From the NCBI GenBank assembly GCA_963920575.1, contig OY986972.1, forward strand, positions 823,501 through 887,500: a DNA stretch of 64,000 bases, read 5' to 3'. Each line of letters begins with the position of its first letter. The stretch's first letter is position 1. Positions 1 to 64,000 of the stretch are shown piece by piece. The DNA comes from Narthecium ossifragum (Eukaryota > Streptophyta > Magnoliopsida > Dioscoreales > Nartheciaceae). The position numbers and the translations under genes are program-made. Below the pieces are notes generated by a model, which saw only the letters and a list, made by a program, of their open reading frames with translations, was not told the DNA's origin and searched no databases.

Positions 1-2640
1 CACTTTTCATATTCACACTTATCATCGAGCAATATTTATGTCAACTTTTCAATCATTATTCATTATCCTCACTTTTTCTACCCAAAATCACTTATCCTCA
101 CCTATTCTCACTTTTTTTTAATTTATCCGTAAAATCCCTTGTCCCCACTGATCACTAAATTTTCTATCCCCAAACCAAACAAGCCTAAATATAATGATCA
201 ACATTCATAGCTGAGTTCAAACGATCTCTCCATCAATTGTTCTATTTAATTAAATATTTCACACGTGGGCACTCATGCCTGCTAAATTTTTTCAATAATT
301 TAATTAAGAATTGTACAGATCATCCTGACCGTCTTCTTTGAGAAAGATCTCGTCAATAAAGATTAGGTTTTGATCTTGATGCCTTGCCTTGATGTGCTGG
401 AATTCAAAGATAAAGCTTATGGGTAACAAATTACTTTAAGTTAGTCTATGGTTTGGTAGCCTAATCTAAACACTTTTTAAGCCTTCACAACAATGGCCAC
501 AAAATCCTAGGATGATTTCCCTGTTGACAGAGAACAGAGTAGTTCTTGTGAACAGATACTGCTTGAATAAAATGGCAACAAGAACAATGTAGAGCCACAT
601 CAAACACTAAACTAATGACCCTATTCTTTCTATATATAGAGTTGGTAGAGTTTTAATCTCCCTGTAGAACAATTTAAACAAGAAACAATCTCTTTCTGGA
701 ATCCGGCAGCAGTCTATTTCAGTATGAACAGTCAAAATTATTGTTTAAATCATTAAGATAAAGTGTCTGTTTATAGGGAAATTTCTAAATCAGCTTATTA
801 CTCGGAATTAGAGAATAATTTGAAGCCATGCAACCTTGCAATGCTACCATGAATCATAATATGTGGTCCATGCCATTGTTTCGGCACATAATAATCTATC
901 TATTGGCATATCAAAATTATAAGCTTATGAATCAATCCACAAGCTTTTTTTTTTGCTAAGTTGAGCCAAAAGACTAAGTGAAACAACAAACAACACAGGT
1001 TATACAATTACGAGGTCCCAACATGAGGAATCTCTCGTCTAGCTCGTCACACAAGGTCATCTGCCTCGCGTTCGTCTCGCGCGGTATAAACATAAAGATG
1101 ACTCCACCCAGAAGAGCATCCAAGCTCCAGAGATAAGTTACTCGGAGAAAAGGTATAGCTTTTATTTATTTATTTTCCTTTTTTTGTCCTAGTTTCTTCC
1201 GTGTGATTGACTAAAGAATTAGACGTTGGCTGCATGAATTTGATATGAAATTGGACTCGAAATGCAATAGTTTTTCTCGTGTGGAGAAGTCATTGAGATG
1301 GTGTTTGATTTGAGATCAATTGGTGGTGGTGGTCATCATCTGGGCCATATCTAGCATGTGAGGTAGCATGTGTTTGACATTAAGAAAGGGGACACTGTCC
1401 TGCAGTTGTCTAAAGAGTTCTGATGAATCCAAAAATATTGATTTGGTTTCAAAAAGGAAGACTGCTACCTAAAAATTGGAAACCATAGCTTCTGCTCCAT
1501 CTCAAACTAGATCGAGGTGAACGTGAAGCGTTTTTGTTTTTGACTAATTGAGTCCAAAGGCTAGAGGACCCAACTAAGGGTTAGTTACAAAATTGCTATG
1601 GGAGACTGAGGACATGCCTCACAGTCCCGTTGATGTCCATAAAGTCCAAGTGGAGTCTAAGAACTTCACGAGCCAACCAATTCACATGCATGTTTTCTTC
1701 ACAGGGGACGGAGGTGAACGTGAAGCGTTTCGAAACGATCATTATTTTGGGTCATTATCATCAATTGTTAACTAAGTCTGTTCGAATATAAGCCAAATAA
1801 TGTCCTTTTTAATGACTTGAGCCGGATCTATCATGATATCGGAACAGAGATTACAATACATGAACCAACAATCCAAGCTCGAGAGAAGAAAGAGCATTTG
1901 TCATTTTAGTTTGATGCTTGTTTTATTAATCATATTTGCTTTGCTTTTGGATACTTTTTCAGTATTTTTATTTTCAGTTCTTCCTTCCAAACTTTTCTTA
2001 TGGCATTACATGCATACAGTGGAAAACAGTAAAGAAATCCACTATAATCTTTAAAGAAAAAGGTGCATTCTTGGAAGCTACAGCCTTTGAAGCCTTGTTA
2101 TATTTGTGTCATTATAGTACAAGCTGACTCAAATTGCCATCTTTATGTTATAGTAAAGTGAACAGAAGAAGAAGAGATATAAAAAGCTAAAGTGTCTGGG
2201 CTAAAAGAGAGGGGGTGTTTGGCTCCAATCATATCAATTAGAGAACCAGTTTCTGAACCAAGGGAAATGAGATCCTTTTTTCAGTCCTGGACAGTACTTC
2301 TAGTACTGTATGTTTAATGCCTTTAGGTTTCAGTGCTTTCTAAAGAATTGATGGAAGCAGAGGTGGGGTTCTTCCCAAGGAAAGACTGTTCTCTTGTCCT
2401 TGTAAGGACAATGGAGAAAATAAAGCTGTTCTTTCATTTGGTGGTGGCCATTAGGCATCCTCCGTTGTCCATGATCTCACCTCAATGTTGTGAGAGAATC
2501 ATTTGGACGGTGGACTGCGTGGGTCCATATCATGATGGTATTTATTCTTGAGGACACATGACTGAATCGGATGATCAAGTAAGCAATCTCACAACATTTG
2601 TCTGTGGATCGGGGACATATATATATATATATATATTAAT

Positions 2641-2935
2641 CACCTTTTATAACACAACGTGCTATAAAGCTGTGATAATAGTGATTTTGTCAGAAAACTC
2701 CAAACGCACTTGCCTTGGAGTTATAAAAAATTAGATAATATTGTATGAGAAGGGCAATACCGTTCCAAATAGTATCAAAGCCGATACTCAATCAGAAATT
2801 GAGCGGCCCCAGAATGGATGATTAGTGTGAAGTATTGTCGGTTTCATAACGCGTTTTAAAACCGTGATGACAATGATTCCGTCAGAAAACACCAAATTAA
2901 ACGTGCTTAACTTGAGTGGTGGCGTTACAAATGTT
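2641..2935. repeat. Degenerate direct repeat, LTR-retrotransposon-like fragment
   Basis: Two diverged copies of a roughly 80-90-bp sequence lie at about 2645-2727 and 2841-2932. Each has a 'cataacgc...gctgtgat/ccgtgatgacaat...gtcagaaaac' framework followed by an inverted 'cacttgccttggagttata' type segment. The spacer resembles leader or LTR sequence of old copia-like elements (for example 'agtatcaaagccgatac', 'ggatgattagtg'). No coding part is present and no element boundary could be fixed. Confidence 0.3.
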
Positions 2936-4606
2936 CATGTGCAAATGGACCCTCAACAATTTGGAATCCAACACATCTAACCCCTTATAATTATTTTCCT
3001 CTCTTTCCCTTTTAACAATGCCTAGGTCCTCAGTTGGTACCACCAACACATCTTATGTGGCAGGTCTTGAGGTCAAATGTTCACGCCACTAATCTCGTGG
3101 AGAAGGGTACATGGCACATGTACAAAAGCCAAAAATAGTTGCAGATGGGGCTACGAATGTCGAATATGAAAACAGAATAAAAAGCCTCACCTAAAAGAAG
3201 TAGAAGGTGCGTGTGGGCACTCAAGAATAGGGTTTCAACACTTATTAAGCCATTGGAATCTATCCTTCAACTAACTCTACAGCAATGCAGAGCTTTCTTA
3301 GAGGTAGCATATGACATCAAACATTGGCAGGTTGAAGGCCTCACAGGAATCACCCTACTAAGATGAGTTAGCTTTCCGCACCCAATCATTTCCTCTTTTT
3401 TATCTCACTCCCCAACTCCAACAGTACTTCGCCTGTGCCCATAAAAAAGCCCTTCACATGCATCACCAGTGTCACAAGCCTCATCTTAAAAAGGACCCAC
3501 ACCTGTAGCCCCAACAAAAGAAGAAAGGCAAATGTAGAGGTGGAGAGCTCCCTTCATGTGAAGACGACCCCATGAAAAGAGCAACCTTTAGTTAAGCTTC
3601 TATGGTGTTCAAGTGCGTCAAGCTTCTACTTCATATGCCAACTTAAAGGTACTCATCTTTAGCTATACATCACCCATTTCCCCATCTCTCCCATCTCTCA
3701 TATCATATCCACCAAGAAATTTGTATGGCCTGGATCAGTCCTCAGAGGCATGATATGAGCTAGCTAGTGGCATTAGATTAGATACCCACTAGAGGGAAAA
3801 GAGATGAAAAAAAGTGGAGATACTCTGGTAAGTACTAAGTAGAGACCCGACCCTTCTCTTTTTGCCAGTCTTCCAGTAGTGGAGAATTAATGAAGAGACT
3901 AGCTTCATGCTTATCTGCCCAATTTTGTTGTCCTTGTGTGCATATTCATATTTGTATGGAAGTGAAAGGGTTAATCAAATAGAACCCCCTAAAAAGATGC
4001 TAAATATCACGGAACCCCCTGATGGGGGCATTGTGATATTCTGATAAGGTCAAGAGGTTTTGAAGCTTTTTGTCATTTTGAACCCCTCATAATCCTCTTT
4101 TGTTGCTTAGAAAACCCGTCTTGGTTTTTTTTTTCAACCTAGAATCCTTTTTTTTTTTTTTTTTTGTTTTTGACACGAACATCTCTCGTCTACGTTTGAT
4201 ATGAGAATAAGCTATTCTAGATTAAGAGATTTTGAAATTAACAAACATGATGTGGATCAAGTTATTCACATTTTATGCTCGATTTAGGATCCGTTCGGCA
4301 TGCAGGTTAAATTTTCGATTAGCAGAAAATATTTTCCAGCACGGATAATATTTTCCAGCACGATAAATCATTAAATACGTCATGTGATACGGAGCATTAA
4401 ACTCGGTCACATGGACCAAGCGTATTCGCATCAAAGAAAAAAAGAGTACTAGGATCCATGTCCTCAAGTGCAGAAGGGAATCATGGGGGTCCAAAATGGC
4501 AAAAGAATTCCATGAAAGGTCATATGCTTCACATGCATGTGAGAAGAAAGCATACAGGTGACATCTTCGTCACAAGATAATATTAGCATATCATGTGAAA
4601 CTTTTC

Positions 4607-4775
4607 GGCCTATTTGGTATGGGTTTAAGGAGGGTCCTCATGTTTATCCTCAAACACTAAAAATAATCATTACTAATTTATCTATATTTCACCTATTACT
4701 ATCACTCTATTTTTTCATATTCTCAAAATCCCTTAATCTGGAATAAGCTATTCTCACGCCAAATGACCTCTTCGG
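4607..4775. mobile_element. Possible short MITE
   Basis: The block begins GGCCTATTTGGTATGGG and ends near CACGCCAAATGACCTC. The two ends form an imperfect inverted repeat around 'CATTTGG'. The interior is AT-rich and non-coding. Similar 'tttggta..gggttag' and 'ctattctcac' sequence occurs at 1-190 and 7809-8010, suggesting one dispersed family. No clear target duplication was found. Confidence 0.3.
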
Positions 4776-5464
4776 CTTTAATACACATTAAAGACATTGA
4801 TACAGAATGACTAAGATACACGGGGAAGTTGTAAAATGACTAAGATGCCATTGGGCATTAACATGGGAATTTGAAAAACACATATACATTCATTGTTGCT
4901 AGGGGTATTTTGGTAACTGAGTCTATAAATTCGTAGTAAACTAACCTATGTGGGTTTTTGACATTACCCTGTGTTTTCAGGGGGTTTTCTCATATTTCCA
5001 GAAATTTAGAGAGTTTTGTGATATTTAATTTGTTTTTAGGGGGTTTTATGCTCTTAACCCTAATAAAAAAACAGTTGACATACGTGAACAACTCTCTACA
5101 ACTGCTGATGTGTTCTCAATCTTCCACTCTTCTTCCCCCTAGTAAAAATTTGAATTCATCATAAAGTGAGAAAATATGTTAATTTTTGTTCAGAGTTCAG
5201 ACCACTGAAAGAATCTCTTCAGTTGTTCACCAATAACTCAATCGAGCAGGCTTTTTCAGCTCAACTCTTGTTACATTTGTACCCACCATCAACATTGGTC
5301 CATTGAGCCTTTTAGAATTGGGGACAGGCCCACGTTTAGCTGTTTAAAAAGTTCACAACCTTACAATTTGAAGATATAAGAACGTATAATGTTATTCTCT
5401 TCAACCAGGTAGATTTCAAGGTCCATACACAAATATGATACACAATTAAAACTTAGAAAAAAGA

Positions 5465-5470
5465 TTTATT
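5465..5470 (-). terminator. Putative polyadenylation signal of HPT1
   Basis: AATAAA on the minus strand lies about 255 bp downstream of the HPT1 stop codon. Position and orientation fit a 3' UTR signal. There is no independent evidence for the cleavage site. Confidence 0.35.
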
Positions 5471-5723
5471 TTAGCATCTCAGGAGGAGATAGGAAGGTGT
5501 TTACCATGAAGCAGGCAGAGTTCAACAGAATACAGGATTTGATTTCTTAACTAAAAGAAGTTAGGAAGAATCCGGGCCTTTCTCCATGCACAATCCAAGA
5601 AGTCTCCAAGAAGTTCAGAGGAATCCTGTTTGCAGCAATTGAATCCTGTCTGCAGCAATTGAAATCGGAACATCTTCATGTTCACTAACTTTCGGCGCTC
5701 AGTCGCGAAGAGTCGCCAAATGG

Positions 5724-8700
5724 TCATCTCACAAGTGGAATGAGCAAGTATTCAGCATAAAATAGCTGCAAGATGTAACAGAGTTTATTGCCAAAAGCCC
5801 ACAAAAAGTTATAATAGTCACACACCTTAAACCACACAGGCAACATTGGTTTTTCCTACTTTCTCCAGTTACCAATTTCAGCATCAAATGATAACAAGAT
5901 GGTAATAACAAGATGGCAAAGAATCACCGAGTAATCTGTAAGCTCAGACATCAACTTACCTTCCAAATGAACATGTAAAAGGATGTGATTGCAGTTTTGC
6001 TTGTCAAATCAAGCGACTTAGCGTGTTTCCAGAGGATGGAAGCAAGAAAAGCGTGACCCAAAACCTGCAGTTCAGCCAACAAGTGCTATTATGAACTTAC
6101 ATAAGAGTGTCATTCTGGAGCTCAAAATGTGGATCAAATTTGTTAGCTTGATTTTCCCCTAAAACCGATAAGGTTGTTGCTTCAAGCCTTCAACCAAAGT
6201 CCTTTATTTCTCCCAAGTGTGCGTTAGTCATAGATTAGCTTATGCAACATGGACTAATCCCTACATAAACGAGAAAAGTAGCAGCAGTGAAAATTTTAGC
6301 ACATACAGTAATGAATTTGCTCCACATGCAGGTAGAAGTGGCTCCAATCAACATAGCAACGCTGTAAGCCATCTCAAGGAGATATACACATATCCAAAAA
6401 ACCTGTGACAGACAATAGCATTGCTAACTCAAAAATGGGAGACCTGCAACATCAAATGGTTGCGATTGTTTCAAAGTAAGGAGCAGATCTAAGTCGATGG
6501 CTGACCCGTCTTTGTCCCAGGCGTACACTGAAGGAATGAATGCCAAATATCTTATCCCCCTCAATATCTGGTATATCCTGCCAGAGAATTACAATTTCTT
6601 GAGATGCTGCAAACAAACTATTATTGTCTTATGCTTGAGGCGTGTAGTAATTTGGACTACAAGTAACAGGATTTGACTGCTTAATAACTGACAGATCAAA
6701 GACACCCCATAATGTAGCTAAATTGCTTTAGGAAGAACATACTTTATTGATGAGAGGAGCCATTTTCTGTTCGATATGTCTTATGTAAGAGAATGAACAG
6801 TGCATATAACAAACTAACTCCAAAGCGGAGTCAGTTCCCTCGTTGTAGATATGATACACAGATGAACCCCCTATCCGGTCCATGATACATACTTTATTTT
6901 TGCAGAACTATGAACCCTTGCCACTCAAGTTATAACTACTAAGTTTACACAGCGTACAAAGTAAAGGCAATTTACCTTGAATAAAGCAATAACAACTGAA
7001 AAGAAGCTCATGAATGCAGTTGCAAATATCAATGGCCTCGAGAAGTTCACAGGTCTTCTGAAAACAAATGTCTGCAATATTTCATGCAGAAAACATCAGA
7101 TAGCGGTAAGAATAAAATGCTTAGAGACAAATGCCATCCAATCGTGACTTTTTAACAAACTGGAGCTTAATTGAAATTCCTTTGTCTGAATTTATAAGTA
7201 GAAGAATGACAACATCGAGAACGAACAAACCTGCATATGGAGGAAAAATGCAAGTTGAACAATAACTGCACGCACAGCCAGGATGCACATTGCAGCTACT
7301 AGGGCAAATCTCTTCCATCTTAAAAGTGGTAGCTGTAGAATTAAAATCTTCAGACCATCTAAGTAGTAAAGCAGTACTGAATGCACTGTTTGTAAATCCT
7401 ATAAATGGAGTACGGAGGTAATGGACATGTGAGCTGCGAGACCCTAGCATTAGGTTTCTTAAAACCTACGCTTATAGGAAAGGTAATAGGAATTCAAATC
7501 CTAAGAAACAAGAATCAAATAGGTAAATTCGGAGTGCACATTGCATTGCAAATGCATCCGAATGGACTTATGCTGAAAATCCATTGTGCAACATGTATGT
7601 ACATTAAACTGAAAGAAATACTTTTAAAACCGCAAAAAATCAAAATGCAAGTGATAGGTGCAAAAGAGACTGAAGATTGCCTTAAAAAGCAGTGATCTCC
7701 GCCACATGCTCTAGCAAGTGGTTCAGCATGCTGAAGAACGTGCAAATAAGTGATTGACAGAAGGAATAAGCTTCTTTCAACTAAGCAACCAATGTTATAT
7801 GACCTTTAGCCCCCGTTTGGTACGGGGTTAGAAAAAGTGGGGTTAAGAGGGGATAGGGTTATATGGGGTTAGAAAAAGTGGGGTTAAGAAATAGGGGTAA
7901 GAAAAAGTAGAGTGATGGTGGTAGGTGGAATGGGGATAACCCCGTAATCATTACTTTTGGTGTTTGGGTAAAAAATGGGGATAAGGGGGGATAAAGTTAA
8001 AGGCGACTCAGAGCTGGTATTAGGCTAAGGATTTGACGACATATTTCCCATGGAATTAGATTGTCTGCCAAGATGCTTAGATCATTATGACGACAGATAT
8101 CCCAGGGAAGTAGATTGTCTGCCAAGATGCTTAGATCATTAAGCTACACGTATAACTAATTAGAGCTTTCTTGTACATGACAATGTCATATATTTTTATA
8201 CTGTTAATTGTCAAAACCAGTGAAGATGGAATCTTGCTTCTCTACAAGTCACAGATGCATAGCTAATGACAACATGGAGATTCGAAACCTAATTTCTTGA
8301 GCCAGATATACGATTGGATATCTAAGTCTCTCGGCCATCTATGCAATATTCCACATCAATCGGGAGCAGATTCAGCATGTATATTGAATACAAATGATTG
8401 GATAAGTATATTACGAGGGGCTGCTAGAGCAATCTGCGCTAGAAAACATATAAAGATAAGCTTCAACAAAGGCACGATGCACATACATTAATTGAATAAG
8501 CAGTTCCAAGAACAAAACTGACAGAAAGAGCCCAAAATAATGGCCAAGAACCAACAGCCCAGCCAATGCCAAAGCTCTGCAACATACAATTGGAGATTGG
8601 TCAGCAATCAAAGAGAAGATAGAAAAAGATTCTACTTACAATTCTTTACTTCATTGCATTTCCCTAGGAGATTCTACATAATTCTTTCGAGGCATGGTAC

Positions 8701-11238
8701 CAAGAAGTAATATACTGGCCATAATATGTATGTTTTGGTCTCGGTCATTGAAGGCGTGGCTTCATGCGATACTACATTGCACTAAAAATTAATCTCGAAA
8801 TCTCAATATGGAAGCACTCTTTATGCCGCCACAGACTATAATCCACATATTCTTTCTGGGCCTAAGATTTCTTCTTCGCCCATGAAAGATTTCATCCCTT
8901 GAGACTCTACCACTAAAAAGTAGCACAGCCATCAGATGCCCAAAGCTAAGTTGACAAAACCCATGGACGAACCCTCGTTCTGTCCAGTTATGAAAAGAGA
9001 AGACGATCAAGAGATGACAGCTGATATTGACATTTTTCCATTACGAAGGACATCCATAACACTGTATGCAGCTTATACTCAGAGAAGATAAACCACTGTC
9101 ATTCTCTTAATGCTCCATAGATAATTTCTTCTCACACTTGCATGCAAGCTATAGAGAACAACAACAACAACGTTACCCACTCTTCTAAACCAACTTAGCA
9201 ATTACCATAATAGCAGAAGCCAAAACAACAGTGATGCCAGTTCTGATAGTATATTCTCCTGATGCAAGAGGCAGATTAGGCTTGTTAACCTGAAAGGAAA
9301 ATGAGGTCAGATTCCAAAAAGAAATTTACTCAGTTCTACAGAATGTTCCTCAAAACTCATAGCTATCTGTATTCATTTGGAAAACAAGTGATGCTTTACA
9401 TAATCAACTATATCTATCTTTACTCTCTACTAAACCTGATCCATTGACTGGAAAGACAGGAGTTGGATAATTCACCAGAAAAGAGCATATCTCACCTTGT
9501 CTATTTCTATGTCATATAGCTGGTTTAATCCAACAATGTAGATGTTCATGAAAAGTGCAGCCACCACTGCCTGCAAGATGAGGTGGTAAAGATATGGCAT
9601 CATGAATGGAAGATATCACTTCATCCGTCAAAATTAAGTAAGAGCAGTACCTCCAATGTTCCTGTAAAAAAGAGTGGAGAAAAATCGGACAAGCTCTCAA
9701 CTGCCAATAAAGATACCGAGATTATGCCCAGTGCCTGTTAAGACAAGGATCAGTTCCTAACACATAAAGTAGAGACAGTAGCATAATACCATTATAGACT
9801 GATTGCAGAATGCACACATTTGGATACTATCTTAGAGCAGCACAAATCAAGGGTATGACTTAACTGTCCCTATAACTGTATGGGGCCGCGAAAATCGATA
9901 AAGAATGTTTAATGAGGTCGATATTGATTTCGCCGTGCTCTTTGTATCATATGCTTCAGGTTCAGATCCTAGATGATGTCCGGATGTGGCACTCACACGA
10001 CTCCTGTCATGAGATCTTCTGCTATGTTCACATTTTCCATCAGCGTGTTTTTTATGATGGTTTAAGTAGCAGCTTCCAGGACTTCTATTACCACATCTAT
10101 TTGCGTTGTTGTATGCTTGACGAATTTTCTGCAGTGGTACAGAATAGCCTGCCAAATTTCGAAAATGCAGCTGCATTAAATTATCGAAGTAAGGAGCTGC
10201 AATTATATATTTAAGGTGCGGTAGTTATTGGACATCTGCCAGTCAAACATATAAGGATACAGCCACAAATATGACCTTTCAGTCCAGACATGAGCATATA
10301 TCTCTGGCACCTGATAGCGGCCATAATGCCGAATGATCTTTGTTAAATTTCTCATAGAACACTTAGACATTACAAACTAGCCATTTCTCCAATCACTTAT
10401 AACTTAAATCCTAGTAGCATGGTAATTTGGCATGGGCCACTAAAACTCCAAAAAAACGCTCTTCCTGCTCTTAGTTTGAGGTGATTAGTAGTTTTACATG
10501 CTCATATCACCACCTATCTCTAGCAATCACATTTAAGTCCTAAACTTCCCAAACTCTAAACAACTGGTAAGCAAACCACATTGGATCATTCGCTTGTTAT
10601 CATTTGTCAATGAAACCCGTATATTCCTATGCAAACACCTTCTTCGTGATCGAGACTCCTTTTCCTCTGTCAAAAAGCCATCTTTAGGCCCTTCATCACT
10701 CAAATCCACCTCATTGTTTCTATGCTCCCGGCTCTCACCAAGAAAGCAACACAGAAAGACTTCCTTTGAGACCAACTAGACTAAAGCACCCCCTCAAAAA
10801 ACCAAGAAGCTCACATCATTTGTGCCCATCAAAACCAATTCACCTTAGCACTCCACGCTAACAAATCTCGCTCCTTTCTCCAACCATATCAATCAAAACC
10901 CATCATTCCACCAACCAACTAAACACACGTCAATCAAAACCCATCCCACTCGACATACCAAGAAGCTCAAATTCCTCTGTATCCCTTAAAATTCACTCCC
11001 TTTACCACTCCAAACCAACAAATCTCGCTCCTTTCTCCCACCACATCGAACAAAACCCCTCCTCCAACCCACCAACTGAACACCCATCAATCCAAACCCA
11101 TCCTACCATCAAAAAACCCCGAAAAGAAAAACACAAAAAACTCTTGTGCTGGTTTGTTAATCACCTACCTCGCGAAGCAGAGGCCAGGAGAAGTCCTCTT
11201 GGGGGCATCGAGAAGGGCTTTAGAAGAAGTGAATCCAT
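5724..11238 (-). CDS. HPT1: Homogentisate phytyltransferase (tocopherol biosynthesis), 12 exons
   Basis: Plastid inner-envelope UbiA-family prenyltransferase. It joins homogentisate to phytyl diphosphate, the committed step of tocopherol (vitamin E) synthesis. The exons I read (minus strand, 5' to 3') are 11169-11238, 9865-10196, 9651-9734, 9496-9570, 9206-9289, 8487-8576, 7231-7332, 6976-7071, 6506-6577, 6307-6402, 5960-6064 and 5724-5765. All junctions are GT..AG and in phase, giving 415 residues with stop TGA; known plant HPTs are about 390-410. The first aspartate motif is NQLYDIEID (residues 178-186) and the second is KDIPDIEGD (311-319). Other family signatures are [36 protein letters not shown] and the C-terminal [13 protein letters not shown]. 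The first ~110 residues are basic and variable, as expected for a transit peptide. The signatures fit VTE2-1 (phytyl) rather than VTE2-2 (solanesyl). The start ATG at 11238 is inferred from phase: exon 1 leaves one base that joins CT at exon 2. Confidence 0.93.
7809..8010. mobile_element. MITE-like insertion in HPT1 intron 6
   Basis: The block starts with CCCCCGTTTGGTACGGGG and contains a repeated 'ggggttagaaaaagtggggttaag' unit (two copies within 65 bp). It ends in 'gggataaggggggataaag'. The 'GTTTGGTACGGGG' start is typical of short plant inverted-repeat elements, but I could not find a matching inverted end or a target duplication. It is non-coding and lies inside the 7333-8486 intron. Confidence 0.35.
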
Positions 11239-13307
11239 GGGTTCTCCTCAGTATAAGAGGCCTAGGGAGGTGACTGAGAGCTAGAAACCCACTTCCTGAA
11301 CCCCGGAGAGCAGTCTTCAACACGGGAGTACTCCGGAACAGTCGTCAGTCGAAGCCACCAAGAACAGGGTCTCAACGGAGCATCCGATAGCTCCATCCGA
11401 ATCCGGCATACTTTTATAGGATCCGGGTCGTGATCCGAATAGATGAGAGACGTCGCACAAACCGGAATCCGGTGCTAGAGTATAGGAAGCGGGTACGGGC
11501 ATGCATAGGATCCGAAGAGAATTAGACCCGTTGGACTAGCGCATAACGACAAGACGACCAACATTACGTGTCATTTTAGGCATGGCAAAGTGGGATTCGG
11601 GGGGCCTAAGTAGGGATTCGGGGGGCCTCAAGTAGCTATAGTTACTTGAGGCCCTCAACTAACTAACATCTGGCCGTTATTTTCTCTATTTCCACACAAA
11701 AATCAGCTGAGGGGTGTGACCGACGAGAGGTTCCGTGCAGCGTCCTTTGGACAACGACAGGCAAAGTCCGAATTTCATCCAAAAAATCTTTTTGTCTTCG
11801 AAGGTACAAATACGAGGCCTATAAGGATTAACAAAGATGAGGCCTTAAAGAGGCCTCCAATAAAACTCCCTGGCCTTCCCCAATAAGAGGCCTTAAAAGG
11901 GCCTCATACACGACTAAAGCCTCAGTTGCCTAGGTACTGAGCTGGGCTTGAACATGTGTCGCTTCCGGTACAAGCGTGTAGGCTTTGCATGGACAGTTGG
12001 GTCTGTCAGCATACATGGGGTGCATACTGGATAGACCAGTTGTTAAACTTGCTAGTTTAAGTTCCAGTTCTAACTTAAACATCTGATCAGTTATTCTTGA
12101 TCTATATATGATGGGAGATATAACCGGATTTTGCACCCTTTAGATTCTGATCTACGAGGGGTAAACAATCCGTTCAAAAATCACATGAGTTAGCAAATCT
12201 ATTATATAAGATTAGGTGCATTCTATAATACGGCTCATGATGTCTTCAGAGACGGCGGAAGGCATGAATCACCGTACCCCTAAAGCAGAAGCTGAGAGTT
12301 GTGGGGGAGAGGATGGAAGCAGAAAATAGTAACATTCTTACCAGAAAGAACTCCAAAGCCTCCGCTAAAGCCCATATGAACCTTCTTCTGATACCATCTT
12401 GTAGCTTCTATCAAGTGGAGTGGAATCGGATTCAAGGTGTACACAGTCAATTACATGGCAATGGAGAGTTGGGTTGGACGGGCAAATTCGATTGTATTGG
12501 ACTGGCAATTTGGTGTAAAGATGGAAATTTTTGTCAGGTCAATGTTATGGGCATATGCCCAATGCCCATGTTTTAGATACACCTCAGAGGAGGTGGTTTT
12601 TTTGTAGCTAATGGCACATCCAGCCATTAGGCTTAACTTTCCAGATAAATAAAAGAATTCCATGTTGCTCTTCTTTAGTGTTTTTCTGAATTCCTTTGAC
12701 ATAAACTTGCAGATAAAATTTAGGTTTGATGTTTTTGATTCAATTCTGTCCAAATTTTGCTCTTTTCCAGGCTTTGGAAACATAGTTTTTCTGGTAACAA
12801 CAAACCCATCATCTTTTCTCAGGTTTTTTAGATGAAAAACGAAAGAATAAGAGCATTAGCAATGGCATACAGCAATTGCTATATCAGCAACAGGAGGCAG
12901 AGTTTTCAGACTCCTGCTTTACCATATCATGACTTAGTCAAAGAAATTGGTCATCTGAATGTGATTTTTTCTGCAAGACTATAATCTCCCATAGCAAATT
13001 AGCAATCGATTACTCAGAGGACATTGACGACAGCATGAAAGTTTGCAATCAAAATTGTGACTAAGTCGAACAAAATTTGTTCAAAGTGACAACATATCTT
13101 CCTATGATTTCAGGCAACCAGTCCCAGCAAACATATCCACTTGAGGGTGGCCAATTATTTCCCATAACAATGGATTCTGTGATCCTTGCTGAAAATGTTT
13201 ACTTCAAATGAATCCACAATATCTTGCTTCTAAAGTTTCTGAACATAAGAGAATTAATCTGCACAAAATTTGACAAATTTAGATAACAGAAATACTAATA
13301 GTTCTTG
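11239..13307. other. Intergenic region between HPT1 and the PPR gene
   Basis: The region holds the HPT1 5' leader and promoter (divergent from nothing, since both neighbours are on the minus strand) and the 3' side of the PPR gene. Visible features are a near-perfect palindrome at 11623-11654 and a run of 'gaggcct' motifs at 11815-11900. A stretch at about 12270-12400 resembles sequence downstream of NLR copy 1 (about 23873-24000). No reading frame here has coding character or recognisable domains. Confidence 0.5.
11623..11654. repeat. 32-bp palindrome upstream of HPT1
   Basis: GGGCCTCAAGTA (11623-11634) and its exact reverse complement TACTTGAGGCCC (11643-11654) flank the 8-base centre GCTATAGT. 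That centre itself contains CTATAG. The palindrome sits about 385 bp upstream of the HPT1 start codon. A direct repeat of 'tagggattcggggggcct' type lies immediately to its left (about 11590-11628). Confidence 0.8.
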
Positions 13308-15806
13308 TCACTGTTGCAGCTGAATATTGTCTTGCACACGAAGTCCCAGCTTGGAAATTAAGTTCTCATCAAAGTTAGGATCTATCTCAACAATTTTAGT
13401 AACAAATTCCTTAGCTTCTTCGTACCTTTTCATTCTTCGATAACCATCAACAACTGTCCTGTAGGTCAATTCACTAGGCCTGCAATTATGCTGCATCATG
13501 TACCTGATAACATCCCTTGCTTCTGTGAACATCTCCATGCTCACGTACCCACTTATTAAGGTGTTGTAAGTGAACATGCAAGGGCGAATTCCGGCAGCCA
13601 TCATTTCAGTTAGTATCCTCAGAGCCTCGTGCATGAGCCCTTGCTTGCAGAACCCATTGATCACTGTATTGAAGGAAATAGTGTCCGGTTTCATTCCAGA
13701 ACTCCCTAGTCCTTTCAAGACCTCCTCGGCTTTCCAACACTCGCCAACTTTCACATGCATGTCCATCAAGCTATTATGAGTTATAAGATCAGGCTGCAGG
13801 CTACTATGATGGATTAAGTTTAGCATTTCATGAGCACGATCAAACATCTTATTTTTTGCATATATAGAAAGCATCGAGTTAAGAACAACCAAATCTGGCT
13901 TGTACCCGTGGCAATTCAACATTTCGAAAGCTTTCTCCATGCCCTTCAACACTCTACATTTGAAGTTGGCAATGACAAGAGTTCGTAAGATCACCCAGCT
14001 CGGGAAAATCCGGCCATCATAAACCTCTGCTTCAATTGCTTCTATCCCTTCCACATGTCTTCCCTTTGCATAACACTGGAGCAACAGGGAGTACGAAAGT
14101 TCATTAGGCTTGAAGCCCTTGTTCCTCATATCTTGCATAACAGACTTTGCGCCACTCCAATCACCTATTCTAGACATCGAATTCAGAAGCGCATTAAAAG
14201 TTTTAAGATTAGGACTAAATCCAGCTTTAATCATGTCACCATACACCTTCAAAGCATGAGTTCCCAATCCACAACGGCCATATGCTGCAATCAAAGTATT
14301 GAAGGTATCCTGGTCCGGTTCAATGCCACAATTCTTCATCTCAGCAAACACTTGGCTCACATATCTATCCATACCCTTCTTCCCACACATAGCCAGCATT
14401 GTATTCCAACTGATCCTATTTGGAACACACCCATTAGATTTCATATCACAAAGAATATCCAACATCTCTTGCAATCTTGACTTCTTCCCAAGCATCCCAA
14501 GGATAGTGTTATATGTACACACATTCGGAACACAACCCAACTTCTTCATCTGATTGAACAAGGCCAATGCCTCATCCTCCTTGCCAACCTTTCCATATGC
14601 ATTCATCACTGAGGTGTATGTCACGGAGTTAGGCATGACACCTTTACTCGCCATCGTGTCTAACACTGCCGCCGCTTCTTCATAAAAACCAGCTCTTGCA
14701 TAAGTCGCAACCAGCTCGTTATAAGTGACAGAATCTGGAGAGCAGTTATTTTCCTCCATTTCCTTCAGAACATTCAATGCCTCTGGATAATTTCCAGCCT
14801 TGCCAAACACATGAAGCAGAGCGTTATAGGTGACAATCCCCGGAACATAACCTTTGGACTTCAATTGCCCAAAGAACTCGGTTGCTTCATCTAACAACCC
14901 TTCCCTTCCACAAGCTGATATCACCGTACTACAAGTAAAGTCATCAAATTCTAAAGCATTCATTCTCATCTCATCCAAAAGGCTAAGTATCACATTCCAA
15001 GACCGGCCTTTTCGCCCGTAAACATCGAGCATTACATTGTAGGTGACTATGGTGGGAGTGAGCTTTGCCTTGACCTGTTCAAACAGGGAGATGGCTCTAT
15101 CATACTTGCCTGACCGAGCATAGGCATGAAGAAGGGTGGTGTAAGCACGTATATCCAGGCAATAATCTTCTAGAGGAATAGAATCAAACAACTTGGAGGC
15201 AAGTGAATGCTGCGATTCTTTGCCTAATACTCGGATGATTACTTCGAGGGCTTGGGTATCCAATTTGGATCCTTCAACGATCACATTGGAACCGAGCCAT
15301 TCGAACAAGAAAAGGGCTTTCTCCCAATTGCCAGAGAGCTCCAACCCCTTCAACAAACTCACCAAATCCACCTTAAATATCTCATCTTTCGCCGAATCCA
15401 AGAAAGGCTGCAATAATGGCAGCGGTTGTTTGATGATAGAATTGAGCAGAGACTTGCCTTTTTCCGAGAGGAACTCCAATTGGTCCCCTCCGAAGCTTTT
15501 CTCTCCATTAATGGAAGGCTGGGGTGAAGCAAGTTTGGGTTTTTCTTGGCCGGTAGGGGTGGAAGAGAGCTTTAAAGAAGGAAAGCTTGGATTTTTAACC
15601 AGTGGAGAGTGGTTGATGGAGGTGGGCTCTTGGGTGAGGTGTTGGAGATGGTGGAGGAGAGAGTCTAATGGGAGAGATTGGGATGGAGAAGGAGGTGGTG
15701 GAGGGAGTGATGGGTTGAACTTTAGGTGAGAGGGTGGTGTTTTCCTTGGAGGTTTTGTGGATTGGGTGGGCAGGGATGGCCTGTTGGGGTACAGAGCCCC
15801 TTCCAT
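13308..15806 (-). CDS. P-class pentatricopeptide repeat protein, PPR10/At2g18940-like
   Basis: Intronless frame of 832 residues. The N terminus (about 1-140) is rich in Pro, Ser, Thr and Lys with few acidic residues, which fits a plastid transit peptide plus linker. From roughly residue 150 to 810 there is an unbroken run of 35-residue PPR motifs of the P type (for example 'TYNALLHVFGKAGNYPEA', 'TYNELVATYARAGFYEEA'). No E, DYW or SMR domain follows. The start context MEGALYPNRPSLPTQS and overall layout resemble Arabidopsis At2g18940, the counterpart of maize PPR10. That protein binds the atpI-atpH and psaJ-rpl33 intergenic RNAs in chloroplasts and protects their ends. The family call is firm. 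The orthology is from recall of the N terminus and length, and needs a tree. Specificity residues at motif positions 5 and 35 could be read to test it. Confidence 0.9.
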   Translation of the reverse strand: MEGALYPNRPSLPTQSTKPPRKTPPSHLKFNPSLPPPPPSPSQSLPLDSLLHHLQHLTQEPTSINHSPLVKNPSFPSLKLSSTPTGQEKPKLASPQPSINGEKSFGGDQLEFLSEKGKSLLNSIIKQPLPLLQPFLDSAKDEIFKVDLVSLLKGLELSGNWEKALFLFEWLGSNVIVEGSKLDTQALEVIIRVLGKESQHSLASKLFDSIPLEDYCLDIRAYTTLLHAYARSGKYDRAISLFEQVKAKLTPTIVTYNVMLDVYGRKGRSWNVILSLLDEMRMNALEFDDFTCSTVISACGREGLLDEATEFFGQLKSKGYVPGIVTYNALLHVFGKAGNYPEALNVLKEMEENNCSPDSVTYNELVATYARAGFYEEAAAVLDTMASKGVMPNSVTYTSVMNAYGKVGKEDEALALFNQMKKLGCVPNVCTYNTILGMLGKKSRLQEMLDILCDMKSNGCVPNRISWNTMLAMCGKKGMDRYVSQVFAEMKNCGIEPDQDTFNTLIAAYGRCGLGTHALKVYGDMIKAGFSPNLKTFNALLNSMSRIGDWSGAKSVMQDMRNKGFKPNELSYSLLLQCYAKGRHVEGIEAIEAEVYDGRIFPSWVILRTLVIANFKCRVLKGMEKAFEMLNCHGYKPDLVVLNSMLSIYAKNKMFDRAHEMLNLIHHSSLQPDLITHNSLMDMHVKVGECWKAEEVLKGLGSSGMKPDTISFNTVINGFCKQGLMHEALRILTEMMAAGIRPCMFTYNTLISGYVSMEMFTEARDVIRYMMQHNCRPSELTYRTVVDGYRRMKRYEEAKEFVTKIVEIDPNFDENLISKLGLRVQDNIQLQQ

Positions 15807-16005
15807 TGTTGAGATATAGAGAGAAAGAAGTCTTTGTTTGGATAGCTATCTTCAGGCAGAAGAGAGAGATTGTGATCAATTGGGTGGAAGCTAATCTTAG
15901 CTAGTTAGCTTGGGTGGTCTCAATCTTCTTGCATCTCTCTCTCTCTCTATTGTTTTTCTCTCCTGTCTTTCCTAAGACATTGCAATGGCTAAAGGCTTAA
16001 ACTAA

Positions 16006-16414
16006 GGGGGTGTTTGGTTGCCATGAGTAAGTGGACTAGTAGCACTCCTTTCACTTCAGGCTGTTTGGTTGGACCGTTAACTGGAGGGACTGGAGGGTCT
16101 GCACTCCTGAAAAGGCATACAGTTAGTCATTTCACTCTGGCAAAAAAAGGACCAGAGTCGGCTGAGTGGAGTGGGACGCGACTGAATTAATGCTCACTTA
16201 CTCCCCCACTCAATCGATGGCAGTCATGTGACTTCGAAAGCCATCGGGCTAGGAATAGGCTGTGTTGTAAGCCTAAACTGTGACTTTGAGGACCACTTCA
16301 ACACCAATCAAACAACAAAAACTGACATGCCACATCACAGGACTTCACTTTGCAAAAGTCTGTACTTCAAAAAATGACTCCACTCCACACAGTTCTGAGC
16401 AACCAAACATGCCC
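16006..16414. mobile_element. Tourist-like MITE (PIF/Harbinger type), 409 bp
   Basis: The element begins GGGGGTGTTTGGTTGC and ends GCAACCAAACATGCCC, a terminal inverted repeat of about 15 bp. It is flanked on both sides by TAA (16003-16005 and 16415-16417), the usual 3-bp target duplication of PIF/Harbinger MITEs. The interior is non-coding. It lies 200 bp upstream of the PPR start codon, so it may be within that gene's promoter. Confidence 0.85.
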
Positions 16415-17709
16415 TAATACAAATCTTCTAATGGGTTCAAGTCCAAAAGTAAAATTGAGTTCTTGAAGGGTAATTGATATTTCAACTTCTGAGTTCTGGC
16501 TGTCTTACAACAGGTATAGCAATCATGGTGGTTTTGTATGGAAAAGCTTGGGCGATGGAGATTGCATCGCGGTGGAAAATAAAAGAATAAAACCTGCTCT
16601 GAGTTGGAATTCCCCAGCTTCATGCTTTTCACATTTTGATTTCATGCCTATCCCGTCTTCACGGAACTCTGATAAAACCTGCTCTGAGTTGGATACACCA
16701 TTCTAGTCATGTAGGTGGAACTCTAATCATATTACTCCTAATTGTACTGCATTTACAAACCATAACCAGGGTAAACAGAGTTGAAAAGAAAGATACATCA
16801 GTTGAACACAACACCAGGATGCTGTTACTATTCACTGATATCAGCTCAACATCAAGGTGCTACTTTTTGTTAATGTGAGTTCTTGTTTGGGATCCCAGGA
16901 ATTAGAACTTGGATCTGGGGGTCATGACCCTTTGCCAGCTGATTCTTGGCATGGATCTCGCTTCCTTTCATCCCTCTTCATCCTACATTCATCCAATGTT
17001 CAACAATGGGTTAGTTTTTACGTGCCGATCCATCATTCACCGAGGCAGTAGTCTTCAATACAAGGTGAACAAAATTACTACAGAAGTATTTCTAATTTTT
17101 TTTTTATTAAAAAGAAATTGAGGACTAAATATTTAATTTTAATGTCAAAATATAAAAAACTCTTTTTAAAAAAAATCAACCAATTTTATGTATTTATTTG
17201 TTTTTATTTTTTTCTATCATATCAGCTCACGCACCTGCTCAGTGGTCACCTCTAGCGGACGGCCTCCATTATTTGATTCTAGACAGCAGAATGGACCACT
17301 TTCACCGAAAGGCTGCCAGACAACTTCCCGGAATTAAAGTTCCGGTACCTTTTGTGGACGATATATGTGGAATCTTTGTGTGTCTTAATTGAGATAGAGA
17401 TTACTCTTTCTCACCTCAATTAGCTAGTCACCTACTAATTATCCACCATGGCTGCAACCATCCGTTAAGAGACAGCAAGAAATGTAGCCTTATCAGGCTC
17501 CAATGCATAACCCAGCATGCATGCATGGCTTAATTTGTAGCCTTGAACAGCTCCACGGCGTTTCGAGATATTGATAGCATGCCCTGCAAGGTTGAGTTAA
17601 ATGGAACCATGAGTAGTTGTCTCCCCCACTTCCGTTTCTTTCCTTCTTTCTTTCTGGCTTCACGTACCTATCTGCTGAATGGACCCATCAGGCATCAGCT
17701 GCTGCACAG

Positions 17710-17752
17710 CTTCGTTGATATGATGATGCCTTCTTCCTTCATATCAACGAAG
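17710..17752. repeat. Hairpin and templated filler in the copy 1 NLR upstream region
   Basis: CTTCGTTGATATGA (17710-17723) is followed 15 bases later by its exact reverse complement (17739-17752). Copies 2 and 3 do not have the second arm. They continue instead into roughly 90 bp ('gggtccctcc...attcggaag') that copy 1 lacks. This reads as a deletion repaired with a locally copied inverted filler. Confidence 0.75.
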
Positions 17753-17979
17753 ACTAACGGAAGACTAACGGAGTTGTTCTCGCCATTATTGGCGCTTCAC
17801 ACTGTTCGAGAGATCTAGCTAGGAGAAGAACAGGCGGAGGCTGGAAACTCTCTCTCGCCATTGCTTGCTGCATAACTCTGTTCTCAAGAGAGGGATATCG
17901 AGAGAGAGTCTCACACAGAGAGAGAGAGAGAGAGATTTGAGAAGAGTAGAAGGTGGAGGCAAGTTTTTTGTGTACGAAA

Positions 17980-20900
17980 ATGTCGACCGGATTGATGATC
18001 GTCGGATGCTTTGCTTCCGGCACCATCAAGAGGCTGGTGGAGTTGGTTAGCTCGCCGGCGGTGAAGGAGTACGCGCGGCGGACAGGCCTTCAGGACGACA
18101 TATGGAAGCTGAAGGTTTCCCTGGGTAAGATCGACGCCCTCCTCAGCATCGCCGAGAGGAAGCGGGTGGAAGCAAGCGGCTGCCTCGACGAGCTGCTCCG
18201 GGAACTGAAGGATGCCGCATATGATGCCGAGGATTTGCTGGAGGAGTTCGAGTACGAGGTCTTAAGGGTGAAGATGGAGAGCGATAACCCCCAGGCAAGT
18301 GATTTCCTCTCTTTCCAGCTCTTATTAGAGATCCTAAAGAATATTTTGTTTTTTGCTTTTTTTTTTGTTGATTACTTGAGCTTTTTCAGCTAGTTGAGGG
18401 CAAGAAGTTGCAAAGTCTGAATGCTGCTGATGCTGCAAGGAAGGTGACGGAGATCCGGGAGAGGTTAGATATGCTTGATGGTGCGGTGAGTCCTATTCTC
18501 GACAGGTTGTCAGCGGATGTCACTGCAACACCACAAGGGATTCCTGAGAGAGAGACCAGCTCCTTAGAACTGGGTCCAATTGTTGGTCGAGGTAAAGAGA
18601 TTCAAAAGATAATAGATTCGTTGCTGAATTCGGTTGAAGAAGGATCTGGGTCTAATAATATGAAGAATCCAAGAGTCCTCCCAATAGTTGGTTTGGGAGG
18701 AGCTGGCAAGACTGCTTTGGCTCAGCATGTGTACAACCACGACACCATACAGCATCATTTTGACTTAACGATGTGGGTTTGTGTTTCTGAAAACTTTGAT
18801 GTGAAACGGCTGATGAGCGACATCATTGAAGAGGCATGCGGAGACAGACCGGATACTTCAAGCTTGAATAGGCTCCACCGAACACTCAAGGAGAAAATTC
18901 TAAAGAAGAGATTTCTACTCGTCCTCGATGACCTTTGGAGCGAGGATCGTGCTGAGTGGAAGAGACTATGTGCCCCCATTAGCATTTGGATCCCATGAAA
19001 GCAAAATCTTGGTGACGACTCGATCAGAGGAAATTGCCAACATTATATGCACTATGGATCCTGTACGTTTGGAGGGCTTGGCTGAGGAAGACTACTGGGC
19101 ATTTTTCAGAAGGTGCGCATTTGGTAGTAGGAGTCATGAAAACCATTCAAAGTTGGTGACAATTGGTAGGGCAATAGCAAAACGATTGAGGGGATCTCCT
19201 TTGGCTGCAAAGACACTGGGAAGATTGTTAAGTGTTCAATTTGATGAGAACCACTGGAAAAGCATCATGGATAATGAAATATGGCTACGCCGACAAGACC
19301 AAAATGACATTATGCCAGTGTTGGAGCTGAGTTATAAGCAGCTGCCTGGGCACTTGAAGCAGTGCTTTGCTTACTGTTCATTGTTTCCAAAGGACTATGT
19401 GTTCGAAGAAGATCGGTTAGTGAAGATGTGGATGGCACAAGGTTTCATTAAGGCCGATGCAAGTGAGCGACCGGAAGATGTCGGCATTCACTATTTTCGA
19501 GACCTAGTGTTCAGATCATTCTTTCAACAAGAACAACAAAAATATTCAGAGGATTACTTTGTAATTCATGACTTGTGACATGATATGGCACAGTACGTCT
19601 CAATCGAAGAATGTCGTAGAATAGAGGATGTCAAGTCAGAAAGCATCCCATGTACAGTTCGCCATCTATCAATATATACAAAGGAGTGGAAGCTGTGGAC
19701 ATTAAATAATATGTGTGAGCTTAAGAAGCTACGAACCCTTGTCCTCCCCCGTGGTACAGCTAGACTTGATCATAACAGTAGTCAGGCTTTGCATGTGTTG
19801 TTAGGTGAACTAACAAGCATACGGGTGTTGGTTCTTGTGTATTGTGGTTTGAAGGAGTTGCCTGAGAGCATTGGAAACTTGAAGCATCTCCGGTACTTGG
19901 ATGTCTCTTGGAATCTCGATATGGTGATGTTGCCAGAATCTTTGTGTCATCTTTACAATCTGCAAGTTCTAGATGTATCCGGGTGTCCAATTAAGAGGGT
20001 GCCAGGTGACATCTCCAACTTGATTTCCTTGAGACGTCTAAGTGCAGCAGATGAGGTGATTTCCCAAATAGGAGGAATAGGAAAGCTCACCTCTCTCCAA
20101 GAACTAAACAACTATGCAGTGAAAAGAGAAAACGGGCACAAGATCATAGAATTGAGGGATATGAATCAGCTCCGTGGGCGTCTTGGAATAAGCAATCTCG
20201 AGAATGTGGAGAACAAGAACGAGGCCATCAGCGGTGCTAACCTGAGAGACAAACTACACATAGATGAATTAGAGCTGTCATGGTCATGGTTATCTCGTTG
20301 GAGCGACGACCCCGACCCCAACTTGCCGATCAACGATGAAGAGGTCCTTGAAGGCTTGGAACCACCTCTCAATATCAAATCCCTAGACATCGATGGATAT
20401 AGGGGTGTCGGATTTCCAAGCTGGTTCAGTATACCACACCTCTCAAATCTGAATAGTTTGCGGTTGGCGAATTGTAGAAGCTTGGACTGCTGGGAACGTC
20501 TAGTTCTAGTGCTTGGACAGCTGCCCTACCTCAAGTCTCTGAGTTTCAGATCGATTCCAGCAATGAAGAAAATTGATGATGAATTATTCAAGGGCTTTCC
20601 ATCACTTGAGGAGCTAGAATTCTATCACATGGAAGGATGGGAAGAGTGGTCTGGAGGAGGAGAAGGAGAATGCGACGTCCCATTGTTCCCTCTTCTGCGC
20701 AAGCTTACAATTAGCTGGTGCCCGAAACTGAGAAATATATCAATCCACCTTCCTGTGTCACTTGCGACATTGCACATCCAGAATTGCAAAGAATTGACCT
20801 CTATGCCAGTCGAGAGGTTAAAACACCTCGTCTCTCTGGAGAGGTTGGTAATCTCGGTGTGCCCTAAGCTCGGATCCTCCGTGGTTCTGGCGCAGCAGCA

Positions 20901-22239
20901 GGTGGATGAAGAAGAAGATCATCACGGTGGTGGTGGTGGTGGTGGTGGGGATAACAACAACAACATCCAGCTCCTTCCCTCATCCCTTGAATGCTGGGAA
21001 CGTCTAGTTCTACCGCTTGGACTGCTGCCCTACCTCAAGTCTCTGAGTTTCAAATCGATTCCAGCAATGACGAAAATTGATGATGAATTATTCAAGGGCT
21101 TTCCATCACTTGAAGAGCTAGAATTCGTTGGCATTGAAGGATGGGAAGAATGGTCTGGAGGAGGAGGAGGAGAATGCGACGTCCCATTGTTCCCTCTTCT
21201 GCGTGTGCTTACAATTGAAGAATGCCCGAAACTGAGAAATATATCAATCCACCTTCCTCTGTCACTTGCGACACTGCGCATCCAGAGTTGCAAAGAATTG
21301 ACCTCTATGCCAGTCGAGAGGTTAAAACACCTCGTCTCTCTGGAGAGGATGGAAATCAATGGGTGCCCCAAGCTCGGATCCTCCGTGGTTCTGGCGCAGC
21401 AGCAGGTGGATGAAGAACAAGATCATCACGGTGGTGGTGGTGGTGGTGGTGGTGGGGATAACAACAACAACATCCAGCTCCTTCCCTCATCCCTGAAATA
21501 TCTTACTTTCTCATCATGTGGCGATCTCAGCAGATGGATCCCGCCACTCCCAGGGTGCCTGCAAAATCTCACCTCTCTCACCTATTTGATGATAGAAAAC
21601 TGCCCGCACATAACATCCCTCCCGAGAGAGGTGATGCGTCAGCTAACAGCACTTAAGGAGTTGCATCTTCACGACTGTCAAGAGTTGATGACGTTGGAAG
21701 GACTACAAGCTCTTCCTCCATCGCTCCGGAGGCTCCGAATATTGAAGTGCCCGAAGCTGCTGCTGGCTGCAGCATCCTCACAGCTGCATCCCGCCCAAGG
21801 GGATGATGATCGGGAGGATGCGTTCCCGTCTCTCGTTGATCTCATAGTCGATGATACCTCCATGCTCACGTTGCAGCCTCTAAGAGGAAGACTGCGATTC
21901 CTCTTAAGACTAAGCATAGTAAAATCTTTGCAATCTGCTATGTTTAGTGGTGCTGAGGAGCAAGCTGTATTGCAAGATCTCACCTCCCTCCAAAAGTTGT
22001 ATATATGGAGCTGTAAGAATCTTCTTTCCCTCCCACCAGAACTGCACACTCTTTCCTCCCTCCAAGCGTTGGATATATACGACTGCTCAGAGATCCAGTC
22101 GCTGCCAGAGAAGGGCCTGCCCACCTCCCTCACAAGTTTGGCTATGACAAGATGCCATCCAGTATTGAAGGAGCGCTGCCAAAAGGAGACGGGACCTGAT
22201 TGGCACAAAATTTCCCACATCAACGATGTTGATATATAA
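17980..22239 (+). pseudogene. CC-NB-LRR resistance gene, copy 1, disrupted
   Basis: Intracellular immune receptor gene of the CNL class. Exon 1 is 17980-18294 (coiled coil, with YDAEDLLEEF in place of the EDVID motif). A GC..AG intron spans 18295-18389, and the rest runs to the stop ending at 22239. Visible motifs are P-loop GLGGAGKT, kinase-2 LLVLDDLW, RNBS-B KILVTTRS, GLPL-type GSPLAAKTLG, RNBS-D CFAYCSLFPKDYVF, and IHDL at the MHD position. There are two breaks. One extra C in a run of five near 18972-18977 (copies 2 and 3 have four) shifts the frame inside the NB-ARC. A TGA at 19576-19578 stands where copies 2 and 3 read Leu. The LRR (about 19600-22200) is otherwise open and contains a 504-bp in-frame duplication. 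Sequence loss upstream of the gene may also have removed promoter DNA. Confidence 0.88.
20488..21495 (+). repeat. 504-bp in-frame tandem duplication in the LRR of copy 1
   Basis: The segment starting TGCTGGGAACGTCTAGTTCT at 20488 recurs at 20992, an offset of 504 bp (168 codons). Both units end in a (GGT)n run encoding His-His-Gly(n) followed by Asp-Asn(n)-Ile-Gln-Leu-Leu-Pro. Copy 3 has a single unit. The two units differ at scattered positions, so the event is not the most recent one in the gene. Confidence 0.85.
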
Positions 22240-24817
22240 ACTGAATAGATCCTGCAAGTGGTTTCTATGCTTCCCTCCCTCAATGTATCTCTCTCTCTCT
22301 CTGCGTACCTTTATTATATATATATATATATATGTTTCAATCTTCTCTTGTAAAGAAAGGAAAGGAAAGGCACATCTCTTGATGTTGCTTCCTATAAAGC
22401 CCCTTGGTCTTTATTTTTCCGTCAAGAGAAGAAACAGAGACAGCATTTCACTATTGGATACTCTTCTTACTGGTCAGTAAATAACCTCCTCAATTTACAC
22501 ATATGTCTATATTATTCCGATTCTTTTTTTGTTGATTAATTGAGCTTTTAAGCTAGGAAATTGATTGCTTGCTATATAAATTAGCTGCTGTGGTCTTGTT
22601 TCTTCTATAGTGTGTATTTCAAATCACAGTATTCCTGGATTCTTGTGGATCGGTTGAACTTTAGAATGGCCTTCTATTTCAAATCATCAAACTAACATCC
22701 CTCTTTCCTCGTCTTGCAGTAATTAATATGCTCCGCTCCCTGTTATGTAACTCCCTATTCATGGAAGTAGTCAGTGGTGTTTCAGTCACAGGCATGAATG
22801 ATCAAACTAAACTGGCGATGGTGGCCAACTGTAAGTACTAATGTTGCTTTTATATAAGCACAACTGCTCTGTTAATCAGGAGGAAATATATCAGCAACTG
22901 TTCTCAGGAGAGTGTTCAGATAGTTGTCAATGAGCATCGATCATCGAACATCTTTTGAAAGCATTTCGATTTGAATTCCTGCATGCAAAGTGGTGGGCAA
23001 TCTCCTGCGATTTGGATACCTGTTTTAATATAAGATTTGAAGAGGTATGGCCCTTCTCACCTCTATGCATATATCAAAGAACAAAATCCGTGAAGTCGTA
23101 AATACTAAAACATTAGTAACTCTCAAAGAAATTTGATTTGGCATGGAACTCCAGATGCTGAAGGGAGATGCTTCTTCTGGTTTTGTGAAAAGGCTAACCT
23201 CGGATCATTTTGCCTGTGGAGATTGATAGCGACACACACTCCAACTGGTAATGTTTGTGACTCAATCAGTTTGCTAAAATGCGTGCAAGTGAATTCATTA
23301 GAATTATATAGGTATGTTAGATAAGATTGTAGGTTTCCATCTATGAATTGCATCTTATTCACCTCAAACTAATTTATATCTTTTGGTGCTTTGATTTCTT
23401 CTCTTTAATTAGATGTTACTGTTTTAGGACAATCTGCATTGAACTGCAGGTTTCCAAACCTCTTTCATGATGATATTAATAACTTGGGGTTTTGAGCTGG
23501 ACTGGACATTACTTTTATCTCGCAATTTATTTTTCTGTAGCAAATAAATTTATCAATCTGCCATACAAGAATGCTGATTCTTTGCAAACATCCTTTCCAC
23601 AGGAAAATACTTATTCTGCTGATGTATAAAACTTGCGTGCAACGTTTGCAAACGTCTTGAATTCCACTGAAATCAATCCAGGTAGTCCTTTGAAATGTCC
23701 ATCAAGTGGATTTGAAAAGCACCTTATGGTGGATTGGAAGGGTTAATACCAAAAGGAACTGAAGGACAGTTTGAGAAGCACCAAAACAACATTCACAACT
23801 TTCCCAAATGCTTGCATCTTGCAGAGGCCAAGAACCGAAGGAATGAAGAGACCGTGAAATCCATAAATGTTACTCCTGAAGCAGAAGCTGAAAGTAGTAT
23901 GGGAGAGGGAGAGGATGGAAACAGAAGCTACAGTATCTCTTGCTAGAAGCATCTCCAAAGCCAACAGCATGGCCATATGCACATTCTTCTTATTTTTCTT
24001 CTGCCCACAAGGTCCATTCTTCTTGTACTTTTCTGGAACAATTTCACTCAAACATCTACCATTTCGGTTTCCAGAGGTTCAATGAACAAAAGTTTGGCAG
24101 AAAGAGCTGTGAAATTGAAAACATCAGATTCTCTGTTGTAACTCAAGAAAATTGCATTTCAGGTTCATGAATGGCATATTGTGATTCTTGGGTTGGATCT
24201 CGCTCCCTTTCATCCCTCTTCAGTCTACTCTCATCCAATGTTCCAATAGTGGGTCCTTGAATTCATTAACCAAGGAGTAGTAATCTTCGAAAGGAGAAGA
24301 AAAAGCTATGGCTAACTCCATTGGAGATCAAGTGCATTCAAAGCAAACAAATACAGTTGTATTCGCTCTATACACAGCTACCTAACCACAAATTTACCTG
24401 ATACAATCTTCTTCAGGGAGATGGAACTTTGCACGTAAAGCTCAAACATTAGAAACTTCGCATGATTTCAGGAGAAAAATAGACATATATATATATATAT
24501 ATATATATAGGGAAAAGATGAGCCCGAAGGCTAAAAAAATACACGCTGGCTAGCAAAATAGAATGAACATAGAAGAAACCACCACCAAAATATCAAGTCA
24601 TGGATGCAGAGAGCATAAGCACAAAAAATGCATTCTGCAAGCATAGTCATCTAATAAACCAGCAAATATGACCATTGTGTTTCCAAAGGTAGATCACATC
24701 GGTGGTACACTTACATAGCATTGCAATTACAAATACTCAAATTGAAATTGAAACTAAAAAAGAAGAACAACCACTTGATTTGTTTCTTTACGTGCCTGAA
24801 CTTTTCCTTCCTGCAGC
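22240..24817 (+). other. Conserved downstream flank of NLR copy 1
   Basis: About 2.6 kb shared almost base for base with 45965-48330. It contains (TA)n microsatellites near 22313-22333 and 24484-24509. I find no reading frame conserved between the copies: indels between them are not multiples of three and hit all frames. It therefore looks like co-duplicated non-coding DNA or a long 3' UTR. Confidence 0.6.
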
Positions 24818-25327
24818 CCTGTATGCCCTTACCCCCGGTACCCACCCCAGGTACAAGGGATCTTAGGATCGATGGTCCTGGGATCTTTAAGGCCTTCATC
24901 TCTTTTCCTACGTAAGGTGCCTTATCTCATGATCTTATATCACAAGACTGATCATTCCAATCCTCTGGGAATATATCTTTAGCTAGTCTTCATATATTGG
25001 TTTGGTCCCCAACTCTGAAGGGCATTTGGGGACAATTACTTTCTCTAGTGTGTGTGTGTGATCTAGCTGCATTCCTCGGTTATAATGGAGATTCCAACAA
25101 TGGCAACCAAGGCATCTCAATGATGTTATCCTCATCTCATCCTCAAGTTAAAGCAAAATTGGGCCATTGCTTTCATGGCGAAGCTGGATTAAGCAGCTCT
25201 AAGTGGATCTAAGTGCGTAGTCAATTTATAGAAAGACCCCACCTGATCCTTAAGCAAGGCACAACTTGCCAAATGGATGTCTTGGTGAGCTTAAGCAGCA
25301 AGCCTAATTAAGCCCAACACTGATTAC
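24818..25327. other. Unassigned sequence between the duplicated block and the minisatellite
   Basis: This stretch is not shared with copy 2 and has no recognisable coding content. One isolated ATCGAT palindrome occurs near 24868-24873 without a partner. Nothing else is supported. Confidence 0.4.
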
Positions 25328-27110
25328 CAATGGAAAGTAACTACAAACTGGAAAGTAATTACCAATGAAAAGTAAGTATCAACTGGAAAGTAACTACCAA
25401 TGGAAAGTAAGTACCAACTGAAAAGTAATTACCAATGGAAAGTAAGCACAAACTGGAAAGTAAGTACCAACTGGGAATTAACTACAAACTTGAAAGTAAG
25501 TACAAACTGGAAAGTAGATACCAACTGGGAAGTAACTACCAACTGGAAAGTAAGTACGAACTGAAAAGTAACTAGCAACTGGGAAGTAACTATCAACTAA
25601 AAAGTAAGTACCAATTGGAAAGTAAGTACCAATTGGGAAGTAAGTACCAACTAGAAAGTAAGTACCAACTGGGAAGTAACTATCGACTGTAAAGTAAGTA
25701 CAAACTGGAAAGTAACTACCAATGGAAAGTAAGTAACTACCAACGAAAAGTAAGTACCAACTGGAAAGTAAGTACCAACTGGTAGTTACTTTTCACAATG
25801 ATACTGGTGGTAGTTACTTTCCACAATGCTGGTGGTAGTTACTTTCCACAATGATACTGGTGGTAGTTACTTTCCATAATTTGGGTGGTTACTTTTCACA
25901 ATACTAGTGGTAGTTACTTTTCACAATGTTGGTGGTAGTTACTTTCCATAATGCCAGTGGTAGTTACTTTTCATAATGCTGGTGGAAGTTACTTTCCATA
26001 ATTTTGATGGTAGTTACTTTTCATAATTTTGGTAGTTACTTTTCACAATGATGTTGGTGGTGGTTACTTTCCACAATGATGCTGGTGGTAGTTACTTTCC
26101 ATAATTTTGGTGGTATTTACTTTCCATAATTTTGGTAGTTACTTTCCACAATACTGGTAGTTACTTTCCATAATTTTGGTAGTTACTTTCCATAATTTTG
26201 GTAGTTACTTTGCATAATTTTGATAGTTATTTTCAACAATTTTGGTGGTAGTTACTTTTCATAATTTTGGTAGCTACTTTCCACAATTTTGGTGGTAGTT
26301 ACTTTCCATAATTTTGGTAGTTACTATCCATAATTTTGGTAATTACTTTCCACAATTTTGGTGGTAGTTATTTTCCATAATTTTGGTAGTTACTTTCCAC
26401 AATGCTGGTAGTTACTTTCCATAATTTTGGTAGTTGTTTCCACAATTTTGATGGTAGTTACTTTCTACAATTTTGGTAGTTACTTTCCACAATGATACTG
26501 GTGGTAGTTTCTTTCCACAATGCTGATAATAGTTACTTTCCATAATTTTAGTAGTTACTTTCAACAATGATACTGGTGGTAGTTACTTTCCACAATGCTG
26601 ATGCTGTTACTTTCCATAATGCTGATGGTAGTTACTTTCCACATTTTTTTGTAGTAATTACTTTCCATATTTTTTTGTAGTAATTACTTTCCACATTTTT
26701 TTGTGATAGTTACTTTCCAAATTTTTTGTGGTAGTTACTTTCCAAAATTCTAGTAGTTACTTTCCACAAAAAAATATGTCAAAAATAGTTACTTTTCAAC
26801 AATTCTGGTAGTTACCTTCCACAATTTTTTGTGTTAGTTACTTTCCACGATTGTGGTAGTTACCTTACACAATTTTTTGTGATAGTTACTTTCCACAATG
26901 GTGGTAGTTAGTTTTCATATTTTTCGTGACAGTTACTTTTCGCAAAGAATATGTCAAAAATAGTTACTTTTCACTTTTTTGTGGTAGTTACTTTTCACAA
27001 TTTTTTTTTGTGGTAGTTACTTTCCACAGGTCTAATTTTGATAGATACTTTTCAAAATATTGGTAGTTACTTTCCTCCACCATTTTGACGGTTACTTTCC
27101 ACAATTTTGA
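25328..27110. repeat. Inverted-orientation minisatellite array (AACTGGAAAGTAACTACC unit)
   Basis: From 25328 to about 25785 the sequence is a run of 17-20-bp units of the form 'ccaactggaaagtaagta'. From about 25785 to 27110 it continues as the reverse complement, 'tggtagttactttccacaat', with longer T-rich spacers. The switch point reads 'gtaccaactggtagttac'. Units are diverged from each other, so the array is not freshly expanded. No coding content is present. It abuts the gag-like frame that starts at 27219. Confidence 0.85.
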
Positions 27111-27218
27111 TATTTTTCTCCAATTTTCTCACCATATTTTCCTATTTTCCAACATTTTTTCTCGTTTTCTATCATTCGCCCCTAATTTTTCTACACTTTC
27201 CCTGCATATCCACCTCAA

Positions 27219-29096
27219 GTGCCAAGTTATCCTCAATCATCTCATCCTCCAAATTGGAATCAAAGGCCACCTGGGCCTTCCCCATACCAAGCTCCATATC
27301 AAACCCATCAAGCTCCTCAAGCTCCGAAATGTGACCCTTGTATTGAGGAAAGGCTTCTCAAGGCCTTGGATTCCTTTGAGTCAAGCACCCAACTTTTACA
27401 TTCTCATTCTCAATCCATTGCAAAGTTGAAAGTGCAAATAGGCCAATTGGCCAACACTATGGCAAGAAGGGAGGAGGGTAGACTTCTTAGTCAACCCATA
27501 GCAAACCCTAAAGGCCCACAGTTTGTCAATTCCACTCACGAGGAAGTGCAAGCGGTCACTACCCTCCGAAGTGAAAAGATTTTTCCTAATGTTGAGATGC
27601 CCAAAGACACCACATTAGAGCAAGAGCATGAACCTCATTTGTCTACTTCAATGAAAGACTCTCAAGCATCACCTCATCATACCACTCATAATTCTTCAAG
27701 TCCATTGCCATCTTTCAAGGAAACTGAGCCTACTTTACTCGATCCATTACCAACCAAAGCATACATTTCTAGGGCTCCATACTCTTAAGCACTAGTTGAT
27801 CCTCAAGCCACATCCCAACCTTGGAAGAGTGGCAAGTATGAGGAGATGTTAGAACTTTTCAAGAAAGTCCATATTAACCTTCCCTTGTTAGATGCCATCA
27901 AGCAAGTGCATTCTTACGCCAAATTTTTGAAAGACTTGTGTACCCATAAGAGGCAATTCAAATCTCACGTCTCCAAAAAGCTCTTCCTAATTGAGCAAGT
28001 TAGCTCTATTCTTCAACTCGATCTACCTCTGAAATTGAGAGACCCTGGCACTCCTACCATTTCTTGCATCATAGGAGATCAATTGATTGAGGGGGCTCTT
28101 CTTGATTTAGGAGCTAGTGTGAATCTCATGCCCTACTCCTTGTTTTGTAAGTTTGGCTTAGGAGAGCTCAAGCCGACCTCGAAGACTTTGCAATTGGCCG
28201 ATAGATCTATCAAGACACCACGGGGTGTTCTTGAAGACATATTAGTCAAGGTCGATAGATGTGTTTTCCCAGTCGATTTTGTGGTCTTAGACATGGAGCC
28301 CGGACCAAGCCATAAAAAGTCCATTCCCATCATTCTAAGTCGACCATTCCTTGCCACAGCCAATGCTATAATAAATTGTAGGAATGGAGTCATGACCGTT
28401 ACATTTGGCAACATGGAGATATGGCTTAACATCTTTGATGCATCTAAACATTATGCGTGTGAAAAAGAATGTTTTATGATTGATGTATGGAATGATCTTG
28501 ACGATGTTGAATGCTTGAATGATTTACTTGGTAATGATGAAGAGGTTGATGATGGTTGTTGTGATATTAATTTTCCGGCATATCAATCATTTTACGAAGA
28601 CATACCCAATTATGAGGAGGATGCTTGTGATATCAATATGCCGGTTTATGAAGTCTTTAGTGAGGATATATCAATTTTCGGGGACTCCTATGATGTTAAT
28701 ATGCCTATCTATGAGGTGTTTTGGGAGGACGTAACTAATGTTGATGAGCCGAGTTTGGTTGTTTTTCAAAAAAGGTTATCAATCTCTCATGATTGTGAGG
28801 ATGAAGGCCAATATATGTTGCCGATATTAGAGACTTTTGAAGTTTTGGACGAGGTCTTGCCCATTCTTGAATGTGATTATATAGGCGATGATTGTGTGAC
28901 CCCTTGGTGGAGGCATGCCTTTGATTTGTCGCCTTCTATATCTTCCTCCACAATAATATCTGCCACAATACTATCATTGTCCATCTCGAATGCCATCCCA
29001 TTTCCCGCGTTCATGCATACATTCATTCGGCCTTCTAAAATCGTTAATAAAGAACGTGATATCTTTTATGCTAAATTGAACATAAGGTTAAAATGA
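27219..29096 (+). pseudogene. Athila-like Ty3/gypsy gag C terminus and protease fragment
   Basis: One reading frame interrupted by a single TAA (27786-27788). The upstream part has the Athila-type gag tail ('VQIGQLANTMARREEGRL', 'AVTTLRSEK'). The downstream part has the aspartic protease region with the family's DLGAS active site ('LIEGALLDLGASVNLMPYS') followed by 'LQLADRSIKTPRGVLEDILVKVD'. The gag N-terminal domain, reverse transcriptase, integrase and LTRs are all missing. The minisatellite lies on the 5' side and the MULE on the 3' side, so the fragment is truncated at both ends. Confidence 0.8.
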
Positions 29097-29489
29097 CTTG
29101 TTATGAAAGAAACGTGATTTTATCATTGGCATTTAAATAAAGAGAGATGATACGGTGCCGACGCCACGTGGGTCGGCTGTTTGCCGACCCGACGTGGCGG
29201 GCAAAGGGGCCCACTCCCACGTGAAAGGCAGAGGCAGCGGGCTTCCCCTCATTTCTCTCTCTCTCTTTTTCCATGCCCTAGGTCCGCCGCCCAAGCTCTT
29301 CGCCCCTGCTCTTCGCCGCCGCCCCCCTTGCTGTCGCGCCGCCCCTGGTCTTCCCCCCTTTCTCTTCCCCCGCCTCCCCTGGTCTTCCTCGCCGCCCCGC
29401 CTCTGGTTTCCAGCAGCAAGAAGCCCTCGCGCATCCACCAGAGAGCGCATCCACCAGAGAGAGAGAGAGGGGTGAGGAAGCCCTAGCTC

Positions 29490-29770
29490 TTGGTCTTCGC
29501 CGCCGCCGCCGCCCCTGGTCTTCCCTACCGCTGCCGCCCCTGGTCTTCCCCAGCGCTGTCGCCCCTGGTCTTCGTCGCCGCCGCCGCCCCTGGTCTTCCC
29601 TACCGCTGCCGCCCCTGGTCTTCCCCAGCGCTGTCGCCCTGGTGTTCGTCGCCGCCGCCGCCCCTGGTCTTCCCTACCGCTGCCGCCCCTGGTCTTCCCC
29701 AGCGCCGCCGCCCCTGGTCTTGGTCGTCGCCGCCTCCCCTGGTCTTCCCTACCGCTGTCGCCCCTGGTTT
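29490..29770 (+). repeat. GC-rich ~75-bp minisatellite in the MULE leader
   Basis: About three copies of a unit containing 'gccgccgccgcccctggtc' and 'taccgctgccgcccctggtc' start near 29492, 29567 and 29642, followed by partial units. The long open frames here on both strands are a by-product of GC-rich, stop-poor repeats and I do not regard them as genes. Related 'cccctggtcttcc' motifs continue to about 30115. Confidence 0.7.
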
Positions 29771-30318
29771 CCATCGTCCCCGCCATTCAACGGAGCATGG
29801 GGCGTCTTGTCTCCGCAGATTCCCAACACCCTCCACTCCCCCTCCGATGACGCCGATCAGCTTCACCAATGCTTCGTGATCACTCTCTCTCTTCCCCGTC
29901 GCTGCCGCGCGCGATCACTTCTTCCCCACCACCCCTGGTCTTCCTCGTCGGCCCTGGTTTCCAGCATCCCAGCCAGCAGTAAGAAACCCTCGTGCATTCG
30001 CTCCTGCTCTTCGCCGCCGCCCCTGGTCTTCCCCGCCGGTGAGGAAGCCCTAGCTCCTGCTCTTCGCCGCCGCCCCTGGTCTTCCCCACCGCCACCGCCG
30101 CTGGTCTTCCCCGCTGCCCCAATCGGTGAACTTTATTGTGCATTTTCATGTGTTTCAAGCTTCGATTCGTGTTTTTTGGTGCTTAATTTTCTTGATTTGT
30201 ATCTGTTGATGTTGAGTTAGGTTTCTTGATTTCTATCTTGTTGATGATCTTTGTAGTTGTCCATATTTTCATGCTATAGAACTGAATTATTTCTTCTTTC
30301 TTTTTTCCAAATTGAAGT

Positions 30319-33026
30319 ATGGATATACATGGAAATGAGGAGTTAGATGAATCACAATTTGAAGGAGATGTCAATGAAGCTACAACAGCAGTTGAGAAAA
30401 TAGATGATCCAAACTGTGACATGACATTTGATTATGTAGATGAAGTGCACAAATATTACAGAGGTTATGGTAAACAAAAAGGCTTTTCAGTTCGTAAAAG
30501 GAGTCATAAAACAGATGTAGATGGAAATATAAATTATGTTACGTTTTGTTGCTCACGCAGTGGAAAAGTTGAGGAAGCTGAGAGCACATCAATGAGGCCG
30601 AGGCCAAATTGTAAAACAAGCTGTAGTGCAAAAATAAACGCAAGTTTGCGTGCCGATGGAAAATTCAGACTGACGAAAATTATTTTGGAACACAATCATG
30701 CATTGAGTCCATCCAAGGCAAGGTTCTTTCGTTGCAATAAAGTTTTACAACCTAGTATTAGACAGCAACTTGAATTGAATGATGAGGCTGGAGTAACGAT
30801 GAATCGTAACTTTAATACATTTGTTGTCGAAGCGAGTGGGTATGAGAATTTAACTTTTGGTGAAAGAGAATGTAGAAATTACATCAATGAAGAAAGACGT
30901 CTACGGTTGGGTGAAGGAGATGCAGAAGCTGTGTGCAATTACTTTAGGGTGATGCAACAAGTAGATCCTGGTTTCTACTATGCACTTGATATAGATAAGG
31001 AATCAAGATTACGTAATATATTTTGGGCAGATGGCCGAAGTAGAGCAGCATATGAAGCTTTTGGGGATGTCATAACATTTGATACAACTTATCTAACAAA
31101 CAAGTATGACATGCCTTTTGCTCCTTTCGTGGGCGTTAACCATCATGGACAATCAGTTTTACTTGGTTGTGGTATCTTATCAAGCGAAGACACCGATACA
31201 TTTTGCTGGCTTTTTCACAATTGGGTATGTTGTATGAACAACAAGCCTCCTGGAGGCATTATCACAGACCAAGATAGAGCTATGCAGAACGCTGTGCAAA
31301 TAGTATTTCCACCTACTACACGCCATCGGTGGTGTCTATGGCACATTTTAAAAAAATTGCCTGAGAAGCTTGGAAGTCGTAAAGATTACAAAGCTATTAA
31401 AAAAGTTTTAAAACATGCTGTTTATGAATCTCTTACTCCAGAAGCCTTCATGGACAATTGGATGAATATGATTGCACAGTTTGGTCTTGAAAAGCATAAA
31501 TGTTATCTGACATGTATGAGGAGAGAAGTAGATGGGTCCCGGCATATGTCAAAAACACATTTTGGGCGGGAATGTCCACCACACAACGAAGTGAAAGCAT
31601 AAACTCTTTTTTTGATGGCTTCGTACATTCCAAGACATGTCTTAAGCAATTTGTAGAGCAATATGATAATGCCTTGAGGAGCAGAGCAGAAAAGGAGGCT
31701 CAAGCAGATTATAGTTCCTTCCAATTTGTGATCCCACATATTACAGAATTTGCATTTGAAAGGCAGTTGCAAAAACTATATACAAGCGTGAAATTTAAGG
31801 AGTTTCAGGATGAATTGCGAAAAATTATATATTGTGATGTACATATAGTCTCCGATGAGGGCTTCATATCAAATTATATTGTCAGTGAAGTGATAAACTA
31901 CGGTCATGATCCAAATAATAGACATTACTATGTGGAAATGGTACGAAATGGTGGCATTATCCGATGTATTTGTCGTCTGTGGGAAAGCCGTGGTATCATG
32001 TGTCGACATGTAATTGCTGTGATGAGGAAAAATTGTATCAGTAAGATCCCAGATAATTATGTCTTACATAGGTGGAGGAAAGATATCAAACGGCGTCACA
32101 CAAAATTGAGTGTTGGCCACAACAACACAAGAGGTACGCCTGAGGCTCTACGTTACGATGAGATGTATGCTGAATTTCGTGAAACGGCTGATGAAGCTAT
32201 TGATTCAGATGAAAAGAAGAACATGGTCATCTTATGTTTGAAGGACATAAGAGAAAAATTATCTATAGCTAGCATACATGATAGTGGCACATTTCCACGA
32301 CACGTTGGTTCTAATTCTACACCGCATGTCATCAATGAAGGCAATACTAGATTGAGGATAAACTCTCCAATACAAATGCGACACAAAGGACGACCACCGG
32401 AGAAGAGAAAAGAGTCAATGACTGAAAAAGCTGTACGAAAAATACAAGGAAAAGGAAAAAAAATAGCAGGTATTTTTGGTCAAAAATATGTATTTGTTAT
32501 CAATTTACTTGTTTGCAAAAATATGTATGGTCAAAAATCTGTATTTTTGATCAAAATCTGCAGGTACTAGTTGATCGTCCGTTCGAAAGTGTGCAAGATG
32601 TCCATTTCCCAGTTGCATATGACCTTGACACTCAGGAGAGCATAAATGTATGTGTTATTAATTTACTTATTTGCATTTTATTTTTATTCACACTATATTC
32701 GTCTAACTACTTCGACAGCCGACGCCTGGAGGATGGATGGGAACTCCGAATTTCGTGGGCTACAACTCAGTTGCTGCCCCGTTAGAAGCAATAGAAATGC
32801 GTCAAAATTACACACACCAACAAGGAATTATGCAGCAGGGCCGTCGTCTATCCCATTTTGATATCCTTCAGGTATCAATTATGTACTTGCATGTTTATCA
32901 ATGGTATATGGCAATTCAAATTCATGATCAATATAGTTTGTTCATATTCTAATTTTTTGCGTATTCTTATAGATACAAGAGCATAGGGGTACCCAGGAGG
33001 ATGCATGGAGAAATAAAGATGTGTGA
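30319..33026 (+). pseudogene. MULE transposase, FAR1/FHY3-related, one-base frameshift
   Basis: The N terminus has a FAR1 DNA-binding zinc region ('YYRGYGKQKGFSVRKR', then C..C..HNH). It is followed by the MULE DDE domain with 'TFDTTYLTNKYDMPFAPFVG' (first Asp) and 'GGIITDQDRAMQNAV' (second Asp). Next come 'RWVPAYVKNTFWAGM' and a SWIM zinc finger of the form CxC(n)CxH ('CICRLWESRGIMCRH'). The frame from 30319 runs to 31602. The continuing domain is in another frame from about 31500, so one base has been lost near 31497-31503. After 32480 the C-terminal part seems split by short introns (acceptors near 32565 and 32718). The proposed end at 33026 is uncertain. It transposes DNA when intact; this copy is probably inactive. 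Host FAR1-family genes share the layout, but the flanking TIRs make it transposon-borne. Confidence 0.85.
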
Positions 33027-34859
33027 ATGAGGTTGAATGAAATACTTGGTTGTATTAATTTTGGGAATTAATGCACTTGGTTGAAAAGAGTACTTGGTTG
33101 TATACTTGGTTGTATTCGCAAGAAGCTTTCTCCACGCTCGAGCGCCGCCCCGTCCACCCTCGCAGCAGGCTCCCACGACCTCAGCCTGTTTCGATTTAGA
33201 TTTACCTCTTAATTTGTTAACTAGCTATTTCCTTTATGGAATTCGTAGTTCCTTTATGGAATTCGTAGTCTTGTTCATATGCTTTTTGATGTTTTCAGTA
33301 TAGCATTTAGCCTACAAACTTGTTGAATTGAGAGGAAAATCGACATGGATCATTTAGAATCCCTTCTTTTTTTCTGTACATCTTAAGCATCACAGCACAT
33401 TTCACTGTTATTGGTATGCAAATTTCATGTACGATTTTACAGAGTTTTGTTATTGGTATGCAAATTTCACTGTCTTATTTGATTTATCAAATGTCTTCCT
33501 CTTGCAGACCCTGATTAACCTGGCACCTGGAGGCTACATCATAGGTGTTCCTCTTCTCTGCTTCATGCCCGTTGTGACTCTTTAGCTTTGCTGGCAAGTG
33601 GTTTGGAGAAGATTAAGTGCAAACCGGAGAAGGCAGACCACTGATTAGTCCTCTGGTGTTCATTGTGGCATTTACTCTTCCCAAAAGGCACAAGACGTTG
33701 CAAGAGGTTGACACACATTGATGTTGAAAACTTTGTTGACGAGGTGCTTGTGAAAGACATCGAGTGGCTTCCCGGAACCAGATATAGTTGAGACACTGAC
33801 GGGATGCTATGTATTTATTTTAGTGTAATTGGCTGTTTGTTTGATGGCCGAGATGCTATGTATCATAACTTCAGTACTTCATGAATCCTATATGATATGT
33901 ATACCCAAAAAGACATGAGTAAGCAAAAGTTTTTGGTGTAATTGAATGATTTTTTAACCAACTTTATGTTTTTGGTGTAACTGTATGATTTATGTAGGCA
34001 AAAGTTCTTGGTGTAATTGTATGATTTTTGAACCAACTGTATGTTACAAGCTCAGTAATTTCCTGAATTCCAGGTTTTATTTTGGTGGACCTGCAGGTTG
34101 TGAGTGATGTTTAGATCATGTATTTCTGTAGTAGTGTGTTCATGTCTTGCTGAGTTCACTCTCTTGGCATGTTTCATGCTGTGTATTGTTGTTCTTGAAA
34201 GGTTTGAAACGGAATGAATGAATAATTTGGTACCATTCTTTATTACATTCAAAGTACACAAACAATCAGAAAAGATCTGCAAGTCTGATAGATGTTTAGA
34301 AGCTGAAGGTTTTCCAGCAGTTTCATGAAACTCTGATTTGGGTTGGCCAGTTTCCGAATGAATTTTTGACACTAGTAACTTGACCTCTATATCTTCACTG
34401 AAACTTCTTCAAAAGTTCACAAAAATTCAAGAGACAAGAGGCAAAGAATTACTTTTTTCTACATTGCTATTTTTTTCATATTTACATACAGTGACATATA
34501 CATTGTAGTGTTCAATTCACAAATTAGCATTGGCTTGTGAGCTTTCTTTTGACTAATGACTTTCCACTTTTCTTCCTCTGCTTTTCTCCGCATTAAATCT
34601 CTTTTCTTCAGGATGAGGGTATGCCTCTTAAGGGTATGTTGAAATTCTCCAAGGGTTGTGTTGAAATCTCTTTTCTGCAGCAAAATTGCAGATTATAAGA
34701 AAGACTGATCAGATATCTCAGGACAAAAATCATGCACCACTAAAGGCTTCTCTAATGCCAAAACACCTTATGTTGTTTACACATTCGAAATTTGCCACTA
34801 AGAACTCAGCCAGGTTTGATCCAAGAGAAAATAAATTGAGAGATGGATAGGTATTTTCA
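33027..34859. other. MULE interior 3' of the transposase, unassigned
   Basis: About 1.8 kb of mostly AT-rich sequence. A short piece at 33503-33575 reads 'TLINLAPGGYIIGVPLLCF' before stops, and could be a captured host fragment, but I do not recognise it. No long frame is conserved. Confidence 0.4.
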
Positions 34860-36170
34860 TGTCGCGCCCCGACCCGCGTAGGACCAACCGGGCCGGGCGA
34901 CGCGAACCGGAACTTAACCTACTGCGGAAATTTGGCGAGGTTTCCCTCTAATCGTAGTGGTTACCCTAATAAGCATAATCATCCTGTAATAAACAACAAT
35001 TATAAAGCTCAACACACAAAGCTGGAATATAGTACAAATCCTCAAACAGGGAATGTTATACAAAATCGCTCCCGTATGAGACTATCTAACCAAGGTGTAC
35101 ACGGACAGATCACAGCTCCTCAAGCTCCGCCAGACGTCGCCACGTCACCGAACACCTGCCCGGTAGGGGCAACCGAAGAAGAGCTAGCGCCAGCACCTGC
35201 AAAACGCAGCCCGGGTAGGTGTGAGCACTAAGCTCAGCAGGGACACTACACTACAACACTCACAAAGGAAGGGAACACAACAGTGTCGTCCCCAAGCAAA
35301 GCCTAGGATTATCACAGGGGTCCCATAACCCCACCGGATACCCCTGAGAGCCCCAGTCGTGGTCTTCCAGCGAACTGGTCACACACTGGGTCACACTCAG
35401 TAAGACAGGAAACGGCACTGCCAACTCACGACAGGATCCTGGGCACTGTCGGCGGGTAGCACCGCTGGGTAGTCACACCTGCCACCCAAGAGTTCTAGAA
35501 GGATTGGGTACCGGCTACACCACGACTTAGCTCAAGGCCGACACGACCTCTAAACATCAAGCACAACAGTATTCATGTCCAACTAACCCTATCATCGAAA
35601 AGACTGAATACTACAAATCGAGTCCTGGACCAAGCTACCCGCACGGTCCTAAGAGATAGATCCGGGCTACCCGGAAGCCCCGGATCGGCAACGCCCTAAC
35701 AGATGCAACTAATGCACAACACAATGCATGCTATGAACATGCGCAGAAAAGATACATGTAAGCATGCAGCAGGATGTGATGATATAAATACAAGGTCTGG
35801 GCACGGCACCCTGCCGGCCCGGGGTGGTGAACAGATAAATAAGGTCTAAGGACTGTTGCAGTGGTACCACTACCAACCGCCAGCAGTCCACACAACACCT
35901 GCACCGGAAAACAACCCCGCAAACAACAGTTCACAATGTGCAACAAGTAATGTGGCCCTCGGCGAACGCCGGCGTGAGAGGCTAGGGAAAGCAGTAGGGC
36001 CACCCGCCCGTTTATTCTAAACATCCCGGGAGTCATCACTCCCCCGGTTCACCACTGCCCCTATATAGGGCTAACATGCTTAATGTTATGTACAAGGTAT
36101 AAAACAATAAAGAAAACCAACATACAAAGCCCCTTGGGCAAAACTAGTCAAAACCCTCTCTTCTACCAAA

Positions 36171-36946
36171 GGATCGATCATCCCCTAGGGTAGGATCGAT
36201 CCTCTCAGCAACAGAGAGTAAAGCCTCACTGTCGAGACAAAAGGATCGATCCTTCCTCTCAGGAGGATCGATCATTTTCGCGACAGAGAGCACCCTTCAG
36301 ATCGCACCACGAGTGATCGATCCTTCCTCACAGGAGGATCGATCCTCTTCGCGACGAAGGACAGCCATGCTCCCCAAGAACCAGGATCGATCCTCACCAA
36401 ACTGATGATCGATCCTTCATCGGGCGGAGCATGACCAACCCAGAAGATCGATCCTTCCTCAAGGGAAGATCGATCATGATGGGTTCCGCGGCGTCCTTCC
36501 GGCGAAGAATACCGCCGGAAGAGACAACCAAAAACCACGAAACTCTGGGATCTGATAGATCAGGATCCCACGAGTCCAAAACCGGCAAAAACACAGAAAA
36601 CCAACAACTATATACGCAGATCTAAGCAATAAACCACAGATCAAACCGGAAAACTCAAAACCCTGAAGAGAGATGTCGGTAGGATCCCTACCGGAGCAAA
36701 CGCAGCTTAGATCCAAGCAGCTAGGCCTTGGATCGTCCTCAACGCCTTCGAAAATCCCAAGATCCGAGCTCAAATCACCGGGTTTTCAAAAGGATTTGAA
36801 GGAAGAAGGTTCGTCTGCTTTATAGGCAAACAAACCGACCTATGAAGGATCGATCCTTACCCAAGGAATGATCGATCACCTCATGACGATCTCACTTGAC
36901 TTTCTGGCACAAGAGGATCGATCTCTTAGCTAGAGAGGATCGATCC
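36171..36946. promoter_or_regulatory. Paired GATCGATC palindrome array, 22-bp spacing (7 pairs)
   Basis: GATCGATC cores start at 36172/36194, 36244/36266, 36315/36337, 36385/36407, 36446/36468, 36848/36870 and 36916/36938. Every pair is exactly 22 bp apart although the 14-bp linkers differ. Most pairs extend as inverted repeats (for example GGATCGATCCTTCC... with ...GGAGGATCGATC), so each pair can also form a hairpin. Consecutive pair starts are 61-72 bp apart within each cluster. The two pairs at 36848-36946 lie just upstream of the TATA box; the other five are downstream of it, in the presumed transcribed part. Confidence 0.85.
36819..36824 (-). promoter_or_regulatory. TATA box of the family A LTR
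   Basis: CCTATAAAG on the minus strand, 22 bp downstream of the nearest GATCGATC pair (36848). The position is plausible for an LTR U3 promoter; the transcription start is not known. Confidence 0.45.
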
Positions 36947-37165
36947 TTTTTTGTGCTGAAAGCTAAACTTAGGCGAGAATTCAAGCCTAAGTCCGGATCT
37001 TTCGATCCCGGGTCCCACTAACCATCCTAAACAAACATTACCACAAACATGGTCAGTGTGTGTACAAGCGCGAGTGTGGAACTAGCCGACAAGGTGCAAT
37101 TTACCAAATTGCCCTTGCGGTCCACAGCGAGCCACAGGAGGGGAGGGACGGGTCCTCACATTTCA

Positions 37166-37678
37166 TGTCAGCAAGTAGTATACCTTCGAACATCAAAACC
37201 TTTTCTCTTCATCAACCATTCCATCCATGCCTCTGAAGCCTGAAATACTCACCAAAAAGGATATCAGGATGGCAAAAGGAAATGCAAACAAGCTTGGGCT
37301 GAGCAACAACAAAAGGAAATGCAAAAGTTGGTCGTGGATGCCCTAGAACTGGATCGAGCAAGGATGCAGGAGTACCTCAAGTAGTTTACTGAGCTCGGCA
37401 CCAAAGAGGAGAGGGGTCGCCTCCTCGCTCGGTGCCGGAGAGGAGATAGGTCGGGCGGGATCTAGGGCATCGTTCGGGGGAGAGAGGTACGCCTCCTCGC
37501 TCGTCGGTGCTGGATCCTTGGGCGAGGGCTAGAGCTTCCTTCGGGTTGGGGGGGGAAGGTTGGGCGAGAGCTCGACACCGGAGAGGAGAGAGGCTGGACG
37601 GTGGCTCGGTGTCGGCGGAGAGAGGTCGCGGAGAGGAACCACGAGCTCCGGACCGGAGAGAAGTCGCAGGCGAGAACG
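37166..37678. other. MULE interior between the solo LTR and the right TIR
   Basis: A short plus-strand frame ending at 37385 reads '..AEQQQKEMQKLVVDALELD..' and is coiled-coil-like. It then passes into a GC-rich, repeat-like segment (37386-37678) matching the character of the left leader. I assign no gene. Confidence 0.4.
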
Positions 37679-37917
37679 ACAGCAAGGGGGCCGGCGGCGA
37701 AGAGCAGGGGCGAAGATCAGGGGCGAAGAGCAGGGGGCGGCAGACCTAGGGCATGGAAAAAGAGAGAGAGAAATGAGGGGAAGCCCGCTGCCTCTGCCTT
37801 TCACGTGGGAGTGGGCCCCTTTGCCCGCCACGTCGGCGCCACGTCGGGTCGGCAAACAGCCGACCCACGTGGCGTCGGCACCGTATCATTTCTCTTAAAT
37901 AAAATGCCAATGATAAA

Positions 37918-38003
37918 ACCGTTTCTTTCCTTCTTTCTTTCTGGCATCACGTACCTATCTGCTGAATGGACCCATCAGCTGCTGCACAGCTTCGTTGATA
38001 TGA
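37918..38003 (+). repeat. Duplicated NLR segment, copy 2, left fragment
   Basis: About 86 bp ('ccgtttctttccttctttc...cttcgttgatatga') nearly identical to 17633-17723 of copy 1 and 59484-59575 of copy 3. The MULE end is on its left. The LINE interrupts it on the right, and copy 2 resumes at 43562. Confidence 0.85.
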
Positions 38004-39897
38004 ATGGTTCCACAGTTGAGGCTCCTGCTGATATTGGAAGAGCATTCGCAGAGTACTATGAATCTCTATGGAAGGTTCCTGAGGTACAGTTTGATCCATA
38101 TTGGCCCGCTCTTCCACTACTCTCTCAGGCCAGTTCATCTCTTCTCTCAAAGGCTATCTCACCTGAGGAAGTCCGGGCAGTTGTTTTCTATCTTGGCTCC
38201 AACCGACAACCTGGGCCCGATGGATTCACATCGGAGTTCTTTAAGGAGAACTGGGATGTTATTGGAGCTAAGGTCACTAATGCTATCCTACGGTTTTTTT
38301 CTTCCTCCTCCATGCCTGCTGGTTGGAATGAGACTTTCATTGCTTTAGTTCCTAAATGCAATCATCCAAGAAGAGTTCGGGACTTTCGACCAATCAGTCT
38401 TTGTAACTCACTCTATAAGGTTATCTCTCTTATCCTTGTTCAAAGGCTCAGAGGTGTCATACAGGACGTGATTGGTCCTCAGCAATCAGCTTTCTTGGAA
38501 GGCAGAGTAATTCATGATAACATAACTGTTGCTCAAGAAATTATCCACTCGGTTGCTAAGGCTCCAAGGAATCAACCAGCAATGGCCCTCAAGCTTGATG
38601 TCAGGGCTGCTTATGATACTGTTAGATGGGATTTCATTGAAGGAGTTTTGACTCGTATGAACTTCCCACAGCAGTTTATCTCTTGGATATCGTCGTGTAT
38701 TAGGTCCCCTCGCATGGCTTTCATTGTCAACGGTGGAGTTTATCAACACGTCTCTCCTAAAAGAGGTCTTCGACAAGGAGATCCTCTATCTCCCTTTCTA
38801 TTTATCCTTGGCCAAGTCGTCCTCTCCACCACTTTAGATGCAGAGGTGGGAGGGCTTAGAGGGTTGTCCTTTCCTCATAACCGGCTTAAAATTTCACATC
38901 TTATCCATGCCGACGACTGCTTCTTGGTTTCATATGCATCTTTAGCTGAAGCTCAGAACATTATCTGGATCTTTAAGTGGTATCATGCTTTATCAGGTAT
39001 GGAGCTAAATCCTCTTAAATCCAGTGTTATATTCTCTCCATCAATCCCTGCAGATCGAAGGCTTCGTATCAGTCGTAAATTGCATATGGCTGAGGAGGTC
39101 GGAACCTGGAAATACCTAGGTGTGCCGATCTCTGCTTCCAAACTCAAAGCAAGGGATTTCTCCTTCCTTATCGATAAAGTATTGGCTCGGCTTGCTCGGT
39201 GGGGAGGAAAGAGGGTCGCCATGCCTGGTAGAGCGGTGCTCTACCGTCATGTTATTCAATCTCTCCCAGTCCACTGCATGATGGCTACGGACATCCCCAT
39301 CGGCATCCTTCAGAAAATCGAGAAGATGGGGAGATCATTCCTCTGGGAGGGAAAAAAATCCAGTCTTTCAGTGGTGCGATGGAAGACTGTTTGCTCCCAA
39401 ATTGAAGATGGTGGACTCGGCTTCAGAGATCTTAGATTATGGCAAAGGGCTCTGCGTGTCCTTAGGGCATCCAAACTTATCTCACAAGATGACTCTCTTT
39501 GAAAACAAATCGTGTTTGCCAAATACAGATGGAGGCCCATATTGCCTTCTTCGATCCCTCCTAAGGATGCATCTCCGAGTTGGCGTAGCATTTGTCGGGC
39601 TACTAAAACTCTAAGGGAAGGTCTAAGATGGACCCCTTCTGTTGGTAGTAGAGTCCATGTACTCAAAGACTGGTGGTGTCTTGATCTCCCATTGACTCGT
39701 AAGCCCACTTTCTTTAATGTGGAAAGAGTCTCTGATCACTGCATTCTAGGCAACTTCATCAACTCGGAAGGGCGCTGGCGCAGGAGGAAACTCCTCAATA
39801 TCTTCCCTTCCTTCCTGGTGGATTCTATACTGTCTATGGAGATCGTCCATTCTAGCTCTCAAGATAAGGCAACTTGGACACTTGATACCAGACAATC

Positions 39898-42462
39898 TGT
39901 GAGGGCCCGCCCCTCAGACCTGACTCGACCACGTGGTTCGAGAGCCGATTTCCTATTGGTTTGGTTCCGCGTCGGGCACGATCGGGCGATCGTGTGGTGG
40001 TTTGGACCCCAGGGGCATTTTGGTAAATATGCCCCATGGTGGTCGGTTTCACACCCGCGTTGCACCCACGGCCTTGGATTGATGTATGTGATTGTTTGGA
40101 ATGGTTAGGTGGCCCGGGATCGGAAGATCCCAGCTCGGGCGCGCTAAAGCTCGTTTTCGGGCTCGTTAGCGGGCCGGTGGGCTTTAGGCCCGTTAGTGGC
40201 CTGGTGAGTGGAGGGTGGTTGGAGCAGTTGGCTCCAACCCCCACCCGCACCCCTCTCTTCTCTCCTCTCTTCTCTCCTTCCCTTCTTCTTCTACTTTTGC
40301 TGGTTCTTCCTTCTCTTCTCCACCGACGTCTCCTCTTCTTCTCCCCTTCTTCCCTCTCCTTCGGCTGGGCTTGATCTTGGTGGGGCTGAGTAGCGGATCT
40401 TCGTGGCAAGGTTGGCTGGACGCGTGGAGAAGCTGAGATTGCGTTTAAGGTAGGTGCTTCTACCTCGATCCTTGGATCGGGTTCTACTAGGTTAGGATGT
40501 TTGTGTTTTTGCTGTGAATACCATGATAGCATGCTTGTAGATCCTTGCCTATGTAATGCAGCTCATTCCTTGTATTCTTGCATTGCAAAACTGGTGTTAT
40601 AATGGTTAGTTTCCGTATCTCACGGTTTCGTCGGTTTTTGGTTTTCCGACAAAAAAAAATGGGATTTAACCGTTAAAAACTGGATTTCTTTATACCATTA
40701 GTTTCCTCACCTCAAAATATACTTGCTTGCAAAATTTGATTGTATTCTAACATGTTTTGATTCTTGAAAATCTTAGAATTAGGATTTCTGGTATTTTGCG
40801 TCTGGAGCTCGACGGTCGATCGGTGCATCGACCTTCAGCTCGACGGTCGATCTATGTATCGACCGTATAGATCGACCGTCATGCTTTAGTATATTTTCTC
40901 TGGGCCTGACGGTCGACCGTCGGATCGACCGTCGCATCGACCGTCGGGCTCTGTCGAGTTTTTGGGTCCCCAGGGTCGATGGATCGATCGACCGTGGGGC
41001 CTTCGCTTTTTCGCCATTTACCTGACGGTCGACCATCGGATCGACCGTCGCATCGACCGTCAGGCTCTGCTTGGTTTTGGGCTTCTCAGGGTCGATGGTT
41101 GGATCGACCGTCGCCTTTGGTTTTCTTCGTATGGGTCTCACGGTCGATCCACGGATCGACCGTGGCATCGTCCGTGGCCTCACGGTCGATCCACGGATCG
41201 ACCGTGGCATCGTCCGTGACCCTTTGAACAGTGTTCTTTGGTTCTTCTTGAATGGCTTTCAACTTTGATTGAGTCTTAAACGTGTTAGGAGGTTTATGGA
41301 TGGATTTGATGAGGTTTTCAAAGGGTTTTCATCGGGTTTGAGATTTGATCCGAGTTTCTTCCCTTTTTAGCAAACTTATGGTTGTGTTTGCAGTTAATTC
41401 AAGTTTGATAGAAATTAAATGTCTGGTTGCTTACTTAACCATTAGCTAGCTATGAGTGCTAGCTAATGAGGAATTGTGGAACCTTAGCCTCTTGCCGGCG
41501 AGTGCCGAGGGCTATTGTATATCTGTTGAACTTATAACTGTTGATGTGACATATAGAGACATCTAGGATTAGATGCTTGCTTAAGCTCATGCATTGTATG
41601 CATTAGAGGCATTTGAGGTTAGGCGGGCGATGTCTTGGGTCGCCGATCCGAGGCTCTCGGGTAGCTCGGATCTAGCCTTAGGACCGTGGCTGGGTAGTCA
41701 GGATTAGGGTGTGATTGTCGATCTGAATCTCTGATGATTGAGGATTGCGATAGTCGGCTTGAATCTTTGTTTGAGGTCTAGAGGTCGTGTCGTCTTCCAA
41801 GGCCAAGTGCTAAGGATGCAACCGAGGAGTTCCCGACGTGGTCCCCAGGCAGTGGTATCCCTGCTGGGTAAGGGTGAGTGATTCTGCATGGTTCCGTTCC
41901 CCTGTCAGTGCTTAGGGTGATCTTGGTAGAGAGACCAAGAGAGAGGTTCATGACAGGAGCCCTTGGGACATCGGTGGGTTATGGGACCCGTGGCATCCGT
42001 TAGACTTGGGCTGGGAGACAACACTGTTGTTGTTTTCCTCCTTTCAGTGTGCCGTAGAGTAGAACCCTACTGGGCTTTTTGCTCATTCCTACCCGGGCTG
42101 CGTTTGCAGGTGCAGGCGGCAGTTCCTCCTCAGTGGAGCCAGCAGGTTCGGCTTTCGGCGGCGCGAGTACATCCAGGGGCGTCTGAGGTTTGGTTGGAGG
42201 ATATGGCTGTTGTAACTTTTGATATTTAATTATGCATGTTGTACCCTTTTTGGAGAACCTTTGGGATGTTGTATAATTCTGTATTTTGGAACTCAGATAT
42301 TGTAAGACTTGATGTTATATTATGATTAAAATCTGCTTAGCCTCTGGAATACTTTTGCTTAAATTGTTTATCCTTTCCGCTTGTACTGCGCCGGTTGATG
42401 ATGAATAGTGCTAGGACCCTCACGCCCCGTCCTGGATGGGTTTTCTGGGTCGGGGCGTGACA
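39898..42462 (+). mobile_element. Solo LTR, gypsy (Tekay/Del-like ends), family A, 2565 bp
   Basis: Starts TGTGAGGGCCCGCCCC and ends GGGTCGGGGCGTGACA. The perfect 5-bp target duplication CAATC lies at 39893-39897 and 42463-42467. It cuts the LINE frame between 'TLDTRQS' and the zf-RVT region, so it inserted after the LINE. Same family as 34860-37160, opposite orientation. It contains a palindrome array with 12-bp spacing (40814-41206). Confidence 0.88.
40814..41206. promoter_or_regulatory. Paired palindrome array, 12-bp spacing variant
   Basis: The cores here are GGTCGATC and GATCGACC around TCGA. TCGA starts at 40816/40828, 40847/40859/40872, 40913/40925/40937, 40976/40988, 41029/41041/41053, 41092/41104, 41144/41156 and 41186/41198. 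All within-group distances are 12 bp except one of 13. Each pair is a strong inverted repeat, such as CACGGTCGATC-CACG-GATCGACCGTG (11-bp stem, 4-base loop). I found no clear TATA box just downstream, so this array may lie in the transcribed part of the LTR. Confidence 0.8.
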
Positions 42463-43922
42463 CAATCCTTCTCCTCCTCATCCCTGTATCTCCATCTCTA
42501 TTCTTTACAACACAAAGAGGTACCTCATACCGGTGTTATCAGATGGCAACAAATTTGGAAGGGCCCTTTTGGTCCCAGAATTAAATCCTTCCTTTGGAGA
42601 GCCTTCCATTCCAAGATTCCTACAAAGGAGTCCTTATACAGAGTTGGGGTAAGTCAGGACCCCTTATGCCCAAGGTGTAGAGTTCAGATGGAGTCTTTTG
42701 TGCACCTCTTCTTTGACTGTTCCTTCTCGCACATGGTCTGGGGGCATGTTTTTCGTACCGATCCTCTCTTTATTCAGCGGAAAGGATGGTGCGGGTGGTG
42801 TGAGGTCCTACTTAACCCCTCATCATCGGACTCCTCAATTGACAGGCGTTCTAAGCTTGGATATACTCTCTGGGAGCTATGGAAGGACCGGAATAGGTGG
42901 ATGTTTGAAGCAGAAGGTGATTCTCCTCTGGAGATTGCGAGACGTGCTCTTTGGCTCTCTAAGGAGTGGAGAATGCAAGCAAAGAGAGATGCAAGGCATG
43001 ATGATAGCTTAACTTCAGCTAGCCACGCGGACTGGGTGACGGTAAGGACGGATGCGGCGTTGCAAACCGGAACTCTTCCTGGGTTGGCCGGGCTTGGTAT
43101 TGTGGGCATGGACCACTCAGGGTTAGTGTTATGGGCAGCTTGTGACAGAGCTCTATGTAGCTCTGTTATGGAAGCTGAACTCCGGAGTTTTGGTCGGGGG
43201 GTTGACATCGCACGTTCCGAGGGCCTCAGATATGTCTCCTTCCAACTGGATGCCCGTGATGTGGTTGATTGTCTCAATGGGCGTCGACATTAGCCCAACG
43301 AGCTCCGTCATGTTGCCCAGCAAATCATATGGAACGTGGCGCAGATTCCGGCCATTCTCATCTCCTACATTCCGCGAGCTACTAATTCAGCAGCAGATGG
43401 TTTGGCCAAGATGGGGCTTGCTCAGTCTCCCTCTACTTGCTGGACTTTTGACCCTCGAACTGGTGGCCCGGTTCCGATGAGTGTTTGATTACTTGTTTCC
43501 TTTTATTTTTGCTTCTGTATTGCTTTCTCAGCCTTTGACTTAATTTATAAAATAAAAAAAACTTCGTTGATATGATGATGCCTTATTCCTTCATGGGTCC
43601 CTCCAGACTCCGGTCCTTTATACTATGCTTTGCTTTGCTTTGCTTCAATAGAAAGAAATGATGTGGAATCTTGCCACCTTGTCCTATTCGGAAGACTTTT
43701 AACGGAGTTGTTCTCGCCATTATTGGTTGGTGCTTCACACTGTTTCTGAATTAAGAGAGATCTAGCTAGGAGAAGAACAGGCGGAGGCTGGAAACTCTCT
43801 CTCGCCATTGCTTGCTGCATAACTCTGTTCTCAAGAGAGGGATATCGAGAGAGAGTCTCACAGAGAGAGAGAGAGAGATTTGAGAAGAGTAGAAGGTGGA
43901 GGCAAGTTTTTTGTGTACGAAA

Positions 43923-45921
43923 ATGTCGACCGGATTGACGATCGTCGGATGCTTTGCTTCCGGCACCATCAAGAGGCTGGTGGAGTTGGTCAGCTCGCCG
44001 GCGGTGAAGCAGTACGCGCGGCGGACAGGCCTTCAGGACGACATAAGGAAGCTGAGGGTTTCCCTGGGTAAGATCGACGCCCTCCTCAGCATCGCCGAGA
44101 GGAAGCGGGTGGAAGCAAGCGGCCGCCTCGACGACCTGCTTGGGGAACTCAAGGATGCCGCATATGATGCCGAGGATTTGCTGGAGGAGTTCGAGTACGA
44201 GGTCTTAAGGGTGAAGATGGAGAGCGATAACCCCCAGGCAAGTGATTTCCTCTCTTTTCCAGCTCTTATTAGAGATCCTAAAGAATCTTTTAAGTCCGCT
44301 GAATTTTTTTTGTTTTTTGCTTCTTCTTTTTTTGAAGTTGCAAAGTCTGAATCCTGCTGATGCTGCAAGTAAGGTGACGGAGATCCGGGAGAGGTTAGAT
44401 ATGCTTGATGATGAGGTGAGTCCTATCCTCGACAGGTTGTCAGCGGATGTCACCGCAACACCACAAGGGATTCCTGAGAGAGAGACCAGCTCCTTCCCTC
44501 ACATATCTGATCAATTTGTTGGTCGAGATGAAGAGATTCAAAAGATAATAGATTCGTTGCTGAATTCGGTTGAAGAAGGATCCGGGTCTACTAACAATAT
44601 GAAGAATCCAAGAGTCCTCCCAATAGTTGGTTTGGGAGGAGTGGGCAAGACTACTTTGGCTCAGCGTGTGTACAACAACGACACCATACAGAATCATTTT
44701 GAGTTGAAGATGTGGGTCTGTGTCTCTGAAAACTTTGATGTGAAACAGCTGACGATCAAGATAATTGAAGAGGCATGCAAACAGAGACCGAATATTGAAA
44801 GCTTGAATGCGCTCCAACAAAAACTCAAGGAGGAAATTCTACACAGGAGATTTCTACTCGTCCTCGATGATCTTTGGAGCGACAATCGTGCTGAGTGGGA
44901 GAGACTATGTGCCCCATTAGCATTTGGGTCCCATGAAAGCAAAATCTTGGTGACGACTCGATCAGAGAAAATTGCCAGCATTATATGCACTATGCCTCCT
45001 GTACTTTTGGAGGGCATAGCTGAGGAAGACTACTGGGCATTTTTTAGAAGTTGCGCATTTGGTAGTAGGAGTCATGAAAACCATCCAAAACTGGTGACAA
45101 TTGGTAGGGCAATAGCAAAGCGATTGAGGGGATCCCCTTTGGCTGCAAAGACACTGGGGAGATTGTTAAGTGTTCAATTTGATAAGAAACACTGGGAAAA
45201 CATTATGGATAATGAAATATGGCTACGCCGACAAGACCAAAATGACATTATGCCAGTGTTGAAGTTGAGTTATAAGCAGCTGCCTGGGCACTTGAAGCAG
45301 TGCTTTGCTTATTGTTCATTGTTTCCCAAGGACTATGTGTTCCAAGAACATTGGTTAGTGAAGATGTGGATGGCACAAGGTTTCATTAAGGTCGATGCAA
45401 GCAAGCGACCGGAAGATGTCGGCAGCCACTATTTCCAAGACCTAGTGTCCAGATCATTCTTTCAACAAAAATATTCTGGCTTTGTAATTCATGACTTGTT
45501 ACATGATATGGCACAGTACGTCTCAATCGAAGAATGTGGTAGAATAGAGGATGTCAAGTCAGAAAGCATCCCATGTACAATTCGCCATCTATCAATATAT
45601 ACAAAAGAGTGGAAGCTGTGGACATTAAAAAATATGTGTGACCTTAAGAAGCTACGAACTCTTGTCCTCCGTGATACAGTTATACTTGATTATAACAGTC
45701 AGGCTTTGCATGAGTTGTTAGGTGAACTAACAAGCATACGGGTGTTGGTTCTTAGCAATTGTGGTTTGGAAGAGTTGCGTGAGAGCATTGGAAACCTGAA
45801 GCATCTCCGGTACTTGGATGTCTCTGGGAATTACAATATGGTGATGTTGCCAAAATCTTTGTGTCATCTTTACAATCTCCAAGTTCTACATGTATCCGGG
45901 TGTCCAATTACCATATGGTGA
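43923..45921 (+). CDS. Truncated CC-NB-ARC resistance gene, copy 2
   Basis: Exon 1 is 43923-44237 and the GC..AG intron is 44238-44337 (100 bp, so it must be spliced). Exon 2 is 44338-45921, and the whole predicts 632 residues. The coiled coil and NB-ARC are intact: P-loop GLGGVGKTTLAQ, LLVLDDLWSDN, KILVTTRS, GSPLAAKTLG, CFAYCSLFPKDYVF, and IHDLLHDMAQ at the MHD position. Only the first few LRRs remain, after which the frame ends 'VSGCPITIW'. The loss is a deletion of about 1.75 kb relative to copy 3. It joins the fourth or so LRR to the 3' flank ('gccagtggtttctatgc') through a short locally copied filler. It may be expressed as a CN-type protein or be a dying gene; the sequence cannot say. 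Confidence 0.82.
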
Positions 45922-48330
45922 TGTTGCCAGAATCTTTGTGTCATCTTTACGATATGGTGATGTTGCCAGTGGTTTCTATGCTTCCCTCCCTCAATGTATC
46001 TCTCTCTTTCACTCTGTGTACCTTTATTTTATATATATATGTTTCAATCTTCTCTTGTAAAGAAAGGAAAGGCACATCTCTTGATGTTGCTTCCTATAAA
46101 GCCCCTTGGTCTTTATTTTTCCGTCAAGAGAAGAAACAGAGACAGCATTTCACTATTGGATACTCTTCTTACTGGTCAGTAAATAACCTCCTCAATTTAC
46201 ACATATGTCTATATTCCGATTCTTTTTTTGTTGATTAATTTAGCTTTTAAGCTAGGAAATTGATTGCTTGCTATATAAATTAGCTGCTGAGGTCTTGTTT
46301 CTTCTATAGTGTGTATTTCAAATCACAGTATTCCTGGATTCTTGTGGATCGGTTGAACTTTAAAATGGCCTTCTATTTCAAATCATCAAACTAACATCCC
46401 TCTTTCCTCGTCTCGCAGTAATTAATATGCTCCGCTGCCTGTTATGTAACTCCCTATTCATGGAAGTAGTCAGTGGTGTTTCAGTCACAGGCATGAATGA
46501 TCAAACTAAACTGGCGATGGTGGCCAACTGTAAGTACTAATGTTGCTTTTATATAAGCACAACCGCTCTGTTAATCAGGAGGAAATATATCAGCAACTGT
46601 TCTCAGGAGAGTGTTCAGATAGTTGTCAATGAGCATCGATCATCGAACATCTTTTGAAAGCATTTCGATTTGAATTCCTGCATGCAAAGTGGTGGGCAAT
46701 CTCCTGCGATTTGGATTCCGTGAAGTCGTAAATACTAAAACATTAGTAACTCTCAAAGAAATTTGATTTGGCATGGAACTCCAGATGCTGAAGGGAGATG
46801 CTTCTTCTGGTTTTGTGAAAAGCCTAACCTCGGATCATTTTGCCTGTGGAGATTGATAGTGACACTCCAACTGGTAATGTTTGTGACTCAATCAGTTTGC
46901 TAAAATGTGTGCAAGTGAATTCGTTAGAATTATATAGGTATGTTAGATAAGATTGTAGGTTTCCATCTATGAATTGCATCTTATTCACCTCAAACTAATT
47001 TATATCTTTTGGTGCTTTGATTTCTTCTCTTTAATTAGATGTTACTGTTTTAGGACAATCTGCATTGAACTGCAGGTTTCCAAACCTCTTTCATGATGAT
47101 ATTAATAGCTTGGGGTTTTGAGCTGGACTGGACATTACTTTTATCTCGCAATTTATTTTTCTGTAGCAAATAAATTTATCAATCTGCCATACAAGAATGC
47201 TAATTCTTTGCAAACATCCTTTCCACAGGAAAATGCTTATTCTGGTTATGTATAAAACTTGCGTGCAACTTTTGCAAACGTCTTGAATTCCACTGAAATC
47301 AATCCAGGTAGTCCTTTGAAATGTCCATCAAGTGGATTTGAAAAGCACCTTATGGTGGATTGGAAGGGTTAATACCAAAAGGAACTGAAGGACAGTTTGA
47401 GAAGCACCAAAAGAATATTCACAACTTTCCCAAATGCTTGCATCTTGCAGAGGCCAAGAACCGAAGGAATGAAGAGACCGTGAAATCCATAAATGTTACT
47501 CCAAAGCCAACAACATGGCCATATGCACATTCTTCTTATTTTTCTTCTGTCCACAAGGTCCATTCTTCTTGTACTTTTCTGGAACAATTTCACTCAAACA
47601 TGTACCATTTCTGTTTCCAGAGGTTCAATGAACAAAAGTTTGGCAAAAAAAGCTGTGAAATTGAAAACATCAGATTCTCTGTTGTAACTCAAGAAAATTG
47701 CATTTCAGGTTCATCCTGTGACAAAAATGAATGGCATATTGTGATTCTTGGGTTGGATCTCGCTCCCTTTCATCCCTCTTCAGTCTACTCTCATCCAATG
47801 TTCCAATAGTGGGTCCTTGAATTCATTAACCAAGGAGTAGTACACTTTGAAAGGAGAAGAAAAAGCTATGGCGAACTCCATTGGAGATCAAGTGCATTCA
47901 AAGCAAACAAATACAATTGTATTCGCTCTATACACAGCTACCTAACCACAAATTTACCTGATACAATCTTCTTCAGGGAGATGGAACTTTGCACGTAAAG
48001 CTCAAACATCAGAAACTTCGCATGATTTCAGGAGAAAAATAGATATATATATATATATATTGGGAAAAGATGAGCCCGAAGGCTAACAAAACACATGCTG
48101 GCTAGCAAAATAGAATGAACATAGGAGAAAACACCACCAAAATATCAAGTCATGGATGCAGAGAGCCTAAGCACAAAAAATGCATTCTGCAAGCATAGTC
48201 ATCTAATAAACCAGCAAATATGACCATTGTGTTTCCAAAGGTAGATCACATCAGTGGTACACTTACATAGCATTGCAATTACAAATACTCAAATTGAAAT
48301 TGAAACTAAAAAAGAAGAAGAAGAACAACA
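45922..48330 (+). other. Conserved downstream flank of NLR copy 2
   Basis: The counterpart of 22260-24770, with the same landmarks and (TA)n tracts (near 46030 and 48044-48060). It differs by a 50-bp-scale deletion near 46715 (copy 1 retains 'acctgttttaatataag...') and lacks the 80-bp insert of copy 1. No gene supported. Confidence 0.6.
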
Positions 48331-49743
48331 ACCTCTGCCTGAAAAATCTCGCTTTCTATTTTTTCTATATAATCTTTCTAATGGAGATGGAGCTTTGCAT
48401 GTAAGATAAACCTTCAGAAACTTGACATAATTTCAGGGGAAAAATAGATGAATATAGAAGAACAGACCACAAATATATAGCTTACATCGACAATTAACCC
48501 TCTTCGTAATGAATCATATACAACATACATGCTGCGGCTAATTATTCCATGCATATTCTTCGCATTCTCAGCAACAAATGCCAATCAGATGAATGCTAAA
48601 AACACCCTAACAGCGAATATATCGCTTTTTACAACCTGACAACACAAGTCAGTACCAACTAGAGGTGAACAACATCCTGCTTAAACTTGTATTCCTTCTA
48701 TCTCGCCCATGCCGCAAAACTTTTACCCCTTCTATGGGATAAGCTTGGCTCTGGTTCAGTCCAAAACTGCTTGATTGACTTCATTGTCATGCCATTGCAG
48801 GACCAGCCTGTGATTCCATCAGTTGCAAGTAACAGGAAAGTAATTGCCTGCGTTATGTGTTCTCTTAGATAAACCTACAACTGTTGACTTGCCATTGCTT
48901 GAGTTAAGGCCCTTTATAAATGGCATCAGTATTTCTGTACCTGAGATAGGACTGAACAAGGAACAGGAAAAGAAAATCTTTTACCTGTGGTCAAATGGCA
49001 GATAAAAACCATCACCACTGGAATTTACCCATCATTATTGTTTTTCTTTACCACTTGATTTCTTTCTTTATGTGCCTGAACCTTTCCTTCCTGCAGCCAT
49101 TTATCTCCAAGATAATAATGCACGAGACTAACAGAACTTATGCAACAACTTTTGTTTCTCTTAATAGAAATCAATGAATGAGGATTTCATAACCTCGACC
49201 TCCCAAAGTAAGGAAAAAGAACTTGTGTTATGAACAGTTAGGTAATACACGCATGAAGACAACATTAAGGCATGATGAAGCTATTTTTCAACACCATGTT
49301 CGCTCCAAAAAAGAACTATCTAATATAGTAAAGCATATCCATATAAGACTATAGACCTAATACAAGATGCACTCCATAATTGAGACATTACCATCACACT
49401 TCATTTAGGTGGGAGCCAGAGCAAGGCATACAGAGAAATCAATGAAGGTTCCTTGATCTGCAAGGGCTCTTCAGGGATAGAAATGATGCTAAGCAGTTAT
49501 TCTCTCCACAAGGCCTCTTCTACATCCTTCAAATGTACAGAAACAGATCACTTTGCTGTAATGATTTTCTCGGTGCTTTTTTTTTTCTTTTGAAAGCCCC
49601 TTACTATGTCCAAGGATCAGAACCCTTTCCTTTATTTCTAGGAGAGAGTTAAAAGATTTCTAGGAGAGAGTTAAAAGCTCATGTTCCAACGAATAACAAA
49701 AGTTACAAAATACAGCTTGAGAAGATAAGTAAAAGGAACACAC
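48331..49743. other. Unassigned sequence; downstream side of the KAKU4-like gene
   Basis: 48331-49040 is present here but absent from copy 1. The rest is AT-rich with no recognisable exon. Because the KAKU4-like gene on the minus strand continues in this direction, missing C-terminal exons could be here, but I cannot identify any with splice support. Confidence 0.4.
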
Positions 49744-49793
49744 TGTTGGCTTTTTCCTCCCATGAGGATGATGACGGCAGCGAAGGATCATTG

Positions 49794-50114
49794 GATCGAT
49801 TGAAGACGGATCGATCGGGCCTTGAAGAATTTCGACAGATCGATCTACGGATCGATCGGTCTTTGAAATTGAACAGCCGATCGATCCGTCTCTCAAAGAC
49901 GGATCGATCCGACTCGGAAAACAAAGGGACAGAAGGCACCTATTTTCGAACGGCAAGGACGGATCGATCCGTCGATCGATCCGACTCATGATTTTGAGTT
50001 TTTTAGGGACGGATCGATCGCTCCTTCAGACTGGGATCGATCCGACTCGGGAATTCTGGAATCCCTCGTTCTCACGCATACTCGGATCGATCCTTCCCTT
50101 GAGTGGGATCGATC
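49794..50114. promoter_or_regulatory. GATCGATC palindrome array in the copia LTR, mixed 12/22-23-bp spacing
   Basis: GATCGAT(C/T) cores start at 49794/49809 (15 bp), 49838/49850 (12), 49879/49902 (23), 49962/49974 (12), 50012/50035 (23) and 50085/50107 (22). The typical context is GACGGATCGATCCG. The last pair ends 65 bp upstream of the TATA box. The LTR body is otherwise unrelated to the gypsy LTRs that carry the same motif. Confidence 0.8.
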
Positions 50115-50178
50115 TCTCTCTCCTGAACGGACAAATCCGACGGCTCAGATTTAATCCAGATTTGTGTTTATTGGAGGC

Positions 50179-50186
50179 TATAAATA
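50179..50186 (+). promoter_or_regulatory. TATA box of the copia solo LTR
   Basis: GCTATAAATAAAG lies 65 bp downstream of the palindrome array, the position expected for a U3 promoter. Transcription would start about 30 bp downstream. Confidence 0.6.
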
Positions 50187-50523
50187 AAGTGCTTTTAGGA
50201 TTTCTTTGTGTGGGAGAGATGTTATTGAGAGGCTTGTGAGAGGTGTGAGAGTAGGCAACCTTAGAGAGAGATCTCTTTGTCTCTGTTAGGGTTTGGGCTT
50301 TGTAATTTCTCTCTCATAGTGAAGATTTCCTCTGCTGCCTGTGGTTTTTTCCTTCCAGTTGTTGCTGATAGGTTTTTCCACGTAAATACTGGTCTCCACT
50401 TTTTCCTTTTCTTTTGTGGTTTGGTTGTTTCTCTTCCGCTACGACATCCCCGTATCTATTTGGTGTATCTCCGGCATCGCCGGGACCCCTCAGATTCCCC
50501 AACACACACTACAATCCACTTAC

Positions 50524-52770
50524 TTGATTGTCATTGCAATTGATAGCAAGCTCACATGAGGTAGCTTCATTTCCTCTTTTAGGGGAAGAAAATCCTATCT
50601 CCACCGTTGCATTTACATTGTACGACCCTATTGCACTGATGACTTCCTCAGCACATGAAACAACATTGGTTGTTGCATCATCTTCCCGCAAGAGATTTAG
50701 TTCACCAATTTTTTCATCATGCGACTTAAGGGCTCCATCCAAATAAAGGTTCTTAGAAAATGACTTCCAGATAAAAAAATAAAAAAAAGGGAAATCCAGA
50801 AAACAATGGCGTTCACCACAGGAGAACAACTATGATCTCTGCGGTTATACAACACTTGACATGAAGTAGTAATAAATAAAAAAAACTCATCACTGGGGGC
50901 AATTTCCAGGAATCTATAATCCTTGACGTCATAAATTATGCTAATAAGAATAACATGCACTATTGCAGAAGATATATGCTTCTTTTTACAGCTCTCTTGG
51001 CACATTAATCAAATGTGGAAAGTACCGTAAATGGGGTTCGATCTACAGTTGCATCTGGCATAGCGTTTTTTAAACAATTCGACCCACTGGGTGGAGTAGT
51101 CTTAAACGCAGTACTGGTCAAGGAAGGAGAATCTCGCAAATATTGCATGTACAATTTAGCCACATCAACAGGTGACCCTGCTTCACCTTCAAAATCCTGC
51201 AGAAGAAATGGTTATCGTAATCTCAAATCCCGGTCATGTTATAGCAAATATATTTCCCTATTAAATCAATAACAGTACTGGTCACAGAAAGAAAGCCAGC
51301 AAGGTAATTGAATGAAAATTTTAATAAGAAACAAGCAGTTTTAGCAAATTGAGATGAGTTCCATCTGTCAATTGGAGCTCATGGGGCATTTTAAACTCAG
51401 TAGTGAGGATACAAATAAGCAAATGCAGCAATTAATCATAAACAGCAGATGTTTCCATGTTGCAACTGTAGGATTAAAACAAGATAAGAGATCTTCAATG
51501 TGAACTGAGGCAAAAAAGCAGAGTAGATTAGGCGTGAAGAGATAACACTGACATATCGAAAATCGGTGTCCAAGGTGCAAGGTCCACATTCAAAATCTGA
51601 TTTTGACCATGATGCTAACTTTCCCTCTTCTTGCCACTTATTTGCCTTTGAAATAGCTGCATCATGCAAACCCACGAGATGTGCTTGACAAAGAAAAGAT
51701 CCAGGAGAAAGAGAACTTGGACTGTAGGAAGAATAAGGTACTGATTCTCATAATTTTCTACCATGATTCATGGATCTCCAAGATCTTGGAGCATTATTAT
51801 TTCCTTTGGCCCATTTGGGAACTTTGCTCAGGTATCCAACTCCACCAGCAGAAGCTTCTGTCGACGGAAAATCTACAACTCGTGATTGAATTATCTTTGT
51901 TAGCTTATCACATTCATCCCTGAAGAAAATGTAGAGCACCCAACTAAGTGCTGTAAACCTTAAAGGACAATATATGATGATATGAACTGAATAAATCCAT
52001 TTTGCCCTTAGCTTCTATGCAGTTCCAAAAAAGTTAATGTATACATTAAGTAGAAGGTCCAAAGTTACAGAAACAAATGTCAAAAGTCTATGCATCTAGT
52101 GGCAGTGGTTGTTCCCTTCTTACTCCAAAAAGCAATGCATCAAACAAGTTTATAGTCAGCTCAAACATGATGAATTGTTCAAGAAGCAAAGTATAAGCAG
52201 CATATTTCAACTCTACACATTTACAGTAAGTCATGGGCATCTGATGTAATGAACTTACAGTAATAGAAGCTCTTCAAATAAATGGTGTTAAAACAGATCA
52301 AATAAATAGAGAATCAAGAGCTAAGTTACCTTGAAAATGTCTCTTGCATAAGCAGCTGCTTGATAGCATGTTTGCATTCGATTTTTGAAACAATAGCCAG
52401 CGACCCCTCCATGTAGTCCTTGCCTTGCCCTGGTATCTTTCCATTTTGATCCTAGATAGGCCAAACAAGATCAACGAGAACTTAAAAATCTATAGAAAAG
52501 ACACAAGGTAATATGCAATCCATAATTCTCAAGTTTTCCGGTATAGTTTCCAAGAGCAACTCATTGATTTCTGTACCATTGAAGAAATAGAATTATATGA
52601 TGGCCTAATGTTCCAAAAGAACCCCAGCATGATGAACACAGCAGGGGACGGAAGCGAGAATTAAAAAATTATTATAACTACAAACAGAATGGACTTAAGT
52701 CAACAATATAAATTTACCTGGTTTAGCTCATCAAGATCATTAAAACACACATTAGCATCTTCACCTTCTT
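50524..52770 (-). CDS. KAKU4-like nuclear envelope/nuclear pore basket protein, partial gene
   Basis: Exons I can read (minus strand, 5' to 3') are 52718-52770, 52330-52451, about 51765-51919, 51553-51683, 51026-51196 and 50524-50751, mostly with GT..AG junctions. The product contains 'IKQLLMQETFSRDECDKLTKIIQSRVVD', which I split here as IKQLLMQETFSR and DECDKLTKIIQSRVVD. It also has 'AAISKANKWQEEGKLAS' and 'EGEAGSPVDVAKLYMQ'. These match my recollection of plant KAKU4, a plant-specific partner of CRWN lamina-like proteins that shapes the nucleus. The basic N terminus and the C-terminal part are not found. A 21-bp piece of the first exon is repeated at 52870-52890 where the homology stops, so the 5' end looks broken. 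It could still be a gene whose remaining exons I missed. Confidence 0.55.
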
Positions 52771-52890
52771 CTACAACATATTAGAAAATCAGCTAAATAT
52801 ATGGTCTTCGAGCTAAATACAACACCCAAAAAAGCACAACAAAACAGGTCCATTAAAGCTTCCTGATGGTCATTAAAACACACATTAGCA
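52738..52890. repeat. 21-bp direct repeat at the 5' break of the KAKU4-like gene
   Basis: TCATTAAAACACACATTAGCA occurs at 52738-52758 (inside an exon) and again at 52870-52890 (outside any recognisable exon). The second copy is followed by unrelated sequence with a GAGAGC-rich run, marking a probable junction. Confidence 0.6.
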
Positions 52891-53265
52891 GAGGAAGGGT
52901 CGTTAGAGGAGGACATGAGAGAGAGAGAGAGCGAGCGAGACGGGGGTTAGGAATGGAGGGAGATTAATTGCCGCAATGGCACGTGAGACGCATGTGCTAC
53001 CTTTTATAAATAGTTCATTGAGGTAGTTAGTCAACTGTTTCTTAATTTTGTAGTTATAAAACTGAGAAATACGGTAACGATCCATGTTTTTGTTCATGGC
53101 TATCCAAATACAAGGGTTTTTTATATATTTGTTTTTCCCTCTAATATTGCATATGCTAAAAATGAGTAATCCAATTCTGGCATAGATTGCTATGTATGAC
53201 AAATCATTTTTTTTTCTTTTAAATCAACCCTTTTATCTTGACTCAGGGCTAAGTGCGTTACATTT

Positions 53266-53644
53266 TCTAACACATTTGGGATCTTGGGAATCCGATACCA
53301 ACCCACTAACACTCCCGTCTTGAGACAGGCCTGCCCTAAGTCATCCGGAGATGGCATGGCCAAGGGCCAAATCTATGACATGGTGGTGGTTGGCGTCACG
53401 ATGGGAGGGCTGATGGCCTCATGATAGCAAGCAAAGCATGCCAAGACGAGCTAGTCGACATCCCTCCAAGAATGGTGCAGTGAACTTTAAAGATGGCACG
53501 ATGGACTAAGCCAAGAAAGTTAGCGCGCCATGCCGCCGTGCGACACGATCCGCCAGAATCCGAGTGGCACTAAGACTCCGAACCCTACTATGACTTAAAT
53601 TCTAGCTCCGCTAGGACTCTGTACAACGGGATAATGATGATGGC
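53266..53644. other. Left part of an older LTR-like sequence
   Basis: Non-coding sequence ('cactcccgtcttgagacagg', 'gtggtggttggcgtcacg') whose continuation lies after the solo LTR, from 55297 to about 56130. The two halves share the target 5-mer ATGGC. No coding domains; the element type is uncertain and its outer ends were not fixed. Confidence 0.4.
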
Positions 53645-54680
53645 TGACGCGCCCAAACCACTCGTCGTTAAAAGTGACTAGGGCGTCAAAGATTACAATT
53701 TATACCGAATCCTAACTAACTACTACGTAGCTAGCGGGAGTCCGGGTCGATCCGCAGGGAAATGAGAATTGACTAACGTACTCGATAGATAACTCCAAAC
53801 AACTAGCTAAAATGATTTGGGTTTTGAATTAATGTCTATTAAAGCAATTAACTAAATGAAGAGAAATATAACTAATATAGAGAGGTCTTGGGATCTCCAT
53901 TTCATTGTAGGTTCTAATGTAGCCTCCTAAGGAATTAAGGTGTGTAATCCAATTGGGACGATCGAAATCAAGAAGTCGACAAGCGGGTGGTTAGCCTCAC
54001 TTATCGCTCAACGGAAGTCGGTTTAGGATCATCCGCCGGAAATAATCACATTCACAAAGTCGACGAATGAGTGATTAGCTTCTATCGTCGCTAACGAACC
54101 TTCGACTAAGATCGATTCGTCGCAAGAAAAAGATATTGCATGGAGTCGAGCATTGGATCGAGATGGTTCTAGCACCTCGAATCCAATGCAAGAGAAAGAT
54201 AGAATGGATCCTTTGACTAGAGAGATAGGGATGGTTCTAGCATCCCTAATCTCTAATCTAGGGCTAGTAATCCTCCCAATGTCATTGGATGTGTTTCTAG
54301 CACATCCAACTCATTGGGGCATAACAACAAACACCTATCATGCACAAGTCCTAACTCATACCAAAGAAAGGCATTCATCCATTCAACAAATAAAATCCAT
54401 GTACATAGATAGAGAAATCATGCTCAAATCCATACAATAGATCATCCCTAAAGATTACACATCAAAACCCTAAGAAAACTACAAAAGAATCCTACAACTA
54501 CATGGAAATCCCAAGAGGGAGGAAGTTAGCTACTCATCTTGGATAGATCCATGGATGGAGGTTGATGAAGCTCCCCTCCCATGGATTCCCTCCAAGAAGT
54601 CCTCCTCTCAATTGGGTAAGAAACCTAGAAGGGCTGGAGAAAGCTAAGAGAAGACTCACTAAAATCCCCCCTAAGGGGTC

Positions 54681-54688
54681 TATTTATA
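54681..54688 (-). promoter_or_regulatory. TATA box of the family B LTR (53645-55291)
   Basis: TATAAATA on the minus strand ('ctataaatagaccc'), 63-65 bp downstream of the nearest GATCGATC pair (54753). Confidence 0.55.
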
Positions 54689-54752
54689 GTAAACAAGCCT
54701 CCCCCACTCGGATTAGATCTGGGCCATTGATTTTGCTCGGCTGGCATCAAAG

Positions 54753-55122
54753 GATCGATCCTCATAGGGTGAAGGATCGATCATTCGCTTCGTGTGATCG
54801 CTGGTCCCGTGAAGGATCGATCCTCCCATAGGAAAGGATTGATCTTTTCTTCTTGAATTCTGGCTTCGCCCCGATGAAGATCGATCCTCCAGTGTGTGAA
54901 GATCGATCCTCTAGAATTTGCGTTCTGTCACTGGGAAAATGCGCAAAAGTGATCGATCCTTCCCAGGGTGAAGATCGATCCTTCAGAATTTGCGTTCTGT
55001 CACTGAGAAAATGTGCAAAAATGATCGATCCTCTCATGACATAGGATCGATCCTTTGTGTCATGATTGGCTCCTTCTTAATGCACTTCAAAGGATCGATC
55101 CTTCTTCAGTACATGATCGATC
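54753..55122. promoter_or_regulatory. Paired GATCGATC palindrome array, 22-bp spacing (6 pairs)
   Basis: Core starts are 54753/54775, 54815/54837 (second core GATTGATC), 54879/54901, 54951/54973, 55023/55045 and 55093/55115. All six pairs are exactly 22 bp apart. Pair starts are 62, 64, 72, 72 and 70 bp apart. A part-decayed extra core (GATCGCTG) sits at 54796. Confidence 0.85.
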
Positions 55123-55296
55123 TTCTTCATAAAAACTGGCCCGAATGACATCGTTTAAGCTCGGAACTTGATCCAATCCTCGTTAAGGGCACTTGTACCT
55201 GTAATAGGGTAAAATCCATCAGTAAGGCCTTGCTCGGAGACTAACAAGGCCAAGTTAAAAGGGCGATTTATGCACTTTTCACGTCTTATCAATGGC

Positions 55297-56130
55297 AAGA
55301 GATGGCGTGGGCAAAGTTCGAGTTTCACTAAGAGTCCTAGTCAGACCAGGACTTGGCGCGCCAGCCGGACGCGCTCAGTGGTTTTGGATAAATTTGATCA
55401 TGTGGACTTGGAGATCTACTTGGACTCTATCCTAGGAAGCTTTTGACGCAGCAAAGTGGAGTTTTGGTGCAGAAAAAAGTTACTTGACGCGAAAGAAAAG
55501 GACCAGAGTTTTAGTCCAAGTCAGGTGCTTGGCAGCTCGGCAAAAAGCTATCTTTGTCAAGTCCTACTCGAGGCAGAGTCCAAGTAAGACAATGTACCTT
55601 CTAGATTGGCGGATTGGTGCTCATATTTGCATGAAGCCTTGAACTTTGAGTTGGAGTAGAGAGATTGACTTGTAGGACAAGTCACGGACTCTTCGCTATA
55701 TAAAGATTTGACCGACCAAGATGGGAGAGCATCTAGGCATTGGCTGGGGTTTGGGTTCCTAATATTCTTAAGTGATCTTGTACCATAGGTTGGGAGAGAG
55801 TTGTGAGTGATTCTCTTGTAAAAATTGTTTATCAATAAATGAACGAGGTATCACCCTTTGCTAATATCGTGTCTTCTTCTTGGGGTGTGTGATTGTGCAA
55901 GAAGTGGGAGAAGGGTTGGTCAAGAGCGGATCTTGCTACACAGACGATCTCAAAGACTGGGTCATGACGCGTGTCAGGTGTCAACACAATGTGGTGGAGC
56001 TTGAGGCCGAGGGTTCTTGGTGCCGAGTGCCGACATCGGGTTCTCTTCTTTGTGAAAAAAAAAAAATTCCCGCTACACAACCGGGTGACACTAACCAGCG
56101 GAGTTATTCAAGGGTTGTGTGTGACAAAAT
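55297..56130 (+). other. Right part of an older LTR-like sequence with TATA motif
   Basis: Contains 'cgctatataaagatttgacc' (TATA motif near 55696-55704), then 'caataaatgaacgagg' (polyadenylation-like, near 55830). Together with 53266-53644 it looks like the U3-R-U5 of an older LTR split by the family B solo LTR. No coding domain. Confidence 0.4.
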
Positions 56131-56840
56131 CTAGTTGAAACCTTTGAAAACAATGGATCGTCTCAGTATTTATTATTTGGATAAAGAGTAGCGTCTGGTC
56201 ATAAAGCGGTGGAACAAGAATACAAGAAGTTATTTCATGAGATAATACACGTAGAAGGTATCTTTTCACACTATACTAGATTTATCTTGTTTATGTAATT
56301 TTAAAAATATAGAGGTCGGTGAGAGATTTGGACTTTTGAGATTTAACCATTATTAGTAAACTATTAATAGGTCACAGTAGAAAAAACTTTTAGAAATAGC
56401 CAAACCATTGGACCGCACTCATTCAACAGCCCGAGGAACAAAAGTCTCGGACGCATGATTGCTATGGAGCCGGATTTTGTTCTTGTTTTTGATATTTTAT
56501 TTTTATTAGCTAAGCCTTTTATTTTGCCTCAGGGGTGCAATTGGGTAAATGCCTTATATTTTTAACAAATTTATGGGCTTAGGTGATTGAACCCGAACAA
56601 GTCCATTACTATCACCGAAGATTAACCACTTGAGCTACTCAAAGACTATTGAAAGACTCTTGATGTAGAACTAGATTGTTTGGTTAAAAAGTCATCTATC
56701 TAATTGTTTAGAAGGGTGGTTAGTATCTCTTGGGTTAAGACCTCTCTAGTCGTGTACGAGTTGGTCTTTAAATTCTTTTTTATAATGGTATTATTTATTA
56801 TGATTCTATTTAAGGTAAATATACTTTAGTACATTGTAGT
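56131..56840. other. Unassigned AT-rich sequence
   Basis: No gene, element end or conserved motif is recognisable between the LTR-like region and the hairpin at 56841. Confidence 0.4.
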
Positions 56841-56882
56841 TTAAGTAATGTTTTAAATAATACTATTTAAAACATTACTTAA
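56841..56882. repeat. Perfect 42-bp hairpin at the left junction of duplicated copy 3
   Basis: TTAAGTAATGTTTTAAATA (56841-56859), loop ATAC, then its exact 19-base reverse complement (56864-56882). Homology to the copy 1 segment begins within two to three bases of the right arm's end (56880). The left flank is unrelated to copy 1. Confidence 0.9.
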
Positions 56883-58185
56883 ACCTGCTCTGAGTTGGAT
56901 ACACCATTCTAGTCATATAGGTGGAACTCTAATCATATTACTCCTAATTGTACTGCATTTACAAACCATAACCAGGGTAAACAGAGTTGAATAAAAAGAT
57001 ACATCAGTTGCACACAACACCAGGATGCTGTTACTATTCACTGATACCAGCTCAGCATCAAGGTGCTACTTTTTGTTAATGCGAGTTCTTGTTTGGGATC
57101 CCAGGAATTAGACCTTGGATCTGGGGGTCATGACTGATGAGACGTGGAAAGTGTCGCGGCTTAACGCGCCCGATCAAAATTAGAAATTTATAATCAAACT
57201 CCTAACTACCTTTGGGGGTAGCTAGCGGTGAGTCCGAGTCGAATCCACAGGGAATGCGTAAGGAAACAATTGAATTACCAAGCTCAATCTAAGTGTTCCT
57301 ACAAGGATAATAAAAGAAATGGTTTTTGGGTTTTATGATAAGAAAACTAAGAAAGCATATAAATGATTCAATGGATATAAAGAGGTCCTAGGGAATCCCA
57401 ATCCGGATTAGGCTCAATCATAGCTTTCTAATGGATCAAGATGTGCAATCCTATCGAGACACTACAATATCGACTACCTTGTGGCTAACAAAGGTCGTCG
57501 CTAACGAATAACCGGTTAAGGACTATCCGTCGCAAAAGGTGTATGCTAGAAAGTCGACGATCGAGGGATTAGCTACGATCATCGCCAATGAGAAGTCGGG
57601 TTAGGATCATCTCATCGCAAGGAATCGGGTTGTATGGAATATGGTAATGGATCGAGGTGGTTCTAGCATCTCGAATCCAAAACACTACAAAAGATAGGAT
57701 AGATGCTAGGTTAGATGTGGATTGGAGTGGTTCTAGCACACCCAAGTCCCTAACCTAGAGCCAAGACTCCCTTCAACACAAGTGGCCATGGTTCTAGCAC
57801 AACCTACTCATTGGGGAATATCAACAAACACCTATTGGGCACAAGGTTCTAGCTTATGCAAACCAAAGAATCCATCCATCCAACATTAGAATCCAACTAC
57901 AAAGATGTAGAAATGAAGAATAAATCCATACAACTTGTCTCATAAGGATTACAACATCCAAATCCAAAGAAAACTACAATAAAAACCTAAAACATCATGG
58001 TATTCCACTAGGTAAATAGATTAGCTACTCATCTTCGATGGAGAAGCCATGGAGAAGAGATGGATTCTCTTCTTCATCAATTTCCTCTCTCTTAGATGAG
58101 AGCTCCCTTCCTTGCCCAAGGGGATTGCCCCTTTCCTTAGCCTCTTCTTGTCCAAAGGAATCCCCAAAATCCCCCAAAAGCGGTC

Positions 58186-58193
58186 TATTTATA
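58186..58193 (-). promoter_or_regulatory. TATA box of the family B LTR (57135-58783)
   Basis: TATAAATA on the minus strand ('gctataaatagaccg'), 64 bp downstream of the nearest GATCGATC core (58257). Confidence 0.55.
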
Positions 58194-58256
58194 GCCTCCA
58201 AGCATCCCCCCTCGGATTAGATCTGGACCATTGATTTTGCTCGGCTGGCACAAAAG

Positions 58257-58420
58257 GATCGATCCTTATAGAGTAAAGGATCGATCCTCCTCTTGAGTTC
58301 TGGCTGCGCCACGACGAGGATCGATCCTCTAGTAGATAGAGATCGATCCTAGAGAATGTTGCGTTCTGTCTCTGGAAAATATGCAAAAAGGATCGATCCT
58401 TTATACACAGAGGATCGATC
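58257..58420. promoter_or_regulatory. Paired GATCGATC palindrome array, 22-bp spacing (3 pairs)
   Basis: Cores start at 58257/58279, 58319/58341 and 58391/58413. All three pairs are exactly 22 bp apart, with pair starts 62 and 72 bp apart. This is the same layout as the TATA-proximal end of the array at 54753, with half as many pairs. Confidence 0.85.
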
Positions 58421-58783
58421 TTCTTTTCTGCATATTATCTCTTTTGCCATTCAGCACTGCGCATTGGTACGAAAAATGCCATAACTTCATCTAGGAAACT
58501 CGGAATCATGAACCGTAAAATTCTTCAGAAACTAGACTTCCAGAGCTTTCCAATGATATATGGCACATTATCTGGTTCTTCCTGATAAGGTACAGTTTAA
58601 TCTTTGATGTTGACCCATGTACCTAAATGTGCTCGAATAGGCTCGTTTACGCTCCAAAGTTGATCTAACTTCTGTTGAAGGCTCTTGTACCTGAAATACC
58701 ATGAATATTATTAGAAATACCTTACTCGAAGACTAATAAAGGTAAATTAAGGGGTTAACTTGTGTACTTTTCACGTCTCATCA

Positions 58784-59921
58784 ATGACCCTTTGCCAGCT
58801 GATTCTTGGCATGGATCTCGCCTCCTTTCAACCCTCTTCATCCTACATTCATCCAATGTTCAACAATGGGTTGGTTTTTACGTGTCGATCCATCATTCAT
58901 CGAGGCAGTAGTCTTCAATACAAGGTGAACAAAATTACTACAGAAGTATTTCTAATCTTTTTTTTTTAAAGAAATTCAGGACTAAATATTTAATTTTAAC
59001 GTCAAAATATATAAACTCTTTTTTAAAAAAATCAACCAATTTTATGTATTTATTTGTTTTTATTTTTTTCTATCATATCACCTCACGCACCTGGTCAGTG
59101 GTCACCTCTAGCGGACGGCCTCCATTATTTGATTCTAGACAGCAGAATGGACCACTTTCACGGAAAGGCTGCCAGACAACTTCCTGGAATTAAAGTTCCG
59201 GTACCTTTTGTGGACGATATATGTGGAATCTTTGTGTGTCTTAATTGAGATAGATATTACTCTTTCTCACCTCAATTAGCTAGTCACCTACTAATTATCC
59301 ACCATGGCTGCAACCATCCGTTAAGAGACAGCAAGAAATGTAGCCTTATCAGGCTCCAATGCATAACCAAGCATGCATGCATGGCTTAATTTGTAGCCTT
59401 GAACAGCTCCACGGCGTTTCGAGATATTGATAGCATGCCCTGCAAGGTTGAGTTAAATGGAACCATGATGAGTAGTTGTCTCCCCCACTTCCGTTTCTTT
59501 CCTTCTTTCTTTCTGGCATCACGTACTTATCTGCTGAATGGACCCATCAGCTGCTGCACAGCTTCGTTGATATGATGATGCCTTCTTCCTTCATGGGTCC
59601 CTCCAGACTCCAGTCCTTTATACTATGCTTTGCTTTGCTTCAATAAAAAGAAATGATGTGGAATCTTGCCACCTTGTCCTATTCGGAAGACTTTTAACGG
59701 AGTTGTTCTCGCCATTATTGGTTGGTGCTTCACACTTTTTCTGAATTAAGAGAGATCTAGCTAGGAGAAGAACAGGCGGAGGCTGGAAACTCTCTCTCGC
59801 CATTGCTTGCTGCATAACTCTGTTCTCAAGAGAGGGATATCGAGAGAGAGTCTCACACACAGAGAGAGAGAGAGAGATTTGAGAAGAGTAGAAGGTGGAG
59901 GCAAGTTTTTTGTGTACGAAA
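58784..59921 (+). promoter_or_regulatory. Upstream region and leader of NLR copy 3
   Basis: Shared with copies 1 and 2. Just before the gene there is 'cctttatactatgc' (about 59615-59628, weak TATA-like) and a GA-rich leader ('cacagagagagagagagag'). The latter ends about 40 bp before the ATG. Copy 1 has lost the part containing the TATA-like stretch. There is no upstream exon evidence. Confidence 0.4.
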
Positions 59922-62900
59922 ATGTCGACCGGATTGACGATCGTCGGATGCTTTGCTTCCGGCACCATCAAGAGGCTGGTGGAGTTGGTCAGCTCGCCGG
60001 CGGTGAAGCAGTACGCGCTGCGGACAGGCCTTCAGGACGACATAAGGAAGCTGAGGGGTTCCCTGGTTAAGATCGACGCCCTCCTCCGCATCGCCGAGAG
60101 GAAGCGGGCGGAAGGTAGCGGCTGCCTCGACGAGCAGCTCCGGGAACTCAAGGATGCCGCATATGATGCCGAGGATTTGCTGGAGGAGTTCGAGTACGAG
60201 GTCTTAAGGGTGAAGATGGAGAGCGATAACCCCCAGGCAAGTGATTTCCTCTATTTTCTAGCTCTTATTAGAGATCCTAAAGAATCTTTTAAGTCCGCTG
60301 ATTTTTTTTGTTTTTTGCTTCTTCTTTTTTTGAAGTTGCAAAGTCTGAATGCTGCTGATGCTGCAAGTAAGGTGAGGGAGATCCGGGAGAGGTTAGATAA
60401 GCTTGATGATGAGGTGAGTCCTATTCTCGACAGGTTGTCAGCGGATGTCACTGCAACACCACAAGGGATTCCTGAGAGAGAGACCAGCTCCTTCCCTCAC
60501 ATATCTGATCAATTTGTTGGTCGAGATGAAGAGATTCAGAAGATAATAGAAGATTTGTTGCTGAATTCGGTTGAAGAAGGATCCGGGTCTAATAATATGA
60601 TGAAGAATCCAAGAGTCCTCCCAATAGTTGGTTTGGGAGGAGCGGGCAAGACTACTTTGGCTCAACATGTGTACAACCACGACACCATACAGAATCATTT
60701 TGAGTTGAAGATGTGGGTCTGTGTCTCTGAAAACTTTGATGTGAAACGGCTTACGAGCGAGATCATTGAAGAGGCATGTGAACATAGACCGAATACTTCA
60801 AGCTTGAATAGGCTCCAACAAACACTCAAGGAGAAAATTCAACACAGGAGATTTCTACTCGTCCTCGATGATCTTTGGAGCGAGGATCATGCTGAGTGGA
60901 AGAGACTATGTGCCCCATTAGCATTTGGATCTCATGAAAGCAAAATCTTGGTGACGACTCGATCAGAGAAAATTGCCAGCATTATATGCACTATGCCTCC
61001 TATACTTTTGGGGGGCATAGCTGAGGAAGAGTACTGGGCATTTTTCAGAAGTTGCGCATTTGGTAGCAGGAGTCATGAAAACCATCCAAAGCTGGTGGCA
61101 ATTGGTAGGACAATAGCAAAGCGATTGAGGGGATCCCCTTTGGCTGCAAAGACACTGGGGAGATTGTTAAGTGTTCAATTTGATGAGAACCACTGGGAAA
61201 GCATTATGGATAATGAAATATGGCTACGCCGACAAGACCAAAATGACATTATGCCAGTGTTGGAGCTGAGTTATAAGCAGCTGCCTGGGCACTTGAAGCA
61301 GTGCTTTGCTTACTGTTCATTGTTTCCCAAGGACCATTGGTTCGATGAAGATTGGCTAGTGAAGATGTGGATGGCACAAGGTTTCATTAAGGGCGATGCA
61401 AGCAAGCGACCGGAAGATGTCGGCAGCCACTATGTCCAAGATCTAGTGTTCAGATCATTCTTTCAACAACAACAAAACTATTGGGAGTCTGGCTTTGTAA
61501 TTCATGACTTGTTGCATGATATGGCACAGTACGTTTCAATCGAAGAATGTCGTAGAATAGAGGATGTCAAGTCAGAAAGCATCCCATGTACAGTTCGCCA
61601 TCTATCAATATATACAAATGAGTGGAAGCTGTGGACATTAAATAATATGTGTGAGCTTAAGAAGCTACGAACCCTTGTCCTCTCTGGTCCAGTTATACTT
61701 GATCATAACAGTAGTCAGGCTTTGCATGAGTTTTTTGTTGAACTAACAAGCATACGGGTGTTGGATCTTAGTAATTGTGGTTTGAAGGAGTTGCCTGAGA
61801 GCATTGGAAACCTGAAGCATCTCCGGTACTTGGATGTCTCTTATAATTTCAATATGGTGATGTTGCCAGAATCTTTGTGTCATCTTTACAATCTCCAAGT
61901 TCTAGATGTATCCTGTCCAATTAAGAGCTTGCCAGGTGACATCTCCAACTTGATTTCCTTGAGACATCTAATTGCAGCAGATGACGTGATTTCCCAAATA
62001 GGAGGAATAGGAAAGCTCACCTCTCTCCAAAAACTAAACATGAACTATGCAGTGAAAAGAGAAGACGGGCACAAGATCATAGAATTGAGGGATATGAATC
62101 AACTCCGTGGGCGTCTTCGAATAAGCAATCTCGAGAATGTGGAGAACAAGAACGAGGCCATCATCAACGGTGCTATCCTGAGAGACAAACTGCACATTGA
62201 TGTATTACAGCTGTCATGGTCATCTAGTAGGAGCGACGACCCCAACTTGCCGATCAACGATGAAGAGGTCCTTGAAGGCTTGGAACCACCTCTCAATATC
62301 AAATCCCTAGAAATCGATGGATATGGGGGTGTCGGATTTCCAAGCTGGTTCAGTATACAACACCTCTCAAATCTGAATAGTTTGCAGTTGGCGAATTGTA
62401 GAAGCTTGGACTGCTGGGAACGTCTAGTTCTAGTGCTTGGACAGCTGCCCTACCTCAAGTCTCTGAGTTTCAGATCGATTCCAGCAATGAAGAAAATTGA
62501 TGATGAATTATTCAAGGGCTTTCCATCACTTGAAGAGCTAGAATTCGTTGGCATTGAAGGATGGGAAGAATGGTCTGGAGGAGGAGGAGGAGAATGCGAC
62601 GTCCCATTTTTCCCTCTTCTGCGCGTGCTTACAATTGAAAACTGCCCGAAACTGAGAAATATATCAAGCCACCTTCCTCTGTCACTTGCGACACTGAGCA
62701 TCGACTATTGCGAAGAATTGACCTCTATGCCAGTCGAGAGGTTAAAACAACTCGTCTCTCTGGAGAGGTTGGTAATCTCGAACTGCCCCAAGCTCGGATC
62801 CTCCGTGGTTCTGGCGCAGCAGCAGGTGGATGAAGAAGAAGATCATCATGGTGGTGGTGGTGGAGGTGGTGGTGGTAACAACAACAACATCCAGCTCCTT

Positions 62901-63653
62901 CCCTCATCCCTGAAATTACTTCATTTCTTATCATGTGGCCAACTCATCAGATGGATCCCAAGGTGCTTGCTGAACCTCACCTCTCTCACCCATTTGGAGA
63001 TACAGGAATGCCCGCACATAACATCCCTCCCGAGAGAGGTGATGCGTCAGCTGACAGCACTTGAGGTGTTGTCTCTTCAGGACTGTCAAGAGTTGATGAC
63101 GTTGGAAGGACTACAAGCTCTTCCATCGCTCGGGAGACTCGACATAAGGAAGTGCCCGAAGCTGGTGCTGGCTGCAGCATCCTCACAGCTGCATCCCGCC
63201 CAAGGGGATGATGATCGGGAGGATGCGTTCCCGTCTCTCGTTGAACTCATAGTCGACGATACATCTATGCTCACGTTGCAGCCTCTAAGAGGAAGACTGC
63301 GATTCCTCTTAAGACTAAGCATAGTAAAATCTTTGCAATCTGCTATGTTTAGTGGTGCTGAGGAGCAAGCTGTATTGCAAGATCTCACCTCCCTGCAAAC
63401 CCTACATATCTTTGACTGTAAGAATCTTCTTTCCCTCCCACCAGAACTGCACACTCTTTCCTCCCTCCAACAGTTGGATATATCCGACTGCTCAGAGATC
63501 CAGTCGCTGCCAGAGAAGGGCCTGCTCACCTCCCTCACATACTTGAGAATGATAGGATGCCATCCAGTATTGAAGGAGCGCTGCCAAAAGGAGACGGGAC
63601 CTGATTGGCACAAAATTTCCCACATCGAGTATGTCGATATAGACACTAATTAG
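59922..63653 (+). CDS. CC-NB-LRR immune receptor, copy 3, intact
   Basis: Cytosolic CNL-type receptor that recognises pathogen effectors and triggers cell death (family knowledge). I place the start at ATG 59922 (gaaaATGTCG); the frame extends upstream only through a GTG. Exon 1 is 59922-60236, the GC..AG intron is 60237-60335, and exon 2 runs to the stop at 63653, giving 1210 residues. Order: coiled coil (1-~135, YDAEDLLEEF), P-loop GLGGAGKTTLAQ (~204), RNBS-A FELKMWVCVSENFDV, kinase-2 LLVLDDLWSED (~278), RNBS-B KILVTTRS, GLPL-type GSPLAAKTLG (~368), RNBS-D CFAYCSLFPKD (~430) and IHDLLHDMAQ at the MHD position (~493). LRRs run from about 520 to 1205. A Gly-rich, Asn-rich low-complexity loop (nt 62845-62890) interrupts the LRR. 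The intron is 99 bp without a stop, so unspliced RNA would encode 33 extra residues in frame. The only intact member in the window. Confidence 0.92.
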   Translation: MSTGLTIVGCFASGTIKRLVELVSSPAVKQYALRTGLQDDIRKLRGSLVKIDALLRIAERKRAEGSGCLDEQLRELKDAAYDAEDLLEEFEYEVLRVKMESDNPQASDFLYFLALIRDPKESFKSADFFCFLLLLFLKLQSLNAADAASKVREIRERLDKLDDEVSPILDRLSADVTATPQGIPERETSSFPHISDQFVGRDEEIQKIIEDLLLNSVEEGSGSNNMMKNPRVLPIVGLGGAGKTTLAQHVYNHDTIQNHFELKMWVCVSENFDVKRLTSEIIEEACEHRPNTSSLNRLQQTLKEKIQHRRFLLVLDDLWSEDHAEWKRLCAPLAFGSHESKILVTTRSEKIASIICTMPPILLGGIAEEEYWAFFRSCAFGSRSHENHPKLVAIGRTIAKRLRGSPLAAKTLGRLLSVQFDENHWESIMDNEIWLRRQDQNDIMPVLELSYKQLPGHLKQCFAYCSLFPKDHWFDEDWLVKMWMAQGFIKGDASKRPEDVGSHYVQDLVFRSFFQQQQNYWESGFVIHDLLHDMAQYVSIEECRRIEDVKSESIPCTVRHLSIYTNEWKLWTLNNMCELKKLRTLVLSGPVILDHNSSQALHEFFVELTSIRVLDLSNCGLKELPESIGNLKHLRYLDVSYNFNMVMLPESLCHLYNLQVLDVSCPIKSLPGDISNLISLRHLIAADDVISQIGGIGKLTSLQKLNMNYAVKREDGHKIIELRDMNQLRGRLRISNLENVENKNEAIINGAILRDKLHIDVLQLSWSSSRSDDPNLPINDEEVLEGLEPPLNIKSLEIDGYGGVGFPSWFSIQHLSNLNSLQLANCRSLDCWERLVLVLGQLPYLKSLSFRSIPAMKKIDDELFKGFPSLEELEFVGIEGWEEWSGGGGGECDVPFFPLLRVLTIENCPKLRNISSHLPLSLATLSIDYCEELTSMPVERLKQLVSLERLVISNCPKLGSSVVLAQQQVDEEEDHHGGGGGGGGGNNNNIQLLPSSLKLLHFLSCGQLIRWIPRCLLNLTSLTHLEIQECPHITSLPREVMRQLTALEVLSLQDCQELMTLEGLQALPSLGRLDIRKCPKLVLAAASSQLHPAQGDDDREDAFPSLVELIVDDTSMLTLQPLRGRLRFLLRLSIVKSLQSAMFSGAEEQAVLQDLTSLQTLHIFDCKNLLSLPPELHTLSSLQQLDISDCSEIQSLPEKGLLTSLTYLRMIGCHPVLKERCQKETGPDWHKISHIEYVDIDTN

Positions 63654-63696
63654 ATCCTGCCAGTGGTTTCTATGCTTCCCTCCCTCAATGTATCTT

Positions 63697-63749
<53 letters not shown>

Positions 63750-64000
63750 TCAATCTTCTCTTGTAAAGAAAGGAAAGGAAAGGCACATCTCTTGATGTTG
63801 CTTCCTATAAAGCCCCTTGGTCTTTAATTTTCCGTCAAGAGAAGAAACAGAGACAGCATTTCACTATTGGATACTCTTCTTACTGGTCAGTAAATAACCT
63901 CCTCAATTTACACATATGTCTATATTCCGATTCTTTTTTTGTTGATTAATTGAGCTTTTAAGCTAGGAAATTGATTGCTTGCTATATAAATTAGCTGCTG
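63654..64000 (+). other. 3' flank of NLR copy 3
   Basis: Shared with 22240-22590 and 45965-46290. Contains a (TA)n tract of about 50 bp (63697-63746), longer than in the other copies. It runs off the window. Confidence 0.6.

What the first reader, a model, noticed from the sequence alone, without database searches (positions are those of the whole stretch)
36171..58420. Unrelated solo LTRs share arrays of paired GATCGATC palindromes
Five solo LTRs in this window each carry a cluster of short TCGA-centred palindromes: 34860-37160, 39898-42462, 49744-50504, 53645-55291 and 57135-58783. They belong to at least three families by their ends and bodies (copia-like TGTTGG..CCAACA, gypsy-like TGTGAGG..CGTGACA, and TGATGAGACG..CGTCTCATCA). 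Outside the LTRs I saw only one isolated, unpaired core (near 24868). A shared module in otherwise unrelated LTRs suggests either convergent acquisition of host-factor sites or exchange between elements. I know of no described module with this layout.
Basis: seen in the sequence. Interest (0 to 1): 0.88.

Follow-up and report, generated by a model that had tools for sequence, protein, structure and literature searches.

The report
Shared palindrome arrays in plant retrotransposon promoters
In one plant genome, unrelated families of jumping genes carry the same short mirror-symmetric DNA word, in pairs about two turns of the helix apart, in front of their promoters; this suggests that one host DNA-binding protein may help switch on many different jumping genes.

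Summary
All 43 GATCGATC in the window lie inside the five solo LTRs (about 1 expected by shuffling), and all five have perfect 5-bp target duplications. With arrays masked, the LTRs form three groups: A/B, C, D/E. B has one exact core and a diverged palindrome array. In the whole genome (379 Mb) pairs 21, 22 and 23 bp apart occur 15,484, 33,313 and 19,361 times; the 15 spacings 24-38 bp together 7,408; reversed controls 0-72. Arrays sit in both LTRs of a Ty3/gypsy element related to E and of Ty1/copia elements (C type and another). In C and D/E types the TATA box lies 71-73 bp past the last core, about one array unit (~72 bp), and a promoter block around CAGATYTAATCC is shared. Cores are 48/48 conserved between D and E, against 85/116 for other array bases. 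Best reading: an upstream activator array of palindromic sites for a dimeric host factor, spread partly by exchange of promoter blocks, partly by convergence. Closest known: palindromic repeated motifs of Sirevirus LTRs, published as Sirevirus-specific. New here: one core and one geometry across copia and gypsy. Factor and activity are untested; the genome-wide LTR fraction was not measured.

The parts
34860..37160 (-). Solo LTR A, 2301 bp, 14 cores; class not determined
   Evidence: TSD TTTCA on both sides; masked blastn groups it with B
36848..36945 (-). LTR A, two core pairs just upstream of its first TATA-like site
   Evidence: 22-bp pairs; TATA 31 bp beyond
36172..36475 (-). LTR A, five core pairs, downstream of the first TATA-like site and 112 bp upstream of a second
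   Evidence: spacings 22,50,22,49,22,48,22,39,22
36819..36824 (-). LTR A candidate TATA box
   Evidence: TATAAA; not tested for use
39898..42462 (+). Solo LTR B, 2565 bp, inserted in a LINE; class not determined
   Evidence: TSD CAATC; LINE RT and RNase H frames on its two sides
40809..41201 (+). LTR B array of other TCGA-centred palindromes (GGTCGATC/GATCGACC/GGTCGACC), one exact GATCGATC at 40982
   Evidence: 23 TCGA listed; lies between A-B homology blocks that also bracket A's five-pair array
49744..50504 (+). Solo LTR C, 761 bp, Ty1/copia type, 11 cores
   Evidence: TSD CACAC; L052 has a copia gag between two LTRs 89-90% like C; family
49809..50114 (+). LTR C core array, 11 cores
50146..50157 (+). 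LTR C box CAGATTTAATCC between array and TATA
50179..50186 (+). LTR C TATA box, 72 bp from the start of the last core
53645..55291 (-). Solo LTR D, 1647 bp, 11 cores; probably Ty3/gypsy
   Evidence: TSD ATGGC; grouped with E; class inferred from the gypsy element L039/L040, whose LTR is a partial relative of E
54753..55122 (-). LTR D core array (11 cores, one partner decayed to GATTGATC at 54837)
54710..54721 (-). LTR D box CAGATCTAATCC
54681..54688 (-). LTR D TATA box, 72 bp from last core
57135..58783 (-). Solo LTR E, 1649 bp, 6 cores; probably Ty3/gypsy
   Evidence: TSD ATGAC; paralogous empty site at 16905-16950; 8126 candidate places in the genome, 40 scored; class inferred as for D
58257..58420 (-). 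LTR E core array, 6 cores in three 22-bp pairs
58214..58225 (-). LTR E box CAGATCTAATCC
58186..58193 (-). LTR E TATA box, 71 bp from last core
16905..16950 (+). Empty site of the LTR E insertion in the tandem-duplicate copy, with a single ATGAC

Best explanation
The arrays are the upstream activating region of the LTR promoter. Each GATCGATC, with a few symmetric flanking bases, is a palindromic site for a dimeric host DNA-binding protein. Sites come in pairs 21-23 bp apart (about two helical turns) repeated about every 72 bp, and in the C and D/E types the TATA box sits one such unit past the last pair, so bound proteins can act together on the start site. Many copies give strong transcription and tolerate loss of single sites. 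Because the protein is a host protein, unrelated elements profit from the same word. The copia family C and the D/E group share the promoter-proximal block by exchange between elements; the A/B group reached the same core and pairing independently. Shown: the sequence, its geometry, conservation of the core, and its presence in the LTRs of copia and gypsy elements. Inferred: that D/E itself is gypsy, binding, dimerisation, activation, exchange. Candidate factor (a lead only): a GATA-type zinc-finger protein that prefers GATC cores.
For: 43 of 43 cores in LTRs. Genome-wide pairs at 21/22/23 bp: 15,484/33,313/19,361, against 7,408 for 24-38 bp pooled (about 494 per spacing) and 0, 3, 7 and 72 for the reversed control patterns. 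Copia: gag between two C-type LTRs (L052); L050 has copia gag, integrase and RT frames between two identical core pairs 4,849 bp apart. Gypsy: gag, RT, RNase H and integrase in L039 between two LTRs with the same 11-core array. TATA 71-73 bp from the last core in 14 of 40 arrays with 3 or more cores, 93-96 bp in 4 more, C and D/E types alike; background 3.8% of 150-bp stretches per strand. E cores against D: 48/48 bases kept, other array bases 85/116, Fisher P 1e-5. Dyad symmetry extends beyond the core in 75 distinct pairs. C and E promoter blocks align at z 10.7 over shuffles; among 21 TATAAAT sites of the window E and D score highest against C (82 and 62, next 44). A D/E promoter profile without core and TATA gives 25 hits at E<1, all beside cores, among them all eight C-type promoters tested.
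Against: No binding or expression data. In A five of seven pairs lie downstream of its first TATA-like site, and B has another palindrome. The C hits of the D/E profile are weak (E 4.5e-4 to 0.39; window C 0.17), and the sequence searched was chosen for arrays. The block alignments include the TATA box itself. 18 of 40 arrays have no CTATAWA within 150 bp, and the 14 include both LTRs of three elements. The LTR of the gypsy element L039 matches E over two blocks only (193 nt at 84%, 92 nt at 76%) and D not significantly, so the class of D/E is inferred. The 20 sampled regions were chosen around matches, so they cannot give the fraction of pairs outside LTRs. Arrays L042 4035-4320 and L057 4680-5203 match none of the five LTRs. 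Helical phasing is mixed: all spacings together peak at 13.0 bp; only without the 21-24 bp pairs is the best period 10.9 bp.
Confidence: 0.6

Rival explanations
1. The palindromes act in RNA: transcripts through the array fold into hairpins that feed siRNA production or help pair two genomic RNAs, and DNA binding is not the point.
For: Array RNAs fold far better than dinucleotide shuffles: z -7.1 (D), -6.5 (C), -10.7 (A), -12.5 (B). Maize Sirevirus palindrome clusters attract small RNAs (Bousios et al. 2016, seen only as cited in a passage of PMC10760457). The facing flanks of a pair are complementary above shuffles at four positions in 67 distinct 30-mers read from the first places listed.
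Against: Symmetry within one core (z at offsets 1-4: 5.1, 5.8, 3.9, 3.0 left; 2.2, 6.0, 0.8, 3.3 right) is about as strong as between the facing flanks (3.2, 6.8, 2.5, 4.9), which a hairpin does not need. The array is in register with the TATA box in C and D/E types. Any repeated palindrome folds well, so the z-scores are not independent evidence. One core shared by unrelated families would make RNA pairing unspecific.
Confidence: 0.13
2. Host-side targeting: the sites are bound by a host protein that silences or marks these elements, as with motif-guided RNA-directed DNA methylation (recalled), and elements keep them for another reason.
For: Many families share one word, as expected of a host reader of transposons.
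Against: Elements would gain by losing the sites; instead the core is the best kept part of the array and sits in register with the promoter.
Confidence: 0.1
3. An element-encoded DNA-binding or anti-silencing protein reads the array, as VANC proteins do in VANDAL transposons (recalled, not looked up).
For: Such systems also use arrays of short degenerate repeats (recalled).
Against: Copia and gypsy elements carry the same core; C-type copies with LTRs 1.9-2.1 kb apart, too short for a full gag-pol, carry it too. A trans-acting protein of one family is not excluded.
Confidence: 0.1
4. Neutral spread: the array is a tandem repeat that grew by slippage and unequal exchange and has no function.
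For: Whole pair units are gained and lost (72-bp copies in D, 86% alike; D has 11 cores, E has 6).
Against: Cores unchanged while spacers diverge; the same word and pairing in unrelated LTRs; fixed distance to TATA in copia C and in D/E types.
Confidence: 0.05

Closest known systems
Repeated motifs (RM) of Sirevirus LTRs (Ty1/copia); Bousios et al. 2010, PMC2829016
   Same: Arrays of short dyad-symmetric boxes (8-32 per element), in the LTR mostly in its upper half, upstream of a TATA box; family-specific sequences; two listed RMs have a TCGA centre (Vitis CGGTCGACCG, close to the palindrome of LTR B; Tnd-1 ACAATCGATTGT)
   Different: Reported as Sirevirus-specific, all but Tnd-1 with a CGG-CCG signature; here one GATCGATC core with 21-23 bp pairing and a ~72-bp register to TATA in gypsy and copia LTRs of one genome. 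The passages and sections that I read name no fixed pair spacing
Palindromic repeat arrays as cis-regulatory regions of various transposon families, as summarised in PMC10760457 (passage read)
   Same: Arrays of repeats, sometimes palindromic, said to be frequent in cis-regulatory regions
   Different: The passage speaks of different families in different organisms; it names no core shared between superfamilies
Transfer of an LTR motif between superfamilies: 162-bp motif of gypsy RLG_Quinta found in copia RLC_Gisela (einkorn wheat, PMC11302176, passages read)
   Same: A regulatory LTR segment shared by a gypsy and a copia family through proposed acquisition
   Different: There a nucleosome-related motif in one family pair; here an activator-like array plus promoter block
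Repeated activator boxes in plant LTR U3 regions, such as Tnt1 (box I named in PMC2829016; details recalled)
   Same: Repeated cis-acting boxes upstream of the LTR promoter
   Different: Two or three repeats in tandem as that paper puts it for earlier cases; here 6-14 cores per LTR in A, C, D and E, shared between families
GATA-type factors with GATC-core sites (GATA12, GNC, GNL), as stated in PMC6918188 (one passage read)
   Same: That paper lists GATCGATC among predicted rice promoter motifs and relates GATC cores to GATA proteins
   Different: Not shown to bind these LTR arrays; a lead only

Membership tests
Sirevirus RM array | At least eight copies of a dyad-symmetric motif | tested here: met
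   Met for A (14), C (11), D (11); not for E (6); B has a different palindrome
Sirevirus RM array | CGG-CCG signature in the motif | tested here: not met
   C: CGG...CCG on both sides in 2 of 11 cores; A, D, E are mostly AG-core-CT
Sirevirus RM array | Cluster lies upstream of the LTR TATA box | tested here: met
   C, D, E; A only in part; no TATAWA found in B
Sirevirus RM array | Cluster forms a CpG island | tested here: inconclusive
   Array windows, CpG observed/expected: C 0.9-1.8 and B 1.4-1.7; A, D, E mostly about 0.9-1.05; no island program was run
Sirevirus RM array | Host element is a Sirevirus (Ty1/copia) | tested here: not met
   L039/L040, with arrays in both LTRs, is gypsy: RVT_1, RNase H, integrase, Retrotrans_gag. 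C is copia (L052); Sirevirus PPT and PBS marks were not examined
LTR of an LTR retrotransposon | TG...CA ends with 5-bp target duplication | tested here: met
   All five window LTRs; empty site for E
Ty3/gypsy membership of LTRs D and E | Gypsy pol between two LTRs of the same family | tested here: inconclusive
Binding sites of GATA-type factors | Bound by such a factor in vitro or in vivo | not testable with these tools
   Only the statement on GATC cores in PMC6918188

The most novel reading that the evidence does not exclude
In this plant a single host DNA-binding protein is a shared switch for much of the retrotransposon load: tens of thousands of paired palindromic sites, built to one helical geometry, have been acquired by copia and gypsy families alike, partly by promoter blocks moving between superfamilies, so that the LTR enhancer evolves as a mobile module separate from the element that carries it.
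Probability: 0.4. Interest if true: 0.86.

Novelty: new variant of a known kind. Interest (0 to 1): 0.72.

Why it matters
How transposons win host transcription factors, and whether regulatory modules move between unrelated elements, is mostly known from single families. Here one genome offers tens of thousands of sites with one word, one pairing distance and, in several families, one distance to the TATA box, in two superfamilies. That makes the question testable with one binding assay and one reporter series, and it widens a feature published as Sirevirus-specific. If the factor is found, it would predict when many families become active together.

Tried and rejected
Chance or composition: rejected. 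One family only: rejected by masked comparison and protein domains. Hairpin as the unit: my first test looked like hairpin covariation; the fuller test showed about equal symmetry within single cores, so I dropped it as the main reading. Both tests use related families, so their z values are too good. Spacer homology between A and D/E: mean identity exceeds shuffles (2.75 against 2.43 of 10 in the same orientation, P 0.04; 3.29 against 2.48 in reverse, 0 of 2000 shuffles), and linkers do so by mean (0 of 300) but not by maximum (P 0.25). I put this down to purine/pyrimidine flanks of the core, not descent; this is a judgement. Pairing of spacer interiors beyond the core in the window alone was not significant (34 of 80, P 0.30). 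Helical phasing of unit lengths in the window alone was weak (P 0.014, best periods 9.5-9.9 bp). In the pooled test I entered spacings of 21 sets out of the 43 arrays, one count per set and spacing; all together peaked at 13.0 bp (R 0.49; at 10.5 bp R 0.31), and 10.9 bp (R 0.57) came out only with the 21-24 bp spacings dropped. In the D-E alignment taken whole, core columns show 61 matches, 19 mismatches and 8 gaps, because E lacks part of D's array; the 48/48 figure counts only the six cores of E. Viral contigs: 34 stretches held one pair each and I did not study them further. Protein searches with array-spanning frames of C and B: 38 and 234 candidates, none significant. The species was not identified: the eight best hits of a PPR gene of the window are 53-66% identical flowering-plant proteins, apart from one unnamed. 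Literature searches that bear on novelty: (open-licence PMC papers only); Bousios et al. 2016 is not held.
Full report
What is there. The window holds 43 copies of the palindrome GATCGATC, against a mean of 0.94 in 100 dinucleotide shuffles. All 43 lie inside five solo LTRs: A 14, B 1, C 11, D 11, E 6. For E the empty site survives in the tandem-duplicated neighbour at 16905-16950, with one ATGAC, so most simply E moved in after that duplication (flanks 96-97% identical). B sits inside a LINE that itself has an empty site near 59562. The self-comparison (repeats of 80 bp or more) showed no direct repeat pair that looked like a complete LTR element in the window.

Three groups. With the arrays masked, blastn joins A with B (E 2e-21) and D with E (E 4e-60); C stands apart except for 54 nt at the core promoter that match E (E 1e-4). 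Class comes from the genome. Between two C-type LTRs in L052 lies a copia gag. L050 has copia gag, integrase and reverse transcriptase frames between two identical core pairs 4,849 bp apart, and its promoter matches C over 67 nt. L039/L040 span a gypsy element (gag, protease, reverse transcriptase, RNase H, integrase) whose two LTRs carry the same 11-core array and are 99.2% identical over 1534 bp. Its LTR is a partial relative of E: similar ends and two blocks, 193 nt at 84% and 92 nt at 76%. So arrays in copia and in gypsy are shown; that D and E themselves are gypsy is an inference. The class of A/B was not determined.

Genome-wide. The window is C10:823501-887500 of a 379.4-Mb assembly. 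Core pairs at start-to-start distance 21, 22 and 23 bp number 15,484, 33,313 and 19,361, 68,158 in all; a core can belong to two pairs. The fifteen distances from 24 to 38 bp together give 7,408. The reversed patterns, kept as controls by the tool, give 0, 3, 7 and 72. LTR C has 658 candidate places and LTR E 8,126; only 40 of each were scored, at 85-93% and 94-96% identity apart from the window copy. C copies occur as pairs 1.9-2.1 kb and 4.3-5.8 kb apart, E copies as pairs 4.9-5.2 kb apart.

Geometry. In 20 regions of 4-10 kb taken around matches on contig 1 (176 kb; a sample biased to arrays) there are 226 cores against 7 CTAGCTAG. Of 32 clusters with two or more cores, 30 lie within 1.5 kb of masked homology to one of the window's LTRs, a loose rule that nested neighbours can satisfy; two do not (L042 4035-4320, L057 4680-5203). 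Consecutive spacings are commonest at 12, 21-24, 38-40, 48-50 and 59-62 bp, and pair-to-pair distances at 70-73 bp. A period near the DNA helix (10.9 bp) appears only when the 21-24 bp spacings are left out; with them the best period is 13.0 bp, so I use helical phasing as weak support only. Of 40 arrays with three or more cores, 14 have CTATAWA 71-73 bp beyond the last core and 4 have it at 93-96 bp, which is one pair step further; in L048 and L049 a decayed partner core is visible there. These 18 are of C and D/E type alike and include both LTRs of L039/L040, L051 and L052. A-type arrays (window and L062) have it at 31 or 112 bp; 18 arrays show none within 150 bp. In L050 a TATAAATA lies at about the same distance but misses the pattern by its first base (read by eye).

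Conservation. Aligning E to D, the six cores of E are unchanged (48 of 48 bases) while the other bases of the same stretch keep 85 of 116 (Fisher P 1e-5), and only 6 of 66 non-core 8-mers are wholly kept. Each core holds a CpG, the base step that decays fastest in methylated plant repeats (general knowledge). One decayed partner, GATTGATC, is seen in D. The dyad symmetry reaches beyond the core and differs between families (CT/AG, TC/GA, AT/AT and others). In 75 distinct pairs, taken from 178 in the loci and window, this symmetry is about as strong within single cores as between the facing flanks of a pair, which fits a palindromic protein site better than a hairpin. Array RNAs do fold strongly (z -6.5 to -12.5), as any palindrome array must.

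Exchange or convergence. C and E share the block between last core and TATA (z 10.7 over shuffles; C and D 6.9; TATA box included). Among 21 TATAAAT sites in the window, E and D score highest against C (82 and 62; next 44). A profile built from nine D/E-type blocks, L039 among them, without core and TATA, was run over the window and loci L039-L073. It gives 25 hits at E below 1, all beside cores: its nine members, L040, L066 and L072 (an overlap of L071), the eight C-type promoters tested (E 4.5e-4 to 0.39; window C 0.17), L067 and L069 with their overlapping loci L068 and L070, and L057 312-345. The link is weak for single C copies, and the sequence searched was rich in arrays. The common word is CAGATYTAATCC. 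A shares no promoter with them (z about 0), and B carries another palindrome in the interval that corresponds to A's large array. So I read C and D/E as exchange and A/B as convergence; both are inferences. Exchange of an LTR motif between copia and gypsy has a published precedent in wheat (PMC11302176; passages read).

How it probably works. Palindromic sites two turns apart, repeated each ~72 bp and in register with the TATA box, are what one expects of an upstream activating array bound by a dimeric host protein whose dimers touch. The protein is unknown. One paper relates GATC cores, in a passage that also lists GATCGATC as a predicted rice motif, to GATA-type factors (PMC6918188; one passage read). 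Nothing here shows binding or activity.

Known or new. Arrays of palindromic repeated motifs upstream of the LTR TATA box are described for Sireviruses and were said to be absent from classic retrotransposons (PMC2829016; section 9, the first of two parts of section 15, and passages read). PMC10760457 adds that cis-regulatory regions of different transposon families are often arrays of sometimes palindromic repeats (passage). This finding is of that kind but fails two marks of the Sirevirus motif: the CGG-CCG signature, and being confined to Sireviruses. What I did not find in print (open-licence papers only) is one core with fixed pairing shared by copia and gypsy LTRs. I therefore call it a new variant of a known kind.

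Limits. The genome search answered six of many tries. The share of pairs outside LTRs was not measured.

Noticed in passing
29105-37929: Inverted repeats of about 230-250 bp (29105-29336 and 37677-37929, 85% alike) enclose FAR1/MULE transposase frames (30316-32570): a Mutator-like element in which LTR A is nested.
   Followed up: partly
38004-43561: A LINE (RVT_1, zf-RVT, RNase H) with a 14-bp target duplication and an empty site near 59562; LTR B is nested in it.
   Followed up: partly
17758-22590, 43689-46289, 59684-64000: Three tandem copies of an NBS-LRR resistance-type gene region, about 90-94% identical over the long matches.
   Followed up: no
25330-27110: A long degenerate tandem repeat of GTAGTTACTTTCCA-like units whose left part is in inverted orientation; a similar-looking one lies in L044 5477-8990.
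   Followed up: no
L055 4691-4853: A 163-bp piece with 9-bp inverted ends (TGTTGGGAA) and a 5-bp duplication (CACTA) that holds three cores: possibly a miniature LTR carrying the same array.
   Followed up: partly
LTR D and E, the 300-400 bp past the TATA box: CpG observed/expected falls to 0.0-0.2 just past the TATA box while most array windows stay near 0.9-1.0.
   Followed up: no
L057 2890-5203: An array of 14 cores follows a retroelement-type aspartyl protease frame and matches none of the five LTRs; it may be an internal array or an unknown LTR.
   Followed up: no
G000:C1:3041359-3041557 and 3335182-3335437: Dense 21-bp pairs with flanks unlike those of the window's LTRs, apparently further families with their own symmetric flank.
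   Followed up: no
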